Origin: Pegea sp. RAD2-039
Taxonomy: Eukaryota; Chordata; Thaliacea; Salpida; Salpidae
Reading direction: 5' to 3'
Length of the DNA: 64,000 nt
Assembly: GCA_034620365.1 (NCBI GenBank)
Contig: JAQGEQ010000071.1
Coordinates: 4,960,001 to 5,024,000 of the forward strand
Part shown: piece by piece, positions 1 to 64,000 of the stretch
How positions within the stretch are numbered: position 1 is the first letter of the stretch
Layout: the number at the start of each line of letters is the position of its first letter
Translations under genes and position numbers: made by a program
The notes under the pieces: model-generated
Told to the model about the DNA's origin: nothing
Seen by the model: the letters and a program-made list of their open reading frames with translations, nothing else
Database searches by the model: none

Positions 1-3000
1 GGAATTAGAGATCTGATAAAATTTGATGTTACTGATGGTCATAACCCACTAATTGATCGGTATTTTTACATCAGTATTGCTTATATGGATATTCTATTTC
101 CAAGAGTAATTAACAAAGGAGTAACGATAAAAGAAGGGGGACAAGTTAAATTAACAACAGGTAAAATAACAAGTAAAATAACAAGTAAACTATATAGTCA
201 AGTTAAGAACAATTTTTCATGATTTGTAAAACTGACTAAATATTCAAAACCAAATAACCAAATCTCTTAGAATAATTGTAGAAGTGGTTTGAATGAAGTA
301 GGTTTTTGATAATCAAAAATTACTTTTTCATTATTTAAAATATTTATATTTCAAACCAAAACTGCTTGAAAATATTAACCGATGCTGATGAAAATGTTAC
401 TCTAAGTTAAATAAGTGAAACTTGTATAGGTTTTTACACAAAGCTTACTATTCCATCTAAACTTTCTGAAACTAGAATATCTGTAAGATCTTTTGTGTTT
501 CCTTTCCGCTTTCTTAACGGTTTCATTAATAACTTTAACTCACATTAAAATGTTTTGATAGACATTTTGAGTACAGCAGATATAAATAGTGCTGACGAAG
601 AACTAACATTTACAATTGCACAAGCGCCAGCTCATGGCCATCTCGAATCAACTGATAGACCTGGTCTTCCTATAACTACATTCACTCAATTGGAATTAGC
701 AGGTATGCTCCAATACTTATCAACAAACTAATTCATTATAAGTCAAAGTCACTCCTAGTTTATCATTTTTTTATATTCATATTAATCTTGTTACTACAAT
801 ATCAGATATACCAGGTCACTGGTCCTTGCCACCGAACAGCAAATTTAAAAATTGGGACATTTTAGCGCACGTTACTCTCCACTATAATCAAAGCCAATGT
901 AGATGAGTTATGTTTGCCAGTTTAAACCTTTAACAGTTTTATAGTGATAATGGTGTAAGCTGATATCTGAAAGTCATAATTCTGCTTATAGGCGGTTCAG
1001 AGCATAAGTCGTCTTCGTCTAATGAGACGACATGAGCACCTGGCAAACATGCATCAATAATTACTTAGTGATGTATCTCACAATTGAGTTCAGAGCAACA
1101 TAAAATGTACTTATGAAATCTTTAGCTTTCAAAAGATATAAATATTTTAAATTTACTTAATTTAGGTAAATGTAATCTATCCAAATAAACGTTAAGTAGA
1201 TAAATAAGTAAATAATGAGGTAATTTAACAAGGCCATAGTCATCTACAGCAACACTTTGAAGATAAAAGACGAAGTAATTGGCTTGCATACTGACACATT
1301 TTGCTTCAAATAGTAATACTTCAATAGCATAACCATAAGAATAGTCAGTACAATAAATAATTTACAATCAAATATTAACAGCCAGTAGATTGCTAAGATC
1401 GGTAATACATATACGTAAGCCTTTTAGCTCTTGTCCTACATAACTCTGACCACTTCTAACAATAAAAGTCTTATCAAAGTTAAATTGTCGATATTAAAAC
1501 TTGTAAGGATGTTGATGGTAGAGCCAAGACTCAGTGTTTTAATAAGATTGCTGCATAAGTAAGCTGACATGAGGAATGCCTCTCTCGCTAAATTAGTCAA
1601 CATTAAAATATGAAGTTGACAATTTAACTAAGCTAATAGAAATAATAGAGCTTTCGACTGTTTGCTTTGCATGAAGTTAGGTTGAGTAGCATACTTTAAA
1701 ATCCAAACAATTACCTTTTTATCTTGCTGCACAGGCAACAAAATCAACTACGTACATACCGGAGATGATGAAGTCAAAATGGATAGTTTTGAGTTTGAAG
1801 TGACTGATGGGTATAATCCTGTGTATCGTACATTCCGAATTTCTATCTCAGATGTTGACAACAAAAAACCAGTTGTTACAATTAGTAAGGTGCAAGTGAA
1901 AGAAGGAAGTAGTAAACTAATCACACCGTTTGAGTTGAAAGGTAAGATTTTGATTTATGAAATATGTTTAAATACTAGAAACTGTTGCTTTTTATTCACT
2001 ACATTTAGAGGATTGCTTGAATATAACCTCTCCGTTAAAAATTCCATTCGAAAGGAATTATTATCTAATTATAAAAGGATTTTTCGCTTTCCTTAAACTC
2101 CTGGACGAGACTAAACTGAAGTATTTACAATACTTTGCACGAAAAGAAAATATAAACACAATAATATTATGCTATTATAGTATTACATTGGAATCAATTA
2201 ATTAAATTTGTGAATAAGACTAATCAAAGTAATAACGAAAAACAAACTAAAACATTTTTCGTGTTGAACTTTGAAAATATGTCCAACATTAAAGCCTTGA
2301 TATAAATAAATAAACTCTATTAGAAATTCAACAAGGAAACCTTTTAATTGAAGCTCATAACAACACGATTTTTAGATATTTGTTTTAATAAATAGTTGTT
2401 AAAAAATAAACAAAGCGTTTCGGAAAGAAAGTCACTTTACATAATATTCTTGTTTGTGTTTGATGTGCTTATATTAAATCACTGCATCAGTAGATTTAAT
2501 TACAATAGAATGCAGCGGATTATCGCTATAATTAATTGCTTAAATCCCATCAAACGTAAGCGTTAAATTCGGAGTTTTATCATTTAGTCAAATATTTATG
2601 AAGCAGGATAACGAAGCACTGAAAACGGTTTTAAGTAAAAAATATTTGAAATATTTTCAAATATTTTTCATGAGCACTCTACAGCGCCATCTAGCGTATA
2701 TTTCTTTTTATTTCTTGTAGTCAGATAAAAACTATGTTAACAAATTACTTCAATTAACATTGCTAACTTTTGCAGTTGATGATCGAGACACAGATGATGA
2801 GTTGTTAGTGATCCGAATTACTCAGATACCGATGCATGGCAAAATAGTAAAGAATAAAGATAAAGCAGTTCGCAAGTTTACCATGGTTGATTTAAATGAG
2901 AACCGAATCTCGTATAAACATGATGGTTCTGAAACTACTTCCGATAGTTTCTCACTTGTTGTTAGTGACGGGACTCACGATGATTTCTATGTCTTCCCAA

Positions 3001-3677
3001 ATACATCATTTGTGACACGTGACCCACAAACGATGAAAATTGAAATTATTTCTGTTGATAACAAAATTCCTCAACTTGTTCGAAATCGAGCTGCTCCTAT
3101 GCTCTCGATACTTAAAGATGGAAGAAGAGGATTCAAATTCACTAAAAAGACTTTACAAGCTGATGATTCGGACTCGGACTCTTCTTCTTTAACTTTTATT
3201 ATCACAAAATACCCAGTTCATGGAAAAGTAACAAATATCGCTGATAATGGCTTCGAGTCTTTGACTACTTTTACTCAAGGTGAATCTCTTGATGTTATTC
3301 TTACAGATTGTGAGGAGTTAAAGACTTTGAAATACAAATATTTTTAGAAAACAAATTCTTAATTTATCTTTTAAATCAAAAGGAGTAGGATTAAAATTTG
3401 GAATCTAATATTTATAAAAGTTAAAAGGATTTCTAAATAGTCTTTGCATTTGAATAATTTTCTTAACTGTATTTTCTAATTGATCTGTGAATAGCATTTG
3501 GTATTTATTTTTATCTATTAAGCTGAAAAAATAAATTATAATTGCGACTAAAGTTCCATTTTTAATAAATTGGCATTTTATTTACAGATGACATCAACAA
3601 TATGCTCATCTACTACATCTTAGACGATGATAGTGATGCAACGAGCGATAGTTTTCTGTTTGTAGTTCGTGATTCAG
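1..3677 (+). CDS. FREM2: Gene A exons 1-5 of window: CSPG repeats 10 (part) to 12
   Basis: Five exons (<1-160, 562-702, 1735-1941, 2776-3279, 3588-3677), all joined in phase 1. They encode the end of one CSPG/NG2 repeat and two further ones. Typical repeat features are visible: [28 protein letters not shown], the linker DVDNKKPVV, then [19 protein letters not shown] and SVDNKIPQL, ending with an FVVRDSG-like strand. The second half of the last repeat (after 3148) differs clearly from gene B, while the first half is nearly identical (see conversion tracts). Introns 161-561, 703-1734, 1942-2775 and 3280-3587 show no gene; the second holds an inverted repeat and the third a hairpin and a CTCF-like motif. 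Confidence 0.88.
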
Positions 3678-6600
3678 GTTTGTTTAAAATAACTTGATAA
3701 AAGGTTTTTTATCTTAAGCACGGATATATTTATTTAGTAACAACTTGTGATAAACAGTTCAGTTTAAATTTTGATTTTTATGAAATTTATATAAAAGAGA
3801 AAATTAATTACAATGGTTTATAACTACTGTTTGTTGAAACTTTCTGATACATACATATAAAGAATATTGATTAAATTTAAAACAAATTTATTACTTAAGA
3901 TTGCTTCAAACGTCTAGAATAATAATTAATAATTTTTAAGTTTGTTATGTAAACTGTTTGGTGTATATTATTTGGATAAAGTAAACTTATCTAAATAGAT
4001 ATCATCATATCTTTCAGAAATTTCACTTTACTAAGTATAAAAAATCGTTTACATTAGTAAGTCAAACTAACTTAGAGGCATTTACTTTGATTTGATTATG
4101 ATCTTTAATAGCCAGAAGAACAAAACATTTTTTATCTTACGTTTGTAAATTACAAATTAAATTAAACAGTTTTCGTTTTAAACTCTAGTTCAAGTGACTA
4201 AAAAGATCTCTATCATTATAAAAAGTATCAAGAGACCTGATTTTAACTAAAACTATTTTTTATTCACTGTTAAATGAGGCAGTTAGAAGCGATGTAAACA
4301 CCTTTTGTACATTTTTGTTAACAAAAAGAATTAAATATGATGTAAATGCTCAAAATAACCAACATATTTTAAACAAACTCAAAGATTAACAAGAGATCAA
4401 AAGAGCGCTTTTTATAAAAGAATAAAGATGAAAGGATGTTGATTTTTAGTTTTCGTGTGTCTCTTCAACACTCTAACTGAAGTAAAGTATCTTTAGTGAT
4501 TTGGTTATAGTGGCTGTGTGTTGCGACATAATCTAAAAAACAAACAACAGTCGTATTTTTCTATCATTTCAATGAACTTATTTGTTAAACGTTTTCCAGT
4601 TATTAAACGAACTGTTTCGAACAGAGATATTGAAGCGTATAATTACTTTAATGATCTGAAAGTAATATAAAAATATTTTATGGCTTGAAAACTAATTTTA
4701 ATAAACTTTAATCCTTCCTTAAAAGAAATATTTTTCAAATATTTAATGAAAATAGAAATATAAAACAATAGCTGTCAGCTTTCCTTGAGAAAATGTTTTC
4801 AGTTATTTGTTTTACTAGTTTGTTCGAAGTTTTTACTATTAATTTATTATTTAAGCAAACAACCCCAAGTATTAGAAGTCCAAATATTTTTTAGAAGACT
4901 CAGAAAAAAGACTTGGCTGGCTTGAGTTTGTTTCACTTGTAACTATGGCTACCATCTTCAAATAATATAGTAACTACTGTAATAGAGACGTTATATGAAC
5001 GTCTAAAAACAGGATTCTTTATTTGTTAAAATGAAAACAATAAATAAACTTTTCGTTCATAGCCACGAAAGTAAACTCAACAAAAGCTACGAATGTTTAG
5101 TTTTTACTAAAAATATCTTATCAATAATAAAAGTATATTGAAAAATTAACTTTAGTTTAAACTGACAATAAAAATTCTAGTTTTTTGTGCCAACAGTATT
5201 TGTATTAAGCCATATTAAGCACGAAACTAAATAAAAAAGCCAATCGGTTAATTCATCACCTAGACTCGTTAAAACTCTTCCAAAACAGCAATAAGTCGAA
5301 AAACTTACAGATAAATTCGTTGTCTGTGGGCCAAAGGAATTATTAAATGCTAGCATTGAAGCATTTAGTAACTTGTAAAATCTTAACAAAACTAATAGAA
5401 TAAAGCGAAAACATTCTTTTGTTCTCTATAGTAATGCAATAACTTGATAATCGCATTTTCTAACCACAATCTATTGTATTTTGACATAATATTTTGACCT
5501 GTAGTATTTTCAAGAAAACCATTTTTAGCGATTAACATTTTAAATATTTGTTTCAAAATTACTCAAGTGTGTTGATAGTATCAGCATAAAATCTGATGAA
5601 AAACGTTATTGAAAATGCAGAAATAGTTTTATTGTATCAAATAGTTGCTGAAAATGATTAATGAAAAAATCTTGCTATAATTAATATTTTTTGAAGTATA
5701 TCTTCTTTTAATTAAGAGCTCTTTTGCAAGTTATACTTCAAAATAGATATCTGAGAAACCTATTATAACAAGATAACAATCCTAAAATGAATGAGAAGTT
5801 TTTATTTACTAATAAGCATGGTTGACTTAACACTAAAATTAAGTATTATTAATTACATAGCTTGCTTGATCTATTTAACGTTGCATTCTCCTTCATTTAA
5901 TTAGATATATCGCCCAGCGTAACTAACTTTACTGATCATCATTATAAATGTCACCAGCTATTTAAATTCTTTTTTATAAACAGCCAAATTGTTGCTATAG
6001 GATAAAGCCATAACTTTGAAAGATTATAGTTTTAAATTATTCATCTTTGGTGCTAATCTGATCAAATTAACATGAAGAGTACTAAATATGGAAAATTGAA
6101 GCTATTAACTCTTTTACATGTATCTTAGATCTCGTCAAAGATAAATCTATAAAATCTTATACATCATAAAAAATATCTTGCTCAGATTTAATGAATCTAC
6201 AGTTTTTATTTTTCAAATTTTTGCTGCAATGAAAATCTTTTTATACAATTTTAAATTTTAGAATATGGATTAGGATACTTAGGAACCTCAACTGATAAAT
6301 ATGACAAATCATAAATTAATTTTTATATATTTCTTTCAATAGAAAGTACACCAAATTTACAAAGTTATAATCGCATGTGACTTGATTTAAAGTTTTTTCA
6401 AGAAGTTTGATTTAGATCTACTTTAAATATAATCACTGGATAATATGATAGAATGACTCATTATATAATTTATTACTTTTGAGAGGTTCGCTTAAAACAT
6501 TTTTAGTTAAGTTTAAATAAACCTGTGTTTTAAAATTAAATTATGTCCTATTATTTTGCATATTAGATTAAATTTAAACACTATTCTAATATTCTAGGTT

Positions 6601-9600
6601 ATTTGAAAGAGACCAATTTTGAAATTGAGGTGTGCTAGCTTTCTATAAATTCTTGAAATAAAACAAAAATAATAAAGTAAAACTGAGGACAAAGCTTACA
6701 AAAGATATAAGAAAAATAATTCCCTCTTTGGCAATTGTAAGCGTGACAGAAATTAGATAAACAAATGTAGTAATTATAATAAAATTAGAAAAAAAATGAT
6801 GGTGAAAAGCTTGTGGGAAAAACTCATTGTTGATGGATAACTAAGTCTCCACAATGCGTAGATTTAGTGAATTTGACTTTTTAGTGGATTTTGTATAAAT
6901 GGTTACAAAAGTGAAATATATTGAGTGAATATTTTTATAGTTTGATAATCAAAATTTAATTCTTAATTTTCAAGATTTTTATTAATTCGACTTTATTCAT
7001 GCAATTAAAAAGATTTTGAACTTAAAGAGATAATTGCTTTAATAAAAAACCATATTTCATTAAACACTCTATTACATTTCTAAAGGTGTTTGTAATCTAC
7101 TAAAATATCCATCGATAATAAAATTGCAATATTATGTCTGCTGATTACAAACTATTAAATTGAAAAGTTGAATCTAAAAAGCAAGTTTGAGAAAGTTTCA
7201 TGTAAAGACCCAAATGATACTTAACTCTTACAACTAAAGTAATTTTGTGACTATCAAGTACATAAGACTCATCTGATGAAGAAAGTTGATCTTTGGTTGA
7301 ATCATTCAGCAGACAACTAGGAAACCAAATGACGTAAAAATATAAAACTTCTAAAAATAAATAGAAGCAAATTAAAAGAAACAAATGCGGTAATTACTTA
7401 TTTTGCAAGGATAAAAGCTCTATTTGAAGATAGTCAAGTAGCTTTAATATCAAGTTATGTTTCGTCTAATTAGTTTGTCAAAAGTTTTATTTAAACTGAT
7501 CCTAGCTAACTACTATACGTTAATATCAAACTAACTCTACGTTCAGTTGCCAATATCAAACGAAATACTTGTATAAAAATCATGGCTTTGAGGGTATTAC
7601 AAAACCAACTTTCTTTTTGAATTACGTTTGTATAATACTGCTTACATCATCATTTTAAATATTCTTTTTTTGTTGTTCTGGCTTTATTTCAATTCAAAAT
7701 ACTAACAAGTGGCTTTCAAAATCAATTTTTCATTAAATGTTTGCACACGAAGTGAAATGATTTGTTATTTGTTTATAAAAATGATATATGTTCTCACATT
7801 TTACAATTAAGGAGTAATATATGAAGTTTTTAAATGATAGTATAAAAACGTGAAAAAAATTGCTGTTAATTGATAATTAAGCAACAAATATATTTGTCAT
7901 TAACTAAACTGAAAAAAATCTTTTCATAAATATCACTAAACATTTTTACTTTTATCTAAACAGCATTTATATAATTTTTCATTTTTAGTGGAAGATATTT
8001 GTCAGATAAAAATAAATCAGTTTTACTTTTAAGCATGCTAATAATTTCGATTGTCAACTTCATATAAAGATAAAACTTTCTTTGTGGGTGGCATTTTTGT
8101 CGAAGCTTTTAATTTGATGTTTACGGATGTGACTAAGTAGAGGTATCAAAACGCAACAAGATTTCTTCAAAATCTTCTAACTTAAATTGTTGTCAGCAAA
8201 ATTTCTAGCGTTTTTATCTCATTTATATCCATTTAAGATAGTCAGCAATTTATTATAACGACTTAAAGTTTTGAAAAATGACAATCAATTTGAATCTAAA
8301 ACTTTATTTTAGTCTTAAGTCTCTTAAGAAGATGTTGTTTTAAACAGCTTCAAATATTAAAACTATCGACTTTCTAAATACTTTTTCAAAAGATAAGTCT
8401 GAAAATTACAATAAATATTATTTAAGGTGGAAATGAATTACCAGAAAATACCTTTCGTTTAAATTGGGGCCTGATCTCATTTGAAAATTCCACATACACG
8501 ACTGAGGAGGAGAACAAATACTTACACGTGACCTTGTTACGAAGAGGGTTTGTAGGGGAAACATCGTTCGTCAGTGAGTGTGTCTTGCAAACTATTTCAA
8601 ATTTTCATTTTAAGTAAGCATTGAAATTTATCAATAAGATAATCTTTATCAGCTTTATACAAAGCTACTTTCAAAGATATATTTGATGTCTTTCAAAGTA
8701 AAGATAATTATTTTTGCTTTGATTGTAATTTCAGCAATTTCAACAAGAGATGGCACGGCGATTAGTGGCAAAGATTTTAAAGATAAATTATCAAGTCAAG
8801 TTCAGTTTAACCCAGGTCAAACTAAAGCAAGTTGGAAAGTAAAGATATTACAAGTTAGACTGATTTAAGATGTCTTCTTCCTTCATTCTAAACTTATTTT
8901 TCCTTAAATTTAAAAGGATGAAATTTATGAGAAATTTGAGACTTTTTTTCTTGATCTTTCTGATCCAGTGATGGCGATTTTAGAAGAACCAAGAACAGCA
9001 ACTATTAATATAATAGACCCAGAAGACGGTAAGTCTACCTACTTAGCTCTTTATAGCAATAAAGATTATACTTCTGCTTACCATTAGAGGTGACACTTTC
9101 TAAAAGTTGTCTGAAATCCAAAATTTAGATAAAGAACAAAATTTAAAACTTTTATTTGATTAAATAGAATCAACTGTTTTCATACCAAAGAAGGCTTATA
9201 AGATAGAAGAAAACCTAGGCAAGTTTTTGGTACCAATCCACCGAACTGGTGACCTGTCTAGGGAGCTTATGGTTGTTTGTTACACAGTATCAAGTAAGTT
9301 GTACTTTATTTTATAAGAAAAAATTATCTGTAACAAATTTAAATATTTAAGAAAAAGAGAAACTAAGTAAATTGTTCAAGTTTAAAAAAAGTAATTTATT
9401 CTTTCTATTTGAGTAATTTTTATTTTACAACAACTATTGCAGCTAATAAGATAGTTTTTAAACTTTGTTTAAAAGCTATGATAATTGTCACAGATTCCGT
9501 AAACAGCTTGATGTCGCTGTTGAGTTACATCTATTTGTATAAATCTTTCAAATTTAAAAATATTTTGTAACGTATCTTATCCGAAAGTTGTCATGGATGT

Positions 9601-12600
9601 TTTACAGTAACTGTCTTACAATTAACTAATCACATTAGATAAGTCTTATTATAAATTCATCCTATAATCATTTTTATACCAGATCACTTTATACTTTGTC
9701 TCTTTTTATTTAAATATAATCTTCAGTTTTACAAGATTGACATTTTGAAACTTTCAATGTATTATAATATTTAAAGAATTTTGTTTAAAACCAACTGACT
9801 TAGCTAAATTGTAAATATAAACAAATGAGAAAATTTTTCTTTTTAGATTTTTTATAAAATTGAAAACTGTAGTACAATTTGACTTTTTGTTTTATAAAAT
9901 GTGATAATTTTGACAAATGTTTTTTGACCAATTTTTTTCTTTATTCGAAAGTATATATATAATTATTTATTTATTCGTTTTCATTTTGTTCAAAAAATGT
10001 TTATAAGTTTAGCTCTAAGATAAAACACTTAATAAAGGCTTGTGAAACGTTTACACATTAATTTAGAAATATTATTTTCTCTTTAATTATGTTTACCAAT
10101 CATTTATCAGAAAGAAATTCAATAAAATCTTCTCAATATTTTGATGATCTTTTTTTTCTTTAGATACTAAACCAAACACAAATAACTATCTAATTCAAAT
10201 TCAAAATTTCTTGAAAATTTATGAAAATATAAACAATTTTCTATTGTTTTTGTAAAATGAAAATATTATAAATCATATTTAAAAAGTAAAATTTTGTAAA
10301 TAACTTTTATTTGAACGGAATTTTTTTTATTATTATTTATTCAGTTTTACAGTTTTGATAGCAAACAAAAATTGATTAATTTGGAAAATTATTTTCTTGT
10401 ATTTATTAGATACAGCACAAGGAACAACATCTTCTACACTAGGATCATTTAAAGACTTTATAAGCAGAGCTAAGGACTACAACAGCTTAATAAGGTAATA
10501 TTAAGAGTTGAAGAGAACTAATCAAACGTTGAAACATCAACCCAAGATCTATCTGACAAAATAAATCATATTTTTCTATGAATCTTCATTTTGATTTGCC
10601 TATAAAAAAAATTTCAAAAAATCGTATTTAAAAATGTGAATGTTGAGTTTGTGTGACTAGCTGAATTTATACCAAACACGGTGAACCCTTGTAAATGAGT
10701 CATTAGTTAGAGGTGAACTAATGACCAGGAGTAAAATAAAGATTACTTGGGATTTGGAATCACAAGCATTAAGGAATTAATGTTTAACCACTTTCAATTT
10801 GACAACTAAAATTTACTGCTTTTTCGAGATACAATTTTTGGAAAAAGTTTTTTAAAACAATGTCACAAAAGTTGAAAATGTTTGATATAAGAAAGAATCT
10901 TATAGGTTTTTAAAGTTAAAGATGTCTGTTTTGAAATCAACTTAGTTGATACACAAACAAAATTAAAGTTTGCATTTAAAATGACATCTGAAAGCGAAAT
11001 ATCAATGATTAAATAAAAGTAATGTAGAAAGTAGTTAACGCAAATCAACTTTCAGTGAAATTTTCAAAGTCTTCAATTTATTCTGTTTTCATTTCTACAG
11101 ATTTTCTCAAAACGAATCAGAGAAGTTTTGTCCTGTTGTAATAATTGACGACTCGTTGTATGAACCAGAAGAAAAGTTCCATGTAAAACTGACATCTGTG
11201 ATGAATGGAAGACTCGGTAACTTCTCAGAAGTGGAGGTCACCATCATGCCGGACACAAATGATGGTTGGTGTCTAATATCAACATACCAAAATTTGATAT
11301 GTTATTTGTAGAACCAATTTTCTATTTTGACAAACCAAGTTATGAAATTGATGAAAGCGCTGGTCAATTAGAAGTTCTTGTTTGGAGAACAGGGACAGAT
11401 TTAACACAAACTGCTTCTGTCACAGTTCAATCGCGTAAAAGTGACCCCGAATCCGCAATCGGTGAGTTCCCTCATTTTATTAAACTCAAACTTGTATTTA
11501 TCTCTTAAAAAATTTACTTTTAATTTCTAAATACAAAATAAACTCTTTACACGAAACATGAATCTGTTTCTATAAAAAAAACTTCTAGATATTTTCGAAG
11601 AGTAAATTTAAACTAAAATTGTTCCGATGAAGATACCAGTATAAGGTCTTGCTGATCTTATCACTTTAGCGTGGTACAGGTGCGAAAGTTACATTTGTTT
11701 ATTGACAAGCTCTCAACTAAGGGTGCGGTGAATTATACCGAAAAAAAAGATTATTCATCAAAGTCAATTTTGTCTTTTAGTTAAAATACAACTGTATAAA
11801 AAATTTTTGCGATTTAAAAATTGAAAGTGATAATTGTAAAAATATTTATGGCTTACGGTTTTCGCCAAAAATGGTTTTTATAAATATTGTTTTAGTTTTA
11901 CATTAATAAAAATTATAACTCAAACTGATAAGTACTTCTGAAAGTAATTTATAGAAAATTTGTGATAAAGTGATGTACATATTTGTAAGTCAAGAGTATT
12001 ACAGATATTTTTATACAGACCTTATTTAAGATCAAATTAATACTCATTTTTTATGCAAATAAAATTATTTTAAATTTCAACACGATTTATCAAAGTCCAT
12101 TTTATCATTTTGTTTGTTTATCTGGACACGGTCATTGACTACCGTGAGATAACTTGGCTATAACACTTGAACAGTGTTGCTGACCTATCCCAGAACCTTT
12201 CTTAATTTTTCTTAAGTGTATTTTTTGGAAATTTTAAAAGCTGTTCAGCTGAAAATATATCTACTGCTTTTTAACCACTTTGAAAATAGTTATTTACAAT
12301 CAACTGACTCAAATGAAGTAAACATAGAAGTTGTCCACGAAGAAAATCTGCAGTGCAAAGTTTTACTATGTCACTTGAAATTTTAGAGAAAATCTTATAG
12401 AATAGTTAGCTGGTTTACAAACAATTTTCTTTTTCTCTTCTTTCTTATGCTCTGAATCTTCAGCACACTATGTTTGTACCAACTCTTTTTAAAAACCTTT
12501 TTTGATGTCATGTCAAGCTTTGCTTCTCAATTAGTGTCAACCCACTAAATTGTGCACTTCTTCTTCTGCACCAATTTTCTTCAATTAACTTAAAGCTTTG

Positions 12601-15600
12601 AAAATATTTTGGACTAATCTTTTAAATCGAAGTAATGTTTAAAATAAAAGTTGATACCAACGATTTAGCAACAAACTAAAAGTTATATTATAAGAAAATA
12701 TTTTTTACAGTTAATAAAGACTATATAGGAATTAGTGAAACCTTGCAATTTGCTCAAAATGTTGATAAGCAAACCCTACAAGTGAATATATTAGATGACC
12801 TTGGAAATCCTCTACTAGAAGGGGAAGAAACATTTGACCTTTTGTTGAGTATGCCCACAAAAGGAATCCTCGGCAAACCTGATAATGTGAAAGTCACTAT
12901 TATTGATTCTTATAGCGATCGTGAGTAAATTTAGTATTCGAGGAATTTAGTTTAGCTTTTTGACCTTAAGACTTAATCTATAAATAATCGTTTACTTTCA
13001 GTACCTGTGTTCCAATTCAGTGAAGCAGAAGTAGAAGTAAATGAAGCCGATGGGAATGTTAGTATTGCTATTATTCGTAATGGAGATCTTTCGCAACCAG
13101 CAACAGTCAGATGTTACACTCGTCAATCAAGTGCACAAGTTATGATGGACTTCAAGGAAAGGCCCAACACCAATCAATCAGTTATTCATTTCGAATCCGG
13201 TAAGAGAGACACTGCAAATTACAAATTAGGTTTATTTGAAATAGAAATTTGTCGAATGTATGTGGTCAACCTAATTAAGGTGACTTAGTCTACTTTTATT
13301 TGTACCCTTAAAATCAATCTTAAGCTTGATAAAAGAGATCTATTTTCAAATACTAACAGCACGAATGATGATTGATTGAAACAGGCCTCAGTGGATTTAA
13401 ACTTAAAAAGTTAATTCTAATAATCTTTTAATGGCTTACTAAACCTTCATTGTCCTAAACAGTCAAACTAAATCATCTAACTTTCGGTTGTCTATTGAAA
13501 ATCTCAAAAAGTTTAATATGAAATTTCCAACAATTAACTATTTTGAAAGCCAAATTATTCGATACTTTCTAAAGAGATTTTCTAATTTCAGTAATAAATT
13601 CAATAATCTGTTCTGTTTAGTCTAATTTAACAAATGACTAAAGTCTAAGTTCGGTGTTTTATTATTCTATTGAAGTAATACACTATACACAAAGAAAATT
13701 AGACTTGTTTAGTAACCATAAAGAACTTATTATTCTTTTAAACACAAGTTTCTTTATTACCAAAATTAACTTTTAAAATTCCAGCATTTTTTCGTATTAA
13801 ATTATTTTACAAGAAATGCTATTCAAATATCGCTAGAAATTTTTGAGTCAAATATGTAAAGGTGGACTTTGAAGTATAAGCTTACTCAGCTTAATTCATT
13901 CGTTTCATCATGAAAACCTCTTTAGTTTTAAAATTACAAGGCTAAAAATGATGCTAACTTTTTTGTTCTCGATTGTATGTGTAAATATAGCATCTTTTGT
14001 GCTTCACGTTAAGCATATATTTTAGTATCTTAAACCTATTAATTTAAAAACGGAAACCTAATAGTTTTACTTTACTTTGCGTCTCAGAGAGTCTATAAAG
14101 TATGAAAGATTAAAGCCGTAAACCTTATATATATACAGTTTGATAAATGTTAAAAATATAAATTCTTGTTAGTTTGTACAGTGATCCAGTGAAAGTATTA
14201 AATATTTGTTTTTCAAAACAAACTACTATTTTCGGAAAGTTTAAATAAATTGTTCTTGCAACTTATAAAATTTGTGTTTAAAACTCTTGACAAATGTGAA
14301 TGAGAAGCAACACGAATTGTATAAACTGATTTATTCAATTCTGTCAACATTAATACCTGTAAGAATTGGGCGTTTAAGAACATAAACTTAAGTAAGCTTT
14401 GAAAAATACAATTCTAGTTTTCCATATATGGATTTAAATTCGAGATCTATTAAAGAACAAATATTATATCTTTTTTTGATAGTAGATCACGATTCTAATC
14501 AAATTATCGACGCTTATTACTTCTAACTAATAAGGTTTTAAGAGTTCGGTAATGATATGTACAAATATTCTGAGAACCTTAGAAGCTTTCAACAGTCATA
14601 GCTATTATATGATTGATGAAATCTTTGAAAATTTTAAATCATTTATCAACCACAAAATTGGATTTTGTACTTCTTAATATTCAAAAATTGCTGTGTAAAA
14701 ATCTGTAAGAGAAGTATTTATTCTACAAGAGATTTTACATTAATAAATTTTCATCTGAAATTTTAATGCTAACCAACTAAATATATTATAATATAGGTCA
14801 CAACAAAGTAAACTGTACAATTCAACTAGTTGATGACAGTCTCTACGAAGAAGATGAGACATTCCGTTTACTTCTTGGATCACCGCTCAGTAACTCAGCT
14901 ACAAAGTCTCGGCTTGGTCTAATTCGGGAAGTTCTGGTTACCATCAAGGACAATAGTGATAGTGAGTATAAACTGCTTGCTAGTACATTTCTAAATATCT
15001 GTCATGCTACATTCAACCTAATAGCCGATTTGAACAGCTTAAAAGTAGAGTTTTTTGGACCGCCTTAGAGAAACTATGCAATGATACGCTTACAGAAGGA
15101 TAGTGCAGATAGAAAAAACTTTCATGTTGAAGCTACACTAAATTAAAGAAACTGAAAAGCGTTGTCGCGTCAAAGTACTCGGAAACCAGCAGATTGAAGG
15201 GACTAATGATCTAGTGATTATGCCACGTGTGTTAGGGATCTATCTTTCCAAAACTTTGGTTTCCGTTGTGATAGTTCTTAATTCACGTTATAATTTGCAA
15301 ATCTAAAGATTCTTCTCATCTCACGAAGTGTTTTGTGGATAAAATAACCAACTCTTAGCACTTTAATGCGCTGATCCAAGTTTTCGTTCATCTTTTTTTA
15401 TGATAAACAGATTAGAGAAGAAAAAATTTCGAAATATCACTTCTTCTACACAGCTAAGGACATGTACCGATATGTTATTACCTCCAAATTTTTTTTAATG
15501 TCACTTGAAAGGAATTTTTGCTTTGACATTTTCATTTACTTACAGAACCTACTATCGGTTTCAACAAAAGCGTCTATGACGTTATGGAGCCACGATCAGA

Positions 15601-18600
15601 TGACGATAGAAGGCATGTGCATGTAGTAGTTACTCGCAAAGGTGACCTTTCTAAACAATCTATCGTTCGCCTTTACACAAAAGATGGTAATGCTGAATCT
15701 GGTAAAGATTATTCTCCACTGAGCAAAGGTGAAATTATAATTATCAAAAAACTCACAAAATGAGAAACTTGAAATTGATATTAATATTGTTCTACTCTGA
15801 CGTAAATAGTTACATTCTGAAACAAAACATTTATTTTGTTAAAAAATTGTTCAGACTAATTGGTATTAAATCTCAATTAAAACTATGAGTTAATGGAGCA
15901 TAAAAGTTTTGTTAAATACGAAAACTGTCGATGCAGAAAAGTTAATAATCGTATTAAAAATACTTAGTGTCTGCTAAAAGAACTCATTATAAAGTAGCAG
16001 AAAAAGGTTTAACATTTTTGATGTTTTTATGATTTTAATTAAGGTTAACAATAGCTATTATTTTTATTATAAAACTTGTAACTTCTACAGCTTCATGTTC
16101 TAAGAGGATCAAAGTATTGGTTGTAGTAAAATGACTTCAAAACCAAAATAATTAGATTATTAATCAAGTAGATGTATTTTAAAATGAAATATTTGCTCCG
16201 ATATTCATCTTAAACTACATTTAACAACAAGATGTTATTTCTACTAGCAAGCTATGAAAAAAAATCTGATATAAGAGCTATGAATTGTTTAATAATTATT
16301 TTTAATATTTTCAGAGCTACTGTTTGATGTAGATGTTGTAGAGAAATCAGTGAATATTGAAATTCTTTTTGATGAGCTTCGAGAGATTCGTGAATCTTTC
16401 ACCATTAGGTTGGAACCTGATCAGAACTTGATTGCTGAACTAGAGGTTAGTACATCTTAATAAAATTTAATAATTATATTTAACTTTTATTTATAATTTA
16501 AAGTTACAAAACAACTTTTGAATTTAAATTAGGTGAAGATTTCAACATGCCTCTTGTCTAACTCTTCATAATCTTTCATAGATAAATTGTTGAGTTTTTT
16601 AATAAAAGATTTTTAAGCACTTGGTTTACTGCAAATTGGGTTTGCTAGTTCAAATCTCACATAGAGCACATATATTTTAGTAAATAGTCAGTTGTCATAA
16701 TCTACTTCTTAAACTTGTAATAATATTCAACAAACAATACCAACCCAAGTATTCCACTTTTAAACCTGAAAAAATTTGTACTCATCTGTAGAACATGCCA
16801 ACTACACGAATCAATGCCCTTGAAAGTAATTTAGAAATAAATAATTTAAAAATACTGAATTTAATTGGAGGTAGTTATAAATTTTCGTGGTTTAACAACA
16901 ATGAAATAAGCATCAGATTAATATTTTAATTTTTGTAGAATGATCGTGCCATAATATACATTAATCAACAAAAAGTTCTGGCTGATGTCACCTTTCCGTC
17001 TGTACCATCTGTGATATCTCTACGAGATTATGATCAAATGTCATCATCCATAGGCGAAGTTTCACATGGTTATCCAGTCATTTGTGTTTCAGTAAGAAAT
17101 GACTTAATTGTCACTAATTACTTTTTGTTTGGACATTTACAGCAATAAGTTTTAATTTAATTTCATCAATTATTTAAATCGCTTGTCACTTTCAGCTTAC
17201 AAACAAAACTAAGAGTTTTACCAACTTGCTTTTTCATTAGTTGAATGAGTATTGAAAAGACAACTCACTTTTACTCGTTTGTTATATCCCAAGCATTTTA
17301 CAAACGACTCTTTAGTTAGCAAACTGCTAAAATCCTAAAAACGTTGATTGTATTTGTCCCTATCCGATCATAAATTGGAACAAGACATAAAACGGTGAAT
17401 TAGATAATAACTTTCAAGATGAAAGCGATGTCTTTCTTAGATGTTGTTTGTTAGAATACTTTGAAATGCTTAAGAAGCTTAAATTATGAAAGATATTAAA
17501 GATGCTCACACATTCTTGCATTTACAAGTTTGACATCTATAAATTTTACTAAATCTTTAGTTTGATTAGAAAGAATGTAAATTACAAAATCTTTGATCAA
17601 TTTTTACAGCCGTGTAACACTAAACATTACAATTATCAAAAAGTTTCATCAATTTGTGAAAGTGAAGGAATAAATGATACAGCAACTCAATTCAGGTTGG
17701 TGAAAATTATTTAAAAATATTTTTAAAACTGAATTACATTTTTTTCTAATTAGTTTTACAAGAATTTGACTATACCACGCTTTATATTTTGTCGAAGGTT
17801 TTATTTGAATAAATCAAAAGATTAATTTTGTTATTCTTTTAAATTGATAGATTATTTAACAAAAATTCCACAAAATTAACATCTCTTATTACATTTAAAT
17901 AAAACACCCTACTTAGTCATTAAATGCTTCATTTAACATTTAAACAAAATTAATTCTAAACAAAACTTAAATTAATCATCTTGATATTTTTAGCTATGCA
18001 TCAAATACACCAATTAAGTTTAAAAATAAAAAATGTGTGTAAAAAATTTCAAATTTATAAAATCCAAATTTCAAAGTTTAGTTATTTTATTTAGGTGGTT
18101 GGTTGCCGCGCCTAGTAGTGATGACGGTGTTACAAACCCACTTAAAGAGGTTTCACAGAACACATTTTTCACGGACACAAACATGATCACCTTGGATAGC
18201 ATCTACTTTAAACAAGGAAGCCGAATATCTTGTGTCGCACGAGCCGTGAACAATGATGGTGAAGCCGGTTTGGAATCAACATCAGATCCAATCACAGGTT
18301 CTACTTTTATAATTTTAACTAAAATTAGATAAAAATAAGAAAATTTGGCTTTCAGTTAGTAAAACCGAGGCAGTTTGTCAATCCCGAATACCAGGATCAG
18401 TTGGAGCTGAACCTTTCTCAGCACATATTCGTTATACTGGAGCTGATGATAAGAATCATCAAAATCTCGTCAAGATCACAGTTTCGATGCCTCACGTAGA
18501 TGGAATGCTACCAGTAATTAGTACTCGTCAATTGAGTAACTTTGAAATCACTTTAAGTCGTGATGGCACAAGAGTAGGAAACCACAGGTAAAGTTTACAA

Positions 18601-21600
18601 AAATAATTTCAACTTTTGATTGATATAAACAAATTTTTATGGTTATTTTTTGCAATTTAGATAAAGTAGAACTTAATCTAAAAATTTAGTTTGAAAGATT
18701 GAAAATTTCAAACTTCAAATATTTTTTTGTCGAACAATTTATCAAATATTAACAAATCAACTCAGATGTTCAAATATTGTCAATTTCGATGAGTTACGGA
18801 CTAAATCAGGATTCTTATCAAACCAAACTCGGGATCCAAATATAATTGGAGAATCATTTCGTTATCAATATGATAGTACTTTACGTGACCAGAAAACTTT
18901 GTTATTTTACAGGTGGTCTATTTTCTGTAATTCAAAAAAGAAAATGTCAAAGTTTCTGATAATCTAAAACTTTATTTAAAATAAGACTTTTGTCCTAGAA
19001 ACCTAAAACATGAGGCTTGTGTCTGGCAGTTTACAGCTTATTATGAAATGTCTGAATTAGTTCAAGAATGTGGAGGCCATATCAGCACAGATGGACAAGT
19101 AAGTTCGATAATCAAAAAAATCAGATTTTCTTATTTTAAATTTGTTCAATATTTACTTTGGGCTTTTAGCTTTCAGTGAACGCTGTAATAGTTTCTTAAG
19201 AATAGGTAAATGGTAATATAATCATGTTTGTAAGCAGTGAAATTACTATTTTCACTCAAATAAGATTAACAATAAGAATTTAGTTTCAGGGTTTTTTTCC
19301 TGCTTACAAATAGACTTTATTCTGTAAACAAAATAATTCTTCAGTATTTCAATTAGTTTGTCAGGTATTTTGAAACAAATTAAGATTCAAACTGAATTAA
19401 ATCTCTAAAACTTTTAGAAACTTACAAGTTAATATAAGTCTTCAAATAACTGAATCATCACTCATATATCATATATGTTACGCAAAAACTCTGAATTTAT
19501 ATTTACGTAAAGGTCCGAAGCTTGGTTCAATCTTATGTCTCACTACGAGTACCTCTCTATGTGTCATATATCTATCACTCGCCAGTTGGTAAAGGTTGGC
19601 AACATTTTGACCAACAAACTGAGTTACGACTTACTTTTGTGTATGACACCGCAATTTTATGGGATAAAGGAGTGGGAACTCCACCAGAATCAGAGCTACA
19701 AGGTTTGCAACATTTTTCTTTTATTTAAATACTTTCCTTAAAAATAAAGGTTTGGTAAAAAATCACGTTTTGTATAACCTTCATCACAAACTTATAAATT
19801 ATCTGTGACTTTCCGATTTGCGGTTCCTTTCAATTAAGATCTTTGAAGACGATTAATCATCTTTTTTTAGTGATTAAAGTCTTAAACTTCATCATTTATC
19901 TTGCTTAGTTGAAAAGTGTATGTAAAACGCGCTTACAAGCTTTTTGGTATTACCATCGACTAGCACGACTTCATTAAGACCTTCACTTATAAAATCATCT
20001 GAAGTCAGACATCAACAGTTAAAAAGAACTTATAAAAGATTAAAATAATTTATCGAAAGTTAAAAAGTACTTATCATATTCTTCAAATTACTTTTTGTAA
20101 ACTAAACTAGTTCTTGCTTGTGTGAATTACTAGTTAAATGAGGCCGAGATTTCTGTATAATTTTTAATCTAATATCAGGAAATTTGTACCCGACAAGCAT
20201 GCGAATCCGAGAAGACGGAAGACTTGTTGTTAACTTCAGAACAAAGGCAAGATTCCACGGCTTGTTTGTTTCTGAACATCCTGGAACAGATGTAAAAGCG
20301 ATGGTGATGAGTTCCTCACACTCAGAGTTAACGATGACTTTAAACCTTGTCCGGAGTGCTGATACATATAACAATCCTGAACAAAAGTGGACATTTGTGT
20401 CAGACTACGCTATACGTGATTATTCTGGTACCTACACTATCAAGTTGATCCCTTGTACAACTCCAGCTCATGTAAAGTTCACTCCAAATGTTGTTTGTAA
20501 TCCAAGAGACCCACTTAGCTTTGATATAGACATTCGTTTTCAGCAAGTAAGTTTTGATATTCTTGAAATTTATCTTCACTGTAACATGCTTTTAATGTTT
20601 TATAGATAAGAATAAGTTTGAATTTAATCATTAGACAATACTTACTTTTTTAGTATTTGAAATAAAACCTTAATTTGTTGTTAAAGTAGATTAATTATGA
20701 GTCAGTTTATCTTCAGATTAACCTTCAACTTTTTCCGTCAAACTCTTACTTTCGTTTGATGATAATATAATGTTATCTTTATCTCAGTTCTAGAAAACTT
20801 AAAATCTCTGCAAAATTTGTTTAGATTATTAAGAAATCTTTTGATTTAACTTTTATAAAAGAAAGTATTAATTCAATACCTTACTAATGCTTCAAACTGA
20901 ACTCTATTATTTATTGTTCATGTTAGGTTAGCGATCCTGTGTCAGTGGAATTCAGTCTCAATACCAACTTTTATCTTTTAAGTAAAAAATCTCTTTATCT
21001 TTCTGATGGCTCAATGGGATTTGCGGATGATAGCGATCCTGCATTTGTAAAAGGTAAATATTTAGCTAAAATGAGTTTAATTAATCAAAAACTTTGAAAT
21101 TTAAAGTCTACCAAAACCTTAGGTGCTGAAATTTATGGCCGTGTCACTGTTGACCCTGTTCAAAACCTTGGAAACTCATTTGATATAAGCATTGAAAAAG
21201 TTTTCATTTGTAGTGGAAGAGATGGGTATGTCCCAAGTATAGTCCAGATCTAAATGAGTTTGGATGCTTAGTAGATTCATTAAATCTACTTCATCAGTTC
21301 AAAGTTTTGGTTCGTATACTTGTCTTCACTGTTTAGTTAGCATTTGATATTTATTTATTTATTAAAAAAAAAGTCTTACTGTTCTAGTTCAACTGTAGGA
21401 TTATTTTGTTTAAAAATCAAACGTGAGCTTAAATCCCATCAAAATTATCTTGATTGATGAATCACACAATATCAAAAATGATAAATTACAGTTTTATTGG
21501 GAATTTTGAATTAGTTTGACAAATTACTCGATTTTACAGAAGGTACTTTACTTAACCTTTATAGCGTAATCGCCGCTTGCAGCTGAAATGAGATTTAATT

Positions 21601-23138
21601 TTGTTTTGATATCGGAAACTTGACTCAGAGAGTAAGAAATCTTGAGTCAGTCCTATAACTTTCTACTTGTACCCTTGTTTGATTTATTATTGCCGCTATT
21701 GATGTGTTTAACCAGTTAATAGAAATGGTTGCAGACGATTTTATCATTTGATAATTACTTTTTAGATTATATTAAATATATTAGAAAATATAAAAGTGGA
21801 CGTTCGCATTTATCCTAAAAACACCAAAAACTGAAACTATTCCTTTGTTTTGAAAAAGTTTTTCAAGAAAGATTATCGTACAAGACATTATATTTTTGAT
21901 TCAAAACTATTATTGTAATTAAATTAAAAGTTTAAAAATATAATCTAATTTTTCATCATGACTACCTAGCGCCTAAATTTTATCTAAATTATTTTTTGGG
22001 ATTATTTTTATTAATTAAAAGCTAAAAATATTTTAACTTTTTTATCCTTAGTTATAACCCTCATAATTTAAACTAAAAATTTTTGAAAAACTTTGTTCTC
22101 TAGGACAAGGAACAGCCTGATACAGAAGTCAAGGCCGCTCAAAGCATTCCATTTAAGGCTCTGCTTGCTCTAGATGATCCAGAAGCTTTTGTTCTCAGAA
22201 GCCAGCCAGGATCAGATGGTTTTCGAATAGATTCAAAACCTCTTTTTACGGTCAGTATTTAATAAAATATCGATTTAAATTCAAAGTAGTTTCGATCAAA
22301 ACTAAATAAACTATCTGCTGAAATAAACAACAAACAATTTAACTGCAATCTTAGATTTAAAAAAACTTATTTTTATACTAATGTGGAAAACGTTTTGTGA
22401 AATGTTTTCTCTGCGGGGGGTCTAAGGATCACTATGGTGGTCATCTGCACTGAACAAGATTGACGCTTTGGAAGCATCCTTATTTAATTTACTTTCTCTT
22501 TACATTTTGAAATATATTTTTGATAAAAAACACTCAATCAACAGAAAAAGTTACATGTTACAACACAAATATTTTCCTTGTCTTAACTATTTGATATCAA
22601 ACATAACATTTTAAGTTTGATTTAATAGGTGGATGTTGGAAGGGAATGGTATTTACATGTCATCTATACCGTTCACACCAAAGATAAAAGAATCAGAAAG
22701 CGAGCGACTAAACATCATTCAATCCAAGCTGACAACCTTCACCAGGTTTACAAACGAGCGCTTGACAAAGAAATAGGAAAGAGTTATAACCGGGGAACAC
22801 AAATGATGCATATTATGCTTGATAACTCAAAGAATACAGTTGATGACCAACCAAGCTTTAAAGATCGTCAAGCAGGTCTTGTACTTAATACTGAAGCTCG
22901 AAAAGTAGAGACAAACACCATAATTCCAATTGTGATTGGAGTTTTAGTTTTTGGATTGTTAACTTTTTTGGTCTTCTTCTATGTGTTTAGGATACGAAAG
23001 AAACAAAATAATGAGCAGACTGAGGTCAACTACAGTAGTGGCATCCCCTTAAATGCTGTCGAAAGAAGTAAAACAACTTCAAAAGTAGTTCGAAAAAAGA
23101 GTGATGCTTACTCAGATATTGATGGATCTGAAGTCTAG
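1..23138 (+). CDS. FREM2: FREM2-like gene A, 3' portion (29 exons; 5' end outside window)
   Basis: Membrane-anchored extracellular matrix protein of the Fraser-complex family; its vertebrate relatives link epithelium to basement membrane. Coding exons, read from GT/AG junctions, phase and alignment to gene B: <1-160, 562-702, 1735-1941, 2776-3279, 3588-3677, 8427-8573, 8735-8853, 8917-9028, 9168-9293, 10410-10494, 11101-11264, 11312-11461, 12711-12920, 13002-13199, 14797-14961, 15546-15728, 16315-16445, 16939-17091, 17610-17695, 18095-18297, 18356-18587, 18766-18912, 18999-19098, 19513-19702, 20179-20546, 20927-21053, 21123-21309, 22104-22250, 22629-23138. All but three have exactly the length of the gene B counterpart, excluding the partial first and the last exon. 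Order: CSPG repeats 10-12, Calx-beta 1-5, C-terminal region, transmembrane helix, tail ending DGSEV. One exon (21123-21309) is one base short, giving a frameshift and early stop; no other lesion was found. The first exon matches gene B exon 15, so roughly 1,300 residues lie upstream of the window. Confidence 0.9.
910..1050. repeat. 11-bp inverted repeat with internal hairpin in gene A intron
   Basis: ATGTTTGCCAG at 910-920 is the exact reverse complement of CTGGCAAACAT at 1040-1050. Inside, GTCGTCT (1008-1014) and AGACGAC (1025-1031) form a second perfect 7-bp stem with a 10-base loop. The enclosed segment is less AT-rich than its surroundings. It could be a small MITE-like element or a structured intronic sequence; no target-site duplication is obvious and no second copy was seen. 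Confidence 0.4.
1732..1962 (+). repeat. Identity tract 1, gene A copy (partner 45214-45444)
   Basis: 231 bp with a single mismatch (GAGTTGA against GAGCTGA) relative to gene B. The left edge lies at the intron-exon junction CAG; the right edge is 21 bp into the following intron. Flanking introns do not align. Confidence 0.9.
2638..2668. repeat. Perfect 14-bp hairpin in gene A intron
   Basis: AAAAATATTTGAAA (2638-2651) is followed by a 3-base loop TAT and its exact reverse complement (2655-2668). It sits about 85 bp before the edge of a gene A/gene B identity tract. It is very AT-rich, so chance formation cannot be excluded. Confidence 0.6.
2684..2696. promoter_or_regulatory. CTCF-like motif GCGCCATCTAGCG
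   Basis: The 13-mer resembles the core of the animal CTCF motif (GCGCCMYCTRGTGG read on this strand) and stands out as a GC-rich word in very AT-rich intron sequence, 92 bp before exon 2776-3279. One occurrence only was noted and the match is partial at the right end, so this is a candidate. Confidence 0.3.
2755..3148 (+). repeat. Identity tract 2, gene A copy (partner 45929-46322)
   Basis: 394 bp with three mismatches, one of them an amino-acid change (KDKAV against KDKSV). It starts about 21 bp before the exon and stops abruptly in the middle of the exon after FKFTK, beyond which the two genes differ at most codons. Confidence 0.9.
3678..8426 (+). other. 4.75-kb intron of gene A, no gene seen
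   Basis: This is the longest intron in the window, between the CSPG and Calx-beta coding blocks; the gene B counterpart (47799-50378) is 2.6 kb. It consists of AT-rich sequence with homopolymer runs. Short open frames on the minus strand (5177-5389, 7145-7384) have no family resemblance, no matching piece in gene B and no coding-like composition. I recognise no repeat or mobile element. Confidence 0.6.
8427..9028 (+). CDS. FREM2: Gene A exons 6-8: Calx-beta domain 1
   Basis: Exons 8427-8573, 8735-8853 and 8917-9028 encode the first Calx-beta domain. It opens with [14 protein letters not shown], where FREM2 proteins pass from the last CSPG repeat into Calx-beta 1, continues with [11 protein letters not shown] and [12 protein letters not shown], and ends with a [14 protein letters not shown] acidic loop and strand, the place where Calx-beta domains bind calcium. 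Lengths 147, 119 and 112 equal those in gene B. The preceding intron is 4.75 kb. Confidence 0.9.
9168..11264 (+). CDS. FREM2: Gene A exons 9-11: Calx-beta domain 2
   Basis: Exons 9168-9293, 10410-10494 and 11101-11264. Motifs: [34 protein letters not shown], then [17 protein letters not shown], an intact acidic calcium-loop motif. Introns 9294-10409 and 10495-11100 are very AT-rich and hold nothing I recognise. The last exon lies in a near-identity tract shared with gene B; the intron before it is 606 bp here but 62 bp in gene B. Confidence 0.9.
11088..11486 (+). repeat. Identity tract 3, gene A copy (partner 53618-54018)
   Basis: About 400 bp covering exon 11101-11264, the whole 47-bp intron and exon 11312-11461, plus 25 bp of the next intron. 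About six substitutions and one 2-bp indel, clustered towards the right end. Confidence 0.9.
11312..12920 (+). CDS. FREM2: Gene A exons 12-13: Calx-beta domain 3
   Basis: Exons 11312-11461 and 12711-12920. The first begins [18 protein letters not shown] and follows a 47-bp intron (11265-11311), the smallest seen. The second encodes [20 protein letters not shown], the acidic loop. The first is nearly identical to gene B; the second is strongly diverged (roughly half of residues differ in places). Intron 11462-12710 contains no gene. Confidence 0.9.
11462..12710 (+). other. 1.25-kb intron of gene A, no gene seen
   Basis: The first 25 bp belong to identity tract 3. The remainder is AT-rich with a slightly GC-richer stretch around 12120-12200. 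No gene or element recognised. Confidence 0.6.
12991..13242 (+). repeat. Identity tract 4, gene A copy (partner 56454-56705)
   Basis: 252 bp with four mismatches, only one of them in the 198-bp exon and silent. It begins in the polypyrimidine stretch of the acceptor and runs 43 bp into the next intron before similarity ends. Confidence 0.9.
13002..14961 (+). CDS. FREM2: Gene A exons 14-15: Calx-beta domain 4
   Basis: Exons 13002-13199 and 14797-14961. Motifs [38 protein letters not shown] and [17 protein letters not shown] with an intact acidic loop. The first exon is in a near-identity tract with gene B, the second is not. The 1.6-kb intron 13200-14796 shows no gene. Confidence 0.9.
13200..14796 (+). 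other. 1.6-kb intron of gene A, no gene seen
   Basis: The first 43 bp belong to identity tract 4; the rest is unique AT-rich sequence without open frames of note. The gene B counterpart is 1.24 kb. Confidence 0.6.
15546..17091 (+). CDS. FREM2: Gene A exons 16-18: Calx-beta domain 5 and following linker
   Basis: Exons 15546-15728, 16315-16445 and 16939-17091. Motifs: [36 protein letters not shown] and [18 protein letters not shown]. The acidic loop is degenerate (FDELREIRE instead of DDxxxExxE), as in gene B, so calcium binding here may be lost or altered. The third exon is one codon longer than in gene B and carries HGYPVICVS, the start of the cysteine-containing C-terminal region. Introns 14962-15545, 15729-16314, 16446-16938 and 17092-17609 hold no recognisable gene. 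Confidence 0.88.
17610..22250 (+). CDS. FREM2: Gene A exons 19-28: conserved FREM C-terminal ectodomain
   Basis: Ten exons (17610-17695, 18095-18297, 18356-18587, 18766-18912, 18999-19098, 19513-19702, 20179-20546, 20927-21053, 21123-21309, 22104-22250). This is the most recognisable family region: [51 protein letters not shown] and [20 protein letters not shown]. Exon 21123-21309 is 187 bp against 188 in gene B; after GRDGYVP the frame slips by one and meets TAA at 21251-21253, while the +1 frame resumes good similarity ([14 protein letters not shown]). The following exons remain open and in the expected phase. Introns 17696-18094, 19099-19512, 19703-20178, 20547-20926, 21310-22103 and 22251-22628 hold no gene; the last has a short G-run near 22416. 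Confidence 0.88.
18090..18589 (+). repeat. Identity tract 5, gene A copy (partner 60348-60847)
   Basis: 500 bp with two mismatches, spanning two complete exons and the complete 58-bp intron between them. It is bounded almost exactly by the outer acceptor and donor sites; the next exon (18766-18912) is only about 70% similar to its partner. Confidence 0.95.
20199..20518 (+). repeat. Identity tract 6, gene A copy (partner 61780-62099)
   Basis: 320 bp with no mismatch found when read base by base. It starts at the ATG of SMRIRED and ends at GACCCACTTAG, both inside the same exon, whose two ends are diverged. Confidence 0.95.
22629..23138 (+). CDS. FREM2: Gene A last exon: basic site, transmembrane helix, PDZ-ligand-like tail
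   Basis: The exon starts after AATAG with [15 protein letters not shown]. It encodes a basic cluster KRIRKR, about 50-60 residues of juxtamembrane ectodomain, a 23-residue hydrophobic helix (22920-22988, [16 protein letters not shown]...), the stop-transfer sequence RIRKK, and a cytoplasmic tail of about 50 residues ending DGSEV before TAG at 23136-23138. S-E-V at the end fits a class I PDZ ligand, as expected of proteins sorted by GRIP1. The tail is otherwise very different from gene B. Reached only if the upstream frameshift is not real. Confidence 0.88.
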   Translation: MDVGREWYLHVIYTVHTKDKRIRKRATKHHSIQADNLHQVYKRALDKEIGKSYNRGTQMMHIMLDNSKNTVDDQPSFKDRQAGLVLNTEARKVETNTIIPIVIGVLVFGLLTFLVFFYVFRIRKKQNNEQTEVNYSSGIPLNAVERSKTTSKVVRKKSDAYSDIDGSEV

Positions 23139-23258
23139 TCAGGATTTAGATAGAAATTGTATTCAAAAACTCGTGATGATGAACATTTATAAGAAAATAT
23201 GAGATTAAAAGTAGAAGAAACAACATTCTTGATGAAAGAAATTCCCTGGACCTTCTTC

Positions 23259-23264
23259 AATAAA
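23259..23264 (+). terminator. Candidate poly(A) signal of gene A
   Basis: AATAAA lies about 120 bp after the gene A stop codon and is followed by T-rich sequence with TTTG and GTT runs. It is the first canonical hexamer after the stop, but in AT-rich DNA such hexamers are frequent, so it is supported mainly by position. Confidence 0.5.
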
Positions 23265-26200
23265 CAGTTTTTCTACTTTGTAATTATAAATGTTCAACCT
23301 TACTAATAGATAAAAGCTCTCTGGTCCGAATAAGAGCTTGCTGTCGACAAATCATGTTGCCTTTTATCAGCATAATGTTGTTTTCTCGTTTATCTATATG
23401 CTTTTATTCAACATGGTTGATAATTATCTAAACGTGAGGTACATTTGAATGCCTAAGCATTATATCTTGTGCAAGTAAAATCAATTAAATATTTCAATCA
23501 AAAGACATTGTGTTCTTCATTCAATTTTGAGAAACGAAACTTTCAAATATTAGAAAATAGTATTTTTTTTCTCTGTTCTGTCAGCTTAAATTCTTATGAT
23601 TAAAACTTTTAAAGGATTAGACTCATAAGCAATTTAATTTTATATACAATTGTTTATTGTATATTTATATTGATGTTTTAGTTATTTGTTTTTCTCAATT
23701 AAAACTAAATTTAATGCCTAAGTCTTATCCGCTATGCGATTATGTCGAAATTTTCTCAGGTATTACAAATATTTAATAAAAATTAGAAACATTTGAATTT
23801 GTTTGAGTAACCAGTTTAATATTTGATATTTTTGAAACCTCTATTTTTGTTGTTCTTCTTAGTTACTTTTATAATTTTCCACTGTTTTGCATGAAGCATT
23901 TGTGCTGCTTTAATTTTGTATTTCTTTATTACTTACAGATTTAAATAACAATGTATATAACAGTATGACTTCGCATATAGGCTATTAATTATAAAAATTA
24001 TGATTTATTACAGCCATGCGTTGAATACGATAACTAAATGATTGTATCAATTCTAACTTATAATTCATCATCAAATCACAAATGTTTTTAATTTTCAGTG
24101 TTTGTGTTATTTTTATTCATAAATATAATTATTGAAATAATTGTGTTGTGATTTTAGTCTTGTTGTAATTTCTTTAAATTTTAATAAACTATATTTAATT
24201 TGTTATTGTGTATTCTAGGAATTGATCACTAAAATGAAAAAGATTGTAAAACTGTTTTCTATTTGAGTTCTATTTAAGTTACTCAAATAATATGAGAGGT
24301 TATGAAAAGTATTATAAAAAGTGAGTAGCTATCTACGAGCCGACTTCATGTTTACTGCTTATAAAACTCTTTTTATTTTTAACAAATGATAAAATTTTTT
24401 AACTTTTGATGTATTAACCTTTTTATTTAAATATTTTAATCATTAGTTCTAGAATTTATTTTAAATTTTTGAGTTAAATAAAGAGTTATTAAAAATAGAT
24501 TTTTATAAAATAAGCTTCTTTAAACGTATATACATTAACAAGAGTTATGACTGGATATAAAAATGCTAAAAGTTAATCTGTTTATGGTGAGCAAAGATTA
24601 AATTTTTCCAAGTTAATAAAATGACAACGATAATGATCTTACCAAATATCTCATACCACTTCAGCTGTTTAAAATAATTTCTTAACTTGTAGATTGATTA
24701 TGAAATTAATCAAAATTTAGATTTAATTTCAATATTTTAGTTAAAGTTAAAAATACTAAATGTATTTTGCGCTAATCATTCAGCGGTTATCTGCATACAT
24801 GTATTCAAAAAACGTTTGAATTTCTACCTTCCTTTGAACTTAATCTGTTTGAAAATTCGTTTCAATGCCTTATTTAAAGAAAAATATTCTGATCGGTTAT
24901 TAAGCCAACTAAAACTTTGATTCTACTTAAACTATTTAAAAAATTTTAATGCACACGATACAATAAACGAATAAAAATACAAAATCAGAAAAAATTGGAT
25001 AGTATTACAGTAAAAAAAATAAGTGTTACAATAAGAATGAAAAGAGACAGTTAAGAATAATAAGATTGTAGTAACTGAATTCAATAAATGAAATTAAATA
25101 CCAATTTAATAATAACTTGATTTGATATGTGAGTTTTCTAGATGCCATAAATAGAAATGATACTATTGATGATGAGTTAACATCTTGTATGATTTTACTT
25201 TAGGTTGTGGGAAGTTGCATAATGTGTGATTATTTTGTCGCCTTGATTTTTTCATCATCAATAAGTACAACAAAACTTAAAGCATTCAATCAAGTTTAAA
25301 TAGAAATTATTTCTACTATATCAATCATTTAAATGTTGTTTGTTTAGCAGCACAATACGAAGTTTGGATTGCAGCAAAGTTAACTGTAATCCTGTTTAGA
25401 GAGCATAAGTTCAAATGAAAGTTTTATTTCAGCATTTTGACAAGTTAAAGTTCTAATTTATTACCTATAATTGCTTAGCCAGCTATTTATTTTATAATTA
25501 CCTGCTCCTTAGATAGATCTTTCTTGTGAGGGTTGAGAGTAATAAGGAGTTTATCAGTTCACAGAAAACAGCTAAGTGACAGCATAGAAGGTAATCAGTG
25601 TGCTCTAAAATTTGTTTTTAACCGACATAGTAAAATGATTAATTTTAGAACTCGCAAAATTTCAAAATAAGAAAATATTTCTTATATACAGTTTTTAAAA
25701 TAAAAATGATATAAGAACCCTAACTGCCAGATAAACTCTTTTAAAATATTTAACTCTAGTAAAAACGTATAAGCATATGACTATGTACTATTCTAAAATA
25801 GAAGTAATATTCTTGTGAAACTTGATAAAAGTGACAAATAATAAGAAAATAGGTAGGAGAAAGTTCTAACAGTTTAATAGAAGATCATTTTGAAACCTTT
25901 TTTGTTAATTATATTAAAGTTTAGCATCAAAAAAATGTACTGAGTTATAAAAAGAAATACCATTAACGTTATCTCATATCAAATATTTAGTTAATAAATT
26001 TTTTATAAATGGATTGCTTCAAAACAATGTTATTGAGTATCATTAATGTTCTTTATAACTTAGTTCGTTTATAAATTCCAATGTCATGTTTTGACAATAT
26101 TTTAAAATAAAAGATATCATACCTCGAACTTATTCCTGTGCCCAAATCCTTAGAAGATGTAATCGATGTAAACAAAAGTAAAATTTAAAAGACTTCATAT

Positions 26201-29200
26201 TTTTAAGGATCAAAATGAATAGAATTGATGATGTGTAACTTGGTAGATGGATTACACTTCATCAATAACAAAGGTTTCTGACATTGTTTAATGACAAACA
26301 CAAGAGATGAAACCCTTCATTTTAAAACGTCTGACGAAACTACATCACTAAAAATTTACTTATTGTAATTGAAGTTGATCCTATGTGAAAAGAGATTTAA
26401 AGCTCGTTCATGTCGGCTGTAAAAGACATCATTTAAGACATAACAACATTTTTCTTTAATTGTTTGTAAATATTATAAACCTGTGTAACTTTAAAGTGCA
26501 ATGCTTGGTTAGTAATATAAACCTACAAATTAAAATAGTAGATTTTTTGGAGCCTTATTCATTTACGACCTTAATTACAATTTCATACAAAATAAATAAA
26601 ACTTATTTATCTCAAATTAACTGAATTAGACGGTTAATTGAAAAAATTTAGCTATCTTTGTTATGTTTCAATATTTTGTTTTTAAATCAATTAAAAGCTG
26701 TGAATTAAATGAGTTTGTTTTCATTCTATCACATTTCTATATTTATTCTATTTATTCTTGTAATTAATTTTAAAATTGTTAATATGAGTTTTACAAATGC
26801 CGCACTGCATGTGTTTAGCTTGACGTTTTGTACACTGTTTCAGGAGGCTTTCAATACAAAGCTATTATGAGTATAAATCATATATCTGCTTTGATCAGGA
26901 CTTTCTTTCAAACATACCAATTGTTTCATCTCACAGAAGTTTAGTCAGTTAATATTTACAGGTTGAGCTAAATGTTAAGCTAATGTAAATAATAGAGCTT
27001 TTATTGAAGTTTCACTAATTTAGAGTGCTTAACTTATCATTAAAATATATTTGACTAATCGCAAAATCCTGAAACTTGTTATAGGCTTATTTTTGGAATA
27101 TTTTGTTTTTATCTTTACAGTGTTTCATAGTTTTATCTGTATATGATTAAAATACGCAAGATTTTTAGCTAGATCCAAGTATGCCTTTGTACAAGCTAGC
27201 TTACGGCTTCTTCAATTAATGAAAGTGCAAGTTAGCACTTAAGGTAATAAGAGCTTTTAAATCGAGTATTGGTATCATTTAACAGCGCAGATTTTTCACT
27301 AAATCATCATCATAGTCAATTTTGTTAATCCATTTATAGTGAGTTGTGGCAAGTTCAAATAAACGTAGAACTTTATATTACTTACTAATAGTTTATACTT
27401 TATAGCTTGCACAAGTTTCAATAAATATCAAATCCTCTTGTACACACTAGAAATAAAAATTTTTATAACAATTTAATGGTATTTGCGAGAACTTTAACAA
27501 AGGTTTTTCACTTAACGGAATATTAGGTTTAATTGTTTCACGTTTTCTAGGGACTGCTTTTAATTTAATCCAGATTTTGATCTTCTCTAGAAAGTATTCA
27601 TTTAGTTATCTGCATCTCATACTGGTGTTTTTACTAATCACAAACGAATTTTGTTTATTTATTTGTTTAAAACATGGCAATTTGCCCTATAAAATGTGTT
27701 TAACATACACTGCTTGTTAGATGTAACATAAGCAGCACGATAATTATCGCTAAAAATCCTTATGAAAGTTTAAACCTCCTAAAAAGTTACTTCACTCTGC
27801 TAAAAATGATTTTTAAAAATTTTGTAAAAGTTTAATAAATTTTAGATATCTAATAAGCAAAACGTTTTGCTTTTCACAATGTGATTTTTTTTTAAGTTGA
27901 TAATGAGTTTTATTTGTTTGTAAGCATTCAAACTATTTTTAAATTTTAGTATCTAAAATATAATCGACACATTCATTAAACATCAAAAATATATAATTGA
28001 TTTTTTTCCCCATAATACAAGCATAGAAATATCAATAACACGTTGTTTCAAAAAATTAAATTATAAACAAAAATACACAAGCAATACAATTTGATTATTT
28101 CAGTAAAATAAACTGAATTAGGGTGATTTGTGGAAATAGTAACACTTTAAAGTGACATATACATAACAAACAAATAAGTTCTTTTAAATTCATCACGATC
28201 GGCTTAGGCAAAATCTGCAAATGTAAAACTCTTATAACTTCTATACAAAACAACGAAAAAAGATACTTCCATATTTTGTTTATTTTGATCAGCCAAAATT
28301 ATATGGTAGATTCATTTTTTTACTATTGAATTGGTGTATCAGACAACAATAGTTGTCTGAATTGTATAGTGTAACCTGTCTGTCATTTTAAATGTTTCTG
28401 CAATTCGGGTGAACCACTGTTTCAAAGTTTGTTTGCAAATATCATAGCAATTCCAAAACAAACAAAACTTTGTTTACAAATTTTTTAATAGAATTACAAG
28501 TTAAACTTGAATGTGGAACTTTTTGAACGTTTATTATTTGTGAGTATCGTTGAAAAAATTGCGAAACACGGTAAAGTGTGTTTTATGAAAAAAATCCATT
28601 AAATGAAATTAAATTTTTATCAATTTTAATGATTTTATTAATGTTGTAAATTATTTTTCAAATTTTAGTCCTAGAAATATAGTTTTGAATTATACTTTAT
28701 TTAAAATGTCCTTTGCAATCAGTGTTTACGATGACATTTATAACTTACTATAATTGTATGAATCTTCAATTTTTTGTGGCTTCTCTTTAACAACGTAAAA
28801 TCTTTCATCACAATTTTCTCTGAATCTTAGCTCTTGTCTGTAATCTTTATAGCTTTAAATTTTCAATTTGAGTTGAATGTGGTGACTTTAAATCGTGACT
28901 TTTAAAGTAATTTTTGAAAACCATTCAACGCAGCTAATAAAATACATTTGAAAAATTATTTACTAAACACAAAAAAATAGATAAGAAATTAACCGTAACC
29001 AACTTTCCCGAACGTTTAAATTCAAATAGCTCCACTTAAGCAGTTTTCTTAAGATATTATACAAAATTATACTTCTTAAGTATATTACTTACCAGAAAAC
29101 TTAAAAAAGTATACGAATAGCTGTATCAGTTGCTTCCTTTAAGATTTTATATTTTTTTTTCAAATAAAGTGTCTTTTTTCAAGGTTCTAAAAATTTATTA

Positions 29201-32155
29201 CGTTTTTTCAATGGTAATTATCACTCTAAGAATATAATGAATTATATTTCACATCTTAGCGTAATTTAATTAACACTATGTTTGTAAATACAACTTTAGT
29301 TATTACTTCCACTATTTTAAATAGTACATAATCTTTTTTGAAATTAAAAAAAAATTCTAAAGTTCTAAAAACTTTTTTAAATAAGAAAATAAGTTTGCAG
29401 AAGTGAAGTTTTTCGTGATTTATTTCTTAGGTTTATTTTAAAATCTAAAATAAAATTGTATGTTCATATGTGGTAAGAGCAATATAGTTTTCAATTTCAT
29501 CTTTGGCTTGATTCAGTTGCGTCTACGTAGAATTTTGTTTATTCATTTCTAAATAGTTCTTGAAAAAATTATATCTAATAAACAGAACTAGAAAACGAAG
29601 CTAAAACCGAAAAAGCTAAATTTAAAAAACTTATTACAAGTTAGTAATGAAATCAATTATGTAATTATTTATTTTTGTCTAATAACTTTACCATCTGTTC
29701 AATAGTTCAGTCAACCTACTTTAAATTAGCTTACTAAGTAGATCACTTAGATATTCAAATTAGCGTTTGATAACATCAGAAACTAAAAGATATCAAAAAT
29801 GCTGAAATATCATCTTTTCTAATTTTCTTATTAACTGCTAGTAGCTTATTTCAGTTCGTGCACCTATTAAAATTAGCTGCAATATTTTTTTAAAGATTCA
29901 AAGCTAATATTAATGATTAAAATAGTTCAGAATATATACTTGCAGCCAACAGCAATTCAAATTGAACAGAAAATTAAACTTAAGACGTCTAACTTAATAG
30001 GTTCATTAAAATTCTGCTGAAAAAATCTTAAATACTAAGTTACTTACTTGCTTAAAATGTTACACTAAACTCAAGCTTTTTATATTAAACCAAACCTAAA
30101 CTACACCATAAAAGCAAATTTTAATTTAAACTAAAATTGTAAGAAAAAATTCATTATGGTTCCTCTACTTCACATTTGTTATAAAACTTACACTTTCATT
30201 TCGTCAATGATACTCAACAAAACCGCGATAAAGTAATTAAATACGAAACTATAATAAAACGTTTATCAGAAACTCTGAATGTTTATTTTCCCAAAATTAA
30301 TAAAAATGTCATTCTGACGTTTTACTTAAATTTACTTTAAATGAATTAAAAAAAAAACTATTAATTTCTTTCAACATTAATCATCAGCAAAACTTAATGT
30401 CAAATATTCTAATGCTTTTTAGATAAGACTCAATATTTAGAAGACTCAATTAAAGTTAAAATCGTTGATTACAAGGAACTGATAGCAGCTGTACCCACAA
30501 AATATGTGAATCAAAATAGCTGAGAAAGTAGAAAGAGTCGACCACTTTTCAGTTCTGCTTCAGACATACGTTTCAATTTAATACATTAAAATTAAATAAT
30601 GGCAGGTAGTAAATATTTACCAAAACATTTAAATGAAGCAGACCTGTTTGCAAAATAATAAACTAAAAGTTTACAAGAAGGTAAATAGTGGGCAGAAAGG
30701 CTCTAGCAAAAAGTGATTTTGTGGACTTCATTTGAAATACTTTCTCCTTATTGCCTTTCTGATTTACAAAGTGTAATATCTGATGGCTTCGTTCAAATAG
30801 GTTAAGGATGAAAATATCATCTATTGAACGTAATAAAAGCTTCAATATTTACAAGTTTTCAAATTGAGGCTTATCGGTAAGTTTTAATTTTTTGCACTTA
30901 TCATTTAGATATTTTGAATTTGGTTGGTTAATATGAATGTACAGTTGCATTTCAAACTATATAATTTAAAATAAATCAAGTCAAAGTCCTTGAATGAAGT
31001 GGGTGAAATAGAAGAACAAACTGTGTTTAGTATTTACAAAATGGCATTCTGGACGATTCATGTTCAAACTAAAATAAAAAAGCTTTTAGATATATATAGC
31101 ACGTTTATTACTCATACATATTCTGACTAAGCTGTACAATAATTTTTCAACAGCTTGGCAGGCTTAATCAATTCAAATCAGAAAAATAGTTTTAAGTATC
31201 TAGTGTATGATACATTAAGGTCATTTTTATCGAAACTATCATGGTGGTAATCTTCTTGCATTTAGTCGAAAACTACACTCGATCAAATCTGAGATTTTGT
31301 TTTGTCACTTTTGTTTGCCAACAGAAAGAAAATAAAAGTAATCTGATTATTGTTAAAAATCTTTGAGTAGTAACTCAATACCATTTTGACAAATAGAAAG
31401 TGTTAGCTTTATCTAATGATGTGCAAAATGGGTGGCCGTAACAAATGTTCGAGCTTGTTTTAAGAATCAAAAAAGTTTCTTCACTTTTTTTTCAAAACTA
31501 ATACTAGAGCTCAGACAAAGAGAGAAAAAAGAATATACTCTTTTCTTGTTGAGTCGATATGCTAGTCTTGTGATTCGTACAAAAAAAAGAGAGAAAAGGT
31601 GGTGGCAGAAAAAAAGAGCGTCCAGAAAACGATTACACAAGATAAAACCCTTTGCTTGGCTCGTCTACAGTAAGCATGCACCTATGCTTCCACAAGAGTC
31701 TGTTCGAGTCTGTAAACTACTGATGAAAAAAAGAAAATAAAGTTGAACAATATAGTTTGATGGTTAGCAAAAAAACTTCATGACTTAAGTCAACGTTAGT
31801 GACAAGTTAAAGATAGAACTCAAGGATTTTATTGTGAGATTGATCGGATGTCTTCTTTGATGGTATCACGTTGATTTTTGAAGGACTGCTTTCGACTTTA
31901 CTAGTGTTTGACTAGAGTTAAAACTTTGTACTAATTGAAAGCGTAAGTTCTGTTACAGATTAGACGCACTGTAACTTTGGTTTTATGAGTTACAAAAGCT
32001 TTTGTTTTCTTATTAAGTGTTTGTATAATTAAAACTTTTAACTACTTTTACAAGCTTTCATATATCTAATTAAAATACTCGTATGTAAGGACCTAAAAAA
32101 AGCTTCTTGCAGATTATGTAATGTAATTTATAGATTATAACTGTGACAAAATAAC
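23265..32155. other. Intergenic region between the two FREM2-like genes
   Basis: About 9 kb of AT-rich sequence without a convincing gene on either strand. The longest open stretch (31432-31740, plus) has no ATG near its start, is lysine- and arginine-rich and resembles no family I know. A perfect 9-bp hairpin lies at 28339-28360. No tRNA, rRNA, LINE, SINE or DNA transposon was recognised. It must contain the gene A 3' flank and probably gene B regulatory sequence. Confidence 0.6.
28339..28360. repeat. Perfect 9-bp hairpin, intergenic
   Basis: TCAGACAAC (28339-28347), loop AATA, then GTTGTCTGA (28352-28360). It is less AT-rich than its surroundings. It is too short for a microRNA precursor by itself, and no longer pairing of the flanks was found. 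Confidence 0.5.
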
Positions 32156-32388
32156 TATAAAAGGCTTCCCGCCGAGAGGTCGAGATCATTATGAGTCTTA
32201 TAACAAGCTACGTTTCCGGGCGTCTGTCGTGTTTTTTCCTTAAGATTTACTTACAAACACGCGCTTATTAGATCACTACAAACTGAAACTGATGTTTATT
32301 CCCTGGGGGCAATGAGGATTGCTTGTAAAAAGCAGTCTTCGATAAAATTATTTTAAAATTAGTCCGCCGAAAAACTGCTATAAAAGCG
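32156..32388 (+). promoter_or_regulatory. GC-richer island with two TATA-like elements upstream of gene B
   Basis: TATAAAAGG at 32156-32164 and TATAAAAGCG at 32379-32388 bracket about 220 bp that is visibly richer in G, C and CpG than the neighbourhood (CCCGCCGAGAGG, CCCTGGGGGC, GTCCGCCG). It could be a promoter or enhancer of gene B, about 1 kb before its start codon, or of a non-coding transcript. No open frame or known RNA was recognised in it. Confidence 0.3.
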
Positions 32389-32876
32389 AGAAAAAAATGC
32401 AAATTTATAAATTTGTAGATCTAATTTATTCGTCGTTATTGATAAGTCACATAATGAATTATTCGAGATAATTGATTATGAAAGAAGTTAAATACAGTGA
32501 TGAAGTTTAATGATGTCTTAGAAGTTTGAAATTCGGCTTAAGATATATTAATTTTGTTTATTATCAAAAAAAACGAAAATAGTATTACGATTTTGCGGTA
32601 GTTTTACGTCTTAAACATTTCTTGGGTAAAATAATTTATACGAAACAGTTTCACAACAAAGTTTTAGCTAGACTACATTTTATACGATTAAGTTCGAGTC
32701 GCTTAGTTTCTTAAAGAAATAAAACGTGTCAGCCGGTTTTATTGTTGTAAGATTGTAACCGTAGATGATTCCATCGTAGAATTGACGAATGGCATTTGGT
32801 AAGTAAATTTCATAAGATGAAACACGATGCAACCGGATAAGCAAGCGATTTTATTTTAGATATCGTTAAATCAAGA

Positions 32877-32938
32877 TATAAAAGTTTAGCGATACAGGCA
32901 GTCTGGTAGCATTGTAATTACGTTAACATTCTCAAAAG
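32877..32938 (+). promoter_or_regulatory. Candidate core promoter and non-coding first exon of gene B
   Basis: TATAAAAG (32877-32884) is followed about 23 bp later by GGCAGTCT, an initiator-like sequence. A plausible donor AAAAG/GTGAAA lies at 32938/32939, which would pair with the acceptor at 33260-33261 and give a short untranslated exon. This is inferred from spacing only. Confidence 0.3.
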
Positions 32939-33250
32939 GTGAAACTTTATGAAGCTTACTCTTGCTTCTACTAACGCCCGAAGCAAAAGAATTTTTGATA
33001 GTCATCCTTGTGATTATAAGTTATTGATAATATGAATCGTTCAAAATGATACCGACTTACTCTTATAGGTCATATACGAGAATTAAAAGGTTAGGTTCAT
33101 TGTAACTTTTTCTCTTTGAACAATAAACTGTCTTATCAATTGTACTCATCTTTTTAACTTTTGTTAGTTTTAATTAATGTAACAGGAAGAAAGAAATTCA
33201 ATTTTCTTTCATCAGCTCTTATGTGTATTCTCATTTATGTGCAAACCTGT

Positions 33251-33276
33251 TGAAATTTCAGAGTAATTAAAGGATT
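33251..33276 (+). promoter_or_regulatory. Acceptor-like site just before the gene B start codon
   Basis: TTGAAATTTCAG ends at 33261, 15 bp before the ATG at 33277, and resembles the other acceptors of the gene. Either a 5' untranslated intron ends here, or the messenger is trans-spliced to a leader if the species does so. The short remaining leader AGTAATTAAAGGATT has an A/G-rich start-codon context. Confidence 0.45.
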
Positions 33277-34023
33277 ATGAGATTACTTTTAAGTTTTGTG
33301 CTTTTGGCGACGGTAGTTTTATGTGAACCTATTCATGGTTCACATCCTCCAAGTATTATTTACCCAGATGATATAGTGGAAAATATTGACGTCCTTAAAG
33401 TTCCTTACGGTCGATCTAAATTTCTCGATCCAGAAGTTGATTTGAAGATAAACGTAAAAAAAGGAGACTTTTGCGTAGTCACTGCTCTTCCGAACGCTTA
33501 TGAAGACTTATTTGGATCTCTTGATAAGAATTCATTTCCTTGTGACTTCGAACCCCACCAAATCAAATATACACATCGAGGTGCTCGTAGTCCGAATTTC
33601 GACTATCTGAATTTACAAATAAGATATGACACTCCGACAAAAACTTATATCATTCCCATACGTTTGTTGGTAGAAGTTGATTTCATTCAACGAGTTGTCA
33701 TCACAAGATCTATGTTTCTGACAGTCAGTCAAATGAATAGTTACTCTCAAGTGATTGACAACACAGTCCTTGGTTTCACCTACAACTCCTCAGTTGAGAG
33801 CTGTCAAATTGCAACATTAAGTGGCACTGCTGGCCTACCGCGATATGGACACCTTAGCAACGATCCTTCTCGTGGAGTTTCTATACCATGTGAAGAGTTC
33901 TTAGACGCTGAAGTGAGGTACAAACATACTGCAGAAACTGCTTCACCTGATAGTGATGAAATTCCAATGGTGGTTGAACTTATAGATGCTGATAGAAATA
34001 TATTAAAGCAAGAATACTTTCAG
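33277..34023 (+). CDS. FREM2: Gene B exon 1: signal peptide and N-terminal region
   Basis: The exon opens [21 protein letters not shown]: a charged start, a hydrophobic core and a small-residue cleavage region, so this is a secretory signal peptide and the ATG is well placed. It encodes 249 residues with the FREM-type N-terminal pattern ([15 protein letters not shown], ending in phase 0 at EYFQ). The next exon continues [16 protein letters not shown], the standard entry into CSPG repeat 1. The donor at 34024 and a 54-bp intron remove the in-frame stop further on. Confidence 0.93.
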
Positions 34024-37000
34024 GTCTTTCAAATCACTTTCTAACTTGTTTATGATAAAAAGCGTTTTTTTTTACAGGTTTTAGTGAAGATATTAAACGG
34101 TGAAAAAAACACACCACCGGAAGTCGAGTTTTCTTCTCAGTTAATGATGGAAGTTAATCAATTTGTAATGACCGCCTTTACTCCCGAAATGCTACGTGCA
34201 ACCGATACTGAAACAAACAGTGATGATATTATCTTCAACATCACCAGATCGTTGCTGCCAGGAGATGGCAAAATTGTTAGCACTGAAAATAGAAACTTAG
34301 AAATTAGATCATTTCGTCAGGGAGATATTAAAGACTATAAAATCGCATATGTGCCGCCTGCAGTAGGTGAAAAAGGTGTAGGAGTAAAAGAATTTGCCTT
34401 TCAAGTGATTGATTCTGAAGGTCTGCTATCTAAAGAGTACAATTTTTTAATAATTGTTTCTAAAATGAACACATTGGCGCCTGTGGCCACCCGTTTGACT
34501 GGTCAACTTTTATACCAGGTAAGCTTTCAAGACAAAAAAAAATCCTTTATTATCTTTTTGGCAAATTTTTTATCGCGTTATTAGTATTTAAAAAGATTTG
34601 AGTTAAGAACACTCGATTTGATTGTAATTGTCGTTAGTCACTACTTTTCTCAGTAATTTTGTTTAACTTACGTTTAAAAGTTATTGAAGCATGAACAAGC
34701 TCTATACATAACCAGCTACATTTCTTTGTACTAACCATATGTCTCATCTAATGATCAGGGACAATCAAGGGAACTTTTAAGCTCTCAGAATCTAGAGATA
34801 TCCGATGAAGACAATCTTAATGAAGTGAGGATTAAATCATTACATGGACCTCAACATGGCAATCTTTTAATATCAACTGGAAAAAATTACTTTACTCCAG
34901 CTGACTTAAATATTGGAGCAGTGAAATACCAACATGATGGTTCAGAGACTTATAGGTTGCTTTTTTCTTCTACAACTAATTTGCATAAGTTTAAACTAAA
35001 ATCTTCTTATAACTATCGATCATTTGATTTATTTAAAGTAAATCTGATAATGAAATACAAAGTTTACTGACAAATTTCTTAGCAACTGTATTAGAAGCTG
35101 TGCTCCGATGCCATCATAAAATCCTTAATTTAAATTTGAAAGTTGACAAAGAAAAACGTTTATTTACTTTCAGTGATAACATCGTATTTACAATGACTGA
35201 TGGTAACTCTACGGTACACTTTCTCTTTCCTATTTTCATCGCTGCTATTGACAACAGACCTCCGGTAATAATCCTATGATTACTTATCAGTAAAGTATTT
35301 GACCGTAAAAAGATATTCAACAAACGTTGGGACACTACTTTTGTATTTTTTGTGTTTTCTTGCAACTAATTTGATGTTGGTTTTTGACAGCATATTGATA
35401 CAAATACTGTCCTTGAAGTGAATGAGAAAGAAACTGTTTTAGTAACAAACTTGTATCTCAACTCGATTGATACTTATTTTCTACCTGAGAATATTCACTA
35501 TGTCCTCTTGAAAGAGTACTCAGCTGAAGGAGGATTTTACTTCATAAATTTAGATGAAGAAATAAAAGATGATACATGGGAAAAAGGTCCCACAGGATTT
35601 CTTGAAAAAAGAGTCACTGAATGGAGTCAGCAAAATATTGATAACAACGAGGTATGATGAATTCTCATTTTAAAAAATTGTCTTGGTTAAGTACTAATGG
35701 TTGCATGGTATTTACGTCATCAATATTTCCACTGAAAATTTATCATTTCTTTAAAACAGTTTGTTTGCTACTGTACAATATTTCAATAAAGATTAATGAT
35801 CAAAAGAATTTCAAACTTTATATCAGCTTCTTTTGAATTTGTTGTCACTTTATATTTCTAAATAGAAACTGATTCAATTTGTTGCATGTAAATATTCACA
35901 AATTTTTTTACAAGATTTTTCGTTTTTAATTCTCAGCTATTTTATCGTCACTTTGGACGACACTCTACTGAAGTTGTGATGGATGTTCATGGGTTTTACG
36001 TAGAAGATGGTTCTGATCCTCCAAATAGATCTTTAATGAATCAATTCATTGTAAAAGTCGTTCCAGTTGACACAATATCACCAAGTCTAGTTGCAAACGT
36101 TACACTTCAGGTAAAATTGAAATATTTCAAAATCTTAATACTGAATAAAGTAATAAATGAAATTGATATTTGATGGGTTTGAAATTTAGATGAAAGTTCC
36201 TGAATATCAATTGACGCCCTTCAGTCGAGACTTAATCGCCTATACTGATGGTGATACTAACGACAAGGAACTAGTTTACACCATCACCAGCTCTATCAAA
36301 GATTTGACAACAGGATCTTCATCTCTCATAGACACTGGTAAAACTGACTTTATTTTCTTCAAGTTAATCACAACAACATTTTTGGATGTACTATTTTATT
36401 TGTTCTATGTATTTTAAGTTCAAATTAAAAGTTGAATTTGTTGGTAGGTATGCTCATCACATAGCACTTTTGTATCTCTTAGTAAAAATTTAAGTGTTTT
36501 TATAACGATTGAAACTTAAAAGTAATTTATTTTCAGAAATATGTATACTTCTTAGATTTATTTTTAAGGACATACATGCACTGGTATAGATTACAGTAAT
36601 TTCATTTGTGTTTAGATACTAAACCTACTTCAAGTTCAGATTTTTTATTTCTTCATTAAAGACTTCTTGATGTTTTATCGATAACCCATTCAGACACCAA
36701 CTTTTGAAAATTTAATTAGTTTTTGTAGCAGATGAAAAGCTTTTTTCACAGTCGATGAAAGCTTGCTTTTATTTCTTGTTCTTCTGATATTTATCATAAA
36801 AATTTAAATAACTCAATTGTAAAATTAAAAAGTTTATTTTTACTGGTAAAATTATCAAATAGTTTTTTTAATTATAATTCTGTAAATCGTTGAGCCACTT
36901 TTTATAAATAAACATTTTAATTATCAGCCCTGATTAATACTCTCGAATTATTTACAGGAAAAATTGTTTTGTACGAAAACCCTGAAGAAGCTGTAGGAAG

Positions 37001-40000
37001 TTTTACTCAAGCGCAAATTGATCATTTGAAAATTGCTTATCAGCCGCCGAATACTGAACTTGGAATGATTGCTCGGATGCTTCAGTTCACATTTAGTGTG
37101 TCAGATGAAAGCGAAAATATAGTTGACGATCAAGTAAGCAAAATTAAAAATAAATAAAGATAGTTGCTGAATAACTCAGATAATATGAGCAATGAAATTA
37201 TATTAGCAGTCGTCTTTGATCACTTTTAAAAGAATTAAAAAGTTTTCTAAACACAAAGTCTCAAACATATAAGTTTAATCTCAAAAGTAGATTAAAGATT
37301 TTTGCATTTGGCAGTTGATTTTTCAAATAATAAGTTTGATCAAAATCAATTAAAGGCTTCTTCAATTTTTCAACTAACATTGTTAAATTAAGAAAAAAAT
37401 TCAAAGTGTTTAAAGTTGTTTTTAAAATATTACTTTCTGATCAAAAGACTTCAATAACAATCATCGATTATTTTAGAAGTAAATGAATCAATTGTGAGAA
37501 CAAAGTTCAATCTTTATCACAGATCTTTATCATCTATTTGAGTCCTGTTGACAATAAACCTCCTGTTGTGGTGAATACTGGCTTTGTGGTGAACGAACGA
37601 GGCCTCTTAATTTTGTCATCAGAAATATTAGATGCCTCAGATGAGGATACTAATGTTAGTTCGATATCATTTACTCTCATCAGTGAACCTACCCATGGTC
37701 GGATACAGTATGACACTACCCCAATATATTTAGGTAAGTTTGTATTAAATAAGAACTTCTTCTTCGATGACACTTAAAGATAATTCAATCATCAAAAGAT
37801 ATAATTTTTAGGGATTATCTTTGATTTCATAAAGTTTTATAAATAAACCTTTCGTGATTTTTATATTTTTAAAGAGTTAAAAGTATAAACTAGAATCTAA
37901 AAAAACATTTTCGAATTTAATCTTTAAACAGCTGGAGCTTTCACAAGAGGCGATATACGAAACGGTCGAATTCTCTACCAGCATTTGGGTAGTGAAGAAA
38001 CCAGCGACAGCTTTGGTTTGGTGGTATCAGATGGAATGCATAAGATTCCAATCACTGTTCACATAACTGTTCAACCAATTGATGATGAGCAACCACTACT
38101 AGCTGCACCCGTAGATGGAATATTAGGCTTTGGAATTGAAGTGAAAGAGCTTGGTAGTTCATTAATTACATCAAAGGTCATAAACAACAAAATGACAACA
38201 ATAAGCTGAATTTAAGATATTTTTTAGGTGTTGAAAGCCACAGATACGGATACTAACGACCTTATGCTGACCTTTATCGTCACCAAGGAGCCTACTAAAG
38301 GTCAAATTCTATTAGATGGAGTTTCTTCGAATAGATTTACACAGAAAGATATTTTAAATAACTTGGTTATGTATGCTCACACGGCTGGTGAAATAGGAAC
38401 TGATGCTGATGTAGACAGCTTCGAACTTACACTTTCTGATTTATCTGATGAATGGACTTATGGAGGCAATCGAATTGAACGAATTGAACTCAGTGTAAAT
38501 ATTCTTCCTGTTGATAGTGAACAGCCTGTCATAACTATGAATGAAGCGTTTATCGTTAAAGAAGGATCAAAAGCAACTATTCACTCTTCTCACTTGATTG
38601 CATCTGATAAAGATACAGAAGATGATGAGATTTTGTGTATGATAACAACACAAGCAAGCGAAGGATTTGTCGAAAATTCATCACCAGCACCAGGATCAGA
38701 ACTTTCACGAGTTGGACAACCAATTAGCTCTTTTACTATAGCCGATATTAAAGCTGGAAATATCAATTATGTACAAAGTGTACACAGTGGCAGTGAACCT
38801 ACTGAAGATAGGTTTGCGTTTATGTGTCAAGATGGTATTCCAAATCTTTCTGATCGCCATTATTTTACAATAAAAATAATCCCAGGTAATTGATTTAAAA
38901 CATTTTGATATATATCAGTTTCATCAACTTTACAACCTGTTGGTTAGAAATCAAAGATTATAAACGTAAATTTAATAACTTAAGATGCAACTACAGAATG
39001 ATAAAAATAGAAGCGCGTTCACCGCGAAAACTCTTTCTCGATTAGATTGAAGATTTCCTAGATTCTTTCGATGCTTTGAATTGTAGCTTTGAAAAGCTAC
39101 TTGTTTATATTCCTCAAATAGATTTAAAGAGTATTTCAATGATTTAAAAGATTTTTTTTTTCTTAATTAATTTTTTTGTGTCTTTTGCAGTAAATGATGA
39201 AATTCCTCGTCTTTCTTACTCATCGTTTGTAGTTGAAGAAGGTGGAAAGATTTCTCTGGATCTGTTAAAGATTAATGGAGATGATGATGATCTTCCTGCT
39301 GATAAACTTTTGTTTAGTATCGTTACTCCCCCAAAACACGGAAAGTTTTTTCAAGACGTAAGAAATATTTTTTTAATATTACTTTTATCTTAAAGATCAG
39401 ATTAAAGTTTTGGCAAGGTTGAACATTTTCACAAGCTTTTTTTAGGTTGTATCACAAAAACTAAAATAGATTAAAGATAATGTTTCAAAAACCAAAAACT
39501 TTCATGATTAATTTAAACAGTCAATAAAAATAGTTCAAGCTGAAAAAAAATTGCAAATATTAAAACTAGAAATAAATTTTGCTTAATATTTGCCGTTCAT
39601 TCAAAATTTGAAATTAAAAAATCAATTTGCAACATTGTATCTTTAAGCATGTCTAAAGTTTTACTATCGTTGTCATCAACATTCCAGAGACAAAATTACT
39701 TCTAAGTGCAAGTAGCAGTTACATTTTGACCATAAAAGGCTTCTGGTGATAGAAAAAATGTATTTGTAATGAACTTAATGTAGTCAATACAAATTCTTCA
39801 ACGATAGCACTGTAGTGATACCATTTAAATACCATTAGTTAAACTATTGCAGAATTATGACTATGAGAAAGTTACAACTAATGTTTTCAGTTTTAACGAC
39901 CTGTGTGGTAGAGACCATTGCAATTTAAAACTTTCCAAAAGTATTACTTTGTTGTGCTTTCGTTGTATTTAACCTGACAAAACTCAATAATACTTTGGTG

Positions 40001-43000
40001 TTTTCTTGTGCTTTTAGTATTAAGTCAATAACATAATAATCTTTATATATCATGATAATACAAGAAGTGTTTTGAGATGATGTTGTTTAATTTGTTTTAT
40101 TATTTAAACATTTCAAATAAATACTTGATTCATTTCCAAAAACTTCAAAACTGTCCTGTTATTTGCAATTAAACTAATTATAAGTTTGCCTTTAATCACA
40201 TTTCATTATTTGTTACAAAGATTTTGCAGCTGCTTAGTTTTAAAACTAAATAATACAACTTTCAGAGCAATGAAAACGCTCCTGTTGAAGTTGACTCCTT
40301 TACAATCGAGCAGCTGAAACAATCTTCAGTGATCTATTATAAACATGATGACAGTGAAACAACATCAGATGTCTTTGAGATTAAACTAAGTGATGGAGAG
40401 CATTCAGTTACGAAAGAAATTCCAATCAAAATTCTTCCTGTTGATGATGAAACTCCGAGACTGAGTATCAATATTGGACTTGATGTGGAGATCAATGAGA
40501 CTCTAGTGATCGGTAGCAACGTCTTAGAGGTTTGCCGATTTGTTTTATCGTAGTGATTAATCATAATTTAGTTTCTGTGAAAGATTCAATCGAGTTGAAC
40601 TTTATTATTTTGATTAATCTCTTCAATTGAACTTATTAATCGATCGGATAAACTGTTAAGAACACCATCAAGTACAACTTCCTTAGTATCATTGTAACTG
40701 TTACATTAAAGGTCTAAAAGGTAAAATGGGCATTTGAAGAAAGTTACATTAAGATAAAAAAAAACTTTGAACAAAATGTCAAAAGCTCTTAAGAATATTG
40801 CTTCTCATTTTGATCATAAAGATCAGTTGAACTTTAACAAGATATATCGGTTATTTTCAGAAATTAACCTGAACTAAGTTAACTTTTGTAACTTTGTTAG
40901 CCTTTTTCTACTTTGTTTAACTCTAACCTTATCGTTAAAGTAATTTAGCAGATAAGCAACTAATGTATCTTTTTTACTGAAAAATTGGTTCATCATGTGT
41001 GCACGAAAAAGTAGAAGTCATTATGTTACCTTTCTTTTTAGCAGTTGGTATCGTCGTATACATTTAGATATTTTTCATAAAGTATCGTCAAATGCTTAAA
41101 AAATCTATTTCAGCCGATTACAATCTCATTTTGAAAATATGAAATCATAAAGATTTAAAACTAATTTAAATTTTGATAAATTAATCGAAAAAAATTAGGA
41201 ATTTCTCTGTAAAGTAATTTATTTCTAACGGCAAAACATAATTGAAATCTATAATATATAAAGTATTATTTTATTTGCATAGCTTCGATAAAATCAAACA
41301 ACGAATAATAATATATTTATCTAAATAATTAATGCTTATTAGGTAAACCGTCTTATAAGTATAGATTTTATTAAATATCCTTTACAGCGAGAACAAATTA
41401 TTTGAAACAATTTAGTTTTAAACGTTCTTTGAGTCCAATTATTCTATCAATCAGTAACCTCTTATATTTAGATAAGAAGATGATATAAGAATAAAATAAT
41501 AAAGTATTTTTTGACCAAATACTTTTAAATAAAATCTTATAAATGTTAGTGGGTAACAGTTTAATAATTTCACTAAAGAATTTTAAGGAGTCTTAAAGAG
41601 CAGCTTTAAATGTTTTGCTCTAAAGGTCTCAGTCACAAGCTGTTCAGATTGAAAGTAACGAAAAATCATCAGTAATAGTTATCTAAAGTTTAAACCAAAC
41701 AGTCTGGTCAATTAAATAAGCTTATTTAAAACGAAATAACTATCCAATACTCGACCAATGTCCACTTAGAAAGACTCTACGAGGAAATTAACGATTTCCA
41801 TTTAAGCTGGATTCTAATGCAATCACTTCGAGCAACATATAATTTGGCGCCGAGCACAAAAACTAACTTTTTCTTGGCTAGACAATTTCTACGTAATCAA
41901 TGTAATCTACTTATCAACAACAGTTTTCTACTGTGTAAAAATCCTATTATTCTTTATATTACTTTCTAAATTAGTTATTCGCTTTTCCAAATATTTCCTC
42001 TTAGTATTCGACTGATACAGATGTCTGTTTACAAATACTTCATCGGAATTGTGTATCTTTCACAGCTCAGTTAACGTGTTTGGTACACAGTTCGGTAGTT
42101 GATTGTCTTTGTTAGTTTTGCTTTGAGTGTTTTCATCCTTTATCATTTGCAAAACCTGATAAACGGAAAGAAAGAATAAATCTGATACTCTAAGAAAAGT
42201 ACATGGTCAATGCTTAAATTTGAATAAACAAGTAGATAAAAGTTTCAAATCCTTTCTGACTGTAAAAGTGTAAATAGATGACACTCACTACACTTTGAAA
42301 GGAATTTCAGCAGCTTGATTAATAGTGTTAGTAATTTGAAAAAGCAAACTCAAGCCAAGAAGTTTCAAGTAAACATCTTCTCTTGTTTTGTTTGAAGCTT
42401 TCTGAGCGCTTTAAGTGTTTGATAATTCTAGAGTTTAAATAAACATGTGTTTTTCACTTCTGATCAATTGTTAGTCTACACTTTGAAACATACTTCTACT
42501 TCCATTCACCTTCTAAAGACATAGTCTTCTTCCAGTTTATAATTTAACACTTGGGATTAAAATGAAAATTAAGAGAACATTTCTTATATATTTTAATCTC
42601 TTGTATACAAAATTGGCTTCACAAACATATGAGGGTTGATAAATAAACGATATCTGTTGTTTTTATTTCTAGTTGACTAATCGCTTTTATTAGCTGATAG
42701 AATCGAAGAAATCAAACGAGAAGATGATTTGTTTTTAATAAAATAATACTTTCCAACGAAAAGTTAAATCTAATTTACAAAAAAATAATTAAAAAATTAT
42801 TATTTCTTTTGTCAGAAAAGCAAGTTAACAATAAAGTTTTTAATCAAAATTTTTGAGCTCATCAAAATGATAGAAATAACTCTTCTGGTACCTTGTTTTA
42901 GGCAACTGATCTAGATTCCGATGACGATAAACTTCGTTACATCATTACCTACACAACACAGCAAGGAGAACTACGTCATATCAATGAGTTAGGAGAAGAG

Positions 43001-46000
43001 AAAATTCTCAAGGCTGGTGATGAGTTTGTACAAAAAGATCTAGATCAAAAGTACATCACTTATACACACACAGGTATTCAAGATTTGTTTTCTTATTTAC
43101 TCAAAATTGCATTTTTCTAAAGAATTGTACAAAGTCAGCAACAGTATGCATAGTTGTACAGCTTCTTATTTTTATGTACTTTGTGATAAAATTATTGATT
43201 ACTATTATCAAAAGATTTGTAACTCAATTGAAAAGTCAATAATTTGTTTGCTACCATATCATTGCGATTTACGATAGATTTAAAAACTAGATTCTACAAT
43301 TTAATTTTTTGTGTATGAAAAGAATTTTCAATCACTGATGAAACCATGAAACCTATAGTCGTTATCGACTTTGAATTTCACTTTTTGTGTCAATATCTTC
43401 TGTCTTAATTCATATGGCGCCAAATTTATCAGAGATAAAATCCGTTTAGACAAGTTACAAGATCAATGACTAAATTGATTTCTTCATAATTGTCTCTTTC
43501 CTATTATACAACTTTGAAGTTGTTATTTATAAGGTTAATGTTTCAATCTTCAATCTCTACATGTCACTTATGTTTTAAACTATCCAGTTATTAGCCTATG
43601 CATCTACAGAAGTCACTTATATATGCTGAGCTTGAACTAAACATGCTATTATGATATTGATTTACATTTCAGCACCTTTATAAGAATGCTTCTTTTTTAG
43701 AGAAACTTTTGCTTCTATAAAAGCTGTAATTATTTTAATTTTGCGATTCCTTTATTTCGATTGAATTGCTAGAATGTTTTGATAAAGCTTAATCTAATAT
43801 ACAAAAATAGTTTCGTCAACTACAAGTAAACTAATAAATCAAATTTAACCATCACCAATGAAACTTTAACACTTCAGTCAACTTATGTAAATCGGATACA
43901 ACGTATTCTAGGATAGCAAATAGCGGCTAAGCTCAATGTAGTTATTGATGATAATCGCCCACCAAACTTTAGCTTAAAATGAGACACTTTAACTAGTTGT
44001 TTAGGTTTTAAAAAGTATCAAATAACACCGAGATATTTTTTTGTTTGCAATTTGTAAACTTTCTCTCTAACAATCATAAAAGTAAATTTAGTATAGAAAT
44101 TCATTCTGCCTTTTTAGAAAAAAAATGTTATCTTGTCATATATTAAACTTTGAATACTTTTTTTGTTTATTAATTTTTATTTAATTAGTTTCAATACTTT
44201 TACTATTCGTAGAAAAAATAAAGTTTTTGTTTAGTTTCTTTAAGTGGAAAATCGAAAAGCGAAAGCGTTTTAAAACACTTCTTTACTCTTATATGAAATT
44301 TAGATTCGATAACACATGTAAAAATTCAAAGTTAATGCTTCTATGTTGACACAGGATTAGAAGGAATCCAGGACATGTTCAAATTTGATGTAACTGACGG
44401 TAAAAATCCTCTTATTGATCGCTACTTCTTCTTCGAAATCGCAAATATGGATGAAAGTTTCCCAGAAGTTGTTAACAAAGGTGTAACCTTAAAGGAAGGA
44501 GGGAAAGTCACGTTGACAACTGGTAAATGACAAAAAATTTTAACTGTAAAAGTCATATTCATTCTTCAATAAGATAAAATATCAAGACTTGTTTTCTACT
44601 GAATTGATATTTTGTAGAAATCCTTAGCACAGCTGATATCAACAACAACGATGAAGACTTAACTTTTAGAATAAAAGCTGCACCTGCAAGAGGTCACTTA
44701 GAATCAACTGATAATCCTGGCTTACCTATCACTACATTTACGCAGCTCGAATTAGCAGGTTAGAAAAACGGATCTGATCTAAAATAACAAGCTTTTCGCT
44801 GTGTTCAATTATCAAAAATAACAGATAAAAATATCTCAAATTTATCTTTTATTTGAATACTGATTAAACTAATACATAAAGAATAACATTTTTTTCTTAA
44901 AACTTGAATATATTTTCCAACGCTTTTCACAAAATAGTTTTAAAATCGAATCAAAGATTCTTTAAAAAGTACAAAGTATAGCAAGCTACTTATAAACTTT
45001 GATTAGTCATAGAAAAGAAAACTTTTTTGAAATTGTTTTCTGTCGAATTTTTTCTTTAAAGATAACATCTTTCATTAAACTACAAATAAAAATCAGTTTA
45101 TTTTGTAATCGATTTTGGTATTCTCAAAAGCAGTTTCTATTTTAAGCCTTCAAAGAACTTTATTCACGTTAATACCTGTTGCAAGAATTATCTGATTTAC
45201 TTTTGATAATTCGCAGGCAACAAAATCAACTACGTACATACCGGAGATGATGAAGTCAAAATGGATAGTTTTGAGTTTGAAGTGACTGATGGGTATAATC
45301 CTGTGTATCGTACATTCCGAATTTCTATCTCAGATGTTGACAACAAAAAACCAGTTGTTACAATTAGTAAGGTGCAAGTGAAAGAAGGAAGTAGTAAACT
45401 AATCACACCGTTTGAGCTGAAAGGTAAGATTTTGATTTATGAAAGACTTCGTAATATTAAGTTCTATAAAGTATTTATTAAAGTAAACTACACCAACTGT
45501 TTTTAGCTAAACAAACAATATATAAAGTTTGTTGTAAAAATTACTTGATCTTTATAAAAGTTGTTTAAAGATAAATTGTTTAATCATTTGAATGTCATAC
45601 GAAGTTATTTTAAGTTATTTTATAGTTGTTATCATAACAGCTAATATCGAAAATTAATTACTATGATTTAAACTTTTTTTTAATATTGATAAAATTATTT
45701 TGCTCTCCAAAATTCTTTAGTTTGAACTTTCATAAATAACTTTAAAAACCTAAAAATTAAATAGTAGTCTGTCTTCAAACGAAATTAATAAGATTTTTAT
45801 GCAACTAACAGATACTAAATATCTGATTAAGAAAATAATTGTGAAATTTATCTGACATAGCGTATCAAAACTTCAAACTGAAAACATATCAATACTTTGA
45901 TAAGTATCTTCAACAATTTTTTATAATGTAACATTGCTAACTTGTGCAGTTGATGATCGAGACACAGATGATGAGTTGTTAGTGATCCGAATTACTCAGA

Positions 46001-49000
46001 TACCGATGCATGGTAAAATAGTAAAGAATAAAGATAAATCAGTTCGCAAGTTTACCATGGTTGATTTAAATGAGAACCGAATCTCGTATAAACATGATGG
46101 TTCTGAAACTACTTCCGATAGTTTCTCACTTGTTGTTAGTGACGGGACTCACGATGATTTCTATGTCTTCCCAAATACATCATTTGTGACACGTGACCCA
46201 CAAACGATGAAAATTGAAATTATTTCTGTTGATAACAAAATTCCTCAACTTGTTCGAAATCGAGCTGCTCCTATGCTCTCGATACTTAAAGATGGAAGAA
46301 GAGGATTCAAATTCACTAAAAACTTCCTCCGAGTTTCAGATAAAGACTCTGAAACATCAAGCTTAACTTATCTCATTACAAGACCTACTCAACATGGTGA
46401 TGTGGTGAATTTTTCACCAGATTTTAAAGGAAAACCGATTTCATACTTCACTCAAGGTCAGTATATTTTCTTTTCATTTGTTGATAAATGAAGAAGCTCT
46501 CAATTACTAAAACATGAAATCTTATACTTAAGTCTTTGATCTTAGACAATTGATACTTTGTGTTATTTTTAGATGTTACAGTGTTATGTTTAATTAGATA
46601 TTTTTCTCAACTAACTTATTTTTATGTACACTACATATAGTTCATCAAGTATAAATATTGAACAAGCTTTGTAAACGAAGGTTTGGTTCCTTCTTCATTA
46701 CTTTCATAATAAAAGATAACGATAATAATTTATCGTCGTTGTTTATATAGTACAAGTGCTCAGACGCTCTTATCCAGAATTTAACTCATCTGTGTTGAAT
46801 ATTCTTTAGGTCAGATAAAAACAATATTTACTTGTCGTGACTTTACCTTGAGATCATTTCTTCAAAAATTTCTCTTCTAAAAGTTGCCAAACTTTTTTCT
46901 TCGTACGAAACGAAGCATGCATTTCTGTTGAAGTATATAGTAACAACCATCAATATATCTCGACTTTATTCAGCTATTATTTATCAATTCTCTATCAAGT
47001 ACTAGGTTTTACCTTTTCAAACTAATGTTAAGCTGACTAAGTGTAAAGAACGGAAGATAGGAAGATTACATTACTTTCCTTCTAAGATTATCTTGTTCTA
47101 CGATTATCAAAAATTTGTCAGATATTAGATAAATTTTTTCACCTAAAACGGCTTAGATATAACTTTATAATCAAACGACTGTTGTGTTTGCAAGAGACAT
47201 TTTTGTGAAAGAAATATTTCTCTTTCAATCAATCTGAATTCAAAATCAATATAGCCTATCGTGGGAAAACTACTTTGACCTTTCCGTCTTGTATGTAAAT
47301 GTTAAATGTAAATAAAAGTCCCGCAAAGTGAAAGTAAAATACAGCATTTATCATTTCAACTAATTAACGTGTATCTTTTTGTTTCTCTTCATTTATTAAT
47401 TATTTTCAATTAAAGTTTTTCTTTACCTTTTTTAACAGTGAAACTAAAACGCTCTGAATAATTTATGATTCTTCAAAACCTTTAGCGAAATATTGTCAAA
47501 TAGAAACGAGTAGTTTTAAAACGGCGCTATGGAATATTTATATAGCAAATAGTTTGCATAATTTATTCATAGATTCGCTTTAGAGAAAATCACTTCAGCA
47601 TTTGATAAATAGCTTATCATTAGATTGTTTTAAACATCGTTTACAAAACTGTTAGTTTAAAACAATATATTTGATTGTTATTTCTCACAAATGGCTTTTT
47701 GATTGCAGATGACATCAACAACATGACTATTTACTATTTACTGGATGAAAGCTCAAATGCAACCAGTGATAAGTTCGTTTTTTCCATCATTGACGACGGT
47801 TAGTTCAAACTTCAATCTTTTTTTTGCTTTTTTGCACAAATTCAATGTTTAAACATTTAGAAAATCGAAAATAAGTTATAGAATTTAAAAAATCTGATTA
47901 TTTAAAAAGTTAATGAAATAAATGTTTGTATTTGATTGAGATGAAGAATAAGTTTTGATAAAATCTTTAAATTTAATTAAAGATCTAAAAACGTTTGAAG
48001 ATAATCTTATATTTATTTCAAATTTTGCAGCTCTAAGCTTAATTCCATTAACTATATTAACTAGATTATTATTTTTTAAGCAAATTCTTCATTCAATAGA
48101 AATTCTTTGAATTAAAGATTTGATAATTGATTGAATAGAATAAAAACTGTCTGAAAAAAGTCGATTTGTTTAATTTTGATTTTATTTAAACACATTTTTG
48201 TTACAGTAAGTCTGTGGTGCTCCTTAAGTTTCTATTTTTAGTAAAGTAAAGTAATTCTAACTAAAAAAATATTTCGTTTAATTTTTTCATATTAACAAAT
48301 TCATATATTAAACAAATCAGTTTTTGCCAAACTTGAAAATAAGATTTCTTAAGTTTAAATCATGAAATTTTACTGATCTTAGCTACTAATGATTACCTTA
48401 TATAAAAACTACAACGGCCTTTGAATAATTCTCAAAATTCAGACTGTAATTTATACTTTTAATTCTTTTAATTAAAACAGGTTAGAATAACATTCGATTG
48501 AAATTGTTTTAAAAAGTTTTTTAGTTTCAATTTAAATCGAAATATGAGGAGTATGATTCTGAATTTTTTTATTTTTTTGAGTTATTCTGAAGAGACTTAG
48601 ATCGAAAAATATTTAGGTTTTACATTTCGATGTCTACCGTGAGTGTTACTTCAAACAGCTGGCTGAAATTAACATCAGACTCTATCAAATACCGCTTACG
48701 TTTGATCTAGACACTAGATCTTTTCAAAATTCTACCGAAGTCTATACTTGTCCAGATTTTAAAGAAAACTATTCATTTCAAGTTATTGTGGATGAAAAAG
48801 CTCAAGAGTTAGTTTTTATACAACAAGTTTTTGGTAGACATTTGCTTATTAGAAATTTGAACATCAACATATGAAAAATATGAAAATGTCTTTCTCATGG
48901 GAACTGGATTTGGCTCTGAAGTCTGAAGTATCACTTTAACAATTGAATGAAAAGAAAGTGACTTTAATTTTGAAATACTTAACAACAATTTATCACGAAT

Positions 49001-52000
49001 AACTATTCATAAGCCAGTTATATTTTCATTAGTCAAACAACATATTTAACTAGAAAACTATATAGCAAACTGAAGTTGTATTGTCTGTTCATTTCGACAA
49101 ATTCATATTTAGTATTTTAGTAAAATCAAAATTCCTCAGCAACATGATTATTACAAAATGATTTCAGTTTCATTTGACAATCTTTACAAAATTAGGACAT
49201 TGTTCCTTTTTAATGTTGAATTAGGATTAGTGCACGCAATAGATAATTTATTTTACTTTCATTTTTCAAAAGTGCCTTAAAAATTTTTCCCAATAAAAAA
49301 TTCATCTTAACTCTATAAAACATTTATCAGATAGATAGTAAAGGGCAAAATATCCGCTTTTAAAATTCCATGATCTTCAATAAAACGTATTCATACTTAA
49401 GACTAAACTTTTTTGCAGTAAATTATATTAAGCAAACATAAAAAACAGCTACAAAGAGCTGTTATATAATCTTTAGTTATAAAACGAGATTAATCAAACA
49501 ATTTAACTGAACATAGTTTAACTGATCTTCCTCATCTCATTTATCTTCAATAGCTTGATGAAAGACTTTTAGGTAGGGTCGAAAAGTTGACTACGTTCAA
49601 CTACAAAGTCAAAATTGAGTTTTTTGTTTTACAATTCCATTAAATTATGTGTTTAAGACATATTAAATAAGATGAAGATGTTGTTTATAGTATTTTTTAA
49701 AACTAATTACTTTTTTACAAAAATTAAAATAAACCTCATGACTTGCTCTATAAGAAATTTGCAAAAGACAAAGCAATAAAGTTTATGTTCTTACCTAAAA
49801 TTATCAAATTTTTCGGACGTCTGATTCTTTGTTTAATATTTGTTACTCAAATCACTACGACAGTTTTATTGTAAAGCAGTAACTGAAGTGTTTACAAACC
49901 TTACTGTTGATTTTTATGCAAACAGAACTCTATCTTGGAATTCAATATTTCTTGAGAGAGAACCTTGTTGATGTCAATTAGTAGCTAAACAAGCACCATA
50001 AATTGCAGAATTATTTACAAAGTCAATGTTTGTCGTTAAGATAACATTCAACATAATAAAAACAAACTTGAGTTGTTAAACAAGCTTATAAATGTTTAAA
50101 ATGTTGCTTGCTATATTTAGTTTTTTGTTAACTACCTTAATTTTGTAATCTATACCTCAAAAATGTTCAAGCAAAAAACAAACTCTTTTAATAGATTAAC
50201 TATTTTTTAACTTTTTATATTTTAAAGCGAAATATAATTTGAAATTGATAATGTATAAAGGAAGAATTTGGAATAGCATTGATAGTTATAGTTAGAGCTA
50301 TACAAAATTAAAAAATTCGAAGAAATTATTTTAATTTAAAGCTGGTAAGAACAATCAAAATTTTTAATTTTTTTGTAGGTGAAAATGAATTGTCTGAGCA
50401 AGTGTTCAATTTAAACTGGGCGGTTATATCGTTAGAAAATGCTACTTATAAAGTTAATGAAACTGAAAAATATCTACAAATTACATTACTTCGTCGAGGT
50501 TACTTAGGAGAAACCTCTTTTGTTAGTAAGTTGCAGAAGAAACTTATATAAGATCTGTAAATACTTTGTTAAATTGCGATTTATTTTTATGTCTAATACT
50601 TTTATTGAGAGCTACTTTTTGTGTTTCAAGCAATCGCAACGAGAAACGGGTCAGCAAAATCAGACGTGGATTTTGTTGGTAAATTGTCAAGTCAAGTTCA
50701 GTTTAATCCTGGCCAATCTGTTGCTACATGGAAAGTTAGAATCTTACAGGTAACGATCATTATTCAAAAACTACTATTAAAATAAAAGAAGAATAATAAT
50801 AACGTGCTTAAAGGATGAAAATTATGAAAAAGAAGAACATTTTTTTATTGATCTTTCTCAACCAGTTATGTCAATTCTTGAAGAGCCGAAATTTGCGAGG
50901 ATAACAATAACAGATCAAGAAGATGGTAAGACTTGTTTGAATTATCAAAACAATCAAGCCAACAACATTTATCAAAACTTTGATTGTTATAACCTTGCAT
51001 AAAAAATAAATATTTAAATTAGTTTTTGTATAAACTAAAGTCAAGTGTTTAGATTAACTGTTGAAGTACTTGAGTAATTAATTTCTACTATTATTAGCTG
51101 TATGGTAATTAAACTTCATCAAATAGAATCGACTGTCTTCATACCAAAGAAAGCTTATAAGATAGAGGAAAAACACGGGAAGTTTATGGTACCTGTTCAT
51201 CGTAGTGGAGATCTTTCTATTGAACTCATGGTGATCTGCTACACCGCATCAAGTTAGTGTTTAACCTCTAAATCATCAATTGCTGTAATTATCATTTTCT
51301 GATCTTAAATTTTTAAGCATTGACAAAATTAAATGTAATGAGCTGAAATTTTCAACAAGATTTATTTGTTCTTGTCATTTTTACAATATGTTTAGTAATT
51401 AAAAAGTAATTGAAGACAAGATTTGTAGATGTTACCCAACAACCTGACACTTATATGAGATTTTATTAAAGAGCTTTTGGCATTGATTAAGTATTGATAT
51501 ATGTCTTTAATTATATTTTTATAATAAGTAATAAAGTAGACTCACACTTCTGGATTCAAGGACTCTCAATTTTTAACGATATAATTCGTGTTTAATTCTG
51601 TAGCCGAGGAGTTTTTACAACATTAGTAGCTGATTCGACCACACTAAGTGTGTGCCCTCATATAGAGCTTGAACCAGTCTCGCTTCTGCTTTAAACAGTT
51701 AAAACTAAAATCTATTAATCATAACTAAGAGTTAAAAAATGATATATCAGAGAACTTGTAAAGATTAATTATTTTTTCTGTAAAAATGTTTCAATTTAAC
51801 AATTTAATATCAGATTATGTTTTGATAAAAGATAAAAATGAAATTGTATTCTAAATCAGTAAACAAAAAACGACAAAATGTGAAAAATATATCTAACTTT
51901 CAAAAGCTTGTCCTCCTGATAAGCCAACTTTTAATATTTATCTTAATCCCACTATCAAATTATCTTCCAAAGACTTGAGTTTTACTATCAGTAAGCGAAA

Positions 52001-55000
52001 CGGAAACTCCTAAGAGTCGGAAATTTAGAGAATATCTAAAAACAATAAACCTAGATCAACAAATGTCTATAAATGAATCATTTATTTTTTTATTTCCAAC
52101 CTCAATATCTACAAATACTCAGTATAGAAAATGAGTCATTAAGATAAAACTGATCCTCTTGTTATGTAATCTGTTATATCTTATCCATTATTTTTTCCGG
52201 CTTACGTATAAGACCTGAAAAAGTTTGCTAAACAGTCCAACACAGATTTCCTGTCTCTCTGTCTTCTTCCTTTATAAGCTATAAAGTCTTATTTCATTTT
52301 AATCTAAATCATATTATATGTCTTGGGATTGAGATATGAACAGTTTATTTTACTTTTAGATTAAGATTAATTGTAATTTAATACTTACAAACTTAAACTA
52401 CATTTTATTTATTTTTGTGACGGTATCCACAATTAAAATATTTTGCAAGAACTTTATATCAAACAATACTTTAATTTAAACAACTTTTTGTTTGGTTTTT
52501 TGTAAGAATGGTATTTGTTAAACTGATTTTAAACATTATGTAACAAATTCAAAATATTGATAAAAGTATACAAATAAAGATACTTTTTTCAGGTTCATAC
52601 TTTTGTATGCATTAATAGCAAAACTTCTAAAAGGAACTAATTTTTCATTCAAAAACTTAATCAACTAAAAACCAACTTTAATTGTACAATATTGGCAGAG
52701 AAATGAATTTTTTATAAATTTAAATCAAACAAGTGTCGATGAAAATAAAACAAGTATAAACTGCTTTATTTCTGTTTATGTGTAACAGTTAAATAACTTA
52801 CAGCTGCAATTCTCATCAAAAAAGTATGAAATAAACTTTATTAATTTGAACTAGTCTGGTAAAGTTATAATATCATCAATTTTAATAACCTTCGAACTTT
52901 GAATAAAGCACAAAGTTTTATTAAAAACCAGTTACTTAGACTTGCCAACTTAATCTATAAGAACTCTATAACCAATAGCACCACGGCAAAAAACTTGTTT
53001 TACAAACAAGTTGCGTGCTTGGTGGTCTAGGTTGCTGAATACTCACCTGCGAATAGCAAGACCGAGTGAACAGTTACCTTAATGATAGCGTATATACTAT
53101 AAAAAAGTAGCAAGTTACAGTAACAAGTAACGCTTTTGCAAAAGTAAACTTTAAGAGCAAAATATTCTCAATTAAAGTACGTAAAATCGATTTTTTAATT
53201 AGTAAATGTCATTTCAGGGTAACACAGTTGAATGTTTACACTAATGTCTAATTATTTTATTCATTTTTTGTCTGACAGCAATTATTCTAACAATTATTTT
53301 TTCAAAGTAAGTTTTGGTAGCAATCAAGATAATACTTTTAAAAAAATTGAATATTTGTTTTAAACACTAAAGCGAAAAGAAAGTGAAAGTTACAAATAGA
53401 ATGTAATAAATTTGTGAACTTTGTAGATTTAAAATTGCTGTAATCTAATAAAAATCCTCCTAAACATTTTGTTTTATTGACAGTAACAGCAACTGGTACA
53501 ACATCATCAACTGTAGGATCATTTAAAGACTTTATAAGCAGAGCTGAAAACCATAACAGTTTAATCAGGTCTTTTGTGGAAAGGAAGATACAAAGAACAC
53601 CATCATCTACTTTTACTTTCATTTCCACAGATTTTCTCAAAACGAATCAGAGAAGTTTTGTCCTGTTGTAATAATTGACGACTCGTTGTATGAACCAGAA
53701 GAAAAGTTCCATGTAAAACTGACATCTGTGATGAATGGAAGACTCGGTAACTTCTCAGAAGTGGAGGTCACCATCATGCCGGACACAAATGATGGTTGGT
53801 GTCTAATATCAACATAACAAAATTTGATATGTTATTTGTAGAACCAATTTTCTATTTTGACAAACCAAGTTATGAAATTGATGAAAGCGCTGGCCAATTA
53901 GAAGTTCTTGTTTGGAGAACAGGGACAGATTTAACACAAACTGCTTCTGTCACAGTTCAATCGCGTAAAAGTGACCCCGAGTCAGCAACCGGTGAGTTCC
54001 CCCTCATTTTATTAAACTAATATTTCAAAGAATCTATATTAACTCTTTCCAAAAGACCCCTTTCAAAAGAGCCCAGATAATTAATTCCCAAAAACTGTAA
54101 ACTTCTTGTTAAAGCTTTTATAACTCTAATTTCTTACATAAGAGGTTTTTCTACCTTTAGTAGATGAAGAGAACATATTTTATTCTTGTAAAAAATATTA
54201 AGTTTGAAAATCATTGAATGAAGCAGCAGGTCATAAGATACCTTGAATGATAAATCTTTTTATGAAAACGGTTTTTCGTTGAAATTAAGTTTTTCAAGTC
54301 ATATTTATATTAATTAAAATATAAAGTATCTTTGCTTGGCAAGAGTTTATTTATCCTTAATTTGGGTGAGCTTATAAAGAAAGAAGATTATTGATTTATT
54401 AAAAGACACTACTCTAATAAACAATTATATTTAAAAATCGAAATGATGATGGAGATTGTTTCACCTAAAGCATGATGAATCATTCACAAGTTCAAATAAA
54501 TTGTTACTTAATGTAAGAATTTAATTTCAAAATGTATAAAATTGCTTGGAACAATTTAGATTGACTTTTATAATTAACTTTGTTATCATTTATTAGTATT
54601 TATAAGTTTTAAAATTAAAAAAATTATTTTTATAAAATCAAATAAAAGTATTAACACCTGTTGCTGATGGGTGGGCTTTTATTACTTGTTGTGGGTAAAG
54701 TTTTAAATATTTAATCTCAGCACCTTTCTATTTCCGATTTTATAATATTGGCTGAGATAATGAGATTAAAATCTAAAGAATTCGTCAACATTATGACAAG
54801 TACCTTTTATAATTGCATTTACTAATCTATTTGTTTGAATATTTTTAAAGCTTAATTTTTTCAAGAAGCTGGTATATATTTAATAATCTAAATAAATCTT
54901 TAAGTAAATCTCTTCAAAATATTTTTGCTCTATAGATATATTAAGTACATGTAACATCTTCCAATAACTTTCATAACTATGAAGTGTTTTTCTATGACGA

Positions 55001-58000
55001 CATTTGACATTTACTTTAACAAAAACTACAAACTAAGCAAACATTTTAATTACAATTTATCTATTTAATTGAAGTTAATTACAATTACTAAGAACTAGTG
55101 AAATGTCTTACAAACAGTTAAAGTATTGAAAAAACAGGAACAAACTAACACAAGCAGTTAAAAAGTTTACTGACGACGCTGTGTTTGTAATTAACCTTTA
55201 TTTTTAGCGTCGTTTAATTACTTTACTGATAATGATGCAACGAAATAAGAATTACAAAATAAATTGTTATCGAATAAACTAAACATTTTCAAAAGATGTA
55301 ACTGAAAAAAGAACATTTTTTTCCACTTCAACAAGATCTTCTATGTCTGTAAGCACATTTTAGGGTGAGCAGGTTAAAAAAAGAAGACAAAGAAAGTAGA
55401 AAAGTTGCTTGATAATTGAGTTCAACATGCATTTGAGTTGTGCCAAACACATGATTAAATCTCTTCTGTTTTACTTACTGAGTCGGCGTTAGCTTATCAG
55501 CAGGCTCCTATACAAACAGCTCTTATGGATGGCCAGCTCTGTCTCTTTATCCTTTTTCATGGTTGAAAGTAGTTGTGAAAGTATGTTCACAAAAAATTGG
55601 AGTCTTTTTTTAAGAAGCCAGACTGATTCAGTTAATCTTCCTAGAGTCTCGTTCCAAGTAGCTATGAGCTGTTAGGCAGAAGCGCAATACCATGACGAGT
55701 ATTTAAAGGTTTTGCTTCGTTCAGAGACATCAGTAAGAGTTAAGCAAATAGGTGATCTTAAAAATACGTGATTGGTAATTTGCATAGAAAAACACAAAAA
55801 TCGTTGAAATGAAATCTTTTTGAGTATTGTACTTCAATGAATAGATTAGATAAAAATATTAAAAGCAACAAAGATTAATCTTCAAATATGTAACGACTTA
55901 ACATGATAACTGGAATCCATCTTCTTCTTTTGTGAAATCTACTTTTAACCAACTGATTAAACTAATTTTCATATAAAACCCATCAATCAATGAAAGACAA
56001 TATTTTCAATCTTTCAGAGGATTATTTTATAAAATTTTATAATTTTTTAACTGTTACATTCTTATATCAGCTTATTAGTGCTCCAAATACAATTAATAAT
56101 TTCTAATAAGTTTAAATTTATTTATTTTAGCAAATAGTGATTATATTGGAATCAGCAAGACTTTGGAATTTGCTCCTGGAATCAAAGAACAATCTTTCTA
56201 TGTGACAATATTGGATGATTTGGGAAATCCTTTTCTTGAAGGGGCAGAAAGCTTTGAGCTTTTATTACGAATGCCTATAAACGGGGTTCTTGGAGAACCA
56301 GAAAAAGTTCAAGTTATCATCAATGACAGCCACAGTGACTGTAAGTTGTTCGTTTAGAGAGATATTTTCACAATAAGTGTTCTTCAGTTTATCATAAAAC
56401 GACTTATAACAGCTTGTCCACTTTGCATTCATAACAAATCTAAGAATAACCTTTTTACTTTCAGTACCTGTGTTCCAATTCAGTGAAGCAGAAGTAGAAG
56501 TAAATGAAGCCGATGGGAATGTTAGTATCGCTATTATTCGTAATGGAGATCTTTCGCAACCAGCAACAGTCAGATGTTACACTCGTCAATCAAGTGCACA
56601 AGTTATGATGGACTTCAAGGAAAGGCCCAACACCAATCAATCAGTTATTCATTTCGAATCCGGTAAGACAGACACCGCAAATTACAAATTAGGTTTATTA
56701 GAAATTAAAGTAAAATAAGCTTACAATAAAGTTGTTTATTATAAGTTTTTTGTAGCAAATATTGTTTTAGAATTAGAAACCAAAATATAAGCGATAAAAA
56801 ATTCAAATTTTCAGATTTAATTTCTTTTTGTTTAATAATTTCTAACTTGATTTCAAAAATTAGTTTAAGAAGTTATTATTTTGAATCAAAATTCCTGTTT
56901 TCTACATTCTATTGGCTTATTAGTTGACCTTTCTATAAATGTCTTCAATTTTCTTTTGATAAGATATCGGCTGACTTTAATTACAATTTTGTTAAAAATA
57001 AACTACTAAAGTTTAGAAGACAATAGCTCTAAGTTATGTTTTCAATTTTTGTCATTAACCTCTTATCAGTAAAGTTTTTTACCTGCTAAACACCCAGAAT
57101 TTACTTAATGAAACAAATTTAGTATCGCTCCAATGGTTTGGTAACAGGTAATTGGATTTTTCACTCGCTAAATGCTCTGAGCTTACTCAACAGTCTAAGG
57201 ATTGAGTTGAGACATTTTTTTTCGAAATTATAAAAATCGCAAACATTTTAAAAGTGTTGAAAAAATTTCTATTTTTCAAATATCTGTAAATGTGTTTGAG
57301 TCATTTGTTTAGTAATGATTCAAATTTCAAGTAATAGCTTTATTTAAATTCTTTAAAACTTAATTTGATGGATCATAGTTGTCAGCTTTTCAACAAGTTT
57401 TGAAAAAAACATCCGAAACCTTAACAAAGTTGAAAGCTATAATTTTCAACTTCTAAGAACAAAATCTTTTATATTTCTAAACTTTACAATAAACTTGCTT
57501 TAACTCAAGTGTTATAAAGTGAAATCTATTTGCAAAGAAAATTTATTATGAATAAAATACCTTCTAAGACATTAAGAAACTTACAAAAGTTTTGGTATTA
57601 TTCAACACTTTTAATACTTTGCCTGCTCAGACTATTAGATTGTCAGTCTTGTTCTTCTTAATGACACGTCTGATACTGCCATTACTATATTAGCGTAAGA
57701 TCGACATAAAATAGTAGTCAGACTTTTATGTATGATCCAATAATGTTGAATCTTGTAAATAAAACAAAGAGTTTCTTCAGTCAGCTGAAATGAATTCAGT
57801 AAAGAAAGTTTAATAGGAAATTCGAATTTTATTATTAAATTGAAAGAAATTCATAAAATCGAAGTTGGCATCATTAGATTGAAAGTTTCATTTTTCTAGG
57901 TCAAAGCAAAGCTAACTGTACTGTGTCTTTGGAAGATGATTTCATCTATGAAAAACCCGAAAAATTTCGTTTAGTTCTTGGATCACCAATCAGTGAATCT

Positions 58001-61000
58001 GTAGGATCATCTTTACTCGGAAAGATCAAGGAAATCCTTGTTACAATTAAAGATGACGTTGACAGTAAGTTTCCTATTTATTGTTGTCTGGATGTCTGAA
58101 CGATATAGAAACGGAATAAAGTCTGAAACCACTTTTTTAGTTATCCGCAAATTAAGGAAATTAATTTGATTACTGCCGTTATACTAAACATCAATGCTTT
58201 CATCATTAAACAATGGACTGTGCCATTATAGCTTGGTTTCTTCGGTAGTCTACTCATAAACGAGCACTAGCTTTTATAAAAGTGTTTAGGTCGTAATTTT
58301 TTGCTCACAATTTCCTGGCAATCAGAGCATTAGACTTTTGGTTTCCTACTTTGAAACAGTTAAGAGTTTGCTAAGTTTGGATTAGACTCTTATCTAGCTG
58401 GTAAAAAGTATTATTATGTTTCATATTCAAATTTAAATTTATAAAAGTGATGAAATATTCTAAAAACTCTTAATAAATCGATTATTTCATTTATTTGAAA
58501 TAGAAAAAAACAATAACACAAACTTAATTTTGTGATTTTAATGTTACCATTTGTGTTTGTTTGAAGCACTTTTTGGATTTATCCTTAACTGTATTCATTG
58601 TTTTAGAGCCCATTATTGGATTTTCTAAAACCATCTACAACGTTTTGGAACCTAAAACTGAAGACGGCGTGTCTAAAGTTCGAGTTTCCGTTAAACGTAG
58701 TGGAGATAGTAGCAAAGAATCAATCATTCGACTTTACACTAAAGATGGAAACGCTGAATCTGGGAAAGATTACAATCCAGTTAGCAAACGTAAGCAGTAT
58801 TCATTTAAATATTGAAACAGTATTTAGAATCGACTTTTTACTTTGTAAATACATTTTGATAAAATTTCAAGTAATTTTAATAAACTAGTTGGTCACAGCT
58901 ACAATTTACTTTGGCTGAAATTGTTCAAGTTATATACTCTAATGTCTTGAGCTAAAAGCCTTTATTATCTTTATTTTAGTTGTTCGGTTATTGAATGTAA
59001 AACACTTAAACTGAAAAATTTAAACTTCATTGAGTCGGTGCATTTTGAATATTTAAAAAATTAAAAATTGAACTATTTAAAATTAAAAAAAGAATATTGA
59101 TAATAAATTATGAGTTTTAAATATTTAATAAAAATTACCTGATATGGATATCTTGAATCTATATATTTTTTATCTAATATCTTATATATTATTAGATATT
59201 TGTTAAAAATAATAAAGTGTCAAAATTAATATCAATAAATTGAATTTTAATCATTTTAAAACATATTATTTTATTAGATACTTTTAAAATATTTAAATAA
59301 AGTTAAGATATTATATAATATGAATCCTTAAATTCTTTATAGTTGACAAAAACTTATTGTTTATTGGGTAGAAATACCCGAAAGATGTAAGATTGAATTT
59401 TTTTATGGGTTTTTCTAAATTGTTTTCAACTTTCTAATCAGCTAGTCATGAAATTTGATATGTCTTGAATATTGCAGAACTAACTTTCTTGAAAGGAGAG
59501 ACTGATAAAGTTGTTGAGGTTGAAATACTGCATGACAAAGAAAGAGAAATTCGAGAGTCATTTACAGTGAGATTGGAAGACGATGAAAATCTGGTGGCCG
59601 AAATCAAGGTGCTTATGTACTACTAGTTGTTAAACCCTTCTTTGTTGTATTGTGCTAGTTTAACCTTAACATGATTTGATTAAACATATCTTTTTTTTCC
59701 TTTCTGGCCTCAACATCTTTAAGTATAGAGTAATCAAATCCCTGACAAAATTTATCTTTATTTATTTACACAATAGATGATACTTACTGACAAGCAGTAG
59801 ACAGAAAATGATCTACTTTGTTTATATTTTGAAGAATGACCGAGCGATAATTTACATAAATCAGAAGATATTGGCAGACGTAACATTCCCATCAAATCCG
59901 ACAGTAATATCGCTTCGAGATTACGATGATATGGCAACCGCTCCTAATCACCCTCCACCTGGTTATCCAGTCATATGTGTCTCGGTAAGTGGAGCTTTAA
60001 CCTAATTCAATTTTGTCAGATAAGATTTAATATAAATTATAAGGATTATTACAAAATGAATTGATTGAAGCTACAAATTCGATAATCCAATTTCTAGCAG
60101 TCTTTGATTCAAATTATTTTTAAAAGAAAGATTTAATATGAATGATATTAACAAATTGTATTTTCTTATAGTCTTGTAATCCAAAACACGCCAATTACGA
60201 TAAAGTTTCTTCAATTTGTGGAAGTGAAGAAATTAATGACACAGCGACTGAATTCAGGTAGTTGATCAGTCTTTTAATTGTTACTTTAGAACTGTATTAA
60301 CCTGACAGAAATTATCTAAGATATTTACCATTTTTTGCAATTTACTTTTTAGGTGGTTGGTTGCCGCGCCTAGTAGTGATGACGGTGTTACAAACCCACT
60401 TAAAGAGGTTTCACAGAACACATTTTTCACGGACACAAACATGATCACCTTGGATAGCATCTACTTTAAACAAGGAAGCCGAATATCTTGTGTCGCACGA
60501 GCCGTGAACAATGATGGTGAAGCCGGTTTGGAATCAACATCAGATCCAATCACAGGTTCTACTTTTATAATTTTACCTAAAATTAGATAAAAATAAGAAA
60601 ATTTGGCTTTCAGTTAGTAAAACCGAGGCAGTTTGTCAATCCCGAATACCAGGATCAGTTGGAGCTGAACCTTTCTCAGCACATATTCGTTATACTGGAG
60701 CTGATGATAAGAATCATCAAAATCTTGTCAAGATCACAGTTTCGATGCCTCACGTAGATGGAATGCTACCAGTAATTAGTACTCGTCAATTGAGTAACTT
60801 TGAAATCACTTTAAGTCGTGATGGCACAAGAGTAGGAAACCACAGGTGCTCTTGAAACAAATAACAATTCAGCTTCAGTAATAATTTATTTGGTTTTTTA
60901 ATTAAAAGATGTTCAAATATAATTAATTTTGATGAGCTGAAGACTAAATTTGGATTCTTGAACAATGGAACCCGTGATCCAAACACAATCGGAGAAACTT

Positions 61001-63619
61001 TCAGATATCAGTATGACTCAAACTTGAGAGGTTCAAGAACTCTACAATTCTACAGGTCCGTTTCAACAAGTCTAAATGATTCTGTAAACATTTGTTTAAA
61101 TGATTTGCTAATCTTCTGCCAGAAACCTGAAACACGAAGCTTGCATGTGGGAGTTTACTTCCTATTACGACATGACTGAACTGATTCAGGAATGCGGAGG
61201 TAGTGTTGGAACTGACGGTCAAGTAAGCATCATTTACTTCATAACATCGTCGAAAAATTAATATTTTTAGGATCCAGAGATAAATTAGATATTTTTAGGT
61301 TCTGGATCTTGTTCAATCTTATGTATCTTTGCGCATACCTCTCTATGTTTCTTACATTTATCACTCGCCAGTTGGTACTGGTTGGCAACATTATGATCAA
61401 CAAACTGAATTGAGGATGACATTTGTGTATGATACGGCAATTTTATGGGATCAAGGAATCGGTACTCCTCCTGAAGCTGAGCTACAAGGTTTATTTCACA
61501 AAAACTTTCATAGATAAATTAAATCATAAATTTTTTCATCGGTGATTGTTAAAGTAAACTTTTCAAGTGCCAAATAAAAGGGTTGAATAATAAAATTACT
61601 TCAAAAAAAACGTTTTTAAGTCAGACAAGCTTAATTGGATATTTAATTATGCTCTGCTTAATTTTTTAATCTTAACCTGCACCGATTAAGCAGTCTGTAA
61701 AAAACTGATTAACTTTTTCCGGCTGTATCATCTCTTCTGCATTGTTCGTTTTTTTTCAGGTCATTTGTATCTGTCAAGTATGCGAATCCGAGAAGACGGA
61801 AGACTTGTTGTTAACTTCAGAACAAAGGCAAGATTCCACGGCTTGTTTGTTTCTGAACATCCTGGAACAGATGTAAAAGCGATGGTGATGAGTTCCTCAC
61901 ACTCAGAGTTAACGATGACTTTAAACCTTGTCCGGAGTGCTGATACATATAACAATCCTGAACAAAAGTGGACATTTGTGTCAGACTACGCTATACGTGA
62001 TTATTCTGGTACCTACACTATCAAGTTGATCCCTTGTACAACTCCAGCTCATGTAAAGTTCACTCCAAATGTTGTTTGTAATCCAAGAGACCCACTTAGT
62101 TTTGAGATACCTATTAGGTTTCAACAGGTAATTGTTTGTTAAAATCTCGTTTTAAAGCTTTTTTCGGACTCAAGTTTCTTGTTTTAAGCTTTTAGTAATT
62201 CGAAAATAGTTTAAGGTCGATTAAAAAGAATTTGATTGGCTGATTAAATTTGAAATAACTCTGATCATCATTTAAAACTTTTTGTTTTCTACAAACTCTA
62301 AGATTTATTGAGACATAAAACCTTAAAAATGACATAAAAAATAATTGTAGTTATAAACATTTCATCGTTCTACAAGTTGGTTGTGGAAATGAAACTCTTT
62401 TTTATTTGCTACAAATATTGAAACTGAATTTTGCTAAAACTAATTTTCTTTCACTCAAAGGTCAGTGATCCAGTTGCTGCACACTTTAGTCTCAACACCA
62501 ACTTTTATCTACTAAGCAAGAAGTCCCTGTATATGTCAGATGGTTCAATGGGATTTGCTGAAGATAGTGATGCCGCTTTTGTAGAAGGTTTGATTTGAAA
62601 ATTATTTTAGTTCTACTAATAAAATCTCCTCAATTATAGGTGCTGAAATATTCGGTCGAGTTGTAGTAGATCCAGTTCACAACCTCGGTAGCTCGTTTGA
62701 TGCTAGTATTGAGAAAGTGTTTGTGTGTAGTGGCCATGATGGTTATGTCCCTAAATATGACCCAGAAAATGGAGAGTATGGGTGTTTAGCGGACACTTCA
62801 ACACTTCGTCATCAGTTTAAAGTCTTGGTAAGATTTAAACTTTCAAATTAAAAATGATGGAAAAAACTTTAATGAATCATTTTTAGGATAAAGAGCAGCC
62901 TGACACTCAGGATGTTGCTGCTGACTCTGTTAAGTTCAAAGCAAAACTTGCTTTAGATGATCCAGAAGCTTTTTCTCTTCGACAACAATCTGGAACCGAT
63001 GGCTTCCGTATGGATTCAGCTCCTTTATTCACAGTACGTTTAAACATTTTAAAAGTAACACAAGAGAAACCCTTGAACAACTTTATTGAAGGTAACAGCA
63101 GGCAGGGAATGGTATTTGCATACAATCTACACTGTTCGTGCCCTCGACAACCAGCGTATCAGAAGATCGATTGTACATCATGCTTTAAGACCAACCAATC
63201 ATCATTCCCTTCACAAACGCGAGTCGGACCAAGAACTTTCTGAATCAATTGGAGAAGAGCATAATCGTGGCACTCAAATGATGCATGTGAAATTAGTTCG
63301 CAAAGAGTCCAAAATGAGAATTAGTGGATACGGTGATGAAGAAGATGATCTTGTGAGCAGTGATGTTGGAAATAAATCCAGTTTCAACATCATACTTCCA
63401 GTAGTGCTTGGAGTTTTAGTTTTAATTGTTGGAAGCAGTGTTGCCATTTTTATTCTTCGTAAAAGTCGACAAACAGATACTGAATATATTGCTGGCAGAA
63501 AAGAAAAAGTTGAAAAGTATACTTCGAAAAATAAGCCCAAGGAAGTGAAAACTAGTATATCTAGCGCTGGCAGGACCAGTAGTAGTGGTTATAGTAGCTC
63601 CGACGGATCCGAAGTCTGA
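33277..63619 (+). CDS. FREM2: FREM2-like gene B, complete, 43 coding exons, 3106 residues
   Basis: Fraser-complex matrix protein with signal peptide, N-terminal region, 12 CSPG/NG2 repeats (about residues 250-1688), five Calx-beta domains (about 1689-2335), conserved C-terminal ectodomain, transmembrane helix (3031-3053) and tail ending DGSEV. FRAS1 shares the repeats but has N-terminal VWC and furin-like modules, absent here; FREM1 and FREM3 have fewer Calx-beta domains, so FREM2 fits best. Exons: 33277-34023, 34078-34518, 34759-34955, 35174-35264, 35391-35651, 35937-36110, 36190-36337, 36958-37133, 37523-37733, 37932-38176, 38228-38885, 39191-39357, 40266-40529, 42902-43073, 44355-44522, 44618-44758, 45217-45423, 45950-46456, 47709-47798, 50379-50525, 50631-50749, 50814-50925, 51127-51252, 53484-53568, 53631-53794, 53842-53991, 56131-56340, 56465-56662, 57900-58064, 58607-58789, 59478-59608, 59835-59984, 60172-60257, 60353-60555, 60614-60845, 60909-61055, 61123-61222, 61299-61488, 61760-62127, 62461-62587, 62640-62827, 62887-63033, 63092-63619. 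Summed length is 9321 nt, a multiple of three, with no internal stop. Confidence 0.93.
34078..40529 (+). CDS. FREM2: Gene B exons 2-13: CSPG/NG2 repeats 1-8 and start of 9
   Basis: Each repeat can be followed by its linker: [88 protein letters not shown] and [11 protein letters not shown]. Each then has a D-x-D-x-x-D stretch (such as ATDTDTND) and a YxHxGSExTSDxF-like strand. Repeat borders fall inside exons. The donor at 38177 (GTCATA) is weak, but skipping this 51-bp intron would bring a stop, and splicing restores [14 protein letters not shown]. Introns 34519-34758, 35652-35936, 36338-36957, 37134-37522, 38886-39190 and 39358-40265 hold no gene. Confidence 0.9.
40530..42901 (+). other. 2.4-kb intron of gene B, no gene seen
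   Basis: Intron 13, between CSPG repeat 9 halves. It is AT-rich, with no coding-like open frame on either strand and no recognised repeat. Confidence 0.6.
42902..47798 (+). CDS. FREM2: Gene B exons 14-19: CSPG/NG2 repeats 9 (end) to 12
   Basis: Six exons (42902-43073, 44355-44522, 44618-44758, 45217-45423, 45950-46456, 47709-47798) joined in phase 1. They carry [77 protein letters not shown] and [16 protein letters not shown]. Exons 15-19 are the counterparts of the first five gene A exons. Introns 43074-44354, 44759-45216, 45424-45949 and 46457-47708 contain no recognisable gene. Confidence 0.9.
43074..44354 (+). other. 1.3-kb intron of gene B, no gene seen
   Basis: AT-rich sequence between exons 14 and 15; only short open frames and no recognisable element. 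Confidence 0.6.
45214..45444 (+). repeat. Identity tract 1, gene B copy
   Basis: Partner of 1732-1962; one mismatch in 231 bp. Introns on both sides differ from gene A (downstream intron 526 bp here, 834 bp there). Confidence 0.9.
45929..46322 (+). repeat. Identity tract 2, gene B copy
   Basis: Partner of 2755-3148; three mismatches. The end lies within exon 18, after FKFTKN. Confidence 0.9.
46457..47708 (+). other. 1.25-kb intron of gene B, no gene seen
   Basis: The gene A counterpart (3280-3587) is 308 bp and not similar. Nothing recognisable was found. Confidence 0.6.
47799..50378 (+). other. 2.6-kb intron of gene B containing an unexplained open frame
   Basis: Counterpart of the 4.75-kb gene A intron but without visible similarity to it. 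It contains an 85-codon open frame at 48617-48874 (listed separately). The rest is AT-rich and featureless. Confidence 0.6.
48617..48874 (+). other. Unexplained 85-codon open frame inside a gene B intron
   Basis: Directly after an acceptor-like ATTTAG, an open frame of 85 codons without a start Met reads [18 protein letters not shown], then [17 protein letters not shown] and [21 protein letters not shown] in part, ending TGA at 48872-48874. The composition is more coding-like than the flanks, with two cysteines and one N-glycosylation motif (NST). It does not fit the phase-1 reading of the surrounding exons, which would meet a stop after eight codons, and no FREM2 sequence is missing here. 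It could be an exon fragment of an unrelated gene or chance; I do not recognise the family. Confidence 0.35.
50379..50925 (+). CDS. FREM2: Gene B exons 20-22: Calx-beta domain 1
   Basis: Exons 50379-50525, 50631-50749 and 50814-50925 encode [41 protein letters not shown] and [14 protein letters not shown], ending with the phase-1 donor after DQED. The [11 protein letters not shown] motif is strongly conserved in FRAS1/FREM2 proteins. Lengths equal those in gene A. Confidence 0.92.
51127..53794 (+). CDS. FREM2: Gene B exons 23-25: Calx-beta domain 2
   Basis: Exons 51127-51252, 53484-53568 and 53631-53794: [48 protein letters not shown] and [17 protein letters not shown] with an intact acidic loop. 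The intron between the last two is only 62 bp, against 606 bp in gene A. The third exon lies in identity tract 3. Confidence 0.92.
51253..53483 (+). other. 2.2-kb intron of gene B with a hairpin
   Basis: It contains a perfect 9-bp hairpin at 52992-53012 (AACTTGTTT, loop TAC, AAACAAGTT) followed by a less AT-rich stretch to about 53080 with a weak tRNA A-box-like TGGTGGTCTAGG. No B box follows, so no tRNA is called; a decayed SINE is possible. The rest is AT-rich without genes. Confidence 0.5.
53618..54018 (+). repeat. Identity tract 3, gene B copy
   Basis: Partner of 11088-11486; includes the complete 47-bp intron 53795-53841. Confidence 0.9.
53842..56340 (+). CDS. FREM2: Gene B exons 26-27: Calx-beta domain 3
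   Basis: Exons 53842-53991 ([18 protein letters not shown]) and 56131-56340 ([20 protein letters not shown]). The first follows a 47-bp intron that is almost identical to that of gene A. The second is diverged from gene A. Intron 53992-56130 is described separately. Confidence 0.92.
53992..56130 (+). other. 2.1-kb intron of gene B with a compositional island
   Basis: Mostly AT-rich, but about 55430-55750 is clearly richer in G and C than its surroundings (GAGTCGGCGTTAGC, GGATGGCCAGCTCTGTC). No open frame of note on the plus strand. It may be an old mobile-element fragment or a regulatory element; the gene A intron (11462-12710) shows no similar piece. Confidence 0.4.
56454..56705 (+). repeat. 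Identity tract 4, gene B copy
   Basis: Partner of 12991-13242; four mismatches, of which three are in the intron part. Confidence 0.9.
56465..58064 (+). CDS. FREM2: Gene B exons 28-29: Calx-beta domain 4
   Basis: Exons 56465-56662 ([19 protein letters not shown]) and 57900-58064 ([20 protein letters not shown], acidic loop). The first is in identity tract 4; the second is diverged. Intron 56663-57899 shows no gene. Confidence 0.92.
58607..59984 (+). CDS. FREM2: Gene B exons 30-32: Calx-beta domain 5 and linker
   Basis: Exons 58607-58789 ([36 protein letters not shown]), 59478-59608 ([19 protein letters not shown]) and 59835-59984 (ending PGYPVICVS). The acidic loop is degenerate (HDKEREIRE), as in gene A. 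Introns 58065-58606 and 58790-59477 are non-coding; the second is extremely AT-rich around 59040-59340. Confidence 0.9.
60172..63033 (+). CDS. FREM2: Gene B exons 33-42: conserved FREM C-terminal ectodomain
   Basis: Ten compact exons (60172-60257, 60353-60555, 60614-60845, 60909-61055, 61123-61222, 61299-61488, 61760-62127, 62461-62587, 62640-62827, 62887-63033). Key stretches: [89 protein letters not shown] and [19 protein letters not shown]. Conserved cysteines (IPCTTP, VVCNPRD, VFVCSG, YGCLAD) suggest disulphides. Introns here are short (52-333 bp) compared with gene A. Confidence 0.92.
60348..60847 (+). repeat. Identity tract 5, gene B copy
   Basis: Partner of 18090-18589; two mismatches in 500 bp, includes the complete intron 60556-60613. 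Confidence 0.95.
61780..62099 (+). repeat. Identity tract 6, gene B copy
   Basis: Partner of 20199-20518; no mismatch in 320 bp. Confidence 0.95.
63092..63619 (+). CDS. FREM2: Gene B exon 43: furin-type site, transmembrane helix, PDZ-ligand-like tail
   Basis: The exon begins [20 protein letters not shown] after a 58-bp intron, so 175 residues are encoded here. RIRR followed by S (about 63155-63166, residues 2953-2956) fits the furin consensus RxRR. A 23-residue helix (63389-63457: [14 protein letters not shown]...) is followed by RKSRQ. The tail is serine- and lysine-rich and ends SSSDGSEV before TGA at 63617-63619; its S-E-V end fits a class I PDZ ligand. Ectodomain shedding and GRIP1 binding are known for vertebrate FRAS1/FREM2; they are inferred here. 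Confidence 0.9.
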   Translation, partial: VTAGREWYLHTIYTVRALDNQRIRRSIVHHALRPTNHHSLHKRESDQELSESIGEEHNRGTQMMHVKLVRKESKMRISGYGDEEDDLVSSDVGNKSSFNIILPVVLGVLVLIVGSSVAIFILRKSRQTDTEYIAGRKEKVEKYTSKNKPKEVKTSISSAGRTSSSGYSSSDGSEV

Positions 63620-63972
63620 TTTTAAACCTATTTTTTAAACCATTCGCAAATATATTTTACTTTATTGATAAAAAGAAAGTTTTAAAAAAGGTTTTTAGTG
63701 TTACCAAACGCTTTTTCTAAATACTTTTTATTGAATTTGTTTATTTGGTATTGCGTCGTCTTCATGCTGACATGCCTTATAATATTGCTATCTATTGCAG
63801 TATTGATTGAAAAGGACACAATGTTTTGTATAAATCGAAATAACGTTTTTGCATGGCAATTTTTAATTAATTTTTTCTGACTTTTTGATATACTGTAGGT
63901 ATTTTATTTCAGCATATAACATAGCTGTCATAATTTTCTAGGTCTTTTGCTCACTAAAATGATGTATGACTT

Positions 63973-63978
63973 AATAAA
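63973..63978 (+). terminator. Candidate poly(A) signal of gene B
   Basis: AATAAA about 355 bp after the gene B stop codon; the window ends soon after, so the downstream element cannot be judged. Confidence 0.35.
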
Positions 63979-64000
63979 CTAATTTCAAGTATTTTCAAAT

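Follow-up and report, generated by a model that had tools for sequence, protein, structure and literature searches.

In the copepod Tigriopus californicus, gene conversion in the pairs GOT1Sd/GOT1Sr and GOT1p1/GOT1p2 was reported to be largely restricted to exons beside an intron that cannot be aligned (PMC3728101), and in human Xq22.1 concerted evolution of the 5′ UTR was reported for the BEX/WEX/GASP genes (PMC1274310). More generally, a review of duplicated genes describes that conversion keeps the copies alike until it becomes restricted, after which they diverge in a clock-like manner (PMC3924837), and it has been hypothesized that introns hasten the differentiation of tandem copies and thereby shield them from homologous recombination (PMC9220161). 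A second review, in its part on homology requirements, places the homology length for efficient conversion near 200 bp and finds conversion mainly above 80% identity; it does not rule out shorter homology and lower identity, so these limits are not absolute (PMC3924818). Here we describe a pair of tandem genes in which both states, concerted and escaped, appear to be displayed side by side ten times.

The DNA under study, hereafter the window, is a 64-kb stretch (C1:4960001-5024000; C1 is contig JAQGEQ010000071.1) of the 105.7-Mb assembly of Pegea sp. RAD2-039, which comprises 387 contigs. The window contains two FREM2-type genes, A and B, placed head-to-tail, with gene A present only in part. 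The region compared extended beyond the window by 110 kb on the upstream side and 90 kb on the downstream side. Forty-four collinear exon pairs were picked by hand from protein matches between A and B, many cross-matches caused by repeats being set aside, and splice sites were placed by a script that required the reading phase to agree at each exon junction. Identity within the near-identical tracts described below caused the automatic choice of three boundaries, the end of exon 17 and the starts of exons 18 and 35, to stray into introns, and these were reset manually to standard splice sites. The whole model of gene A (C1:4947480-4983138, + strand) begins 12.5 kb before the window and has 44 exons with an open frame of 3101 aa. 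Its 3′ part occupies positions 1..23138 of the window (+ strand), from exon 15 (from -7) to exon 44, with phase-consistent junctions in the paired gene model. Gene B is complete in the window (33277..63619, + strand) and has 44 modelled exons and an open frame of 3104 aa. In these models, which were made from genomic DNA, both frames are open up to a single terminal stop, and the 44 exon pairs, chosen as collinear, chain in phase through A and B; together with the two genome matches for each of the four tracts searched (see below), this indicates that copy number and gene order are unchanged. Non-coding DNA makes up 69-74% of the gene span (A, B).

A Pfam scan of the gene B protein detected Frem_N, 12 Cadherin_3 (CSPG-type) stretches and 5 Calx-beta stretches. 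This domain set matches what we take to be the architecture of FREM2, i.e. a Frem N-terminal domain, about 12 CSPG repeats and 5 Calx-beta domains, which supports the predicted assignment of the pair as FREM2-type. Proteins of this type have a membrane-spanning segment near the C-terminus; the last exon of A and of B encodes a hydrophobic stretch in both translations, and Pfam hits there were found only below the curated cut-off.

The surroundings of the pair contain various repeats. A dispersed family is represented by pieces of ~70-280 bp that are 73-98% identical, with copies near window coordinates -95172, -76071, -23155, 64879, 99392 and 132404. Three tandem arrays lie outside the window, at window coordinates -92823..-91735, -59057..-57630 and 88028..88831; the spacings observed in the arrays are ~60 bases, tens of bases and multiples of ~27 bases. 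Some 43 kb past the downstream end of the window there is a direct duplication of ~4.8 kb (C1:5067316-5072103 and 5075542-5080373, window coordinates 107316-112103 and 115542-120373), which is 96.8-97.7% identical and has no stop-to-stop ORF of at least 110 codons on either strand. Telomere-type repeats in the assembly are TTAGGG, and a search for the COX1 family was negative.

Proteins A and B are 72.5% identical over 3093 aligned codons, and this average conceals two very different levels of similarity. Exons that lack a tract (32 of the 44) have DNA identities of 51-81%; the original prediction was correct in describing the neighbouring exons as diverged, the actual range being wider than the approximately 60-75% that it gave. 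Silent sites outside the tracts are saturated or close to it: among the 32 tract-free exons pS spans 0.45-1.02, and only exons 24, 33 and 38 fall below 0.6, the other 29 having values of 0.6 or more. When exons are taken with 30-nt flanks, DNA identity outside the tracts is ~62% and the longest perfect run measures 32 bp; perfect runs inside the tracts reach up to 320 bp.

Tracts were called with a two-state HMM on exon-plus-flank alignments, using hand-set mismatch rates of 0.45 (background) and 0.015 (tract) and discarding segments of fewer than 60 columns. Ten tracts were obtained, of 136-614 columns each, and 31 of their 3171 columns differ (0.98%). Six block pairs had been listed before. 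All six are real and were found at the stated coordinates by self-comparison of the window, where they correspond to T5-T10; the remaining four tracts (T1-T4) were missing from the list because they pair the 5′ part of B with the portion of gene A that lies upstream of the window. All tracts are on the + strand, and positions without contig name are window positions. T1 is located in exon 8 (A C1:4953210-4953362, B 36954..37106; 3/153 columns differ), T2 inside exon 10 (A C1:4953761-4953896, B 37960..38095; 1/136), T3 inside exon 11 (A C1:4954041-4954654, B 38237..38850; 6/614) and T4 inside exon 13 (A C1:4956584-4956759, B 40323..40498; 4/176). T5 covers exon 17, extending 3 nt into the preceding intron and 21 nt into the following one (A 1732..1962, B 45214..45444; 1/231), and T6 covers 21 nt of intron and the first 372 nt of exon 18 (A 2755..3147, B 45929..46321; 3/393). 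T7 comprises 14 nt of intron, exon 25, a whole intron of 47 nt, exon 26 and 25 nt of intron (A 11087..11486, B 53617..54018; 8/402, two of the eight differing columns being one 2-nt indel). T8 contains exon 28 flanked by 11 and 7 nt of intron (A 12991..13236, B 56454..56699; 3/246). T9 comprises exon 34, a whole intron of 58 nt and exon 35, flanked on the outside by 5 and 2 nt of intron (A 18090..18589, B 60348..60847; 2/500), and T10 is located inside exon 39 (A 20199..20518, B 61780..62099; 0/320). The whole introns copied in T7 and T9 contain one difference apiece.

The DNA between the tracts is diverged, for up to 7.9 kb between neighbours. The gap between T2 and T3, which holds diverged exon and intron, measures 144 nt in A and 141 nt in B. 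In the DNA, T5 and T6 lie 792 nt (A) and 484 nt (B) apart, and yet their products abut in the protein (in B, aa 1421-1490 and 1490-1614). The intron between them (within window positions 1732-3147 and 45214-46321) is diverged, and only ~21 nt next to each of its splice sites are alike.

Of the 31 differing columns, 25 are coding substitutions, four are non-coding substitutions and two constitute the indel in T7; transitions (22) outnumber transversions (7). The coding differences amount to 18 silent and 7 amino-acid-changing codons, not counting among the 7 one intron-split codon whose changes sit in the next, unconverted exon. Divergence per tract ranges from 0 (T10) to 2.27% (T4), and differences are scattered in nine of the ten tracts. 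They number 12 in the 600 columns within 30 columns of an edge versus 19 in the 2571 deeper columns, a contrast with a built-in bias since the edges themselves are defined by mismatches. Introns are largely left out of the tracts: non-coding DNA accounts for 220 of the 3171 tract columns, as against 69-74% of the gene span, and no edge reaches more than 27 nt into an intron. Several edges are sharp and fall within exons, namely the right edges of T1 and T6 and both edges of T10. Exons 17, 25, 26, 28, 34 and 35 are converted almost end to end and have dS values of 0-0.10; exons 8, 10, 11, 13, 18 and 39 are converted in part, with whole-exon dS of 0.08-0.47. At tract edges the silent difference drops from ~0.8 to near 0 across a few bases. 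The exon-by-exon comparison of A and B thereby revealed the step-like silent divergence that had been predicted for conversion. Outside their tracts the converted exons are as diverged as the other exons, or more so, with a protein identity of 54% (150 codons) and a DNA identity of 57.8% versus 62.6% in the other exons.

Four-fold sites differ at 8 of 413 positions inside the tracts versus 301 of 484 outside, and amino acids are identical at 970 of 977 versus 1261 of 2103 positions (13 straddling codons omitted); these contrasts are descriptive and do not constitute a test, identity itself having defined the tracts. A run test that is independent of the tract calls was performed on the 2187 degenerate codons that are identical in amino acid. 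The longest run of identical codons was 105, and 2000 shuffles gave a maximum of 36 (mean 18). The near-identical runs are not due to chance. The 12 converted exons exceed the remaining 32 in length (Mann-Whitney P 7.8e-4, or 5.5e-5 when exons 1, 2 and 44 are omitted post hoc), an excess that would be expected under any conversion model. The signature of GC-biased conversion was not seen in GC3, which inside and outside the tracts is 29.5/28.2% in A and 29.6/30.0% in B (Fisher test P 0.52 and 0.77, calculated from near-identical earlier counts).

A third gene acting as common donor was considered and rejected for the tracts searched, because genome-wide searches with four of the ten (T3, T5, T9 and T10) gave two matches each. 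FREM/FRAS-like Cadherin_3 repeats are present at three further loci, C42:24-34 kb, C6:3.56-3.57 Mb and C6:1.10 Mb. The pieces compared with A and B, 10 kb each from C42 and from C6 at 1.10 and 3.56 Mb plus 5 kb from C34, showed no DNA match to either gene. Positions 1-4550 of contig C34 copy part of the FREM/FRAS-like locus on C6 (C6:1098001-1108000, from base 5442) at 99.56% identity (4559 columns, in which 11 mismatches and a single gap opening occur); judging from this near-identity and the contig end, the two are apparently alleles. For comparison with other tandem genes, two pairs and one further copy were selected from 65 P450 matches. These are young tandem duplications on contigs C78 and C80, and their main matching pieces are 90-98.5% identical and extend past the P450 stretches. 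Lacking a saturated background, these young duplicates cannot tell whether patchworks of this kind are common in the genome.

Taken together, these features are best explained by DNA-templated ectopic gene conversion between the head-to-tail copies A and B, as had been proposed originally; we consider conversion very probable and well supported, its preference over another copying process being inferred from the sequence comparison. Exceptionally strong selection on these exons, at the protein, RNA or codon level, would agree with the identity of 970 of the 977 tract amino acids. Near-identity, however, covers introns and breaks off abruptly in the middle of exons whose remainder shows the 54% protein identity (150 codons) given above. 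Selection on the protein is insufficient to produce this pattern, in line with the original argument, and selection at any of the three levels strikes us as the most far-fetched of the alternatives. Nearly as improbable is conversion mediated by RNA or cDNA. It would account for the contiguity of T5 and T6 in the protein despite the diverged intron between them, but is contradicted, unless the template was unspliced RNA, by the whole introns in T7 and T9 and by the 220 copied non-coding columns, including the ~21 nt shared at the intron ends next to T5 and T6. The rival named in the original prediction was a local merge of the two copies, by assembler or polisher. The data consist of a single animal's assembly without reads, and this assembly does retain an apparently allelic contig (C34 versus C6, 99.56% over 4559 columns). 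Merged reads should nevertheless yield identity or differences at the allelic level, whereas 31 differing columns, which involve 18 silent and 7 amino-acid-changing codons, are scattered over nine of the ten tracts, and the tract divergence of 0.98% is about four times the mismatch rate of 0.24% (11/4559 columns) between C6 and C34, the sole allelic yardstick. In addition, the window and the fetched flanks contain zero N, and short-read polishing would presumably confuse only copies that were already near-identical across the read length. A local merge is weakened by these observations and is unlikely.

A separate issue is when the copying took place. Conversion had been described as repeated. 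This is plausible, but the spread of differences among the tracts is compatible with a single age (P 0.097; 0.145 if the indel is scored as one change); without a significant age difference among the tracts, repetition over time is not demonstrated, and one burst also fits. The islands would be new if later separate conversions, or one multi-patch event, had acted between exons that were already diverged. The single age of ~1% divergence and the sharp edges inside exons (on the right of T1 and T6 and on both sides of T10) are compatible with such late copying, and the ten collinear patches could reflect a long heteroduplex that was patchily repaired in one event. Against it, the longest perfect run of 32 bp and the ~62% identity outside the tracts are under the usual requirement as given in the corresponding part of the review cited above (PMC3924818), and up to 7.9 kb of diverged DNA lies between one tract and the next. 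Set against the published limits, this background makes fresh conversion look hard and survivors more likely. We therefore treat late copying as the main rival, though the less likely reading, and lean somewhat towards the ten islands being survivors of concerted evolution that were not re-created later. The stricter proposition, that they have been homogenised without interruption since the ancient duplication while their surroundings became saturated, seems to us evenly balanced.

Under the reading of the islands as survivors, an old tandem duplication would have given rise to genes A and B, which ectopic conversion, i.e. recombination repair off the neighbouring copy, would then have held alike. 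The introns would have been the first to diverge, breaking the homology into exon-sized pieces. Short exons may have dropped under the length or identity required by recombination and escaped; long exons, plus the two exon pairs linked by a very short intron, could have gone on recombining. The outcome would be ten near-identical islands, with the rest at or near saturation. The plausibility of this scheme, and only that, was addressed by simulating mutation, intron indels and homology-dependent conversion with hand-chosen parameters. With eight settings of 8 replicates each, a state of ~12 islands was reached in four settings, in 31 of the 32 replicates run there, and the other four settings never decayed to 12 islands (0 of 32 replicates). 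At ~12 islands, simulated islands hit the observed exons with a probability of 0.44-0.45 and other exons with a probability of 0.19-0.21. Six settings with lower rates (8 replicates each) left on average 0, 0, 0.375, 0, 0.375 and 5.5 island exons, and three further settings gave 34.25, 43 and 43. In this model an intermediate island state is possible, but only within a narrow range of rates.

The FREM2-type pair may exemplify duplicates that cease to be kept alike piece by piece. If homogenisation has indeed been unbroken, the pair would show concerted evolution in the course of being lost exon by exon, with the lengths of exons and introns deciding which parts of the protein may diverge. The contrast between islands and background makes the length and identity needs of conversion testable in this animal. 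A single dS, or a single tree, calculated from such paralogues would blend two very different ages.

Among the open-access matches listed there was no paper with a title on FREM2 gene conversion. Exon-restricted conversion as such is already published, and what is distinctive here is the contrast, in a pair of 44 exons, between ten islands and other silent sites at or near saturation. The pair resembles copepod GOT1 in that conversion takes place between paralogues, the p1/p2 copies being described as a mosaic of high and low divergence (PMC3728101). It differs in that the coding regions of GOT1Sd/GOT1Sr are described there as having no substantial divergence, with conversion inferred in several populations; the coding background of the FREM2-type pair is at or near saturation, and its 44 exons and ten islands are known from one assembly. 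In BEX/WEX/GASP one segment is also homogenised while the adjacent coding region diverges, but according to the account in PMC1274310 this segment is a motif of the 5′ UTR whose G+C is raised, whereas the islands described here are coding exons in which GC3 is not raised. The early divergence of introns and the resulting decrease in recombination between tandem copies agree with the proposal outlined in PMC9220161, which is a hypothesis on the retention of duplicates; here the subject is the exon-by-exon survival of homology in one pair. Finally, termination of concerted evolution, as presented in the relevant part of PMC3924837, is a phase of a duplicate pair, whereas in the FREM2-type pair it apparently proceeds piecewise, one exon after another.
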